A stretch of DNA of 42,517 nt from Bacteroidota bacterium (GTDB taxonomy: Bacteria; Bacteroidota; Bacteroidia; UKL13-3): assembly GCA_947460345.1 (NCBI GenBank), contig CANHGM010000001.1, positions 1-42,517 of the forward strand, written 5' to 3'. Position numbers and translations under genes: made by a program. Positions 1 through 42,517 of the stretch are shown piece by piece. Each line of letters begins with the position of its first letter. Within the stretch, counting starts at the first letter, position 1. Under the pieces are notes generated by a model. The model saw only the letters and a program-made list of their open reading frames with translations, searched no databases and was not told where the DNA came from.

Positions 1-114
1 TGCAAAAAACAGTCATATTGACCCCCTTGCGACGATTCATATTGACCCCCTAAAACTGAATGACTTATTTTGCTTCATTGATTGACTTATTTTCTGTTTA
101 CAAAAGTATATAAA

Positions 115-849
115 TTATTCAGTTAATTTTCTCTTTCTCCTTAAAGATTCACCTTTTAAATTAATGCGGTGTGCATCATGAACCACTCGATCCATAATTG
201 CATCAGCAAGTGTAGCATCACCTATGGCCTCGTACCATGCATCAACAGGGAGTTGAGAGGTTATCATGGTTGACTTTTTTCCATGCCTGTCTTCAATGAT
301 TTCCATCAGTATCATTCTGCTCTGTGCATCAATGGGCTGTATTCCAAAATCATCAAGTATCACCAGATCCTGACGTTCTATTTTTGCCATCTCTTTAATG
401 ATAGACCCGTCGGCTTTTGCCATTTTAAGTTGGGTAAATAATCTGTTTGCGTTTGCATAAAACACTTTCTTTCCCAGGATACATGCTTGGTTGCCCAAAG
501 CACATGACAAGTAACTTTTACCAGTTCCGGTACTGCCGGTGATGAGTACGTTCTCGCTTTTTGATATATAAGAACATTCTGACAGGCGATATACCAGATT
601 CTTGTCAAGAGCTCTCTCAGTGCCAAAGTCCAAATCCTCGATACTTGCCTTGTACCTGAAGCGTGCATTAAGCAGCCCTCGTTGAAGGGTCCTGTTGTTG
701 CGGTCATCAACTTCACTTTGGATAAGCATCCCGATTAGTTCATCGGCTGTGAGTGAGTTTAATGTCTGCGATTCCAATGCATTTTTGAAACTATGGTGCA
801 TACCATACAGTTTTAACTTTTTTAATTGATCTAGCGTTTGTTCGTTCAT
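115..849 (-). CDS. istB: IS21 transposition helper ATPase IstB
   Basis: A 244-residue AAA+ ATPase of the DnaC/IstB type that helps the IstA transposase choose and activate target DNA. Walker A is GSTGTGKS (about residues 105-112) and Walker B is LVILDDFG (about 160-167), with an Arg-rich C-terminus as usual. Length is typical for the family (about 240-260). It lies 40 bp downstream of istA on the same strand, in the standard istA-istB order, and no frameshift is seen, so the element may still be active. Confidence 0.95.
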   Translation of the reverse strand: MNEQTLDQLKKLKLYGMHHSFKNALESQTLNSLTADELIGMLIQSEVDDRNNRTLQRGLLNARFRYKASIEDLDFGTERALDKNLVYRLSECSYISKSENVLITGSTGTGKSYLSCALGNQACILGKKVFYANANRLFTQLKMAKADGSIIKEMAKIERQDLVILDDFGIQPIDAQSRMILMEIIEDRHGKKSTMITSQLPVDAWYEAIGDATLADAIMDRVVHDAHRINLKGESLRRKRKLTE

Positions 850-889
850 TTTTTTAATTTATTTATATATATTTATTTATTGAGTTACT

Positions 890-2446
890 TTAATTATAAT
901 ACTCCTTGCCTCTGATGTTAATGTGCTGTGGAGGCTTGGTTCTAATATCGACTTCTTCATTAAACGGATTTACTGTTTCCAACTTTTTTCTAAGTATTTC
1001 TTCAATGACAGGATAGCCATAAGCTTCATAAAGAATCGCACGCTGACATGCAAGGATGAGCCTGTCGTCTCCGGCTTTTCTTCCCAGATGTAAAATACCT
1101 GCACATGATTTATACCCTTGCTCAGGATGTGACCTGCTGTCCAAAACCCCTTGAAGATATTCTCCCACGACAGGGCTTATTTTATTTCCTTGAGCAATAA
1201 AATATTCAGCACTCCAGTCTGTAACGAACTTATGGTGAGAAGGCATGTGTTCAGCATTGGTGGTATACTGGCTGCTGCGTTTGCAACGTATATGGGATGC
1301 GATCTTTTTATACTGATAAAATATATCGACCATCGTATTGCTGTATAAAATTTTAACTTTCTTACCCTGAAACTTATAAGGCACACTGTAATAGTGCCTG
1401 TCTGCCGACAGGCATACATGGGCATTCTTGAGAACCGTGCACAGGTGTATTGATTTTACTTCCCATGGCATATCCGGCAACGCTGTTAAACACTTCTTCT
1501 CATCAGTAATAAAGCGTGTATACCGGCTTTCTTCCTGCTTGAGCGACCTGTTGTTGTAAATAACAAGTTCGTGTCTGATAGCCATGTTTAAATCAGCCAG
1601 AGAGGTAAAAGTTAATGTTCTGAGCTTTGTATATATCCGCTGATAAACCAGTTTGACAGCCCCTTCAACTAAAGACTTATCTCTTGGTCGGTAAGCTCTG
1701 GCTGGTAAAACGGTGGTATTGTAGTGCTGGGCGAAGGTCTCAAAAGCTTCGTTAATCACCGGCTCATATTTACTACTACGAGTTACGGCTGATTTTAAAT
1801 TATCAGGCACAATGGCCTGTGTTGCTCCACCATAATATTCAAATGCACTGCGGCAGCAACATATAAAATCCTCTTTGCTTTGAGTCATACTTGCTTCTAC
1901 ATAAGTATACTGACTGCATCCCAAGATAGCGACAAAAACCTCAACAGGTTTAAGTTCTCCCGTGTCGGTATCAACGATATATAACTTATCTCCGCAGTAA
2001 TCGACGAACATCTTATCTCCCGCTTTATGCTCAAAATGCATCGTTATGCTGCTGCGACTTAAATACTGCCTTAGGTAAGCCCTGTACTGTGAAAGTTGAT
2101 AACCCGAAGGATGTTTCTTTATATACTCTGACCACAACAGACTCATATTACTGCCCTTCTTCATTAGAGCCTTCGATATTGAAGGAAGCAAAGCCTGAAG
2201 GGTAGTATACCTCTCGCTAAGCTCTAAAGGTGCCGGATCTCCTATGAAAAGTTCATGCACTTCATTGTCGGTAAGTTCACTTAACTCCTCCCAGGTAATC
2301 TTAAGTTCTTTAAATTTATGTATATATTTCTTAACAGTGTTCCTTGATACTCCTGATGTGGAACTGATCTTCTTACTGCCCCAACCGGAGCAACTTGATT
2401 TGATGATTTGTTTAATTTTTTGCATGGTGATGATTTTGTTTGACAT
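890..2446 (-). CDS. istA: IS21 transposase IstA
   Basis: A 518-residue DDE transposase. A helix-turn-helix is visible near residues 20-45 (WGSKKISSTSGVSRNTVKKY), followed by the rve/integrase catalytic core with Asp in FVDYCGDK, Asp in VPDNLKSAV and Glu in DKSLVEGAV, which form the DDE triad. The C-terminal beta-barrel region (YYSVPYKFQG) is typical of IS21 IstA. The length matches the family and no internal stop is present. The ATG at 2446 lies about 70 bp inside the right-end repeat array, which probably contains the promoter. Confidence 0.95.
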   Translation of the reverse strand: MSNKIITMQKIKQIIKSSCSGWGSKKISSTSGVSRNTVKKYIHKFKELKITWEELSELTDNEVHELFIGDPAPLELSERYTTLQALLPSISKALMKKGSNMSLLWSEYIKKHPSGYQLSQYRAYLRQYLSRSSITMHFEHKAGDKMFVDYCGDKLYIVDTDTGELKPVEVFVAILGCSQYTYVEASMTQSKEDFICCCRSAFEYYGGATQAIVPDNLKSAVTRSSKYEPVINEAFETFAQHYNTTVLPARAYRPRDKSLVEGAVKLVYQRIYTKLRTLTFTSLADLNMAIRHELVIYNNRSLKQEESRYTRFITDEKKCLTALPDMPWEVKSIHLCTVLKNAHVCLSADRHYYSVPYKFQGKKVKILYSNTMVDIFYQYKKIASHIRCKRSSQYTTNAEHMPSHHKFVTDWSAEYFIAQGNKISPVVGEYLQGVLDSRSHPEQGYKSCAGILHLGRKAGDDRLILACQRAILYEAYGYPVIEEILRKKLETVNPFNEEVDIRTKPPQHINIRGKEYYN

Positions 2447-2516
2447 TATTACTTTTTATTTTCGGCAATAACATCTTTTTATCATCAATCAATGACTCAA
2501 ATATAAAGTCTTTTCA

Positions 2517-2598
2517 GGGGGTCAATTTGCCCCAACAATAGGGGGTCAATTTGCTCCGTCGAGAGGGGGTCAATTTACTTCGTCGCAAGGGGGTCAAT
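2517..2598. repeat. IS21 right-end array of 24-bp repeats
   Basis: Four copies of GGGGGTCAATT are spaced exactly 24 bp apart, the last being part of the terminal inverted repeat. Because 24 is a multiple of three, the array can be read through in the RHS frame as an 8-residue repeat (LLRREGVN-like). This gives the downstream RHS frame an artificial TTG start at 2551. Confidence 0.8.
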
Positions 2599-5500
2599 TG
2601 TAACGTTTTTTCCAACCCAGGGCATGATGGAGATACATCTGTAGGATCTCACAAGCTATGGGCTAAAGATGTACATGGTTTTGAGCTTAGCTATTATTTA
2701 GCAGCAGGCAGCAATCCTAATGATTACGTTCCTATTGGTGATAATACAGTAGTGGCAGAACAACCACATATGTCACAATCTTCGAGTATATTAGCAGGTG
2801 CTGCTGAGAATTTATATAATGGAAATATACGCAGTATGGTTACAGCAGTAAATGTTCTGAATAGTGGATCACCATTGGCTTTTGCTTATCAATATGATCA
2901 ATTGAATAGATTGAAAACGGCTACTGCATTTGATAATTACAATGCTACTACCAATGTATGGAATAGCAGTGGCAGTGCCTTATCACAATGGGCAAACAGC
3001 TTTACTTATGATGCCAACGGTAATATACTAACACAAATAAGAAAAGGCAATAGTCCTACAAGTATGGACAATTTGGTCTATCATTATAGTGGCTCAGATA
3101 ACAGACTATTATATGTGGATGATTCTATATCTGCTGGTAACTATGCCGATGATATAGATGACCAAGCCTCAGGAAATTATGCTTATGATGCTATAGGAAA
3201 TTTGATTCATGATACCAAAGAAGAAATAGAAGCTATAGAATGGAGTGTGTATGGCAAAATACTAACTATAGGACGCACTAATGGTAGTACTAAGCCTGAT
3301 TTGGAATTTGAATATGGACCAGATGGTAATAGGGTGTTGAAAATTGTGAAATCTAAAGACTCATTGGTGAACTGGGTTTATACCTACTATGTGAGAGATG
3401 CCCAAGGCAATGTGATGGCTACTTATACCCGAGAGACCAACCGCCGAATTCGCAACACGGCTGTTTCCTTTGGAGATATTAATGATAAAGTAATTGCAGA
3501 TAAGGGCCCAAGTAGCTGGTATACATTTATGAAAACTACCAGTGTAGACACAGGTACTTTTAAAACAGATTTCCTCACAAACATATTTAATAACAGTTTA
3601 GGGGCAAATTTCCTCAAAGAATCAAACTTGGTAATTGATTACTATTCAGGCCCATATGCTGGCAGACTTAATAATACGCTTACTTCTATGGGGTTTGGAA
3701 GTATTATTTCGGCATCCGTTGCAACCTATGGCAAACAAGCAACGGCTAATACTGTCTTTAGCTCTTATAGTTATTATGCCTACTTAATGAACGCTATTGC
3801 TAACAATAAGGCAGATTTTCTGAATGGATTTTATATGACTAACTCAGCCAGTTTCGATTTGATGTATTTTTACGTAACAGGAAATATAAGCCCAGGTTAT
3901 CCTACCTCTTTTACTGACTTGATGCCTGGAGGTAATGAGTCATCTATATTTTCTTGGTTCTCTTCAAACTTGGGCTCAGGTGATTTGGCTCTTATTCTTA
4001 ACCTGTTTCCCGATGCTGATTTTAATTATATACTTCTTTACCCTGGAGATAACATAGCAAATGCTTTTACTGCTGCATATAGTACAGGTACTTTAGTGCC
4101 TATGATGATATCATACAACCATCCAGATTTTTGTGATAAAACTATACTCAGTGCTTTAACGTCGTATAGTTGGGGCACATCAGACTGGGTAAACTGGGCT
4201 ATGACCAATGACTCTGTAACGGCATATGCTACAGCATTAGAGAAGTTTACAATGTATGCAGGTTACACACAAGATGCTAGGCGTTATTATACCAAAGAAG
4301 ATTATTTGAAAAAACTGCGAAACAATTATGATGATGCTTATTACAATGAACTGATGAACTACTTTATGCTGCGGGTAATAAATTATAGTGCAGCAACGTT
4401 TGTTGATATGAATAATGTATTAATAGCCAACAGAGGCTGGACAGATTGGGCTAACTTTATGCAAACTTCAGCAGTATATGGAGGAAGTTATAATCTGCGT
4501 GAGGCATCTATAGAGCATGTATTTGCTAGCGGTAATGGAGGCACATTTATTACCACCACCTGGGGTTCAAACACAGGACTTATAGAAATGTATTATGGAG
4601 CAAATACAAGTAGTTTTAATGGGTATCTGGCTACTATAGGAGCTGACACTGTTGCTGCTTTGTATAGAAACTATTATGGAAAGAGTACATTAGCCACAAA
4701 TCTGGCAGGTACAACTTGCAGTAGTATGATGACCCAAATGTTGCAGACAAGAAAGTACCAGTTTTTATCGCAGTTTTATTCACTTAACAGTGCAAGCTAT
4801 AACACAATGTATACCTCTGTAACAGGGAATGCCCCACCTGCTTTCCCTACGTGCATCACAGACCTATTACCAGGGGGCTATGATGTTCTTATCTCAGCAT
4901 GGTTTATTCCTAATATGGGTTGTAGTAATTTTGCAGGAATATGGGGAGGTTTCAGCGACGGTGATTTTGATGCTGTATTGGCAGGTATGGGTAGCTCTAG
5001 CTTAGGTAGTTTGTTAGAATCTAATTGTTCAATATCTGACCATGTGAGCATATTAAAATCGTTTGAAATGTCCAGGTTGAGTGCGTTTACAGCCACCACT
5101 CAATCGGCCTCTTGGTGGGGCAATTGGTATATTAATACTCAAACAATGTTTGTTGCATATATATATACGCTTAATTACTATACATCTTCGGTGAGCGGAG
5201 CTCAGGAGGGAATAAGCGGATACTTAACCAAAGAGGATTACCTTGGACTGATAAAAGCGTATTTTGGTGTTGGCACATACGATACCTTGCAGGACAACAT
5301 GCCACAGGGCAAATATTTTATAGAGAGTTTTAAATTGGATGAATTATATTTGTATGGCAGTTCAAGACTAGGGAACCTAGAAGCAAACCTTATGTTAAAA
5401 TACCAGCATTTTAATGCTACCTATAATGGCCTCACAGGCACATATACTCACAAACAACAAGTAAAAGACTCGGTGTTATATAATAACCAATTACATTACA

Positions 5501-6579
5501 AGTTAATGACTAGAGGCAAGAAAAGGTATGAGCTATCTAACCATCTAGGTAACGTGCTAGCAGTGGTCTCTGATCAATGGGAAGCCACCTGCAGCAGCAG
5601 TGTGATCACACATTATAATGCTGTGGTGATTCAAGCAACTGACTACTCAGCCTTTGGTGCTCCGCTACCAGGAAGAACATATAGTTTGAGTGTAGATAAA
5701 TATAGATATGCCTTTAATGGCCAAGAGAAGGATAATGAGGTGGCGGGTGAAGGGAATATAAATACTGCATTATTTTGGGAATATGATACAAGGTTGGGTA
5801 GAAGGTGGAATTTGGACCCAAAACCAGAAACATCCATTAGTGACTATGCATGCTTAGAAAATAATCCGATTTGGCATTTAGATCCATTGGGAGATAAAAT
5901 TATTGATGATAATGGAAATGAAGCTGAAGTTTCACAGCGAAAAAATGGGAAATATAAAATTTCTGGTAGCTTTGGTATTTTTAGACGAATAATTATTAAT
6001 GTTATGTTGAGATCTCCAAAAGGGGTGGAAGTATTGAAACAGGCAGAAGCGTCTCCAACTCGTATAACGATAAGGCTGTATTTGCATACAAAACAATTAC
6101 CTAAAACAGCTGGTCGTGCACATGCAATTACATTTCCTGGAGGCGAAACTGATGACGGTAATAACTACAAAACTGCAGAAATAAATTTAGCATTATTTGG
6201 GCATGGTCTTAGACGTGAAAGCAATAGATTCCATAAAGGAGGTTTTTGGAATGTGATGGCAGCGATTCTTGGACATGAATTCGTCCACGCTTCAAATAAG
6301 GAGCAACATAATAAAGAAAAAGATGCCAATAGTAATGGGACGTTTGGAACGGAGTTGTTACCATTTATTGCTGAAAAAGAAATACTAGAAGAATTAAATC
6401 CTAAAAGAGCAAATACTATAAACAGAATTTACAAGGTTATAACTGAAGCTGCAGAAACGCATAAAGATATGAAAACAGGAAGCCATGAAGGGAAAACTAT
6501 TACTGGTGCAATAAGTGCTATTGTAAGAGAACTTAATAAAGATGCTGCTGCAACAAAGAAAGAACAAGACAAAAAGTAA
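2551..6579 (+). CDS. 5'-disrupted RHS/YD-repeat protein with HExxH C-terminal domain (cassette A)
   Basis: The RHS-like sequence begins only after the IS21 end (about 2604, NVFSNPGHDG). The first residues come from IS repeats, so the true N-terminal part lies to the left of the IS, outside the window. Order in the product: a KLWAKDVHG segment, YD-type repeats (YQYDQLNRL, TYDANGNIL, YAYDAIGNL, YGPDGNRV), YYVRDAQGNVMATY, a ~620-residue insert made of two related halves, LYGSSRLG, ELSNHLGNVLAVVSD, and the core YRYAFNGQEKD...DTRLGRRWNLDP. After the core comes a unique ~230-residue C-terminal domain with HEFVH (from about residue 1242), a zinc metallopeptidase signature. It is followed 15 bp later by a lipoprotein gene. 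I infer a polymorphic toxin whose only full-length carrier in view is broken by the IS. Confidence 0.85.
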   Translation: MLRREGVNLLRRKGVNCNVFSNPGHDGDTSVGSHKLWAKDVHGFELSYYLAAGSNPNDYVPIGDNTVVAEQPHMSQSSSILAGAAENLYNGNIRSMVTAVNVLNSGSPLAFAYQYDQLNRLKTATAFDNYNATTNVWNSSGSALSQWANSFTYDANGNILTQIRKGNSPTSMDNLVYHYSGSDNRLLYVDDSISAGNYADDIDDQASGNYAYDAIGNLIHDTKEEIEAIEWSVYGKILTIGRTNGSTKPDLEFEYGPDGNRVLKIVKSKDSLVNWVYTYYVRDAQGNVMATYTRETNRRIRNTAVSFGDINDKVIADKGPSSWYTFMKTTSVDTGTFKTDFLTNIFNNSLGANFLKESNLVIDYYSGPYAGRLNNTLTSMGFGSIISASVATYGKQATANTVFSSYSYYAYLMNAIANNKADFLNGFYMTNSASFDLMYFYVTGNISPGYPTSFTDLMPGGNESSIFSWFSSNLGSGDLALILNLFPDADFNYILLYPGDNIANAFTAAYSTGTLVPMMISYNHPDFCDKTILSALTSYSWGTSDWVNWAMTNDSVTAYATALEKFTMYAGYTQDARRYYTKEDYLKKLRNNYDDAYYNELMNYFMLRVINYSAATFVDMNNVLIANRGWTDWANFMQTSAVYGGSYNLREASIEHVFASGNGGTFITTTWGSNTGLIEMYYGANTSSFNGYLATIGADTVAALYRNYYGKSTLATNLAGTTCSSMMTQMLQTRKYQFLSQFYSLNSASYNTMYTSVTGNAPPAFPTCITDLLPGGYDVLISAWFIPNMGCSNFAGIWGGFSDGDFDAVLAGMGSSSLGSLLESNCSISDHVSILKSFEMSRLSAFTATTQSASWWGNWYINTQTMFVAYIYTLNYYTSSVSGAQEGISGYLTKEDYLGLIKAYFGVGTYDTLQDNMPQGKYFIESFKLDELYLYGSSRLGNLEANLMLKYQHFNATYNGLTGTYTHKQQVKDSVLYNNQLHYKLMTRGKKRYELSNHLGNVLAVVSDQWEATCSSSVITHYNAVVIQATDYSAFGAPLPGRTYSLSVDKYRYAFNGQEKDNEVAGEGNINTALFWEYDTRLGRRWNLDPKPETSISDYACLENNPIWHLDPLGDKIIDDNGNEAEVSQRKNGKYKISGSFGIFRRIIINVMLRSPKGVEVLKQAEASPTRITIRLYLHTKQLPKTAGRAHAITFPGGETDDGNNYKTAEINLALFGHGLRRESNRFHKGGFWNVMAAILGHEFVHASNKEQHNKEKDANSNGTFGTELLPFIAEKEILEELNPKRANTINRIYKVITEAAETHKDMKTGSHEGKTITGAISAIVRELNKDAAATKKEQDKK
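3466..5310 (+). repeat. Tandem ~310-residue duplication inside the RHS barrel gene
   Basis: Two consecutive units, about 3466-4395 and 4396-5310, are offset by 930 nt. Matching landmarks: GDINDKVIADKG against VDMNNVLIANRG; WYTFMKTTSV against WANFMQTSAV; MYFYVTGNISPGYPT against MYTSVTGNAPPAFPT; TDLMPGG against TDLLPGG; YTKEDYL against YLTKEDYL. The units are well diverged, so the duplication is old. The pair separates YVRDAQGNVMATY from LYGSSRLG, two motifs that normally lie close together in RHS proteins of this phylum. Confidence 0.8.
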
Positions 6580-6594
6580 AACAACCTCTATCCA

Positions 6595-7032
6595 ATGAAA
6601 ATTTTGTTAATCATCACATTGCTTGTTTTTGTGTCATGTCAATCTTATCAAGAGATAAGTAAAGAAAAGTTCACACTTGAACGAAAAATTAATTATTATA
6701 AAAAAGCAACTAATATAAGAAGTAGTATGAACATTCCCAATCTTCATGATTCTCTTTTGATAAAATGTGATAGTTTATGTGTACATTTAATAAAATATGA
6801 AGGTCATTGGTCACATGGGACACCTATTTTTATTTATTTTGCAGATTTTAATTCAGTTTATCTTTTTAAGTATAAGTTCATTACAGATAGTTCTTATAGC
6901 AAAAAAACAATTAAGCAATTAATCTTTAATAAAAGAACTTCGCTTAAGTTATCAAACAGTCAAGTTGATTCTATTGTAAATGCGGTTTATAAGTTAAACA
7001 CATTATTTGATCATTCAGATTTTTGGTTTTAG
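6595..7032 (+). CDS. Putative immunity lipoprotein of cassette A
   Basis: A 145-residue protein with a short lipoprotein signal (MKILLIITLLVFVSC, lipobox FVSC, Cys15). The mature part is hydrophilic, with no family I recognise. It starts 15 bp after the HEFVH toxin-like gene on the same strand. Position, size and export signal fit a dedicated immunity protein anchored in the inner or outer membrane facing the periplasm. The role is inferred from context only. Confidence 0.65.
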   Translation: MKILLIITLLVFVSCQSYQEISKEKFTLERKINYYKKATNIRSSMNIPNLHDSLLIKCDSLCVHLIKYEGHWSHGTPIFIYFADFNSVYLFKYKFITDSSYSKKTIKQLIFNKRTSLKLSNSQVDSIVNAVYKLNTLFDHSDFWF

Positions 7033-7093
7033 CGAGTTGTGTACCATGTTGCATCTATGCAAATTTTGAAAAATTCAACTCTCAACATATTAA

Positions 7094-7215
7094 GTAGGTA
7101 TGTGCCAAATATCACTTTTGCAGAGACAAAAATTTGTAGTACTTAAATATCAGTAGAATATCTTTATAAAAAAAAATAAATGAGAGGCAATAACCTCTCA
7201 TTTTGTTATTGGCAT
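7094..7215 (+). repeat. Cassette-end repeat with terminator, copy 1
   Basis: About 120 bp that recurs at 18606-18730. Shared blocks are CCAAATNTCACTTTTGCAGAGA, TTAAATATCAGTAGAATA and a terminal hairpin, AATGAGAGG...CCTCTCATT. The hairpin (7178-7205) followed by T-rich sequence looks like a rho-independent terminator for the RHS/immunity operon. Confidence 0.75.
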
Positions 7216-7355
7216 TTAATAGTGGGCGTATATAATGGTTTGTATTAATCTATGAGCAACTTACTGAAAAGAAGATTTAGAAAAGAGTGATGTTCCTTTT
7301 TTCTCATTAACAAATTATTTGAAAAGAATCCAAAGAAATTTTTAATCAAAATTTG

Positions 7356-7935
7356 TTAAATTTCAGATTCTTGATCAATAGCTAATCGTTTAAAAGGACT
7401 CCATCCTTTAAATTGTTTCAAAGCACCTGACATATTGATTTCCTTCCTGATTAATTGCTCACTTATACCATATTCATTTTTAATTCGATGAATTGAAAAT
7501 GAATTTTTGGCACAATGCTCAATAGCTTTCCTTGGAAATAGTAATATTGAACTTAATGTGTTAGCTTCCAATTCTTGTAATGGACTTGCATCAATATAAA
7601 AAAGTGGAAAGTCAGAAAACAAATAAGGTGTTTGATGATCTAATAGATAATGTGATAGTTCATGCATAATAGAACTCTGATGTCTGGCTGATGAATGTGA
7701 ATCATTATAAATAATAAGTTTCTTATCAGTTATACCACATTTGAGAAATATGGCTGACCAGTTATTACATTTTAATTTATTCGCTAATTCTCCAACCCCA
7801 CAAATTTCAGTATGAGGTATGCATTTTATTCCTACGTAGTTAGCAATTTTAAATGAATCAATAGGAGAAGAAGATTCTAATCCTAGTTCTGCTCTTAATT
7901 TTTCAGCTTTTGACTGGCAATTAGATTTAAATCCC
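7356..7935 (-). pseudogene. ImmA/IrrE-family metallopeptidase fragment
   Basis: The reading frame is open from a stop near 7936 to 7356 but has no start codon until the Met of MHELSH (7667). The upstream in-frame stretch is clearly family-like (SKAEKLRAELGLES, IDSFKIANYVGIKC). HELSH is the zinc site, and LEANTLSSILLFP supplies the usual downstream Glu. Family members often carry an N-terminal XRE helix-turn-helix and cleave phage or ICE repressors; that part is missing. Its strand is opposite to the neighbouring cassettes, so it looks like a leftover of another mobile element. A functional product from 7667 (103 residues) is unlikely. Confidence 0.75.
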
Positions 7936-7942
7936 TAAGCTG

Positions 7943-7972
7943 CCTTAAGACTTCCCCTAGGGAGTCTTAAGG
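7943..7972. terminator. Strong hairpin at ImmA fragment border
   Basis: Perfect 10-bp arms (CCTTAAGACT / AGTCTTAAGG) enclose a 10-base CCC/GGG-containing loop. It lies just beyond the 5' break of the ImmA/IrrE fragment and upstream of cassette B. It could be a terminator or a mobile-element end. Confidence 0.45.
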
Positions 7973-8051
7973 TTTATATATGAGTAGAAGGGTCTTTCGA
8001 CCCGGCACTATAAAACCATTTCCCAATTCAAAAAAGTAAATATATATTTGA

Positions 8052-9077
8052 AGAATCAAAACGAAATTATATATATCCACAGACAATTACACCGCCACCA
8101 ATGAGTGGGTATATAGATATGCCTTTAATGGCAAAGAAAACACCGAGATAGCCAACGATGGTTACTACATGGACTTTGGGGCTAGGATATATGATAGTAG
8201 GTTGGGTAGGTGGATGAGTACGGATCCGCTGCAAATGAAATATTCTAGCTATTCGCCATATAATTATTGTTATAATAACCCACTTGTTTTTAGTGATCCA
8301 GATGGAAAAAGTGCAACTTTATCTATTTCACCTGAAGGAGTTGTAACTATAAATATAAAAGTTACTTTTTATGGAAAAAATGCAAATACAGTATTGTCTA
8401 AAACTGATGCTGACATAGTAGCCACTAATGCCAACAAATTGATGGATGAAGCTTTTCAAGCATATTTAGCGGATCCTAATACTACTCCATTAGTAATTGA
8501 CGGTATAACTGTTACTAAAGTTCAGTTTAATATTACTGCAGATGTCAATGAGAAACTTACAGATGAAGATATTAAAAAGAATACTGATAATGCTCAAAAC
8601 TATTACTTAATTGGCGATAAAAATGTTACTACAGTTAAGAATGATGAAGAAGGAGAAACGCAAGGTGGCAATACAGGTGTCATACGACGAAGTAGTTTGA
8701 ATGATCAAGATGGTGGGATTAAACCCTTATTAACTAAATCCATGGAAGAAAGCATGGGTGTAAATGCTGAAGGTGTAAAAAAGATGTCAAGTTCCTGGCT
8801 CACAACCGGAAAGAGTTTCTTACATGAACTGATTCATGGACTTGGATTGACCAAAAAAAGTGAAGGCGGAGATGATCAAGGCCATCCTGAAGATAAAACA
8901 CCACAAAGTGGTCCGTATGGTAAACAATATGATATCACAACTGGAAATCATAGCGATATTAATTTTAAACGTGCTCCATCCAAAAGGACTTGTAGTCAAT
9001 TATTTAAAGCTATAAAAAAACAAGCTGATGGAACATATATTATAGGAAGTAAAACTAATGAACCTCCCAAACCATGA
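8052..9077 (+). CDS. Orphan RHS C-terminal cassette B, HELIH metallopeptidase-like, no proper start
   Basis: The RHS frame is open from a stop at 8049 and reads WVYRYAFNGKENTEIANDGYY before the first Met at 8169 (302 residues from there). The core motif (DFGARIYDSRLGRWMSTDPLQ...YNYCYNNPLVFSDPDG) is followed by a ~250-residue domain with HELIHGLGL (residues 219-227 counted from 8169) and a later His in DDQGH, which suggests a metzincin-like zinc peptidase. It lacks the MGCQK leader and its repeat, and no ATG, GTG or TTG lies between 8052 and 8169 in frame. It is therefore either translated from 8169 without part of the core or a silent donor cassette. Its stop overlaps the next start (ATGA). 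Confidence 0.75.
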   Translation, partial: RIKTKLYISTDNYTATNEWVYRYAFNGKENTEIANDGYYMDFGARIYDSRLGRWMSTDPLQMKYSSYSPYNYCYNNPLVFSDPDGKSATLSISPEGVVTINIKVTFYGKNANTVLSKTDADIVATNANKLMDEAFQAYLADPNTTPLVIDGITVTKVQFNITADVNEKLTDEDIKKNTDNAQNYYLIGDKNVTTVKNDEEGETQGGNTGVIRRSSLNDQDGGIKPLLTKSMEESMGVNAEGVKKMSSSWLTTGKSFLHELIHGLGLTKKSEGGDDQGHPEDKTPQSGPYGKQYDITTGNHSDINFKRAPSKRTCSQLFKAIKKQADGTYIIGSKTNEPPKP

Positions 9078-9487
9078 GAAAAATTCTTATCATTATTACA
9101 ACTATCTCTGCTTTAATTTATTCATGTGTTGATCATAAAATTGATAAAGTAGTACCTGTTAAGAGAAAAGTTAAGGCTGAGATTGATCTTGCAACAGCAT
9201 ACTATCTTTTTCGTCATGATAAAGGAGGATGCCTAGGACTTCGGAGTTCGATCAATTTGGAAAAATTTCTTTTGGGTTTATACCGAGACAGCGTAATGAC
9301 CGCTTTGGGCAAGCCAGATATTATAAGTATAGATAAGAGCCAATATACTTATTATACAAATGGTGAATATTGCAATGCTGGTTATGGTCGACCCCGAAAG
9401 AAGTATAATGAATTACCTTACGCTACCCTAATATTAATTTTTGATTCAAATAGAGTATCAAATGTCTTACATGGATATGGTAATTAA
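9074..9487 (+). CDS. Putative immunity lipoprotein of cassette B
   Basis: A 137-residue lipoprotein (MRKILIIITTISALIYSC, lipobox IYSC). It starts inside the ATGA overlap with the HELIH cassette, so translation is probably coupled. The mature region contains a segment (LYRDSVMTALGKPDIISIDKSQYTYYT) resembling the short SmpA/BamE-like fold often written as 'LG.PD....Y.Y', but this is a weak resemblance. The immunity role is inferred from position. Confidence 0.6.
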   Translation: MRKILIIITTISALIYSCVDHKIDKVVPVKRKVKAEIDLATAYYLFRHDKGGCLGLRSSINLEKFLLGLYRDSVMTALGKPDIISIDKSQYTYYTNGEYCNAGYGRPRKKYNELPYATLILIFDSNRVSNVLHGYGN

Positions 9488-9498
9488 CTAGCATTCCC

Positions 9499-9603
9499 CA
9501 ACCAACGCCGAAATGTTTTCGGCGGGTTAATGGTTTTGTGATTTGTAATCACTATTCACATGTAAATTAATTAAATCTAATTATATATCTTGCACTTATA
9601 AAA
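9499..9603 (+). repeat. Cassette leader repeat, copy C
   Basis: A non-coding block nearly identical to those before cassettes E, F and I. It contains hairpin 1 at 9506-9524 (8-bp arms CGCCGAAA/TTTCGGCG, loop TGT) with an outer AACC/GGTT pair, hairpin 2 at 9538-9552 (GTGATT/AATCAC, loop TGT), and a conserved TATATCTTGCA about 10 bp before the ATG that loosely resembles the Bacteroidota -7 box. Identity continues for about 110 bp into the coding region. Confidence 0.8.
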
Positions 9604-10548
9604 ATGGGTTGCCAAAAATTTATATATAAACCAGAGCTGCATATATATTCTTCTAAAAAAATGAAGAGGAGAAATGGGATGTATATATATAATTATAGAT
9701 ATGGTTTCAATGGGAAAGAGAAAATGGATGAAATTTCAGGGGATGGTAATAGTGTTGATTTTGGGGCAAGAATATTAGATACAAGATTAGGTAGGTGGAT
9801 GAGTTTAGATCCTTTACAAGATAAATACCCAGCTCTAAGTGCATATAATTATGTAGCTAATAATCCAATAAAATTTATTGATCCTGATGGAAAGGAAATT
9901 CGAATTGCCGGGTCTAAAGAATATCAAGCAAAAGCTTTAAAAGCTATGCAAGAATTAACAAATGATAAATTAGTGCTTAAGAATGGCGTGGTTTATATTT
10001 CAAAATTAAATTCAGAGAATAAAGACAAGAAACTATCAAAAGGTTCTGACTTGATTAGAGAGTTAAATAATAAAGATCAAGATGCTAAAGTAGTTACAAT
10101 TTATAGTCCAGAAGCATGGAAAGAAGCTGGGTTGCCGATTTACAATAACAAATTAACATCAGCAACTCAAAGTTGTGGTATGTCGGAACCTGGTGTTGAC
10201 CCTAATGCTGAAAAGTATAAATCCAATATTAGTTCAGACGGAACCCCAGGGAAAAAGGACGACGTAAACATTAGGTTAAACTTAGATGATATTACAACGA
10301 CAACTTTGGAAGATGGTAAAACAAAAGAAATAACAGAAAATAAAATTGAATTAGCTCATGAACTAATTCATGCTAAGGATTTTGTTCAAGGAACAAGACC
10401 AGCTACAGAATTGGATAAAAATGGTGTTGAAAAAAACACTAAAAACAAAGCTGGGGAAAAGGTAAATAACGCAGAAATTAAAACAAGAAATGGAGAAAAT
10501 GAAATTAGACAAGAACAAGGTATTGAGAAAAGATATAATGGCAAATAA
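9604..10548 (+). CDS. Orphan RHS C-terminal cassette C, M91/NleD-like metallopeptidase
   Basis: A 314-residue protein. Residues 1-30 are the conserved MGCQK leader, about 31-98 the RHS core (YRYGFNGKEKMDEISGDGN...LGRWMSLDPLQ...NNPIKFIDPDGKE), and the rest a toxin-like domain. AHELIHAKD gives HExxH at 252-256, and the C-terminus has ENEIRQEQG. This pairing of AHELIHA with a later EN.IR.E.G matches the M91 (NleD-type) zinc peptidases found in type III effectors and RHS tips. There is no signal peptide. The next gene starts inside its 3' end. The leader could be a real N-terminus or a recombination handle. Confidence 0.8.
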   Translation: MGCQKFIYKPELHIYSSKKMKRRNGMYIYNYRYGFNGKEKMDEISGDGNSVDFGARILDTRLGRWMSLDPLQDKYPALSAYNYVANNPIKFIDPDGKEIRIAGSKEYQAKALKAMQELTNDKLVLKNGVVYISKLNSENKDKKLSKGSDLIRELNNKDQDAKVVTIYSPEAWKEAGLPIYNNKLTSATQSCGMSEPGVDPNAEKYKSNISSDGTPGKKDDVNIRLNLDDITTTTLEDGKTKEITENKIELAHELIHAKDFVQGTRPATELDKNGVEKNTKNKAGEKVNNAEIKTRNGENEIRQEQGIEKRYNGK

Positions 10549-11134
10549 GATTAACTTATTCGTTTATCTTTTTTGGTTTTCGACAATATTTTCTGAATGT
10601 AATGCTCAGGTTAACAAAAACTTGATGCCAAAGTATAAGGTTAATTCTGAATATTATAGTTTATCAGATATTAATTATAAATTTGATAGTTGTTGGAATT
10701 CAATTGTAATCAATTCTAAAAGAATTGATTACAATTTTACAATTGATAAAGTAGAAATACTTGATAGGCTTCAACTTCTTATGAACATCGAAGTGGTCAA
10801 AAGTGCCTCTATACAATCATTTGTATTTTATATTTCCGAAGACCCGTCGGATATTGATGATTGTAAATATGTTATACACTTTTTTATAGAAGATAGTCTT
10901 GAAAATATAGAACATTATTATTCGTCATTCTGCAATAATGAAAAAAAATTATCCATCCATCCAACTAAACCCAAAAAAAACTTATTGGATCAAGCCGGTT
11001 TTTTGTTATCCCAATGTGAAGGTAAAACGATTTTTAGCACAGTAGGATTAACATTCATGCTTAGTAGTAAAGTTTGTCAACTAAACGTAATAGACTATAA
11101 TAAGGCCAATAAAGTATTTGATGCTGTTTGGTAA
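10538..11134 (+). CDS. Putative exported immunity protein of cassette C
   Basis: I choose the ATG at 10538 because it begins a clear signal peptide (MANKINLFVYLFWF...ECNAQ); the longer in-frame start at 10490 would bury it. The product is about 198 residues with no family recognised. It overlaps the M91-like cassette by 11 bp, which suggests coupled translation. Its stop codon is immediately followed by a cut-off leader remnant (11135). Confidence 0.6.
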   Translation: MANKINLFVYLFWFSTIFSECNAQVNKNLMPKYKVNSEYYSLSDINYKFDSCWNSIVINSKRIDYNFTIDKVEILDRLQLLMNIEVVKSASIQSFVFYISEDPSDIDDCKYVIHFFIEDSLENIEHYYSSFCNNEKKLSIHPTKPKKNLLDQAGFLLSQCEGKTIFSTVGLTFMLSSKVCQLNVIDYNKANKVFDAVW

Positions 11135-11194
11135 AAACTTATTTATAAACCTGAACTGGGTGTATATTTTTCGAAATCTGATGAAGACATATAA
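11135..11194 (+). pseudogene. Remnant of an RHS cassette leader
   Basis: Directly after the stop of the previous gene the sequence reads KLIYKPELGVYFSKSDEDI then stop. This corresponds to residues 5 onward of the MGCQKFIYKPELHIYSSKK leader, most like the cassette H version (KLIYKPELGLYSS). The repeat, the start codon and the whole toxin are gone. It marks a deleted cassette whose immunity-like gene survives at 11236. Confidence 0.7.
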
Positions 11195-11235
11195 AAGAAT
11201 GATAAAACGAACTACCAAGATCAACCATCAAAGCA

Positions 11236-11973
11236 ATGAGATTAAATATTATTTTATTTTGTAGCCTAGCATTTGTTTCTTGCAAAAGCATTAGTTATTA
11301 TGAAAATGTAATAACATATAGAGCCATTTCAAAATATCCAATTTATGGTGAGGATTGGAATACATATCATTCGACTGTTTATATTAATGACACAACTTTC
11401 TATCAGTTTTATGGTTCATGGAGAGGGTCAGATACACTATGCCAAAGAGCAAATTACAAGGAACGTTGTAAAGAACTTATTCATAGTAATTCAACATTAT
11501 ATAGTCCAAATCGTCATGACACTTTTTATGTAAAATCGTCAGATATATATACATACTATAAAGGAAATAGAATTACCTATTTATCATACTCAGCTTTTAA
11601 TAGTTTAAAACCAACCTATAAGGTTTATTCATTAGGCTCATCAAATTATCCACAAGTTGAAATTTTAAGGCCATTATATAAAGTTGATTCGGGCTTAATA
11701 AGCAAAATATATGTTTATGAAAGAACTCAATATCAAGCTGTAAACGAAGAATTGTTTTTAAGTGATTTAACAAAAGATACTGAAGTAAAACGAGGATTAG
11801 TGCTTGATAAGGAGGCAAATGTTGATACAATGTATATATTGCCAGGAATAGGAGTATATTATTTTTATAATTATAGATCACGATTTCAGAAAGAGTTGAT
11901 AAGGATTCAAGATATTCAATATAATAAAGAGTTTATTGAATTTTACAAGGAGAACTATAAAGATTGGCAATAA
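11236..11973 (+). CDS. Orphan immunity-like lipoprotein (cassette D)
   Basis: A 245-residue lipoprotein (MRLNIILFCSLAFVSC, lipobox FVSC). The mature part is rich in Tyr and beta-strand-like, with no family recognised. It follows a leader remnant with no toxin between them, so it is best read as an immunity gene left after loss of its toxin. Orphan immunity genes can protect against siblings that still carry the toxin; that role is inferred. Confidence 0.55.
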   Translation: MRLNIILFCSLAFVSCKSISYYENVITYRAISKYPIYGEDWNTYHSTVYINDTTFYQFYGSWRGSDTLCQRANYKERCKELIHSNSTLYSPNRHDTFYVKSSDIYTYYKGNRITYLSYSAFNSLKPTYKVYSLGSSNYPQVEILRPLYKVDSGLISKIYVYERTQYQAVNEELFLSDLTKDTEVKRGLVLDKEANVDTMYILPGIGVYYFYNYRSRFQKELIRIQDIQYNKEFIEFYKENYKDWQ

Positions 11974-12024
11974 TATTCTGTACCAAATGCCACACCAATA
12001 AATCAGATGCAAAATTTACAACTA

Positions 12025-12057
12025 GAAAAGCGACTTATATAATAAGTCGCTTTTTAT
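12025..12057 (+). terminator. Rho-independent terminator after cassette D
   Basis: Near-perfect 12-bp arms (AAAAGCGACTTA ... TAAGTCGCTTTTT), a short AT loop and a T-run, 52 bp after the orphan immunity gene. Confidence 0.8.
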
Positions 12058-12225
12058 TTTACAATAACACTAACTGAGACCCTCCTTGTTCTTTGTTGAT
12101 TTTATCAACTAATCTGCTTGGTAGTTCAGGAGCATTCTCAAAGTCTGTTTTTGGTTTTTTGTTAAAAGATTCTCTGTTCATATTCCACAATGGTGAATTT
12201 TCTTTCTCTGCAATTCGGAATATGC

Positions 12226-12331
12226 CCAACCTACGCCGAAATGTTTTCGACGGGTTAATGGTTTTGTGATTTGTAATCACTATTCACTTGTAAATTAATT
12301 AAATCTAATTATATATCTTGCACATATAAAA
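12226..12331 (+). repeat. Cassette leader repeat, copy E
   Basis: Nearly identical to copy C. Hairpin 1 has one mismatch (CGCCGAAA/TTTCGACG), while hairpin 2 (GTGATT-TGT-AATCAC) is intact. TATATCTTGCA precedes the ATG. The 5' boundary falls at the same CCCAACC as in the other copies. Confidence 0.8.
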
Positions 12332-13270
12332 ATGGGTTGCCAAAAATTTATATATAAACCAGAGCTGCATATATATTCTTCTAAAAAAATGAAGAGGAGA
12401 AATGGGATATATATATATATTTATAGATATGGCTATCAAGGTAGTGAGCAGGATAATGATTTGAGTGGAGCTGGAAATTCTTATACAACTTTCTATAGAG
12501 AACTAGACCCAAGGCTTGGAAGATGGATGAGCTATGACCCGAAACCAAGAGCATGGGAAAGTCCATTTGCAAGTATGGGAAATAATCCAATATGTAATAA
12601 TGATATTTTGGGAGACGAATTTGACCCCAAAAGTGATAAACATATTAAAAAAATAGAAACTAAAATAAATACAAGAAAAGAGGAAGTAAATAAAGATATA
12701 AATAATAAGGAAAATGATTTGAAAGCTTTGCAAGATAAATTGAGTACAGCAAGTGAAACTGAAAAGAAAGGAATTAACTCTAAAATAGAGGAAATAAGTA
12801 CAGGTTTGGTAAATGATCGAGCAATTCTTAAGGAACTATCAGATGCTACAAAAGAAATAGAAGAAATGAAGAAAAGCCCGCAATTATTTAGAATAAGAGA
12901 ATCTCATAGGGGTGAAACATTTGCAAAAAAGGATGGATCTATTCAAATGAATTACATGTTTGATAATATGAAGGCTTTATCTCACGAATTAAAACATGGT
13001 CATCAGTATTTAAAAGGTGAAATGTCTTTTTATGAAAAAGGTAAGAAAAAAGGAATTTTATACGATATTAATGATGAGGTAGCAGCATATAAAAGAGGTT
13101 ATGCATTAGAACCCACAAGCAACCCAATGTCAATCATTACAGCAGACAAAGTACGAGCATTGAAGGATATAGATGGGAAGGAAACTTATAAAAACCTTCC
13201 CTCAGATGAAAGGAATATAAGAACATATGAAGGGCCATGTTCACCTAAAGAAATATTTTTTAATAGATAA
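12332..13270 (+). CDS. Orphan RHS C-terminal cassette E, coiled coil plus HELKH metallopeptidase
   Basis: A 312-residue protein. The MGCQK leader (1-30) and RHS core (YRYGYQGSEQDNDLSGAGN...DPRLGRWMSYDPKP...NNPICNNDILGDEF) are followed by a Lys/Glu-rich coiled coil (about 108-180), then SHELKHGHQY (HExxH at 218-222) and a downstream INDEVAAYKRGYAL that could supply the third zinc ligand. The design matches cassette J on the other strand. There is no signal peptide. A lipoprotein gene follows after 4 bp. Confidence 0.8.
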   Translation: MGCQKFIYKPELHIYSSKKMKRRNGIYIYIYRYGYQGSEQDNDLSGAGNSYTTFYRELDPRLGRWMSYDPKPRAWESPFASMGNNPICNNDILGDEFDPKSDKHIKKIETKINTRKEEVNKDINNKENDLKALQDKLSTASETEKKGINSKIEEISTGLVNDRAILKELSDATKEIEEMKKSPQLFRIRESHRGETFAKKDGSIQMNYMFDNMKALSHELKHGHQYLKGEMSFYEKGKKKGILYDINDEVAAYKRGYALEPTSNPMSIITADKVRALKDIDGKETYKNLPSDERNIRTYEGPCSPKEIFFNR

Positions 13271-13274
13271 CAAC

Positions 13275-13631
13275 ATGAACAAATTATTATTGTTGATATT
13301 GATAGGTTTTTCTTCTTGTTCAAGTAATATTAGAGGTAAATATATTTCTATTTCCTATGATTCTCATAATATATATAATTTTAAGAGAAAACATATTTAT
13401 GTTAATAATTATGACCATATATCAGGAGAAAAAGAACACTATGTGTATATTTATAAAATATTACAAGATAGTATATATGAATATGATTTAAATGATTCAT
13501 TGATAAGGAGAAGGAATATTAAAAAAATTAAAAAAGGAGTTATAATGATAGGCGGTTATACACTAATTAAATATTATAGATACATGGTTTTTTGGAGAAG
13601 ATATAAGTTTGATTATAGTATGGATTTTTAA
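13275..13631 (+). CDS. Putative immunity lipoprotein of cassette E
   Basis: I choose the ATG at 13275, which begins a lipoprotein signal (MNKLLLLILIGFSSC, lipobox FSSC); the upstream in-frame ATG at 13227 lies inside the toxin gene. The product is about 118 residues, basic and Tyr-rich, with no family recognised. The immunity role is inferred from position. Confidence 0.6.
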   Translation: MNKLLLLILIGFSSCSSNIRGKYISISYDSHNIYNFKRKHIYVNNYDHISGEKEHYVYIYKILQDSIYEYDLNDSLIRRRNIKKIKKGVIMIGGYTLIKYYRYMVFWRRYKFDYSMDF

Positions 13632-13696
13632 AGAGTTTTAATGTATCCCTGATGCGAAATTATAACAACTTTACTTTTGAGTTTGTATAATTTATA

Positions 13697-13802
13697 CCAA
13701 CCAACGCCGAAATGTTTTCGGCGGGTTAATGGTTTTGTGATTTGTAATCACTATTCACATGTAAATTAATTAAATCTAATTATATATCTTGCACTTATAA
13801 AA
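13697..13802 (+). repeat. Cassette leader repeat, copy F
   Basis: Essentially identical to copy C, with both hairpins perfect (CGCCGAAA-TGT-TTTCGGCG and GTGATT-TGT-AATCAC) and the same TATATCTTGCA before the ATG. Within the leader coding part, differences from copy C are mostly silent (TGC/TGT for Cys3, GAG/GAA for Glu11). Confidence 0.8.
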
Positions 13803-14831
13803 ATGGGTTGTCAAAAATTTATATATAAACCAGAACTGCATATATATTCTTCTAAAAAAATGAAGAGGAGAAATGGGATGTATATATATAAATATAGATA
13901 TGCCTTTAATGGGCAGGAGAAAGATGATGAAATAAGCGGAGATGGAAATAGTTTGGATTTTGGGGCGAGAATATGTGATTCAAGAATAGGAAGATGGTTT
14001 AGTGTTGATGCCTTACAGGCTGAATATACTGGTTTAAGTCCATATAATTTTTGTGCGAATAATCCTATTATTTATATAGATAAAGGAGGTAAAGAAATAT
14101 TTATTTTTGGAGCTGATGCTCAAAAGGCAGTTGCAGCATTAGCTAAGACCACGTCCTTTAAAGTAGATTATAATACTCACACAGGTCAACTAACAGTTCA
14201 CGGTGAATTTACAGGACCTTTAACAGAAGCCGACCAAAAATTAATGGATGCAATCAAAGATCCTAACATAAGAGTAGAAACATATACAACTAAAAATGAT
14301 AACTATACAGATCCTAAGAATATACAAGAGAATGGAGAACCTATTGCGATAGTGGGAGGGGCATATTTAGGAAGTGAGGTAGAAAGTGTTACCACGGAGG
14401 ATGGAGAATCAAAAAAAGTCGTAGTGACAAAACAATTTATAAAGATCAGCCATTTCGAAAAAATTGCTACAGAGGAATTAGAAGGAGGCGGTAGCGTTGG
14501 ACAAAATGTAAAACATGAAATATTAGAATCTTATATTGGAGGGCAAGATGACCCTGGAGGATCGAACGCAACTGGTCAAGCAAAAGCTCATAATAAAGCT
14601 ATGGAATTAGAACCAACATTGAAAAGAATGGATATTGTTTATGATACACAATCAAAACATATATTTGTTACAACTCAAGATTTATCTAAAGGGGTTGATT
14701 TAACTAAACAATCAGTAGATATTGGCCCAGCTTATCAAACCAGAACTCAAAATAGTAATCCGCCAAAGTCAGTTCCTGATAATGGAAAAGCTGGTGGGAC
14801 AGGAGGAAAAACAAGTAATTATAAAAAATAA
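13803..14831 (+). CDS. Orphan RHS C-terminal cassette F, HExxE-type putative metalloenzyme
   Basis: A 342-residue protein. The MGCQK leader and RHS core (YRYAFNGQEKDDEISGDGN...SRIGRWFSVDALQ...NNPIIYIDKGGKE) precede a ~240-residue domain. Its motif NVKHEILESYIGG (HEILE at 238-242), followed by AHNKAMELEP, recalls a group of RHS tip domains with HE..EAY...AH..A. This probably makes a metal site, though not classical HExxH. The C-terminal tail is low-complexity, Gly/Lys/Asn-rich. A lipoprotein gene follows after 1 bp. Confidence 0.75.
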   Translation: MGCQKFIYKPELHIYSSKKMKRRNGMYIYKYRYAFNGQEKDDEISGDGNSLDFGARICDSRIGRWFSVDALQAEYTGLSPYNFCANNPIIYIDKGGKEIFIFGADAQKAVAALAKTTSFKVDYNTHTGQLTVHGEFTGPLTEADQKLMDAIKDPNIRVETYTTKNDNYTDPKNIQENGEPIAIVGGAYLGSEVESVTTEDGESKKVVVTKQFIKISHFEKIATEELEGGGSVGQNVKHEILESYIGGQDDPGGSNATGQAKAHNKAMELEPTLKRMDIVYDTQSKHIFVTTQDLSKGVDLTKQSVDIGPAYQTRTQNSNPPKSVPDNGKAGGTGGKTSNYKK

Positions 14832-14832
14832 A

Positions 14833-15231
14833 ATGATAAAAAATAGTATTATATTATATATAATGACCGTTACAATTATATATAGCTGTTATGGTAGTAA
14901 AGCTAGGACAAAAGTTACGAAAAGAACTTCTTGTTTTATTCAAGAAATTGACACCGCTTCTCTTGAATTTTATTATTGGTATAAAGTAAAAACAAATGAT
15001 GACAAAATTATAGAAATTATTTCTCCTAAAAAAAATGGAATTTTTTGTAAAAAAGAAATAGTAAAAAATAAAAAGTATATTTTAGATTTAACCCTTACTA
15101 CTGCTGTGCAAGTTTCTGAGAATGTAAATTTGCCAGTAAGCACTAATCTTTTACAGGTAGGCGAAAAGCTTATTAATAAATTTCGTTTGTATGAAACAAA
15201 TGACTTAAAAGGCATTTATATCTGCAAATAG
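14833..15231 (+). CDS. Putative immunity lipoprotein of cassette F
   Basis: I choose the ATG at 14833, directly after the toxin stop, because it begins a lipoprotein signal (MIKNSIILYIMTVTIIYSC, lipobox IYSC); a longer in-frame start at 14722 lies within the toxin gene. The product is about 132 residues. The mature part reads like a small beta domain, with no family recognised. Confidence 0.6.
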   Translation: MIKNSIILYIMTVTIIYSCYGSKARTKVTKRTSCFIQEIDTASLEFYYWYKVKTNDDKIIEIISPKKNGIFCKKEIVKNKKYILDLTLTTAVQVSENVNLPVSTNLLQVGEKLINKFRLYETNDLKGIYICK

Positions 15232-15323
15232 ATTGTTTACCTACGATGCAAGGTTGTTTTCCACTGCACTCTCTGAACCCTTCATAGAGTATAATGTTCC
15301 AATATTTGAACAAATAAAATCAA

Positions 15324-15356
15324 CAAAAAACTTCTCTAACAGAGGAGTTTTTTTTG
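15324..15356 (+). terminator. Terminator after cassette F
   Basis: AACTTCTCT - AAC - AGAGGAGTT (one G-T pair) is flanked by A-run and T-run, about 95 bp after the immunity gene. Confidence 0.75.
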
Positions 15357-15388
15357 TTTTTATATACTTTCAATCTTTAGGGTATTCT

Positions 15389-15492
15389 CCACAGGCATAC
15401 CTCTGGTTCCCGAATCTAGTACGGGACAGGTATAGGCTTTACGAGAGCATCGGTCTTTGGCTAAATCTTCTTGTAAAAGAAACAACTATATG
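15389..15492 (+). repeat. Second-type leader remnant (matches inverted copy at 21048-21153)
   Basis: About 104 bp, roughly 80% identical by eye to the reverse complement of 21048-21153. Shared blocks include GTTCCCGAATC, TATAGGCTTT, CTTTGGCTAAA and TAAAAGAAA. In the other copy it leads straight into an RHS core remnant, so it is a different kind of cassette leader. Here it is out of frame and lies just before the G leader. Confidence 0.65.
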
Positions 15493-15522
15493 TATTATTT
15501 CTTTGTATTATTGTGTTTCTAA

Positions 15523-15585
15523 ATGGGGTGTCAAAAACTTATATATAAACCTAAGCAGAGTATATATTATTCTAAAAAATTGTAG
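15523..15585 (+). pseudogene. Cassette G leader interrupted by TAG
   Basis: The frame reads MGCQKLIYKPKQSIYYSKKL then TAG, and continues in the same frame into the G cassette. In the other leaders the codon at this place is AAG (Lys21), so this looks like an A-to-T nonsense change. The usual non-coding repeat is absent upstream. Confidence 0.75.
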
Positions 15586-16563
15586 GTGAGAAATGATATA
15601 TATATATATAATTATAGATTCACCTTTAATGGGAAGGAATCGGATGATGAAACAGGGTTGCAAGATTATGGCTATAGAATTTATAATCCTGCTCTTGGAA
15701 GATTCTTGAGTGTGGATCCATTGAATAAAAAATATCCTGAGTTAACACCTTATCAATTTGCTAGTGATCAACCAATTTGGGCTGTAGATTTAGATGGGCT
15801 TGAAAAACTAGTGGTTATTTTGGAAGAGCATCCAGAAAAAATGGAATTTGACCCAAATGCAAATTCTCTTGAGAATGATGGGTATGATGTCTTACGAGTA
15901 AAAACTGGAGCTGAGCTTATTCAGGTAATTGAAGAATACACAAAAAGTCTAAATGGGGGTGAAATAACGAACATTGTCATTTTATCCCATGGTTCAAATG
16001 ATGGACTTTATGGACTAAATGGAGCCGATAATGGATTTTACACCGATCAAGAACTTCAAAGCATGGGAGAAGACAATGCAACAACTGCAAACAATCCTAC
16101 TCCTTCTCCGCAAGATATAACTAATGAAAGTAATAAATTAAAACAAAACGGAGCAGCGACAACTTCCGATTTTAAAACTGCTATTGACAATGGTAGTATA
16201 AAATTAGCCAAAGATGCAACAATTGTATTTGGCGGGTGCAATACGGGTGAAACAAAAGAAGGAATAGCAGGGGAACTTACTCAAAAAACAGGTATAACCA
16301 CTATCGGAGCTGATGGATTTACATGGGATGGTGGTGCAAATAGAAAGCAACCTGGGGATATAAATAATAGCCAGTGTACCACAAGAGGTTCTAGAGAAGC
16401 GGATCACGGTTGGAATAAATATTCAAAAGATGCCAAAGGCAATGTTATTCAAGAGAAATTATCATCTGGGGGCACAGGAGTTGATGAGAGAGATCTATCC
16501 AAAAGTAATGGTAGATCGCAAAAACTAAATGTTAGCAATAAAACCCTACAAACTAAACCTTAA
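15586..16563 (+). CDS. Orphan RHS C-terminal cassette G, caspase-like cysteine peptidase
   Basis: A 325-residue frame that must start at a GTG right after the leader's TAG, or be silent. The RHS core (YRFTFNGKESDDETGLQDYGYRIYNPALGRFLSVDPL...DLDG) is followed by a domain with IVILSHGSNDG (His135) and ATIVFGGCNTG (Cys218). A hydrophobic strand ending in SHG and a second ending in GC is the catalytic His/Cys layout of caspase-fold peptidases (clan CD, as in DUF4347-like domains of bacterial proteins). It is the only thiol-peptidase-like tip in the array. Its stop overlaps the next start (TAATG). Confidence 0.75.
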   Translation: MRNDIYIYNYRFTFNGKESDDETGLQDYGYRIYNPALGRFLSVDPLNKKYPELTPYQFASDQPIWAVDLDGLEKLVVILEEHPEKMEFDPNANSLENDGYDVLRVKTGAELIQVIEEYTKSLNGGEITNIVILSHGSNDGLYGLNGADNGFYTDQELQSMGEDNATTANNPTPSPQDITNESNKLKQNGAATTSDFKTAIDNGSIKLAKDATIVFGGCNTGETKEGIAGELTQKTGITTIGADGFTWDGGANRKQPGDINNSQCTTRGSREADHGWNKYSKDAKGNVIQEKLSSGGTGVDERDLSKSNGRSQKLNVSNKTLQTKP

Positions 16564-17135
16564 TGAGAGCTTCTATATTTTTTCTTGGAATGTTTATTCT
16601 TTTGTTTGTTCATAACAATAAATTAATAGCACAAAAAACAGTAAGTTTTATAGATTGCTGGTACAATCAGAATGCTAAGCATCATTCTTTAATCCAAGGT
16701 TACATGATGAGCCTGAAGAATGAAAAAAAATGGGTGTCGCTTGGTCTTGATTCTGTTTCAAATGATTCCACAGTTTTCTATAAAGAAAAACCAGCAGATA
16801 TTTTATATCCAATATTAAAGTATCATTTTAAAACTCCTTCATGTGATTCTGATTTAGTAATGTTTATATCATTAGTTAGTACTTTCTGTAGTAGAGACAT
16901 TTTAAGTCAAATCTATGACCAACTAATTCATGATTATTTTGTGTTGAATTATGAAAAAATATATAATTATTCAAGGCTATTGGAAGTTTTGCATATATTC
17001 TATTTTAAGGTGAAGGATTCTGACAGACTTTATAAAGAAGTAATCGCTCAAGGCTTAAATATTGATAAGATTGATAAAAATGGGCGAAACAGCATTGTTA
17101 AATTTTATACAAATTACTGGAATAATCACTTTTGA
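16563..17135 (+). CDS. Putative exported immunity protein of cassette G
   Basis: A 190-residue protein with a signal peptide (MRASIFFLGMFILLFVHNNKLIAQ). It overlaps the caspase-like gene by one base, which implies coupling. The mature part is mostly helical, with Cys residues (FIDCWYNQ, PSCDSD, TFCSRD), and has no recognised family. The immunity role is inferred. Confidence 0.6.
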   Translation: MRASIFFLGMFILLFVHNNKLIAQKTVSFIDCWYNQNAKHHSLIQGYMMSLKNEKKWVSLGLDSVSNDSTVFYKEKPADILYPILKYHFKTPSCDSDLVMFISLVSTFCSRDILSQIYDQLIHDYFVLNYEKIYNYSRLLEVLHIFYFKVKDSDRLYKEVIAQGLNIDKIDKNGRNSIVKFYTNYWNNHF

Positions 17136-17159
17136 TTTACTTTGCATAGCTTAATCAAC

Positions 17160-17301
17160 TCCAACCCACGCAGAAATGTTTTTGGCGTGTTAGGTGATTT
17201 GAAATCACTTTTAATTACTCAAAAAATATAAAATAATAAATTGTAACCTTAGTTCACTTGCAGGATAATCAATTCAAATTATATATCTTGCAGCTATTAA
17301 A
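17160..17301 (+). repeat. Diverged cassette leader repeat, copy H
   Basis: Related to copies C, E, F and I, but with changes and a longer spacer. Hairpin 1 is CGCAGAAA-TGT-TTTTGGCG, with added CA/TG pairing outside. Hairpin 2 is GTGATT-TGA-AATCAC. The second stem is kept although the loop changed. TATATCTTGCA still lies just before the ATG at 17302. Confidence 0.7.
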
Positions 17302-18201
17302 ATGGGTTGCCAAAAACTTATATATAAACCAGAGTTGGGGTTATATTCTTCTGAAAACATTAAGGGGAGAAATGGGATTTATATATATAAATATAGATTC
17401 ACCTTTAATGGGAAGGAACATGATGATGAAGTTAGTGGGGAGGGGAATGATTATGATTTTGGAGCAAGGATATATGATGGTAGGTTGGGGAGGTTTTTAA
17501 GTGTTGATCCATTGACAAATAATTACTCAGAATTATCACCTTACTGTTTTGCTGCAAATAATGCAATTAGACTCATTGATATTAATGGAGAAGCTCCAGG
17601 TGATCCCTTTGCTAGTGCAAGAGATGCTGCGATTGATTTTGCCAAGACTTATAATGACAATTCTATTTTTGCAAATAAAGAATACTCTTCAGTAATTTAT
17701 TCATATAAGAATGATAAGGGAGATGTTTTTTATTCATATACTGTTCCAGAAGTTGGAGGTTCTTTTGGGTTAGAGCTTACAATTAAAATTCCAAGCGATG
17801 TATATCTTAAAAATAATGGAGATGTATATTTGGAGGCAACAATACATACACATTCCGCATATGATCCGTTATTAGATGAAAAAAACGATGAGATTTCAAC
17901 GACCGATTTAGATTCATACAAAGGAGGCAACGGTTCTCCGAAATCAGATGGCTATGTGGTGACACCTAGTGGAAAGTTATTCAAATATGACCTTGAGTAC
18001 GATGATATTTATGAAATAAAGGATGATTATGAATCAAATCCACTTCATTTGCCAGCTGACAAAAACGACCCAGATGCTAAAGACTCACAAGGATTGGCTA
18101 ACACATTTATTTTTCGAAAAGACGAACCGATAATTATTAAGAATAATTCTCAAAAAAAAGAAAATAAATCTGACTCTAATGTCGATGAAAATAAAAAATA
18201 A
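17302..18201 (+). CDS. Orphan RHS C-terminal cassette H, DUF4329 (JAB-like) domain
   Basis: A 299-residue protein. The leader (MGCQKLIYKPELGLYSS) and RHS core (YRFTFNGKEHDDEVSGEGN...DGRLGRFLSVDPL...LIDINGEA) are followed by a domain that fits DUF4329: ARDAAIDFAKTYNDNSI near its start, EYSSVIYSY, YSYTVPEVGG, then IHTHSAY (HTH at 182-184), ISTTDLDSYKGG and YVVTPSGKLFKYD. HTH plus a downstream Asp recalls the JAB/MPN metal-binding site. The C-terminus is a charged tail. An NTF2-fold immunity gene follows after 13 bp, strengthening the toxin reading. Confidence 0.8.
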   Translation: MGCQKLIYKPELGLYSSENIKGRNGIYIYKYRFTFNGKEHDDEVSGEGNDYDFGARIYDGRLGRFLSVDPLTNNYSELSPYCFAANNAIRLIDINGEAPGDPFASARDAAIDFAKTYNDNSIFANKEYSSVIYSYKNDKGDVFYSYTVPEVGGSFGLELTIKIPSDVYLKNNGDVYLEATIHTHSAYDPLLDEKNDEISTTDLDSYKGGNGSPKSDGYVVTPSGKLFKYDLEYDDIYEIKDDYESNPLHLPADKNDPDAKDSQGLANTFIFRKDEPIIIKNNSQKKENKSDSNVDENKK

Positions 18202-18214
18202 AATTTAATTCAAT

Positions 18215-18559
18215 ATGAAAACACCCTCTCGCATATTTATTTGGGTTCTTTGTTTAAGTATAGTAATGTCTTTTCAATATGAAAGAAACATAAATTATAA
18301 TTATATACCTGAAAAGGGATTTGTTCCGAATGATTCTGTTGCTGTTGCTATTACCGAGGCAATTTTAAGCCCTATTTATGGTGATGTTATTTATGAATTT
18401 CGTCCATTTAAAGCTGTTCTTTCTGCGGATAAAAAAGTTTGGATCGTTAATGGAACTAAAAAAAAATCTGGACATGGAATAATACAACTAGGTGGAGTCC
18501 CTCATGCAGAAATTCAAAAAATGGACTGTAAAATTATCAGGGCATATTGCACCAAGTAG
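18215..18559 (+). CDS. NTF2-fold immunity protein of cassette H
   Basis: A 114-residue protein with an N-terminal hydrophobic signal (FIWVLCLSIVMSF). The mature part follows the pattern of the NTF2-fold immunity family: VPNDSVAVAITEAILSPIYGDVI, then RPFKAVLSADKKVWIVNGT and a GG-containing strand (IQLGGVPHAEI). This family is known from polymorphic toxin loci. It lies 13 bp after the DUF4329 cassette on the same strand and is the best-supported immunity gene in the array. Confidence 0.8.
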   Translation: MKTPSRIFIWVLCLSIVMSFQYERNINYNYIPEKGFVPNDSVAVAITEAILSPIYGDVIYEFRPFKAVLSADKKVWIVNGTKKKSGHGIIQLGGVPHAEIQKMDCKIIRAYCTK

Positions 18560-18605
18560 AAGTGTGTTCCAAATGTCACCTTTCACATTGCAACGTCCAT
18601 TGGGT

Positions 18606-18730
18606 TGTGTCCCAAATGTCACTTTTGCAGAGAGACGAATTTCAAGTAATTAAATATCAGTAGAATACTGATGTAAGAAATCAAGAAAATGAGAGGCAAT
18701 TGCCTCTCATTTTTATTATGGACATTTGCG
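18606..18730 (+). repeat. Cassette-end repeat with terminator, copy 2
   Basis: Matches 7094-7215. It ends in a perfect 28-nt palindrome at 18686-18713 (14-bp arms AAAATGAGAGGCAA/TTGCCTCTCATTTT), a strong terminator. A shorter extra copy of its start (TGTGTTCCAAATGTCAC) lies just upstream near 18565. The remaining sequence to 18905 is AT-rich with no gene. Confidence 0.75.
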
Positions 18731-18905
18731 AGAAAGCTTAAAAATAAAGGTTTGTATTTACCTTGCAAACTACTTTACTCAAAATATCTACTATATACTC
18801 CTTATATATTGAGGAGTTTATAATAAACATTAATTAAAACAAAGTTATATATATATAATATATATACTTCTAAACATTTTAAAGAAAACCACAATTGCCC
18901 CTCAA

Positions 18906-19844
18906 TCAAAAACAAACCAACTGTCCATGGTTTTTAACTGCACCAAACGGATGAAATAAATTGATAAGTTCTTGTTGCTTTTCATAGGGTACCACCCTGT
19001 ATTTATCAGTCGACGAAATCCATTTATGGCCCGCTAACAATTGCACATCCTCTAATGGGATTTTCTTTTCGTTGAGCCAATTGGCAATAACACTTTGTCT
19101 AATGGTTTGAGCATTTAGATTTCTATCAGGATATATAGGCTTGTATGTTTCTATGATATAATTTAATCCATCTACTGAAATTGGATTACCCAACTTAGAA
19201 TATATAAACTGATTTTTAATATTATTCTTCACATTTATTTTTGTTCTACAATTATTCAAGTACTTTTCTATAATAGTAAATTGTTGTGGATGTATTTTTA
19301 AATGTCTGGTTTTAAGTTTCGCACTTCCTCTTATATATATTGTACCTTGTTCAAGATCGATATGAGAGGTCATCAGATTGCAAATTTCATGTGGCGTTAG
19401 TGCTTGATATATCAATAGCGATAATACCAATTGGTTGCGATATTTGAGTATGTTAAATCTTTCTTTTCTTTTTAACAACTTCTCAAGTTCAGCACTCGTA
19501 AATATATCAAACAATACAACCTTGTTGTTTTGTACCTGACTTTTTATAAAAAACCTCCGACAAGGATGGTCATCTCTTGCATGGTTGTGAAATAAAAAAT
19601 CATAGTACTTTTTTATCGCAGCTAAAATGGTATTGCGATACCCCAAACTCCTACTTTTAATAATTGAGGTATCAAAATATTTAACAATATCATGATATTT
19701 ATATTCTGTAGCATTGGGGTTTCTTTTAAGAAATACATCAACTAAAAACTGATAAGTTTTAATTGATTGCAAGGAATGTCCTTTTTGTACCAAGTAAATA
19801 GCAAAATCTGTTTCAGGTTTCTTTTGATTGATATGTATATTCAT
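18906..19844 (-). CDS. Tyrosine recombinase with degenerate active site
   Basis: A 312-residue phage-integrase-family protein with an N-terminal SAM-like DNA-binding region and a C-terminal catalytic fold. The first catalytic Arg position reads ALTPHE (Thr150, where GLRxxE is expected), and the HxLR box reads QTIRQS (Gln246 for His; Arg249 kept). AGHKWISST...KY keeps His273 and the nucleophile Tyr282. It overlaps the upstream recombinase by 4 bp (ATGA), so the two are co-translated. It may work as a non-catalytic or half-active partner in a heteromeric recombinase. XerC/D-like naming would be misleading. Confidence 0.85.
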   Translation of the reverse strand: MNIHINQKKPETDFAIYLVQKGHSLQSIKTYQFLVDVFLKRNPNATEYKYHDIVKYFDTSIIKSRSLGYRNTILAAIKKYYDFLFHNHARDDHPCRRFFIKSQVQNNKVVLFDIFTSAELEKLLKRKERFNILKYRNQLVLSLLIYQALTPHEICNLMTSHIDLEQGTIYIRGSAKLKTRHLKIHPQQFTIIEKYLNNCRTKINVKNNIKNQFIYSKLGNPISVDGLNYIIETYKPIYPDRNLNAQTIRQSVIANWLNEKKIPLEDVQLLAGHKWISSTDKYRVVPYEKQQELINLFHPFGAVKNHGQLVCF

Positions 19845-20776
19845 AGAAGTTGTTTTTGTAAAGCTGTTCTTTGTTTTCGTTTAATAACATATATATTGGT
19901 TGTATCAATACCAGCATGACCTAAAAAGTCTCTGACAAATTCAATACCTGCTCCATTTTCTATCATATGAGTAGCTATACTGTGTCGCAAACGATGAAGC
20001 GTTATGTGTCTAGAGTTAATATATCTACTTTTGCATCGAGCTACTATTGCCTTTACTCTGCTATTTATTTCATCGCCTGATAAACGTTGGCCTTGTTTGC
20101 TAATGAGTAATGCCGGATTGTTATATTGAGTTATGGCTTCTACCCATATTTGCCTTTCATGATGTATATAGTTTTTTAAATCATTTTTACCACTTTCAGT
20201 CAGAGGTATAGAGCGTGTTTTACCACGTTTCCCATTTCTCACTACCACCATACTTTGCCGTATGTATATATCATTTAAGTTGAGAGAATATATCTCGTTT
20301 CTTCGCAATCCACATCCATAAGCCAAAGTTAAAACTGCTTTATCTATTAGGCTATTACATGCACCATACAATTCAAGAACCTCATCCATGCTTAACACTT
20401 CTCTAGGCTGATGCGGGGCATGAACAAACTTTGGGAATACAAAAGGTAACTCTTGTATGGCTTCAATATTAAGCAAAAAATCAAAATACAAACCTAAGGC
20501 ATACATGTGTTGTTGAATGGTTTTATCAGACAAAGGATTTCCTGTATATTTATTGGGGCGTTGGTGAATGTATATATGGTATTGTTGTATTTCTCTGGAA
20601 GTGATATGTGCTAAAACCTCAACTCCTTTTTTCTCTACAAAGACTAAAAACTCTTTTACATATTCAGGAAAGTATACCTCTTTTTTGGTGGTTCTATAAC
20701 CAAGCACACCTATATACTTTTTAAAATTGAAGAACGACTCTCGGAATACAAGATTCTTGATAGGATTTTTTTTCAT
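19841..20776 (-). CDS. Tyrosine recombinase, complete catalytic set
   Basis: A 311-residue XerC/D-like recombinase. The core-binding domain covers about 1-115, then the catalytic domain has R158 (GLRRNE), K186 (GKRGKTR), H261 and R264 (HRLRH), H287 (LGHAG) and Y296 (NIYVI), all present. It is the first gene of a two-gene operon with the degenerate recombinase. It sits between cassettes in opposite orientation, so site-specific shuffling, inversion or past integration of the array is plausible. The substrate site is unknown. Confidence 0.9.
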   Translation of the reverse strand: MKKNPIKNLVFRESFFNFKKYIGVLGYRTTKKEVYFPEYVKEFLVFVEKKGVEVLAHITSREIQQYHIYIHQRPNKYTGNPLSDKTIQQHMYALGLYFDFLLNIEAIQELPFVFPKFVHAPHQPREVLSMDEVLELYGACNSLIDKAVLTLAYGCGLRRNEIYSLNLNDIYIRQSMVVVRNGKRGKTRSIPLTESGKNDLKNYIHHERQIWVEAITQYNNPALLISKQGQRLSGDEINSRVKAIVARCKSRYINSRHITLHRLRHSIATHMIENGAGIEFVRDFLGHAGIDTTNIYVIKRKQRTALQKQLL

Positions 20777-20954
20777 TCGAATAATTTTTAAGTGGAGACT
20801 TAAAACGAAAAAAAATTACAATTTATTGTGAAGTATAAAATTGGGGTTTAAAACAAAACCTTAAAAATTGTAGAAATATATAGAAGAGAATTTAATGGGG
20901 TAGAAGTATAATTCTTATAGCTTAAAGATGAAAGAAACTACAAACAGTATTATA

Positions 20955-21153
20955 TTAAAACTTAATAATGTGTGTATTAAGGTCAAAAAAGAATTCACAA
21001 AACAGACTTCTGTTTATCTCTTCGCCATTAAAGGGTGGTCTATACTTATATGTATAACTATTTCTTTTATAAGAAGTTTTAGCCAAAGGCCGATACTCTC
21101 GAAAGCCTATATCTGACGCGAACTTGATTCGGGAACTAGTTGTATGCCATTGG
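20955..21153 (-). pseudogene. RHS core remnant with second-type leader
   Basis: The - strand reads DIGFREYRPLAKTSYKRNSYTYKYRPPFNGEEINRS and then loses similarity, ending at a stop at 20955. YKYRPPFNGEE is a clear relic of YRYAFNGKE. The upstream part (21048-21153) is the repeat that also occurs at 15389-15492 on the other strand. No toxin domain remains. Confidence 0.65.
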
Positions 21154-21186
21154 TGAATATCAAACAAGAAAATGATTAGTATAAAA

Positions 21187-21260
21187 GATAAAAAGCCTCC
21201 TGAAAGCAAGCTTTTTATCTCGATTATATTTGTTCCTCCCGATATGTATCGGGAGGAACA
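21187..21260. terminator. Two hairpins between cassette I and the core remnant
   Basis: Hairpin 1 is at 21187-21219 (9-bp arms GATAAAAAG/CTTTTTATC). Hairpin 2 is at 21231-21260 (perfect 13-bp arms TGTTCCTCCCGAT/ATCGGGAGGAACA, loop ATGT). They could terminate transcription of the cassette I operon, but distance and symmetry also allow a DNA structure. Confidence 0.55.
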
Positions 21261-21431
21261 TTGTAGTTTAGAAATGACATAGAGAATGCAGAGCATTATA
21301 TTATTGAAAGAAGTTATAGATTACAAAGACCTCCTCTTTGTATATACTTTCAACTTGGCTGATTCATTCACCTCCACCTCACTGTATTCTTATTTAAAAC
21401 TACTTTTAGTTCTGAGAAGTATTATCCAAAT

Positions 21432-22019
21432 TTAATTAACAATTATTGGCAAAAATATTTTTTCTTCTTTTTCATTTGGATTTAATTGCAAATACATATT
21501 GTCTATTAATTCTAATTTATATGACCCTATAATAGATGGTTTGGCATTTATTATTATATAATCAATAGCTAATTCTAATATTTTTATTTGAGTTGTAATG
21601 AACACACCAGAATTATTTTCCTCTCTTTTAGAAATAGTTCTTTTCCCATATAATCTTTTTATCAAGTTAGAAAGGTTTGTATTTGGTTTGTATTTGGTTA
21701 GTTTTTTGTCATTTAAAAAGTTCGTCATAGACAAGAAATCAAAATACACTTTTGGTGATTTTGAAAGAAAATTATAAAATTCAGGCACATTGAATAAAAA
21801 GTAATAAGTTATAGAATCAATGATTTTCTTAGAATTCATAGAATCAATAAAGATTAATAAACTATCTTGATCAAAATTATCAGGAGAATACTGTTTATGG
21901 ATGTTTATTAATACAAAAGTTCCTTTAAGTTTTCCTTCCATTGATTGAGCATTTACAGCCATAAAGAAGAAAAAGCACAGCCCAAAAGTTATCTTTTTTT
22001 TATTATTTAGTATCTTCAT
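21432..22019 (-). CDS. Putative exported immunity protein of cassette I
   Basis: A 195-residue protein with a signal peptide (KKKITFGLCFFFFMAVNAQ). The mature part has no recognised family. Its start lies inside the 3' end of the HEIGH cassette (17-bp overlap), which implies coupled translation and an immunity role by position. Confidence 0.6.
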   Translation of the reverse strand: MKILNNKKKITFGLCFFFFMAVNAQSMEGKLKGTFVLINIHKQYSPDNFDQDSLLIFIDSMNSKKIIDSITYYFLFNVPEFYNFLSKSPKVYFDFLSMTNFLNDKKLTKYKPNTNLSNLIKRLYGKRTISKREENNSGVFITTQIKILELAIDYIIINAKPSIIGSYKLELIDNMYLQLNPNEKEEKIFLPIIVN

Positions 22020-23007
22020 CTTTTATATATTTTTCACCAGGTTGAATTATCTTTTTATTTTGGGGATCAGAAATAGTCTCCATTTCCTCTTTAGTTGGCG
22101 TATGATCGCCTGTATTTGACATTAAACCCTTTTTGGGGTATGATGCAGCATCGGTAGTCCCAGGGTGGTCTAAACCAAGGTCATGTCCAATCTCATGAGC
22201 AATTGCACCATTTGCTGTTTCGCCTGAAGAAGTATTAAATCCAGTATACCCACTATAGCTCTTATCATAGAAAACAGGATTGAGAACAATACTATTACCT
22301 ATATGATATGCAGCAGCTATACTACCCGTAGGTTTACCTTCCTTATCCTTTAAAATAAATGCGTCGTCATTTACAGCACCCATTTTTATTGTACCACCTA
22401 GTGATTTACCATTTGCTGTCCATATTCTTGATTTGTTTCCATTGGGTTTTACATCTGATGGCAATTCTGGAACTACAACAATATCAAAAGATATTTTGGC
22501 AGGAATAATTTGTGCTTTATCTTGACTCATTGAGACTGGATCTAATCCATCATCTTCAAAACTAAACTGATCATTCAAAGTTGGATTCGAATTATAAGTT
22601 TGGTTTAGATATGTCTCTAATTCTGCTAAATTTACATTAGCAACTACTTGTTCTGTAGCAACATAAACGGCTTTAATTGTAAAACAATTGTCCCCTGTAG
22701 CAACTTTTTCTTCTAGTCCATCTAAATCGATAGATAATATAGGCTTATTACCTGCAAACTGATAAGGAGTGTACCAAGGATACGAAGTAAATAAAGGGTC
22801 TAATGATAAAAATCTAGCTAAGTTGGGGTTATATATCCTAAAACCATAATCATAAGTAGAGCCACCACCACCCATTCCTTCTGTATCTATCTCCTTCCCA
22901 TTAAAGGCATATCTATATTTATATATATACATCCCATTTCTCCTCTTCATTTTTTTAGAAGAATATATATGCAGCTCTGGTTTATATATAAATTTTTGGC
23001 AACCCAT
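22003..23007 (-). CDS. Orphan RHS C-terminal cassette I, metzincin-type metallopeptidase
   Basis: A 334-residue protein. The MGCQK leader and RHS core (YRYAFNGKEIDTEGMGGGG...NPNLARFLSLDPLF...DLDG) are followed by a peptidase domain with the complete metzincin zinc site HEIGHDLGLDH (His271, His275, His281; catalytic Glu272) and a downstream Met-turn-like GLMSNTGD. This is the clearest active peptidase of the array. It lies on the - strand with its own leader repeat and exported partner. Confidence 0.85.
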   Translation of the reverse strand: MGCQKFIYKPELHIYSSKKMKRRNGMYIYKYRYAFNGKEIDTEGMGGGGSTYDYGFRIYNPNLARFLSLDPLFTSYPWYTPYQFAGNKPILSIDLDGLEEKVATGDNCFTIKAVYVATEQVVANVNLAELETYLNQTYNSNPTLNDQFSFEDDGLDPVSMSQDKAQIIPAKISFDIVVVPELPSDVKPNGNKSRIWTANGKSLGGTIKMGAVNDDAFILKDKEGKPTGSIAAAYHIGNSIVLNPVFYDKSYSGYTGFNTSSGETANGAIAHEIGHDLGLDHPGTTDAASYPKKGLMSNTGDHTPTKEEMETISDPQNKKIIQPGEKYIKDEDTK

Positions 23008-23115
23008 TTTTATAAGTGCAAGATAAATAGTTTGATTTAATTAATTTACATGTGAATAGTGATTACAAATCACAAAACAATTAACCCGCCGAAAACATTT
23101 CGGCGTAGGTTGGGG
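23008..23115 (-). repeat. Cassette leader repeat, copy I (inverted)
   Basis: The reverse complement is nearly identical to copies C and F, with both hairpins perfect. Small changes lie near the start site (CAAACTATTTATCTTGCA in place of TAATTATATATCTTGCA). It is the only repeat copy on the - strand, on the far side of the recombinase genes. Confidence 0.8.
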
Positions 23116-23151
23116 AGTTTTTTTTCGTTTTAAATGTTCTAATTTTGGAAC

Positions 23152-23205
23152 AATATACAATAAAATGAAGTTGATTTGAATATCAACCTCCTTTTATTGT
23201 ATATT
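23152..23205 (-). terminator. Nested inverted repeat after cassette J
   Basis: Outer perfect 14-bp arms (AATATACAATAAAA 23152-23165 / TTTTATTGTATATT 23192-23205) enclose a smaller hairpin (GTTGAT...ATCAAC). It directly follows the stop of the cassette J immunity gene on the - strand, so termination is likely. Confidence 0.6.
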
Positions 23206-23206
23206 A

Positions 23207-23893
23207 TTATTTATTCTTACTAAGAATAAAGTCAATTACCCCAGATAAATAAGGATATTTCTCAAATGCATTCTGAGATATTATGTCTTTCTTTTTGCTC
23301 AAATTTGATATATCAACATTGGGAACCAAATTGTCATTAACAAACTCAATAAAATTATTTTTTTTAACACCACTAAGGATATATACTTTTTTCTTTCTTT
23401 CATCAATGGCAAAATAGAAATTATGCATCCAAGCGTAACCAATAGTAATAAACTCCTTCTTGTTAAATAGACCAAATAAACAAGCCGTATCGTGACAATC
23501 AAATTTGTCAAAAAGGTAATTTAATTCTCTTTTATAAAACGCAACTTGTTGACTATCGTCAAATACATCCATAGAATCATATAGTATTCTGTCCTTGGGG
23601 GTAAACTTAAGATATAAAGCACTTAATATTCCACCAAATGTTACTTGTGTAATATTAAGAAATGTTATTTTACTTAAAGAATCAAAATGATAATCTGTTA
23701 CATAAAAATCATTTAACAAACTATCCAATGAATTTTTATTTTCAATAGAAAATAAAGAATTGCTATTTACTAATGCAATTGTTTTTGCCATAAATATATT
23801 ATCCCTTTCCTTATTAGCTGATATATCTTGGCAAAATGCTTTTTGAATTGTTAGTATTATGACCAGTATACTAAGAATATTCTTTACGGACAT
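23207..23893 (-). CDS. Putative exported immunity protein of cassette J
   Basis: A 228-residue protein with a signal peptide (MSVKNILSILVIILTIQKAFCQ). The rest is a mixed alpha/beta sequence with no recognised family. It overlaps the cassette J gene by 10 bp. The immunity role is inferred from this arrangement. Confidence 0.6.
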   Translation of the reverse strand: MSVKNILSILVIILTIQKAFCQDISANKERDNIFMAKTIALVNSNSLFSIENKNSLDSLLNDFYVTDYHFDSLSKITFLNITQVTFGGILSALYLKFTPKDRILYDSMDVFDDSQQVAFYKRELNYLFDKFDCHDTACLFGLFNKKEFITIGYAWMHNFYFAIDERKKKVYILSGVKKNNFIEFVNDNLVPNVDISNLSKKKDIISQNAFEKYPYLSGVIDFILSKNK

Positions 23894-24801
23894 TGATAAA
23901 CTCCTCCTTTCATAAAAATTTCTTCATACTTGTTTGCATCTGGTTCTTCCTGCTCATTTGTCAGATTTTCATTGGGTTTACAATAATATCTGAATTGAAC
24001 ATGTCCAAGTGCATGAGCAATATCATTTGACTTCTTATTACCTTTATTTATTTCATCGTCATGATATATTTTGATGGTTATTCTTGCGTTTTTACCTTGG
24101 AATTCACCTAAGCCTGTTTCAATAGATTCTGTTGTTGAACTTGATTTTGAAGGATCGCCATCACTACTCTCCATTTTTATATCAGAATATGTACCTATGA
24201 TTTCAATGTCATATTTTTTTGAATCCCACTTGGCATACTCTTTTTGATTGATGTTCTTAAGCTCCTTTAACTTATTCTCAACAGCAAGCCATTTGTCATA
24301 TATGTTATTATATGCTTTATCCGCAGCATCTTTTTCTGTAGTAGCTTTGTCAAAAGCATCTGTAGCGGTTTTAAGTCTGTTTTCATGACCTTCTGATTTC
24401 GGATCCTCAGATTTGATTATATTAAGGTTATCTTTAGAAGTATTTAGAGCCTCTGTTTTTTGGGTTCTATTACTTTCTGCCTCTGATTTTTCTTTTTCAT
24501 GCCCATTGATGTACTTATCGCCAAGTAAATCTGTTCTCCATATTGGGTTATCTCCAAATGCTGCATATGAACTTTCCCAAGGATTCAGCTTCGGATCAAT
24601 ATTCCACCTTCTACCCAACCTCGTATAATACTCCCAAAACAATGCAGTATTAGTATTCCCATCCCCAGCAACATCATCGTCCCTCTCTTGCCCATTAAAG
24701 GCATATCTATACTTCTTCTCCGTTAATTGAATAATTTCTCCAAAATTTCTCAAAATTGGTGAATAGAAATGTGTTGGATTATTAATTCTGAAGCATCCCA
24801 T
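23884..24801 (-). CDS. Orphan RHS C-terminal cassette J, coiled coil plus altered metallopeptidase
   Basis: A 305-residue protein with a different leader (MGCFRINNPTHFYSPIL) joined to the RHS core (YRYAFNGQERDDDVAGDGN...YTRLGRRWNIDPK...DNPIWRTDLLGDK), then a long charged coiled coil (about 100-190). The C-terminal domain has IAHALGHVQF: His263 and His267 are in place, but the catalytic Glu of HExxH is Ala264 (GCA where GAA is expected), followed by EEPDANKYEE. The design parallels cassette E. It may be a mutated, inactive toxin or a fold that does not use this Glu. No leader repeat lies upstream. Confidence 0.75.
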   Translation of the reverse strand: MGCFRINNPTHFYSPILRNFGEIIQLTEKKYRYAFNGQERDDDVAGDGNTNTALFWEYYTRLGRRWNIDPKLNPWESSYAAFGDNPIWRTDLLGDKYINGHEKEKSEAESNRTQKTEALNTSKDNLNIIKSEDPKSEGHENRLKTATDAFDKATTEKDAADKAYNNIYDKWLAVENKLKELKNINQKEYAKWDSKKYDIEIIGTYSDIKMESSDGDPSKSSSTTESIETGLGEFQGKNARITIKIYHDDEINKGNKKSNDIAHALGHVQFRYYCKPNENLTNEQEEPDANKYEEIFMKGGVYQCP

Positions 24802-25734
24802 TGTCTTGCAATGTTAAGTATTAAATATAAATTATTTTAGGTAGTTTTTTTTATTATGATACTTAATCTGTAATCACAATTATATAAATATAAATTTATA
24901 TTTCATTCAAAATAAAATTATTCTCACCCAATTATAGAAAACCATGGAAATTTTTCAGAAAAATGGGGGAATAAACTGGTAATTTCCATGGAATCTTATG
25001 TGAAATTCATGGAAATATCTTAGAAAAATATAGAAGAATATCGGAATTCATCGGAATCGCCTTGAGTTCAATCTGTAATTACATTCTCAATCTTATACTT
25101 TATATTGTTTTTCGACATCCTTTCTTTAATATATCATGCATCCATTTTATCTTTATCCAATTCCTGGTGATTCAAAACTGTTTTTATATCGAAAATATCT
25201 TTAGCCACTTTTTATAAGCATTCATTTTTATAGCAGTAATATTTTCTTTGTTTTTTGATAAATGAATAACTTTTTTGTATTCATATTTTTTCTAATTTAT
25301 TTATTAGGGCAATAGGGCAATACACATATATATGTATTGCCCTATTGCCCTAGAAATAAAATTTTGAATAAAACCAATGCAATTGATTAAATAACAATGG
25401 TTTGAATGTGTTTAATCGATTATGGAAATTAGAATAAAGAAACTGTATCGAAACAAACTAAAAATATAGTGATAATGGAGATGAATTTATTGTAATTGAA
25501 ATATAAGTTGATTACCCAAATTGATATTTTTTTTTATAAAATCAAAAAGTATATATACATTTGAGGCTTGTTATAAGAAATTAGACATAACAATCCCCAT
25601 GTTTGAAATCTTATAACAAAAAGTTACCCCGACACGACAAGACGTGTTGCAAAATTTTGATAATCAGATGCTTAATTGAATATAAAAAAGACCCGACAAG
25701 ACCACTACTACAGACAATAAACAAAAATTGACAA
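24802..25734. other. Gene-free spacer between toxin island and core genes
   Basis: About 930 bp of very AT-rich DNA with no credible coding frame on either strand. It contains CCATGGAAATT/AATTTCCATGG inverted blocks near 24942-24995 and the long palindrome at 25305-25352. It marks the change from the RHS island to ordinary chromosomal genes. Confidence 0.6.
25305..25352. repeat. Long perfect palindrome, 20-bp arms
   Basis: Arms TAGGGCAATAGGGCAATACA and its exact complement flank an 8-base CATATATA centre. Each arm holds two tandem GGGCAATA units. It stands alone in the gene-free spacer with no gene close enough to need it as a terminator. Confidence 0.75.
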
Positions 25735-25986
25735 ATGAAATTTGAAGCATCAATAAACATCATGCCGCAAAAGGCACTTTTAGACCCACAAGGCAAAGCA
25801 GTTACAGGTAGCATGAAAAACATAGGCTTAGATATGATAGCTGATGTTAGAGTTGGAAAACACATTACCTTTATGCTAGAAGCTGCTGATGAAAATAGTG
25901 CCTCTGTTATAGTTAAAGAAGCTTGCGAAAAACTTTTAGCAAACCTAATTATGGAAAGTTATGAGTTTAGTCTAAAAGCTATATAG
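25735..25986 (+). CDS. purS: Phosphoribosylformylglycinamidine synthase subunit PurS
   Basis: An 83-residue protein matching PurS along its full length: MPQKALLDPQGKAVTGSMKNIG, VRVGKHITFMLEA, ACEKLLANLIMESYEF. PurS is the small subunit that joins PurL and PurQ in the fourth step of purine synthesis. No purL or purQ is adjacent in this window. Its end overlaps the convergent RNase Z gene by 8 bp. Confidence 0.9.
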   Translation: MKFEASINIMPQKALLDPQGKAVTGSMKNIGLDMIADVRVGKHITFMLEAADENSASVIVKEACEKLLANLIMESYEFSLKAI

Positions 25987-26893
25987 AAAATATTTGCCCT
26001 TCTTTAGCCAGCAAAGTGTTTTCAAAAACAGATTTTGCTTCGTTTAATAGAATGTCTAGATTGTGATATCTAGCTGAAAAATGACCTATAATTAATTGTT
26101 TTACATGGGCCTTTTGGGCAATTGTACCTGCTTGTTTTGCTGTACTGTGATAGGTTTCAATGGCACGTTTGATTAAGTCTTCAGTAAAAGTACTTTCATG
26201 ATAAAGTAAATCTACTCCCTGTATATATGGTATAATATCTTCGTCATAAATCGTATCACTACAGTAGGCATAGCTTTTAGGTATACTAGCAGCAGACGTT
26301 AACTCACTGTTAGGAATCACTGTTCCATCTAATTTAAAATAATCTTTACCTCTTTTAAGAATAGAAAAATATTCAACAGGAACCTGATGAAATGTGCATT
26401 TATCAACCAAAATTTTTCTTGGGTCTTTTACCTCTTTTAACAAAAAACCTGTGCAAGGAATTCGGTGTTTTAAAGGGAAAGTAGAAATTTGAATTTGATC
26501 AGTACTTATAACCATCTCTGACAAATTGGGGTCAGTAGGGATAAAATCTACTTCAAATTGCAAGCGTGTATCAATTACTTCAAGTAAACTCTCAATCACA
26601 TTTTTTAAAGCTATTGGTCCAATTAAAATCAATTTTTTTTGTCTACCATTTAAACTCATGGTACTAAGCAAACCTGGCAATCCAAGAAAATGATCTCCAT
26701 GTAAATGGGAAATAAGTATATAATCTATTTTGTTATACTTAATATGATACTTAATCATCTGATTTTGTGTCCCTTCACCACAATCAATTAATACTGCATT
26801 CTCATTAATATGAAGCAATTGAGAACTGGGGTGCCTGTCAGCTGTAGGAGTAGCCGAACTACATCCTAAAATAGTTATATTAAATGTGCTCAA
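25979..26893 (-). CDS. rnz: Ribonuclease Z
   Basis: A 304-residue metallo-beta-lactamase-fold tRNA 3'-end endonuclease. The N-terminal GCSSATPT is typical of RNase Z. The zinc motif is HLHGDHFLGLPG (about 62-73), with further ligands in YCSDTIYDED, HESTF and GHFSARY. Length matches bacterial RNase Z (about 305). The T9SS gene lies 8 bp upstream on the same strand. Confidence 0.95.
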   Translation of the reverse strand: MSTFNITILGCSSATPTADRHPSSQLLHINENAVLIDCGEGTQNQMIKYHIKYNKIDYILISHLHGDHFLGLPGLLSTMSLNGRQKKLILIGPIALKNVIESLLEVIDTRLQFEVDFIPTDPNLSEMVISTDQIQISTFPLKHRIPCTGFLLKEVKDPRKILVDKCTFHQVPVEYFSILKRGKDYFKLDGTVIPNSELTSAASIPKSYAYCSDTIYDEDIIPYIQGVDLLYHESTFTEDLIKRAIETYHSTAKQAGTIAQKAHVKQLIIGHFSARYHNLDILLNEAKSVFENTLLAKEGQIFSI

Positions 26894-26901
26894 ATAAAAA
26901 G

Positions 26902-27645
26902 TTATTTAATAAGTTTATAGCACAACTCACCTTCATCTGAGTTCAATTTTAAAATATAAATTCCTTTTTGCAGTGTTGAAGTTTCTAAATTTACATGGTT
27001 AAAACCTGAATTAAGTTGGATAGTTTTTAAAAACACTCTTTTCCCTGAAATTGAAAATATTTCTATCAGACCCTTTACAGATTGTTTGCTGCTAATATTT
27101 ATATTTAAAGTTTGATCAAATGGAATTGGGTAAACTTTAACATCCCCACTTTCAAATGTAGAAAAAACTTTTGTATTTAAATTATATCCTTTGGGCTGCA
27201 CCACAAACAAAAGCGTGTCTTTTGTTTCAAAATAAGTAGTTTTACCTCCAAGAACCACGTAAGCTCTAAGAGTAGCAACACAATTAATCTTGCCAAATAC
27301 GCCACTATCAACTTTTCCAAACACTCTCAAACACCCATTGCCACCTCCAGGCCAGGTACAAGAACTATAGCCATTTAGTGGGCTGCATTGATAAATTAAT
27401 CCGGAAGGAATATTTGAAATATTGGTAATAGTTATAGAGTCAAATTTTACTAACCCTAAGAACGACTGGGTATCTTTTGGCATTTTAAATTGCACTGCTT
27501 CATCATATAAGCTGTCTTCTCTTGCTTCAGGAAGATTTTTAGGATAAATTCCAGGTGTAATAATAGTTGTATCTGGTTTACACTGAGCATATATTCCTAA
27601 TTTAGTAATGAATACAAAAATACTTATAAATATAAATTTTTTCAT
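26902..27645 (-). CDS. Secreted protein with T9SS sorting domain
   Basis: A 247-residue protein with a signal peptide (MKKFIFISIFVFITKLGIYAQ) and a C-terminal type A sorting domain (VYPIPFDQTLNI...IEIFSISGKRVF...LNSGFNHVNLETSTLQKGIYILKL). The middle (GIYPKNLPEAREDSLYDEAVQFKMPKDT, then Cys-rich GLIYQCSPLNG and GCLRVFG) recalls an Ig-like cell-surface module common in this phylum. It is exported by type IX secretion to the cell surface; the exact function is unknown. Confidence 0.85.
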   Translation of the reverse strand: MKKFIFISIFVFITKLGIYAQCKPDTTIITPGIYPKNLPEAREDSLYDEAVQFKMPKDTQSFLGLVKFDSITITNISNIPSGLIYQCSPLNGYSSCTWPGGGNGCLRVFGKVDSGVFGKINCVATLRAYVVLGGKTTYFETKDTLLFVVQPKGYNLNTKVFSTFESGDVKVYPIPFDQTLNINISSKQSVKGLIEIFSISGKRVFLKTIQLNSGFNHVNLETSTLQKGIYILKLNSDEGELCYKLIK

Positions 27646-27705
27646 GATGTTTTGATGTTTTACTTTGTAATCTTATTAATTAGCAAAAGTAATTCATTTT
27701 ATTAT

Positions 27706-28467
27706 ATGAACAAACCAATAGCGTATATTACTGGTGCCTCTTCTGGGATTGGCTTAGCAACAGCTGAAAGATTAGCCCAAGAAGGTTACTCATTAATTTT
27801 AAATGCCAGACGAAAAGACAGATTGGATGTTTTGGCCAAACAATTATTTGAACAATATAATACTGAAATTTTAGTCCAATGTTTTGATATTAGAAATAGA
27901 AAAGAAGTAGAAGCATCAATTATAGAAATACCAAATGCTTGGAAAAAAATTGATGTATTGATAAATAATGCTGGTCTTGCTTCAGGAATGAGTTCAATTG
28001 AAGAAGGAAATATAGATGATTGGGAAGTAATGATAGACACCAACATTAAAGGACTTTTATATATGACTAGAAATATATTACCTTTAATGATTGAAAATGG
28101 TGATGGACACATAGTAAATATAGGAAGTATAGCTGGCAAAGAATCTTATGCCAATGGGAATGTATACTGTGCTACAAAAACGGCTGTAGATGCTTTAAAT
28201 AAAAGTATGAGAATTGATTTAGTTAAATATCCTATAAAAGTAACTGCTGTAAATCCTGGTGCCGTTGAAACTGAATTTTCAATAGTCAGATTTAAGGGTG
28301 ATAAAGAACGTGCAGCTAAAGTATATGAAGGGTTTGAAAACCTAATTGCCTCTGATGTTGCAGATGCAGTTTATTATGTTATAAGCAGGCCTAAACATGT
28401 AAATATAAATGACTTAATCATTATGCCTGTTGCACAAGCCCAAGCCGGTGTAGTAAATAGAAAATAG
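27706..28467 (+). CDS. SDR-family NAD(P)-dependent oxidoreductase
   Basis: I choose the ATG at 27706 (MNKPIAYITGASSGIG) because it places the Rossmann start normally; an in-frame ATG at 27652 adds an unrelated tail. Motifs: TGASSGIG for cofactor binding, RRKD after beta-2 suggesting NADP preference, NNAGLASG, and the catalytic Ser-Tyr-Lys with YCATK. About 253 residues. Closest by pattern to the YdfG-type 3-hydroxy-acid/L-allo-threonine dehydrogenases; the substrate is not certain. It is divergent from the T9SS gene. Confidence 0.85.
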   Translation: MNKPIAYITGASSGIGLATAERLAQEGYSLILNARRKDRLDVLAKQLFEQYNTEILVQCFDIRNRKEVEASIIEIPNAWKKIDVLINNAGLASGMSSIEEGNIDDWEVMIDTNIKGLLYMTRNILPLMIENGDGHIVNIGSIAGKESYANGNVYCATKTAVDALNKSMRIDLVKYPIKVTAVNPGAVETEFSIVRFKGDKERAAKVYEGFENLIASDVADAVYYVISRPKHVNINDLIIMPVAQAQAGVVNRK

Positions 28468-28475
28468 AGACTTCT

Positions 28476-28980
28476 TTAAAATTCGTCTTCATTTAACTGG
28501 ATAGGGTTTTTCAAAGATTTCTTGATTTCATTTATTAAAGCTTTAAACTCTACATCCGTGCATTTTAATAAATTATCACTATCTTTTACTTTGTGTTGTT
28601 TAGATAATAAGTATTCAAAACCTGCTTTACCTTCATATTGACTAGGGCTCATAGTCTTATGGTTTTCAGGGTCTTGGAAAGGAACATAGCTAATATTATA
28701 TATTTATATCTATTTTCTTTTAAAATTACAGTTAACGTATAATATATATCACCTACTGAGGTTTTATTATACTTATTAGTAGATGTATATGCATCAAATT
28801 TACCTTTTATTACAATTTTTCCATTTGGCTTATCTAACAAAATTAACTTCTTATTTTGAGTAAAATCATATTTTTTTGTTAGCCCATTTTTTTAATCTAA
28901 CATATAATGAGTCTGCTTCTGAATTTACTTGGTCTATCATAGATTTGTATGTCACCAAATTAGTAACCGTATCTATATAT
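28476..28980 (-). pseudogene. Decayed DUF4468-type gene, paralog of 29887-30576
   Basis: The - strand shows broken pieces parallel to the intact gene at 29887-30576: LDKPNGKIVIKGKFDAYTS against LDKPNDKLVLKVRFDAYTS, and a C-terminal part close to DNLLKCSDIEFQNLIKEIKK with a matching final EDEF. Frame changes split it, and the N-terminal signal region is missing (similarity stops near 28980). The 158 bp from there to the pdxH stop hold nothing recognisable. Confidence 0.75.
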
Positions 28981-29138
28981 AATTAAAATACAATATATTA
29001 ATTAATATTAAAAAACAACTAGAAAGAATAGTTTACACACTATACAAAAGTTACACTGTAAGATTGGTTAATTAAAATCATGATTAAAGAAACAAAATAC
29101 AACTAAAAAATCTTTCAAAAGACAAAAAATATTACATC

Positions 29139-29783
29139 TTAAGGTGCAAGTCTTGAAATTTTCCATTGGTTTTCAACTATTGAAAACACAATTCTATCAT
29201 GAAACCTGCCTGTCCTGCCTTGCCAAAATTCAAAGTAATTTACTTCTATTTCATATCCGCCCCAATGTTCAGGCATAGGAACTTCTTTATCAATTAATTT
29301 ATCAGACAATACCTCCCATTCTTTTTCTAGGATTGCTTTATCTTTAATTGAAGTACTTTGTGGTGAAACTGAAGCACTTATTTGACTTTCTCTTGGTCTA
29401 GTTTTAAAATATGCTTCTGACTCTTCATAAAGCATCGGAGAAACTACTCCTTCTAATCTAACTTGTCTTTCTAATTCACCCCAAAGAAACACAACTGAGC
29501 AATTAGGATTCATTGATAATTCTTTACCTTTTCTACTTTTAAAGTTTGTATAAAAAACAATTCCGTTATGAGAAATTCCTTTTAAAAGTACAACTCTAGA
29601 TGAAGGTTTTTGATGTTCATCAACAGTTGAAACAACCATTGCATTAGGTTCATAAATTTTACTTTCTAATGCCTCGTTAAACCACTTTTTAAATTGGTCA
29701 AATGGGTTTATTGCTACATCTTCTTCATTTAATGAAGCAAGCATGTAGTTTTTTCTCATATTCTCTAAAACTTCTTTTTGCAT
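29139..29783 (-). CDS. pdxH: Pyridoxamine 5'-phosphate oxidase
   Basis: A 214-residue FMN enzyme that oxidises pyridoxine or pyridoxamine phosphate to pyridoxal phosphate in vitamin B6 metabolism. Family motifs: SSRVVLLKG, FYTNFKSRKGKEL (FMN phosphate binding), RQVRLEG, SRPRESQ-like TRPRESQISASVSPQS, PEHWGGY, and the C-terminal EFWQGRTGRFHDR...ISRLAP. Full length. Confidence 0.96.
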   Translation of the reverse strand: MQKEVLENMRKNYMLASLNEEDVAINPFDQFKKWFNEALESKIYEPNAMVVSTVDEHQKPSSRVVLLKGISHNGIVFYTNFKSRKGKELSMNPNCSVVFLWGELERQVRLEGVVSPMLYEESEAYFKTRPRESQISASVSPQSTSIKDKAILEKEWEVLSDKLIDKEVPMPEHWGGYEIEVNYFEFWQGRTGRFHDRIVFSIVENQWKISRLAP

Positions 29784-29839
29784 TTATTTGTGTTTTACTA
29801 ATCTATACGAATAAAGATATTCTGAATACTAATGACATA

Positions 29840-29872
29840 AAAAAACCCTTCCAAAAAATGAAAGGGCTTTTT
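29840..29872. terminator. Terminator between DUF4468 gene and pdxH
   Basis: CCCTTCC...GAAAGGG hairpin with A-run and T-run on both sides. It lies just after the stop of the - strand DUF4468 gene and before pdxH, so it probably separates the two units. Confidence 0.65.
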
Positions 29873-29886
29873 ATTATAATATTTGA

Positions 29887-30576
29887 TTAAAAATCATCTT
29901 CATCAATTTGAAGAGGATTCTTAAGAGCTTTTTTTATTTCTTTAATTAAGTTTTGAAACTCGATATCTGAACATTTTAATAAATTATCTGTATCCCTAAC
30001 TTTAACTTTCTTTACAACAAGATATTCAAAATATTCAACACCTTCCATCATTTCAGGTTTTAATTTACCAGCTTTAACCAATTCTGGATCTTGATAAGGC
30101 TCATATACAATATTGTCAATTATATATTTATACTTATCATCTTTAAATACAATTGTTAAATTAAAATTAATATAACCAAGTAGATTTTTATTGTTTTTGT
30201 TGCTAGATGTGTAAGCATCAAACCTAACTTTTAAAACTAATTTATCATTAGGCTTATCAAGCATTACAATTTTTTTGTTCTTAGTTAGGCCATATTTTTT
30301 ATCAGCCCATTTCTTTGCTCTTACATAAAATGAATCTGCACCTGTTTCAGACTGATCAACTATAGCTTTATAAGTTACTAAGTTTGTAACTGTATCTATA
30401 TTCATTTTAAATCTTTCATAAGGTTTAACTACTTTAACCTCTTCTGCAGGAGGCAAAGAAGCAGAATCAACCATAGTAGTAGAATCAGGTGGTGCTGAGT
30501 CTTGAGCGTAACTATTCAAGCAGCAAATGCTCAACATCATTACTATCATTGTTTTTACTTGTTTAAATATGGTCAT
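29887..30576 (-). CDS. DUF4468 domain-containing exported protein
   Basis: A 229-residue protein with a signal peptide (MIVMMLSICCLNSYAQ region), a short low-complexity Pro/Ser/Val stretch, then a domain of the DUF4468 pattern (YKAIVDQSETGADSFYVRAKKWADKKYG, followed by alternating strands such as LVLKVRFDAYTSSN). Function unknown; such proteins are frequent periplasmic or lipid-anchored proteins in Bacteroidota. A decayed second copy lies at 28476-28980. The 314 bp upstream (30577-30890) are AT-rich with no gene. Confidence 0.75.
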   Translation of the reverse strand: MTIFKQVKTMIVMMLSICCLNSYAQDSAPPDSTTMVDSASLPPAEEVKVVKPYERFKMNIDTVTNLVTYKAIVDQSETGADSFYVRAKKWADKKYGLTKNKKIVMLDKPNDKLVLKVRFDAYTSSNKNNKNLLGYINFNLTIVFKDDKYKYIIDNIVYEPYQDPELVKAGKLKPEMMEGVEYFEYLVVKKVKVRDTDNLLKCSDIEFQNLIKEIKKALKNPLQIDEDDF

Positions 30577-30890
30577 TTTACTTTTTAAGATTCAGTTTTT
30601 TCTTTTTGAAGATTTATTTTAGGCTTCAAATATAATACAGATTTTGTTATTGCAAAAATGAAGAAAATACACATTATGTTGTATGAATTTGTAAGAAATA
30701 AGCTGTTATTAAATATCATTTTTTTATTTTTAAAACTTATAAATCTAAAAAACAGATACTTATTGTTTTCTATATCAAAAATACAAAAAACTATACAGAA
30801 TGTTAATTACTTTTAATCATTTACACAATTAGAAACTTAAATCACTTTTTATCGAGTCGTTTGCCAAATTTTATACCAAATTAAAATTTA

Positions 30891-31346
30891 TTATTTTTTT
30901 GATAAACTTAAGCTATCATATAAAAGCAGTTCTTCTGCTTGAAGTCCATTTCTATGGAAAATTTTAATCGCTTGAATTCCATTTTTTAATAGTTGTGAAG
31001 CTAAAAATCTTGCTTCTTCAGCAGAGTGAAATGTCCCCAGTAATTCATAATACTTACCGTTAATATTTTCTACATATGGACAAGTAATACATAACAAACT
31101 ATCTGGAGGCTGACGTCTTAATTCAAATGTTGGAACAGTATCTTGTAATTTAACCAAGCTATCAATGATACTTCTTGCTTTTGATAATTCTATTTCTAAT
31201 TCATTTATGTCATTATTTTTAGAAGCATTTTTGCCAAACAAAGGTTTATTGGTTTCGGAATACCAAATATAGCTAAAAGACATAACTAAGAGAACAATCA
31301 GCGAAACCATTGTAATCATTACAGTTTTTTGCTCTTTAGGTGTCAT
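30891..31346 (-). CDS. Small inner-membrane protein with SPOR-like C-terminus
   Basis: A 151-residue protein with one N-terminal membrane segment (VMITMVSLIVLLVMSFSYIWY), a short charged helix, then YYELLGTFHSAEEARFLASQLLKNGIQAIKIF, which follows the SPOR repeat pattern (strand, helix 'A..l...L...G..a'). SPOR domains bind denuded peptidoglycan at division sites, so a cell-wall link is possible. Divergent from surE. Confidence 0.6.
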   Translation of the reverse strand: MTPKEQKTVMITMVSLIVLLVMSFSYIWYSETNKPLFGKNASKNNDINELEIELSKARSIIDSLVKLQDTVPTFELRRQPPDSLLCITCPYVENINGKYYELLGTFHSAEEARFLASQLLKNGIQAIKIFHRNGLQAEELLLYDSLSLSKK

Positions 31347-31454
31347 TTTTCTTTATATAACTTTACAGCGAAATTAAGGGTTTTATCTACTCTTAAAAAA
31401 GTATATTTTAAAAACATAAATGATGCTTCCATGTTACTTTTGCTGTCCAATTAT

Positions 31455-32210
31455 ATGAATAAGAAACCTTTAATTTTAATTACCAATGACGATGGTATAA
31501 CCGCACCTGGAATCAGAGCTTTAGTCGAAGCTGTAAAAGAATTTGGTGAAGTTGTTATAATAGCACCTGATAGTCCTCAAAGTGCCATGGGTCATGCTAT
31601 CACTATTAACAAACCCTTAAGAGTAGATTCAACTGATTTATACGGAGATATTATGAGCTATCACTGCTCGGGCACACCTGTAGACTGTGTTAAACTTGCT
31701 CACCATCAAGTGCTTGACCGATTGCCAGACTTAGTATTATCAGGAATAAACCATGGTAGCAATGCAGCTATAAACGTTATATATTCTGGAACCATGTCAG
31801 CAGCAGTAGAGGCAGCAGTAGAAGGAATTCCTGCTATTGGTTTTTCTCTTCAAGATTATAGTTACCACGCTGATTTTAGCCTGTGCGTTCCATTTATCAA
31901 ACAAATTGTTTCTAAAGTTCTTTCAAATAAAATGCCTGAAGGGACACTTTTAAATGTAAACTTCCCCAAAGGTGAAATAAAAGGTTTGAAAGTATGCAGG
32001 CAAGCCAAATCTAAATGGAAAGAGGATTTTGATGAACGAACCGACCCAACAGGAAGAAAATATTTTTGGCTCATTGGTAATTTTATAAATATGGATAATG
32101 GAAATGACACAGACGAAGCTGCATTAGCTGAAAACTATGCTTCAATTGTTCCCACACAGTTTGATCTTACTGCATACAAATCTTTAGACACCATTAAATC
32201 TTGGTTTTAA
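31455..32210 (+). CDS. surE: 5'/3'-nucleotidase SurE
   Basis: I choose the ATG at 31455 (MNKKPLILITNDDG), which puts the metal-binding DD of ITNDDGI at the usual N-terminus; the longer in-frame start at 31329 overlaps the divergent gene. About 251 residues. Motifs: NDDGITAPGI, APDSPQSAMGHAIT, SGTPVDCVKLA, SGINHGSNAAINVIYSGTMSAA. The family removes phosphate from nucleoside monophosphates. The AcpH-like gene follows with no gap. Confidence 0.95.
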   Translation: MNKKPLILITNDDGITAPGIRALVEAVKEFGEVVIIAPDSPQSAMGHAITINKPLRVDSTDLYGDIMSYHCSGTPVDCVKLAHHQVLDRLPDLVLSGINHGSNAAINVIYSGTMSAAVEAAVEGIPAIGFSLQDYSYHADFSLCVPFIKQIVSKVLSNKMPEGTLLNVNFPKGEIKGLKVCRQAKSKWKEDFDERTDPTGRKYFWLIGNFINMDNGNDTDEAALAENYASIVPTQFDLTAYKSLDTIKSWF

Positions 32211-32789
32211 TTGAATATTTTAGCTCATATATATCTTTCAGGTGATAATCAAGATTTAATGATTGGTAATTTTATAGCTGACCATTTAAAAGGAAATGCT
32301 ATTAAAGAATACAATGGCGATATTCTAAAAGGTGTGATGCTACATAGATTTATAGATGAATATACCGATTCTCACGCTGTAGTAAAACTTTCAAAACAAA
32401 GGCTGTATAAATCAATAGGCAAATATGCCCCCGTAGTAAGTGATGTATATTTCGATCACTTTTTAGCAATTTATTGGGAGAATTATCACCCTGTTCCTCT
32501 TGAGAAATTTGCAGAAAATAGCTATACTTTTTTGCACAGCAAACTTGAATTTTTACCTGAACGAACACAACTCATGCTTCCCTATTTAATTAAGTATAAT
32601 TGGCTTGTGGCATATAAAAGCTTTGAGGGATTACAACAAGTATTTAATGGGATGAATAAACGAGCTACTTTTGTTTCTAATATGGATATTGCTGTCATTG
32701 CTTTAAAAGAAGATTATGAATTATATGAACAAGAATTTCATCAATTTTTTCCTGAGCTACAACATGCCGTAAGCAAATTCAATTATTAA
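32211..32789 (+). CDS. Acyl carrier protein phosphodiesterase-like protein (AcpH family)
   Basis: A 192-residue protein beginning at a TTG directly after the surE stop; the start MNILAHIYLS fits the family, whose members start MNFLAH. Further family patterns: IGNFIADHLKG, GVMLHRFIDEYTDSH, VVSDVYFDHFLA. AcpH removes the phosphopantetheine arm from ACP. Translation is probably coupled to surE. Confidence 0.85.
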   Translation: MNILAHIYLSGDNQDLMIGNFIADHLKGNAIKEYNGDILKGVMLHRFIDEYTDSHAVVKLSKQRLYKSIGKYAPVVSDVYFDHFLAIYWENYHPVPLEKFAENSYTFLHSKLEFLPERTQLMLPYLIKYNWLVAYKSFEGLQQVFNGMNKRATFVSNMDIAVIALKEDYELYEQEFHQFFPELQHAVSKFNY

Positions 32790-32812
32790 TAAGTGTGGTG
32801 AAAAGTTAATTG

Positions 32813-33130
32813 TATATATAATATTTCTCTATCCAATATGCCTATTCCAATTATTTGCACAGAAATTAGAGGGTATTTATGACCCAAACATTGAAAAATT
32901 TATTCAAAAAGAATCACCTTTTTTAAAGCCCATATTTGAAGTTACTTCATCTTACTTTGGTAGTTGTTTGATTACAAGTAATTCTGAAGGTATGGGAGTT
33001 ATAAATAAAAAAAGGAGAATTTATTATTCAATCCAAACCCAACCAAAAAATATACTATTTAAATCATGTGTTTGCCTATTTTTTATCAGACCTAAATAAC
33101 ACAAAAACTTTATACAATCTTAAGGGTTAA
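32813..33130 (+). pseudogene. Broken 5' part of the outer-membrane-type gene
   Basis: One frame reads a signal-like stretch (IVYIIFLYPICLFQLFAQ) then KLEGIYDPNIEKFIQKESPFLKP and ends early. A second frame picks up with YYLNHVFAYFLSDLNNTKTLYNLKG then TAA, in the same frame as the following gene at 33134. One frameshift plus one stop would explain this, so the gene appears inactivated at its 5' end. No intact start codon was found. Confidence 0.5.
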
Positions 33131-33133
33131 AAA

Positions 33134-34381
33134 ATGCTATCAACAAGAGCTGGTGTAATTTTGCATCTATCAAGTACTGATTCTTTTGATTTGTTTTTTG
33201 TTAATAAACAAATACATAAATCCTTCCGTTCTCATAGCATACAAGGAGAAATTTGGAAGATTTCTAAAAGAGGTCAGGAACTTCTTATTAAAGAGACTAA
33301 AAATGATAGAAATGATGATGCCAAAGCAGATTACCTAGTAAAACCAAAAGATATTTTTAGCAAAGGTCTACTTATATCAAAAGATATTGACACAAAATAT
33401 CTGGTTAGAAATTTTAATTTAGACACACTATATCATGATTTGAATATTGTTGATTTTATTGAAGCTGATTTTTTTAGACCTATTGTCAAAAAAAACGATA
33501 CAGATTATTGTTTGATTCAAGACTTATCTAAACTCAATCAAAAAATTTGTTTTAATTGGTATAAAACACACAAAAGACCCTACCCTTCATTAAAATATAA
33601 AGTGGGCAATAAAACAGGGGGCATTATATATAACAACACATTCACTTATAATAAAACATATACTATTAGCTATTTCAAACCTGTTTTTGATAATATATAT
33701 ATACCTGATATGTTTTACAATATAGAAGCCATCAGAAACGATACTTTATGGACTTTCAATAAATATAGTTTTATAGATTCATTTAATTATCAAAAACATT
33801 TTGAAACAGCATGGAAATTAAAAAAAAATGAAAAGTATAAGCAGATTGGATACCATACTGGAAAAACAAAGAAAGAAAACAATTATTTACTTCCGAATAC
33901 ATTTTTTGCTGGTGTCAATTACCACATATACAACTACATTTCAGACAACACCCATATTGCTAATTATTTCAATACATATAACATTGAACTGGGTACCGGA
34001 TTTTATGACTATGACGCTGATATAAACGATTATTATGGTTCATGGTATCATTATGGCTGGGGAGCGAGTTTAGAATATAGTATGGCTGATGTTTCAAGAA
34101 ATTTTATTTTGACAGAAACCCACGAAAAATTCCATCCATTATTTTTAAATCTGAAAGTAGAAGGTGGTGGCGGTGTCCATTTGTTTTATTTGCCTATTTC
34201 TTTCCATATCCATGCAGGCTATACAACAAACTTTAAAAACCATTTTATAAGACTTGGTGGCGGTATGGGCTTTGTTAACTTACAAATGGGATTTGAAACT
34301 TTAATACAATTTGATGATGCAAAATCTTCATTCACCAATATAAATGGTTTTTATGCTCGATATCACTTTTTCAGTTATTAG
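33134..34381 (+). CDS. Outer-membrane beta-barrel-like protein, probably 5' truncated
   Basis: A 415-residue frame without a signal peptide of its own. The C-terminal third has alternating aromatic/Gly strands (GTGFYDYDADIN, WGASLEYSMADVS, GGGVHLFYLPISFHIHAGY, RLGGGMGFVNLQMGF) and ends in Phe-Tyr-rich YARYHFFSY, like an outer-membrane barrel. The likely missing N-terminal region lies in the broken stretch upstream. It is convergent with the hexapeptide gene, overlapping by 11 bp. I do not recognise the family. Confidence 0.6.
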   Translation: MLSTRAGVILHLSSTDSFDLFFVNKQIHKSFRSHSIQGEIWKISKRGQELLIKETKNDRNDDAKADYLVKPKDIFSKGLLISKDIDTKYLVRNFNLDTLYHDLNIVDFIEADFFRPIVKKNDTDYCLIQDLSKLNQKICFNWYKTHKRPYPSLKYKVGNKTGGIIYNNTFTYNKTYTISYFKPVFDNIYIPDMFYNIEAIRNDTLWTFNKYSFIDSFNYQKHFETAWKLKKNEKYKQIGYHTGKTKKENNYLLPNTFFAGVNYHIYNYISDNTHIANYFNTYNIELGTGFYDYDADINDYYGSWYHYGWGASLEYSMADVSRNFILTETHEKFHPLFLNLKVEGGGGVHLFYLPISFHIHAGYTTNFKNHFIRLGGGMGFVNLQMGFETLIQFDDAKSSFTNINGFYARYHFFSY

Positions 34382-34889
34382 ATTTGGTATAAGAAGTATA
34401 TTTTTTTCCTAACTCTACATATACATCAGCATTAATTCTTATTTTTTCTTTTGCTTCTTCATCTAATTGTTTGATAATTCTGGCGGGTGTGCCCACCACC
34501 AATGACCCCTCAGGTATATTCATACCTTCAGGTACAAGTGTATTAGCTCCAATAATACAATAATCACCTATTGTTGCATGGTTTAAAATTGTAGCATTCA
34601 TTCCAATTAAAACATGGTTACCAATGGTAGCACCATGAACTATGGCTAAATGACCAATAATACAATCATGGCCAATAGATACTGGACAACCTGGATCTAC
34701 ATGCACGACAGCATTGTCTTGTATATTTGTTCTGTTTCCTATTTTTATCAAGTCATTATCAGCCCGCAAAACAGCACCAAACAATACAGTGCAATTGTCA
34801 CCTAAAACCACATTACCAAATACAGTAGCATTGGGTGCTATCCATACTTCATTTCCTTTCTCTATTGGCTTAGTAAATAAATTTTCCAT
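34371..34889 (-). CDS. Gamma-carbonic-anhydrase-like hexapeptide repeat protein
   Basis: A 172-residue left-handed beta-helix protein. Hexapeptide turns are regular (VVLGDN, IKIGNR, VSIGHD, ATIGNH, IPEGSL). His residues in VVHVDPG, IGHLAIVHGATIG occupy the three zinc-ligand places of the YrdA/PaaY gamma-carbonic anhydrase group. Enzyme activity is not certain. Confidence 0.85.
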   Translation of the reverse strand: MENLFTKPIEKGNEVWIAPNATVFGNVVLGDNCTVLFGAVLRADNDLIKIGNRTNIQDNAVVHVDPGCPVSIGHDCIIGHLAIVHGATIGNHVLIGMNATILNHATIGDYCIIGANTLVPEGMNIPEGSLVVGTPARIIKQLDEEAKEKIRINADVYVELGKKYTSYTKSNN

Positions 34890-34943
34890 AACTGCAAATG
34901 TATATATTGCTTTCCTAATTTGAATTTACCGATATTTGCAGAA

Positions 34944-35885
34944 ATGAAATTAGATAGAAATTATTCACTTATAGAAATTGCCAAACTTATAAATGCCAAA
35001 GCCATTGGAGATGAAGAGTTTGTAGTCTCAGGAATTAATGAAATTCATATGGTAACCTCAGGAGATATAACTTTTGTTGACCATGAAAAATATTATAATA
35101 AAGCACTTAATAGCAATGCCACTACCATCATTATAAACAAAGATGTGCCCTGCCCTGAAGGTAAAACTTTACTAATAAGTGATGACCCATTCAGAGACTA
35201 TAATTATCTTACGAAGTTTTTTTCACCACTACAACAACCAGAAAACCCTATATATACAATAGGAAAAAACTCTTCAGTTGGAATAAACACATATATACAT
35301 CAGGGTGTAGTAATTGGCAACAATGTAAAAATTGGAGATAACTGCATAATATATCCTAATGTGGTAATATATGATCATAGTATAATTGGAAACAATGTAA
35401 TTATTCAAGCCAATACAGTTATTGGAGGTGATGCCTTTTATTATAAACGCAGACCTGACTACTATGAAAAAATGCACAGTTGCGGTAGAACTGTTTTAGA
35501 AGACTGGGTAGAGATTGGTTGCAACTGCACCATAGATAGAGGAGTTTCTGGTGATACCATTATTGGCCAAGGTACTAAGCTAGATAATTTGGTTCAAATT
35601 GGCCACGACAATGTGATTGGCAAAAATTGCATCATAGCCTCTCAATGCGGCATAGCAGGCGTAACAACAATAGAAGATGAAGTAATTTTATGGGGACAAG
35701 TAGGAGTAACTAAAGATATAATTATAGGTAAAGGTGCTATTGTTTCTGCTAAGTCAGGCGTTTCAAAGAGTTTAGAAGGCGGAAAAAGTTATTTTGGTGC
35801 ACCTGCCAAAGAGTTTAAACAAGCAATATTAGAACTTGCTTATATAGCAAAGTTGCCAAAAATGTTTAAGGATTTGAAAAAGTAA
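34944..35885 (+). CDS. lpxD: LpxD-family UDP-3-O-acylglucosamine N-acyltransferase
   Basis: I prefer the ATG at 34944 (MKLDRNYSLIEIAKLINAK) over the upstream in-frame TTG at 34920. About 313 residues: an N-terminal uridine-binding LpxD region (SGDITFVDHEKYYNKALNSNATTIII) and a long hexapeptide helix with the conserved catalytic-type His in NLVQIGHDNVIG. LpxD adds the N-linked acyl chain in lipid A synthesis. Bacteroidota often have more than one LpxD-like protein, so this could be a paralog. Confidence 0.85.
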   Translation: MKLDRNYSLIEIAKLINAKAIGDEEFVVSGINEIHMVTSGDITFVDHEKYYNKALNSNATTIIINKDVPCPEGKTLLISDDPFRDYNYLTKFFSPLQQPENPIYTIGKNSSVGINTYIHQGVVIGNNVKIGDNCIIYPNVVIYDHSIIGNNVIIQANTVIGGDAFYYKRRPDYYEKMHSCGRTVLEDWVEIGCNCTIDRGVSGDTIIGQGTKLDNLVQIGHDNVIGKNCIIASQCGIAGVTTIEDEVILWGQVGVTKDIIIGKGAIVSAKSGVSKSLEGGKSYFGAPAKEFKQAILELAYIAKLPKMFKDLKK

Positions 35886-35893
35886 ATCAATAT

Positions 35894-36226
35894 ATGCGAG
35901 AAAGAAGACCCATCAAATCAGAAGAAATACTTTTAATACAATATTTACTGTATAAAAAAGATCTAAACCCTAGTGACTATTTGATAGCTGAGATGGTTGA
36001 TGAATATGAAGGGGGTAAGATGGGCAGCATTGGCATAGGTAATGAAATAAATATATACAACGGAGACTTAGCTCAGGCAGAATATATTGACAGTGATGGT
36101 GTCGAGGTAATTATAACTTTAACACAAGACAACTTTAACCAACTTCTAGATTTAGATTTTTGGAAGGTAGATTTTTCTAAGCTAGTAACTTATCCTAAAC
36201 CAGAAGATTTAATTATTGTAAAATAA
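35894..36226 (+). CDS. Conserved small protein of unknown function
   Basis: A 110-residue cytosolic protein starting 8 bp after lpxD, with no signal or membrane segment. MRERRPIKSEEILLIQYLL and the strand-rich middle (GGKMGSIGIGNEINIYNGDLAQAEYIDSDGVEVIITL) recall the DUF6984 type of small protein, but I am not certain. Probably co-transcribed with lpxD. Confidence 0.65.
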   Translation: MRERRPIKSEEILLIQYLLYKKDLNPSDYLIAEMVDEYEGGKMGSIGIGNEINIYNGDLAQAEYIDSDGVEVIITLTQDNFNQLLDLDFWKVDFSKLVTYPKPEDLIIVK

Positions 36227-36255
36227 TACTTTATAAATTAAGAAATAAATTCCCT

Positions 36256-37503
36256 TTACTTCTTTTTCTTTTTTCTTTTCTTATTATAAATTTCTTCGTC
36301 TTTCAACACTTCATTAATCAAAGCACTCCAATTGTTACTTGCATCTTTCGAAAAATCTACAGTAGCTTCGTAACTTGTTTTATCTATTTTTACCTCATCA
36401 ATTTCTCCACCTATAAATTCTTCAATTTCTTTGAGCAATGGTTTTTCTTCAGGGCTACAAAAAGATACAGCATGCCCTATAAGCACACCTCTACCGGTTC
36501 TTCCTACACGGTGCACATAGTTTTCAGGCAAATCAGGCAAATCGTAGTTAATCACATAATCAACTTTAGCTATATCTATTCCTCTAGCACTTATGTCAGT
36601 AGCTATCAATAATTTTACTTTGTCGTTTTTAAAATCTTCCATGGCTGATAAGCGAGCATCTTGTTCTTTGTCTCCATGCATAGTTACGCTAGCTATCCCT
36701 ACTCTTTCCATAGCTTGATGAACACGTTCGGCTCTTACCTTGGTTCTAACAAATACCAAAATTTTGCTTTGAGGAGCTTCATTTACAATTCGTTCTAAGA
36801 AAAATCTCTTATCGTCCATGTTCACATATACTACAGTATGTGTCACATTTTTAGAAACAGGGTTTTTAGGCGATATATGTATACGGATCGGATTGAGTAC
36901 AATATCATATGCTAGTTTCTTAATTTCTTTATCAATAGTAGCAGAGAAAAACAAGGTTTGTCTTTTCTGAGGTAAAAGTCTAATAACATCTCTAATATCT
37001 TTTATAAAACCTAGGTCTAACATTTGGTCTGCCTCGTCTAATACTAAAATCTCTACAGTTTCAAGAATAATATAACCTTGGCTTACCAAATCGAACATAC
37101 GACCTGGAGTAGTAATAAGAATATCTACACCGCCTTCAAGTTGGTCAATTTGTGGTGATTGCTCAACTCCACCATGCAAACACAAAATATTTAATCGTGT
37201 GTATTTACTTAGTTGGTTAAAAACCTCCGTGATTTGAATAGCCAACTCACGGGTAGGTAACATCACCAAGCACCTTATATTTCTTGAATATTCTTGATAC
37301 TTATTTTTATGCTGTAACCTATGAATAACTGGAATAGCAAATGCGGCTGTTTTACCAGTACCGGTTTGAGCTATTGCAAGAATATTTTGGCCTTTTAAAA
37401 TAGCAGGAATAGATTTAAATTGAATATCAGTGGGTCTGCTGAAACCTATTTCGGCAATGCTTTTTTTAAGCTCAGTTGATATAGGGTAATCGGCAAATTT
37501 CAT
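36256..37503 (-). CDS. DEAD-box RNA helicase, RhlE-like
   Basis: A 415-residue RNA helicase. Motifs in order: FSRPTDIQ (Q motif), AQTGTGKT, PTRELA, TPGRM, DEAD, SAT, then RecA domain 2 with TDISARGIDI and HRVGRTGR. The C-terminus ends in a short Lys/Arg run (KKRKKKKK), common for RNA binding in RhlE-type proteins of cold-tolerant or AT-rich species. Monocistronic, - strand. Confidence 0.93.
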   Translation of the reverse strand: MKFADYPISTELKKSIAEIGFSRPTDIQFKSIPAILKGQNILAIAQTGTGKTAAFAIPVIHRLQHKNKYQEYSRNIRCLVMLPTRELAIQITEVFNQLSKYTRLNILCLHGGVEQSPQIDQLEGGVDILITTPGRMFDLVSQGYIILETVEILVLDEADQMLDLGFIKDIRDVIRLLPQKRQTLFFSATIDKEIKKLAYDIVLNPIRIHISPKNPVSKNVTHTVVYVNMDDKRFFLERIVNEAPQSKILVFVRTKVRAERVHQAMERVGIASVTMHGDKEQDARLSAMEDFKNDKVKLLIATDISARGIDIAKVDYVINYDLPDLPENYVHRVGRTGRGVLIGHAVSFCSPEEKPLLKEIEEFIGGEIDEVKIDKTSYEATVDFSKDASNNWSALINEVLKDEEIYNKKRKKKKK

Positions 37504-37606
37504 TTATATATATTAAAAGTATTAATGCAGTTTAATTCAATTTAAATGAACTAAAATTTCAAGAAAAACAACAATATATACTTAGCAATATATATTAAGC
37601 TTAGAA

Positions 37607-38659
37607 TTAAAGTAAGTTTCTAAAAGTCATCCAGCCAGCTGTAACTAGCATGTTTAAAATAGAAAGAGGGATAAGAATTTTCCAACCTAAGTGCATCAAT
37701 TGGTCATAACGAAAACGAGGCAATGTCCAACGAACCCACATAAACACAAATATGAAAAAGAATATTTTTCCGAATAGAGCTGCGATGCCTGCTATAGCTT
37801 GTAAGTTATGAGGCAATAAATGAATACCAGGAAAGTTATATCCGCCAAAGTACAATGTTGAAATAACAGCAGAACTGATAAACATATTGATGTATTCAGC
37901 AAATAAAAAGAATCCAAGTTTCATTGAGCTATATTCTGTGTGATAACCTCCAATTAATTCACTTTCGCATTCAGGCAAGTCAAATGGAGCTCTATTTGTT
38001 TCAGCAAAAGCACAAACTAAAAATATAATAAAACCTACTGGTTGAACAAACACGTTCCAATCTAATCCTGTAGTAAGAGGAATTCCAAACAACTGTCCTG
38101 ATTGTCCTGCAGCAATATCTTTTAAACTTAAGCTACCAGTCATCATCACAATTGAAATGATACTTAACCCCATAGCAAGTTCATAACTTATCATCTGACT
38201 AGATGCTCTAATGGCACCCATCAAAGAGTATTTATTGTTTGAAGCCCAACCACCTATCATAATTCCATATACACCTATTGAAACCATTCCCATTATATAT
38301 AAAATTCCAATATTGACATCTGCAATTTGTAAAGAAACTTCACGCCCCATAATGTTTAAAGAAGTACCCCAAGGTATCACCGCACCTGTCATGCATGCTG
38401 TAAACATAGCAATGCCGGGGCCCATAATAAACAACCATTTGGCAGAAGCAGCAGGAATAAAATCTTCTTTAAAAAACATTTTACCCGCATCAGCTAAGGG
38501 TTGAAAAATCCCAAAAGGTCCTGCTCTATCTGGGCCAATTCTATCTTGTAAAAACGCAGCCACTTTTCTTTCTGTATAAGTAAGATATGTTGCAATTAAA
38601 AGCGTAACACTAAAAACGCTTAGAATAAGTATACTTTTTTCAATAATTAAATCTAACAT
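37607..38659 (-). CDS. nuoH: NADH-quinone oxidoreductase subunit H
   Basis: A 350-residue membrane subunit of respiratory complex I at the quinone site. About eight hydrophobic segments; signature DRIGPDRAGPFGIFQPLADAGK near the N-terminus and ETNRAPFDLPECESELIGG in the middle, with AEYINM after it. It lies 9 bp after nuoG on the same strand. It ends the nuo run here, since a helicase gene follows. Confidence 0.95.
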   Translation of the reverse strand: MLDLIIEKSILILSVFSVTLLIATYLTYTERKVAAFLQDRIGPDRAGPFGIFQPLADAGKMFFKEDFIPAASAKWLFIMGPGIAMFTACMTGAVIPWGTSLNIMGREVSLQIADVNIGILYIMGMVSIGVYGIMIGGWASNNKYSLMGAIRASSQMISYELAMGLSIISIVMMTGSLSLKDIAAGQSGQLFGIPLTTGLDWNVFVQPVGFIIFLVCAFAETNRAPFDLPECESELIGGYHTEYSSMKLGFFLFAEYINMFISSAVISTLYFGGYNFPGIHLLPHNLQAIAGIAALFGKIFFFIFVFMWVRWTLPRFRYDQLMHLGWKILIPLSILNMLVTAGWMTFRNLL

Positions 38660-38668
38660 GGATATATA

Positions 38669-39610
38669 TTATTTTAAACGCTTAATATTATCTGAAGGAA
38701 GTTCGTAGTGGTTTTGAGAGATCACAGAATGCTTATCAATATGGCTTGGACCCTCTATGCTCCAATCAGCCAATGATTTTTTATCGAACCTGCAAGTATT
38801 GCATATAAACTCTTCCACTTCGCCATTTTGGTCTTTTCTGCCAGTAACTCTTAACACATCGTCACCACTAAGCCAAACCGTAGTTTTACCACAACATTTA
38901 TCACAATTGCGATGAGCAAGCATAGGTCTAGTAAACCAAACCCTACTTTTAAATCTAAATGTTTTATCAGTTAAAGCTCCTACAGGACAAACATCTATTA
39001 TATTACCTGAGAAATCATTGTCAATAGCTTTGGTAATATAAGTTGATATTTCAGCATGATCTCCTCTACCCATTACACCATGAACTCTACCTTCAGTAAT
39101 TTGATCAGCAGTATAAACACATCTATAGCAAAGTATACAACGGTTCATATGCAATTTGATGTTGTCTCCTATGTCTTGCACTTCAAAAGTTCTGCGTTCA
39201 AATTCATACCTAGTTTTTTGTAAACCATGCTCGTATCCTAAATCTTGTAAATTACACTCACCAGCTTGGTCGCACACTGGGCAATCTAATGGGTGGTTCA
39301 TCAGTAAGTATTCAACCACACCTTTTCTTGCATCCATTACTTTTTCACTAGTCTTATTTTTAACAACCATACCATCCATAACATTGGTGCTACAACTTGC
39401 AACAAGCTTAGGCATAGGTCTAGGATCTTTTTCGCTACCCGCTGCCACTTCTACTAAACAAGTACGACATTTACCGCCACTCCCTTTAAGTTTGCTATAA
39501 TAGCACATAGCAGGTGGAACAACGTCGCCACCTATCATTCTAGCAGCATTTAGTATGGTAGTACCATCAGGCACTTCTATTATTTTATCGTCTATTGTTA
39601 CTTTAGCCAT
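38669..39610 (-). CDS. nuoG: NADH-quinone oxidoreductase subunit G, short form
   Basis: A 313-residue protein holding only the iron-sulfur part of NuoG. The [2Fe-2S] domain has CYYSKLKGSGGKCRTC, the His-ligated cluster HPLDCPVCDQAGEC, and the next [4Fe-4S] set RCILCYRC ... CPVGAL. Further Cys pairs lie in NCDKCCGK and CNTCR. The large molybdopterin-fold domain of typical NuoG is absent. The shape is seen in Bacteroidota complex I and is probably functional. Confidence 0.9.
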   Translation of the reverse strand: MAKVTIDDKIIEVPDGTTILNAARMIGGDVVPPAMCYYSKLKGSGGKCRTCLVEVAAGSEKDPRPMPKLVASCSTNVMDGMVVKNKTSEKVMDARKGVVEYLLMNHPLDCPVCDQAGECNLQDLGYEHGLQKTRYEFERRTFEVQDIGDNIKLHMNRCILCYRCVYTADQITEGRVHGVMGRGDHAEISTYITKAIDNDFSGNIIDVCPVGALTDKTFRFKSRVWFTRPMLAHRNCDKCCGKTTVWLSGDDVLRVTGRKDQNGEVEEFICNTCRFDKKSLADWSIEGPSHIDKHSVISQNHYELPSDNIKRLK

Positions 39611-39638
39611 CAGTTTTAAATATTCTTATGTTATTAAC

Positions 39639-40988
39639 TTATACGGTTTGGTAAACAGTTTCTTTAACCAATCCATAGTTTTTACTTTGAGCCAATTGAG
39701 GATTTTTGATATGCCATTCAAATTCGTCTCTAAAATGACGAATAGCAGCGGCAACTGGCCAAGCAGCAGCATCGCCTAAAGGGCATATAGTGTTTCCTTC
39801 TATACGTCTTTGTATATCCCAAAGCAAATCAATATCTGCCATGGTAGCTCCTTTTCCATGCTCAATTTTATCTAATACTTTTACTAACCATCCTGTCCCT
39901 TCTCTACATGGGCTACATTGCCCGCAGCTTTCATGGTTATAAAATCTGGCAAGGTTCCAAGTATTTCTAACGATACATTGGTCTTCGTCATATACAATAA
40001 AACCACCTGAACCCATCATGGTACCACTTGCAAATCCACCATCAGAAAGGCTTTCGTATGACATCAACCTATCTTCACCTTTTATATTTTTGTAAAACAA
40101 ACCTGCAGGAACAATAGGTACTGAAGAACCACCAGGTATTACAGCTTTTAATCTTTTTCCATTAGCAACACCACCACAATATTCATCACTATTTAAAAAT
40201 TCATCAACAGGTAAGCCTAAATCAATTTCATATACACCTGAGTTTTTAATATTTCCACAAGCTGAAATCAACTTGGTACCCGTGCTTTTGCCTATGCCTA
40301 TTTTAGCATATTCATCGCCTCCTTCGTTCACAATTGGAACGACTGCAGCTATTGTTTCAACATTATTAACCACAGTAGGGCTTTGCCACAATCCTTTTAT
40401 AGCAGGGAAAGGTGGCTTCATTCTAGGGTTTCCTCTTTTTCCTTCTAAGCTTTCTAATAATGCAGTTTCTTCACCACATATATATGCACCACCTCCAGGT
40501 TGAACATATAAATCGAAATTAAAACCACTGCCTAAAATGTTTTTCCCTAAATAACCTTTAGCATAAGCTTCAGCAATGGCTTCAACTAAAATAGTGTATA
40601 CCCAACGATACTCACCACGTATATATATATATGATGTATTGGCACCTAATGCATAGCTACTAGTAATCATACCTTCTATGAGTAAGTGAGGCAAATACTC
40701 CATTAAGTATCTGTCTTTAAATGTGCCTGGTTCACTCTCATCTGCATTGCAAACTAAATAGCGAGGAATACCTTCAGGCTTAGCCAAAAAACTCCATTTC
40801 ATTCCGGTAGGGAAACCTGCACCTCCTCTTCCTCTAAGTCCAGATTTTTTTACTTCTTCTACAACTTCATCAGGGGTCATTGTTTTAAGTGCTTTGTGCA
40901 CTGAACGGTAACCTCCGTGTTGTATATATGTATCAATATGTCTGATACCGGGTACTTTCGCGTGTTCTAATAATAATTTTCTTCCCAT
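39639..40988 (-). CDS. nuoF: NADH-quinone oxidoreductase subunit F
   Basis: A 449-residue NADH/FMN-binding subunit where electrons enter complex I. GLRGRGGAGFPTG and NADESEPGTFKDR form the NADH/FMN region, GGGAYICGEETALLESLEGKRG a Gly-rich loop, and ESCGQCSPCREGTGW plus TICPLGD the ligands of cluster N3. Full length. It lies 8 bp after nuoE. Confidence 0.96.
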   Translation of the reverse strand: MGRKLLLEHAKVPGIRHIDTYIQHGGYRSVHKALKTMTPDEVVEEVKKSGLRGRGGAGFPTGMKWSFLAKPEGIPRYLVCNADESEPGTFKDRYLMEYLPHLLIEGMITSSYALGANTSYIYIRGEYRWVYTILVEAIAEAYAKGYLGKNILGSGFNFDLYVQPGGGAYICGEETALLESLEGKRGNPRMKPPFPAIKGLWQSPTVVNNVETIAAVVPIVNEGGDEYAKIGIGKSTGTKLISACGNIKNSGVYEIDLGLPVDEFLNSDEYCGGVANGKRLKAVIPGGSSVPIVPAGLFYKNIKGEDRLMSYESLSDGGFASGTMMGSGGFIVYDEDQCIVRNTWNLARFYNHESCGQCSPCREGTGWLVKVLDKIEHGKGATMADIDLLWDIQRRIEGNTICPLGDAAAWPVAAAIRHFRDEFEWHIKNPQLAQSKNYGLVKETVYQTV

Positions 40989-40996
40989 GTTATAAA

Positions 40997-41512
40997 TTAT
41001 TTAGTCTTCCAATCAGATATTAAATTATCTAATTTTTCAGGGGTTAAATACTCGTGGTAATGCTCGCCTACTTGCATCATTGGAGCGTATCCACAAGCAC
41101 CTAAACATTCTACAGTTCGCCAAGTGAACAAGCCATCAGCAGTAATTTCACCTTCTTTAATTCCAAGTTTTTTTTCAAGATACTTGCATATATCTTCTGC
41201 ACCTCTAATCATACAAGGTCCAGTTCGGCATACTTCTAATACATATTTACCAACAGGATGCAAATGAAACATGGTATAAAAAGTTGCTACTTCGTAAACT
41301 TCAATAGGTTTTATCTTGAGCATCTCAGCTATAATATCTTGGGCTTCAACACTTACCCATCCAAAATGCTTCTGCACTATGTGCATGATAGGAAGAATGG
41401 CAGATTTTTGTTTTCCTTCAGGATAATGTTTGATTATCTCTTGAGATTGATCTAACATTTCTTGAGAGAAGACAATTGGCTGTTGACTGTGAGAAGGATG
41501 GTTGCTATACAT
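40997..41512 (-). CDS. nuoE: NADH-quinone oxidoreductase subunit E
   Basis: A 171-residue thioredoxin-fold subunit with the [2Fe-2S] ligands in CRTGPCMIRGA and ECLGACGYAP (the usual C-x4-C ... C-x3-C arrangement). FYTMFHLHPVGKYVLEVCRTGPC is strongly family-like. It is located between nuoD and nuoF in the standard order. Confidence 0.95.
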   Translation of the reverse strand: MYSNHPSHSQQPIVFSQEMLDQSQEIIKHYPEGKQKSAILPIMHIVQKHFGWVSVEAQDIIAEMLKIKPIEVYEVATFYTMFHLHPVGKYVLEVCRTGPCMIRGAEDICKYLEKKLGIKEGEITADGLFTWRTVECLGACGYAPMMQVGEHYHEYLTPEKLDNLISDWKTK

Positions 41513-41552
41513 TTTTTGTTATCAATCTTTTAAATTTATAGATATATATTTT

Positions 41553-42517
41553 TTAAGCGTCTAACTCTCCTGCTATTACATTTAAAGAACTGAGAGTTAC
41601 AACTGCATCACTTAACAAACAATTTTTAATCATTTCAGGGTATGCTTGATAGTATATAAAACAAGGTCTACGAAAATGCAATCTATATGGGGTTCTTCCG
41701 CCATCAGAAACTAAATAATATCCTAATTCTCCGTTACCACCTTCAACACTATGGTATACTTCGCCTACTGGAACTTTGGTTTCACCCATTACTATTTTAA
41801 AATGATAGATTAAGGCTTCCATATTATTATATACTTCATCTTTTGGAGGAAGATAAAAATCAGGTACATCAGCGTGGTAAGGGCCTTCAGGCAAGTTATT
41901 ATAAGCTTGATTAATAATTTTCAAACTCTCTAATATCTCATGTTGACGGACCATAAAGCGATCAAACGTATCGCCTTGAGTTCCTACTGGTATATCAAAA
42001 GTAAAATCTTCATAACTGCTATATGGGTTCATTACGCGTACATCATAGTCAACACCACAAGCTCTTAAATTTGGACCTGTGAAACCATAATTCATAGCTC
42101 GCTCAGCTGAGAAAGGGCATGCGTTTATAGTTCTGTCCATAAATATTCTGTTTCTTTCTGTTAAATCTCTAAACTCTTGAAACTTCTCAGGAAATTCAGC
42201 TAAAAATGCTTTAAGTTTTTTATGGAAATCTTCAGAAAAATCTCTTTCAAAACCTCCTATTCTGCCTATATTGGTTGTGAGTCTTGCTCCACATACTGCT
42301 TCAAAAAGATCATATATTTTTTCACGCCATTGGAACATATAGGTAAAACCTGTCAAAGCTCCACAGTCTACGGCTATAACAGCATTGCACACCAAATGGT
42401 CTGATATACGAGCTAGTTCCATGATGATTACACGCATATAATCTACACGCTTAGAAACTTTACAGCCAATAAGTTTCTCAACAGTCATATGCCAACCTAA
42501 ATTATTAATTGGAGATG
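41553..42517 (-). CDS. nuoD: NADH-quinone oxidoreductase subunit D, partial (5' end beyond window)
   Basis: The open frame continues past the Met at 42488 to the window edge (SPINNLGWHMTVEKL, which matches NuoD just upstream), so the N-terminal part is missing here. Visible family motifs: KRVDYMRVIIMELARISDHLV, TGFTYMFQWREKIYDLFE, RIGGF, TGPNLRACGVDYDVR, and the C-terminal GELGYYLVSDGG...RRPCF...GELDA. The subunit shapes the quinone pocket of complex I. Confidence 0.95.
   Translation of the reverse strand, partial: SPINNLGWHMTVEKLIGCKVSKRVDYMRVIIMELARISDHLVCNAVIAVDCGALTGFTYMFQWREKIYDLFEAVCGARLTTNIGRIGGFERDFSEDFHKKLKAFLAEFPEKFQEFRDLTERNRIFMDRTINACPFSAERAMNYGFTGPNLRACGVDYDVRVMNPYSSYEDFTFDIPVGTQGDTFDRFMVRQHEILESLKIINQAYNNLPEGPYHADVPDFYLPPKDEVYNNMEALIYHFKIVMGETKVPVGEVYHSVEGGNGELGYYLVSDGGRTPYRLHFRRPCFIYYQAYPEMIKNCLLSDAVVTLSSLNVIAGELDA

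What the first reader, a model, noticed from the sequence alone, without database searches (positions are those of the whole stretch)
2599..24801. Array of nine RHS C-terminal toxin-like cassettes beside one RHS carrier gene
After the IS-disrupted RHS gene come six + strand and two - strand modules, each with RHS core motif, a different C-terminal domain and a small downstream gene. Together with the carrier's own tip, nine different tips occur in about 22 kb. Orphan rhs/CDI tips are known as donor stores for tip exchange, but an array this dense, with shared leaders and its own recombinases, looks like an organised cassette system.
Basis: partly seen in the sequence, partly recalled or inferred. 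Interest (0 to 1): 0.88.

Follow-up and report, generated by a model that had tools for sequence, protein, structure and literature searches.

The report
Toxin-tip cassettes with own recombinase pair
This bacterial genome carries a row of nine different predicted toxin tips, each with a small partner gene, beside a pair of recombinase genes whose relatives sit in similar rows in other bacteria; the row was probably built by a mobile element that would insert into the toxin gene and swap its tip.

Summary
Confirmed: nine RHS core + variable tip modules (carrier, six + strand, two - strand), each followed by a small gene; six share an upstream-plus-leader repeat. A second array of six lies on contig C24. 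Seven of 12 leader cassettes carry a border hairpin otherwise almost absent from the genome. Tips are mostly predicted hydrolases (8 of 15 have HExxH). Partner genes usually begin with an export-signal-like segment (91 of 102 across arrays, 20 of 53 controls).

The recombinase pair is the key. recB keeps the catalytic positions in 15 of 15 copies; its partner recA lacks the first His in 14 of 14. Ten of 11 recA matches in 58 genomes lie in or beside RHS arrays. The order tip-immunity-(regulator, primase/ATPase)-recB-recA recurs in eight loci. In Aureibacter plasmid pAT2 this unit is an exact 8,169-bp tandem repeat; all three junctions share the same 8 bp inside conserved core codons. Window cassettes lose identity at the same codons.

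Best explanation (inferred, about 0.7): an integrative element inserts at the RHS core, gives the carrier a new tip plus immunity, and leaves the old tip behind its right-end leader; the window is a stack of reduced units. Excision and toxicity are untested. My paper searches listed no such element.

The parts
1..2614 (-). IS21-family insertion sequence (istB 115-849, istA 890-2446) at the contig start
   Evidence: Pfam IstB_IS21 E 7e-67, rve and Mu-transpos_C_2; inverted repeat 1-51 / 2564-2614
2551..6579 (+). 3' part of the RHS carrier gene: RHS core from about 5698, tip with LGHEFVH (zincin-like motif)
   Evidence: TIGR03696 E 5.8e-6, below cut-off; sequence
5696..5720 (+). candidate recombination site in the carrier: 25 nt in codons K-Y-R-Y-A-F-N-G, identical in two window cassettes and two C24 cassettes
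6595..7032 (+). partner (predicted immunity) gene of the carrier tip, lipoprotein-like
   Evidence: N-terminal hydrophobic segment plus lipobox
7101..7246 (+). direct repeat copy 1, 77% over 151 columns; two copies in the genome
7356..7667 (-). M78 (IrrE-like) ORF after the carrier's partner gene, where complete elements carry an HTH regulator
   Evidence: PF06114 E 4.6e-8; open frame extends upstream to about 7940
8169..9077 (+). orphan tip 1, HELIH motif; no shared leader
   Evidence: TIGR03696 E 1.9e-11
9074..9487 (+). partner gene 1, export-signal-like N-terminus
9495..9603 (+). border hairpin plus promoter-like region of cassette 2
9604..10548 (+). orphan tip 2: leader MGCQKF..., RHS core, peptidase M91 (HopH/XopG-like)
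   Evidence: PF14891 E 3e-8, 34.6 bits against cut-off 25
10490..11973 (+). two partner ORFs (10490-11134, 11236-11973), both with a hydrophobic N-terminal stretch
   Evidence: by eye; one search scored the first, 1.9
12225..13270 (+). border repeat and orphan tip 3, HELKH motif
13227..13631 (+). partner gene 3, lipoprotein-like (start probably internal)
13697..14831 (+). border repeat and orphan tip 4 (no family found; KHEIL motif)
14722..15231 (+). partner gene 4 (signal-like segment from an internal start)
15521..16563 (+). leader with in-frame TAG, then orphan tip 5 (ORF from GTG 15586; weak DUF4347 similarity)
   Evidence: 1 TAG; E 0.009, below cut-off
16563..17135 (+). partner gene 5, export-signal-like N-terminus
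17168..18201 (+). border repeat and orphan tip 6: DUF4329 with JAMM-type residues (E, H, H, S in 9 of 9 aligned sequences, D in 8 of 9)
   Evidence: PF14220 E 1.1e-15; alignment; Foldseek best hits Rpn11/AMSH, E 0.006 and more
18215..18559 (+). partner gene 6: NTF2-fold immunity family Imm-NTF2-2 with signal-like N-terminus
   Evidence: PF15631 E 1.7e-13
18608..18757 (+). direct repeat copy 2, next to the recombinases
18906..19844 (-). recA: accessory tyrosine recombinase lacking Arg I and the first His
   Evidence: PF00589 E 2e-16; alignment of 14
19841..20776 (-). recB: tyrosine recombinase with the catalytic positions kept
   Evidence: PF00589 E 1e-33; alignment of 15
20955..21296 (-). degenerate cassette remnant (YKYRPPFNGEE)
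21432..22019 (-). partner gene 7, export-signal-like; the next intact gene before recB on its strand
22003..23116 (-). orphan tip 7 with leader and border hairpin; metzincin-like HEIGHDLGLDH
   Evidence: Reprolysin_4 E 3.5e-4, M66 E 3.1e-4, just below cut-offs
22898..22922 (-). candidate site, the same 25 nt as in the carrier
23207..23893 (-). partner gene 8, export-signal-like N-terminus
23884..24801 (-). orphan tip 8 (HALGH); core 84% identical in DNA to the carrier core over 125 nt

Best explanation
The array is probably a stack of reduced copies of an integrative element whose recombinase pair would insert it into the conserved core of an RHS gene, giving that gene a new predicted toxin tip and immunity gene while the old tip would be left behind the element's own right-end leader. 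Shown: the modules, the repeats, the recurring tip-immunity-recB-recA order, and in plasmid pAT2 an exact 8,169-bp tandem unit whose three junctions share 8 bp in the core codons. Inferred: that recB cuts and joins there with recA as helper; that the window's cassettes arose this way and lost the regulator and primase genes; that the promoter-like leader keeps displaced immunity genes expressed, so that a cell stays protected against kin still using the old tip; that tips are toxic hydrolases acting outside the cytoplasm, since their partners carry export-signal-like starts.
For: Association: recA matches over 58 relatives, 11 at E <= 1e-12, 10 of them in or within about 6 kb of RHS cores (three of the ten are fragments); the eleventh is a single Xer-like gene hit by both queries. 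Both recombinases in 8 of 24 MGCLKLTY loci (7 contigs; 8 of the 20 that are named Bacteroidota or carry an RHS core, 0 of the other 4) and in 0 of 14 control stretches of 20 kb (Fisher 0.011 with all 8 counted). Order tip-immunity-(regulator, primase/ATPase)-recB-recA: window, L052, L063, L056, L154, L177, L178 and pAT2 (twice there); L181 has the same layout with the two recombinases in reverse order. pAT2: 8,177-nt run of identity at offset 8,169; junctions at 8605, 16774 and 24943 of L196 all read TATGGATT in the codons Y-G-F of YGF(N/Q)G; left arms of junctions 2 and 3 are the same, right arms of 1 and 2 are the same, the outer two differ. This genome: identity among 11 of the 12 leader cassettes 0.77-0.93 over the 100 nt before the F codon, 0.36 at 50 nt after it; a like step in genus g6, 22 cassettes. 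Carrier and four cassettes share exactly 25 nt there. recB catalytic positions in 15 of 15; recA first His missing in 14 of 14, Arg I in 13 of 14 (by eye).
Against: No excision, circle or strain with an empty site was seen; only one locus (pAT2) shows junctions directly, and a tandem duplication through 8-bp microhomology, or an assembly error, cannot be excluded for its second copy. 27 other array loci have neither recombinase, and the C24 array shows none in its 14 kb. In the window, L052 and L063 the recombinases face opposite-strand cassettes, an arrangement the simple model does not predict. In pAT2 the first displaced frame has no ATG/GTG/TTG start, so the right end need not give expression. 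Leader pN/pS is only 0.59-0.65 against 0.72-0.77 in shifted frames, weak evidence for translation. The border hairpin is nearly array-specific in this genome but not in genus g6. One recA homologue (L150) keeps an Arg at position I.
Confidence: 0.7

Rival explanations
1. Ordinary displaced RHS tips: cassettes arise by homologous recombination and duplication through the shared core and leader repeats, and the recombinases are unrelated neighbours.
For: Standalone toxin-immunity cassettes beside carriers are long known (PMC3482391, passages and sections 41 and 46). Leader and core repeats of 100-300 nt are long enough for homologous recombination. 27 other array loci lack the pair.
Against: 10 of 11 recA matches in 58 genomes are at RHS arrays; like gene order in eight loci; the 8 bp shared at the pAT2 junctions is short for homologous recombination.
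Confidence: 0.2
2. The recombinase pair belongs to a selfish element that uses RHS cores only as a landing site; tip exchange is a by-product and cassettes without recombinases are not moved by it.
For: Fuller copies carry regulator, primase/ATPase and other cargo-like ORFs typical of mobile elements. Many cassettes carry no recombinase.
Against: In pAT2 the unit itself includes a tip and immunity gene at its left end and a leader at its right end, so its insertion exchanges a tip.
Confidence: 0.25
3. An integron-like system: recB is an integrase acting on the folded border hairpins as attC-like sites.
For: A hairpin stands at 7 of 12 leader cassette borders in this genome; recB gives a minor integron-integrase match.
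Against: recB scores 94 bits against the integron cut-off of 265 and 142 for XerC; the hairpin of genus g6 also occurs on contigs where searches listed no array, and it looks like a terminator; the identity step lies at the core codons, not at the hairpin.
Confidence: 0.07
4. Silent archive: orphan tips are not expressed and serve only as a store.
For: A Salmonella orphan rhs gene lacks the delivery part (start of the abstract of PMC7043789); one leader here has a TAG; the leader has no signal peptide by eye; the first displaced frame of pAT2 has no usual start codon.
Against: Promoter-like sequence just before the start codon, alike within this genome and within genus g6 and in several MGCLKLTY loci (by eye); a shared MGC-K-L-Y leader start in many Bacteroidota; 15 uninterrupted tip frames in this genome.
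Confidence: 0.2

Closest known systems
Polymorphic toxin systems with standalone toxin-immunity cassettes (Zhang et al. 2012, PMC3482391; passages and two sections read)
   Same: RHS core, variable C-terminal toxin domain, downstream immunity gene, cassettes beside a carrier; Tox-HopH1, Tox-MPTase and JAB-type toxins listed there; one lipobox immunity family (Imm65) for a JAB toxin in Bacteroidetes
   Different: Here many cassettes have promoter-like starts and a shared leader, a recombinase pair recurs beside them, and metallopeptidase tips have export-signal-bearing partners; that paper's table lists no immunity protein for HopH1 and MPTase1-5
Orphan CdiA-CT/Rhs-CT modules of enterobacteria (PMC3150448, PMC3967940: listing and abstract starts only)
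   Same: C-terminal toxin plus immunity next to a full-length gene
   Different: No recombinase pair is mentioned in the text I saw; H-repeat insertion sequences there are recalled, not checked
Integrons
   Same: Tyrosine recombinase next to an array of unrelated gene cassettes with repeated borders
   Different: recB is not an integron integrase by score; the proposed boundary lies inside a coding sequence; no attC shown
Prophages and islands that integrate in a gene and replace its 3' end (for example e14 in icd; recalled)
   Same: Insertion inside a coding sequence with the element supplying a new 3' end
   Different: Here the supplied 3' end is a different toxin-like domain with its immunity gene, not a copy of the original
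TANFOR polymorphic toxins of Bacteroidetes (PMC7073777, passages)
   Same: Bacteroidetes carriers with Sec signal, downstream immunity genes, suggested T9SS link
   Different: Different N-terminal domain; no recombinase arrays in the passages seen

Membership tests
RHS polymorphic toxin cassettes | RHS-associated core before a variable C-terminal domain | tested here: met
   TIGR03696 in 9 of 9 modules at E <= 1, 6 of 9 above cut-off
RHS polymorphic toxin cassettes | Adjacent downstream immunity gene | tested here: inconclusive
   Downstream gene in every window module; of 10 such ORFs scanned one belongs to a named immunity family (PF15631); function untested
RHS polymorphic toxin cassettes | Tip related to known toxin domains | tested here: met
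   M91 and DUF4329 above cut-off; metzincin-like just below; the others unassigned
RHS polymorphic toxin cassettes | Toxic activity neutralised by the partner | not testable with these tools
   needs expression tests
Tyrosine-recombinase integrative element | Recombinase with intact catalytic residues | tested here: met
   recB 15 of 15 by eye; recA not (first His missing in 14 of 14)
Tyrosine-recombinase integrative element | Short identical sequence at both element ends and at the target | tested here: met
   TATGGATT at three junctions in pAT2; not directly seen in the window
Tyrosine-recombinase integrative element | Excised circle or empty site | not tested
   no reads and no sister strain of the window at hand; writing out an empty site was left out
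Integron | IntI-type integrase | tested here: not met
   94 bits against cut-off 265
Integron | attC sites | tested here: inconclusive
   border hairpins exist but no attC model was run
T6SS effectors | T6SS sheath gene in the genome | tested here: inconclusive
   PF05943 in 0 of 58 genomes, E. coli control rings; that model may miss the Bacteroidota type (recalled)
T9SS substrates | C-terminal sorting domain on the protein (T9SS itself present: SprA_N in 58 of 58 genomes) | tested here: not met
   no Por_Secre_tail in any of the nine modules at E <= 1

The most novel reading that the evidence does not exclude
A phylum-wide class of tip-swapping integrative elements: a heteromeric tyrosine recombinase pair (one canonical, one degenerate) inserts at a fixed site inside the conserved RHS core codons, rearms the toxin gene with a new tip and immunity in one step, and turns the old tip-immunity pair into a stand-alone gene by giving it the element's promoter and leader. 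Reduced units without recombinases behave as cassettes moved in trans, building arrays like this one.
Probability: 0.6. Interest if true: 0.9.

Novelty: new variant of a known kind. Interest (0 to 1): 0.82.

Why it matters
How polymorphic toxins change their tips has been put down to recombination with standalone cassettes; I know of no named machinery for it. A site-specific recombinase pair acting at the RHS core would make that process directly testable, would explain why displaced tips keep open frames and starts, and would offer a way for a cell to switch weapons while keeping immunity to its own past weapons. It also gives a simple marker (the recA signature beside RHS genes) for finding further toxin-immunity pairs.

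Tried and rejected
RHS_repeat (PF05593) on the own genome: no match. Rfam: nothing above gathering score in 1-26000; no tRNA. Border hairpin as universal recombination site: rejected, in genus g6 the matching hairpin also lies on contigs where searches listed no array. M91 tip of the window in 395 class genomes: only its own copy at E <= 1e-6, so that test said nothing on tip exchange. recA in viral contigs: 35 stretches matched a pattern, none confirmed. recA in phages: 5 records, about 25% identity; in plasmids one good hit, Aureibacter (39.5%), the rest 24-26%; the pAT2 recA finds only itself and matches of 22-27% among the 25 rows shown of 36 records. Leader-only protein search reached 12 candidates, 8 hits. 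Leader selection test weak. JAMM fold search: best hits are JAMM enzymes but none at E <= 0.001, and leader and core of the model have pLDDT under 50. MGC as an acylation signal: considered, no evidence. Protease-rich tips as a general rule: not general, HExxH in 7 of 39 rows in genus g6. The chance of 10 of 11 was not computed; by eye I put 1-2% of those genomes within 6 kb of an RHS core.
Full report
What is there. The window (contig C1, 1-42517, of a 3.0 Mb genome in 76 contigs) begins inside an IS21 element. Behind it runs the 3' part of an RHS carrier gene, then six + strand and two - strand modules, each a short RHS core with a different C-terminus and a small gene after it. A search of the own genome with one leader-core stretch gave 16 matches: the nine modules, six more on C24 and a leader fragment on C74. 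The C24 array was read to its contig end: six leader cassettes, each with a partner gene.

Cassette anatomy. Twelve leaders (six in the window, six on C24) were aligned; most run from a hairpin (CGCCGAAA-TG-TTTTCGGCG) through a promoter-like stretch to the start MGCQK or MGCPK, one MVCQK. The hairpin pattern has 8 matches in the genome with up to 3 mismatches, 7 at cassette borders. In genus g6 six species share a different leader; in the eight cassettes aligned (seven of G005, one of G034) it stands behind a terminator-like hairpin and, in most, a TATATTTG-like sequence just before the start; that hairpin also occurs elsewhere in those genomes. Several other genomes have shared leaders of their own, and in others the cassettes share a longer piece of carrier instead. 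A pattern for MGCxKLxY matched 12 of 395 class genomes (10 matches in the own genome, 13 in 11 others; 2 seen for the reversed control); of the 13, at least 4 run into a clear RHS core and 2 more into the stretch usually before it, by eye. A stricter MGCLKLTY pattern over the GTDB r220 genomes gave 24 stretches, 19 in records named as Bacteroidota; an RHS core was found in 13 of the 15 of these loci that I scanned with a profile. Seven metagenome proteins share a leader of 82-93% identity to the query leader (an eighth 60%), and by eye carry different C-termini. Upstream of 23 such starts the palindrome TTCAANTGAA occurs exactly in 10, against 0.1 expected in resampled sequence. The -33/-7 reading of these promoters is recalled, not tested.

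Tips and partners. Of 15 tips in the genome, 8 carry HExxH by eye. M91 and DUF4329 pass their Pfam cut-offs; the metzincin-like tip falls just short; the DUF4347-like tip and the rest are unassigned (window modules only). The DUF4329 tip keeps E, H, H and S of the JAMM motif in 9 of 9 aligned sequences and D in 8 of 9; its homologues stand behind at least four kinds of N-terminus, so the same kind of tip is found on different backbones. Partner genes: of 106 tip frames in 35 loci (L048 and L177 overlap, so one module is counted twice), 102 have a downstream ORF, 91 of these with an N-terminal hydrophobic segment, against 20 of 53 second genes in control stretches (Fisher 4e-11). The measure is crude and counts membrane proteins too. 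Zhang et al. list one lipobox immunity family for a JAB toxin in Bacteroidetes and none for HopH1 and MPTase1-5 (PMC3482391, passages).

The recombinases. The two tyrosine recombinases at 18906-20776 have homologous tandem pairs in other leader arrays. Over 58 relatives recA gave 11 matches at E <= 1e-12; 10 lie in or beside RHS arrays listed (three of the ten are fragments), and the last is a lone Xer-like gene. Among the 24 MGCLKLTY loci 8 hold both genes, on 7 contigs; two more hold recA at a locus edge. Of 14 control stretches of 20 kb none holds both, two hold a recB-like gene alone. Against this, 27 other array loci hold neither. By eye, recB keeps the catalytic R, HxxR, H and Y positions in 15 of 15 sequences; recA lacks the first His in 14 of 14 and the first Arg in 13 of 14, L150 being the exception. 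A conserved helper role is likely.

The element. In several loci the pair follows an HTH gene on the other strand and a P-loop or CHC2/Toprim primase-like gene, which follow an RHS tip and its partner gene; a leader with another RHS core follows on the other side. Both sides are present in L056, L181 (recombinases in reverse order), pAT2, and L154 (right side cut by the contig end). In L177 and L178 only the left side was found. In Aureibacter tunicatorum plasmid pAT2 (NZ_AP025307.1, locus L196) a full-length RHS gene with a signal-like N-terminus is followed by partner gene, HTH, CHC2 protein, a small ORF and the recombinase pair, then an RHS orphan, then the same six genes again with identical protein accessions, then another orphan. 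The repeat is exact over 8,177 nt at offset 8,169. Its three junctions share TATGGATT in the core codons Y-G-F, in the same codon phase; the sequence before it is the carrier at junction 1 and the element's right end at 2 and 3, and after it the element's left end at 1 and 2 and a different tip at 3. That is what site-specific insertion into the core would leave.

Back to the window. Eleven of the 12 leader cassettes of this genome (C24 14212 left out) agree at 0.77-0.93 over the 100 nt before the core F codon and fall to 0.36 at 50 nt after it; 22 cassettes of genus g6 behave alike. Part of the slow decline is the conserved core itself. The carrier and four cassettes (two here, two on C24) share exactly 25 nt at these codons, the other ten less, from 2 to 22 nt. 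On the - strand the order tip, partner, recB, recA matches the fuller elements, as in L052 and L063. The M78 gene after the carrier's partner gene stands where fuller elements keep their regulator. The two 150-nt direct repeats that flank the + strand block and the opposite orientation of that block remain unexplained.

Function. Delivery is open: no T6SS sheath match by PF05943 (0 of 58, not conclusive), T9SS present (58 of 58), no sorting domain on the modules. The idea that displaced tips stay transcribed so that their immunity genes protect against kin is inference; the missing start codon at the first displaced frame of pAT2 speaks against it for that copy.

Novelty. Searches of the open-access library for polymorphic toxins or Rhs with orphans, tyrosine recombinases, cassettes, integrases or CHC2 genes listed no paper whose title or abstract start describes such an element; I read passages and two sections of PMC3482391 and passages of PMC7073777, otherwise only listings. 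Subscription papers and preprint servers are largely outside that library. The parts are of known kinds; their combination, and the core codons as the insertion site, appear new.

Noticed in passing
L196 8605-24950 (NZ_AP025307.1, about 163825-180170): Exact 8,169-bp tandem unit with recombinase pair between RHS cores; main support for the mechanism.
   Followed up: yes
window 7101-7246 and 18608-18757: The only two copies in the genome of a 150-nt direct repeat, flanking the + strand cassette block; each holds a hairpin.
   Followed up: partly
upstream of MGCLKLTY-type starts in L140, L145, L146, L154, L156, L157, L158, L160, L110, and in L196: Palindrome TTCAANTGAA, in nine of ten 33-66 nt before the start codon, 10 of 23 loci against 0.1 expected; promoter part or binding site.
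   Followed up: partly
L149, L152, L155, L158, L159, L177, L178, after recA: RelE/ParE-like, DUF1016-like and KilA-N-like ORFs as possible cargo (named by eye).
   Followed up: no
window 25275-25382: Long palindrome (20-bp stem, GGGCAATAGGGCAATAC) just outside the array.
   Followed up: no
window 28476-28583 and 29887-29994: 108-nt direct repeat, 74% identical, outside the array.
   Followed up: no
L056 7202-7339 and 15471-15641; L180 8491-8769; L065 about 4409-4540: recA fragments left inside other arrays, as expected for decayed elements.
   Followed up: partly
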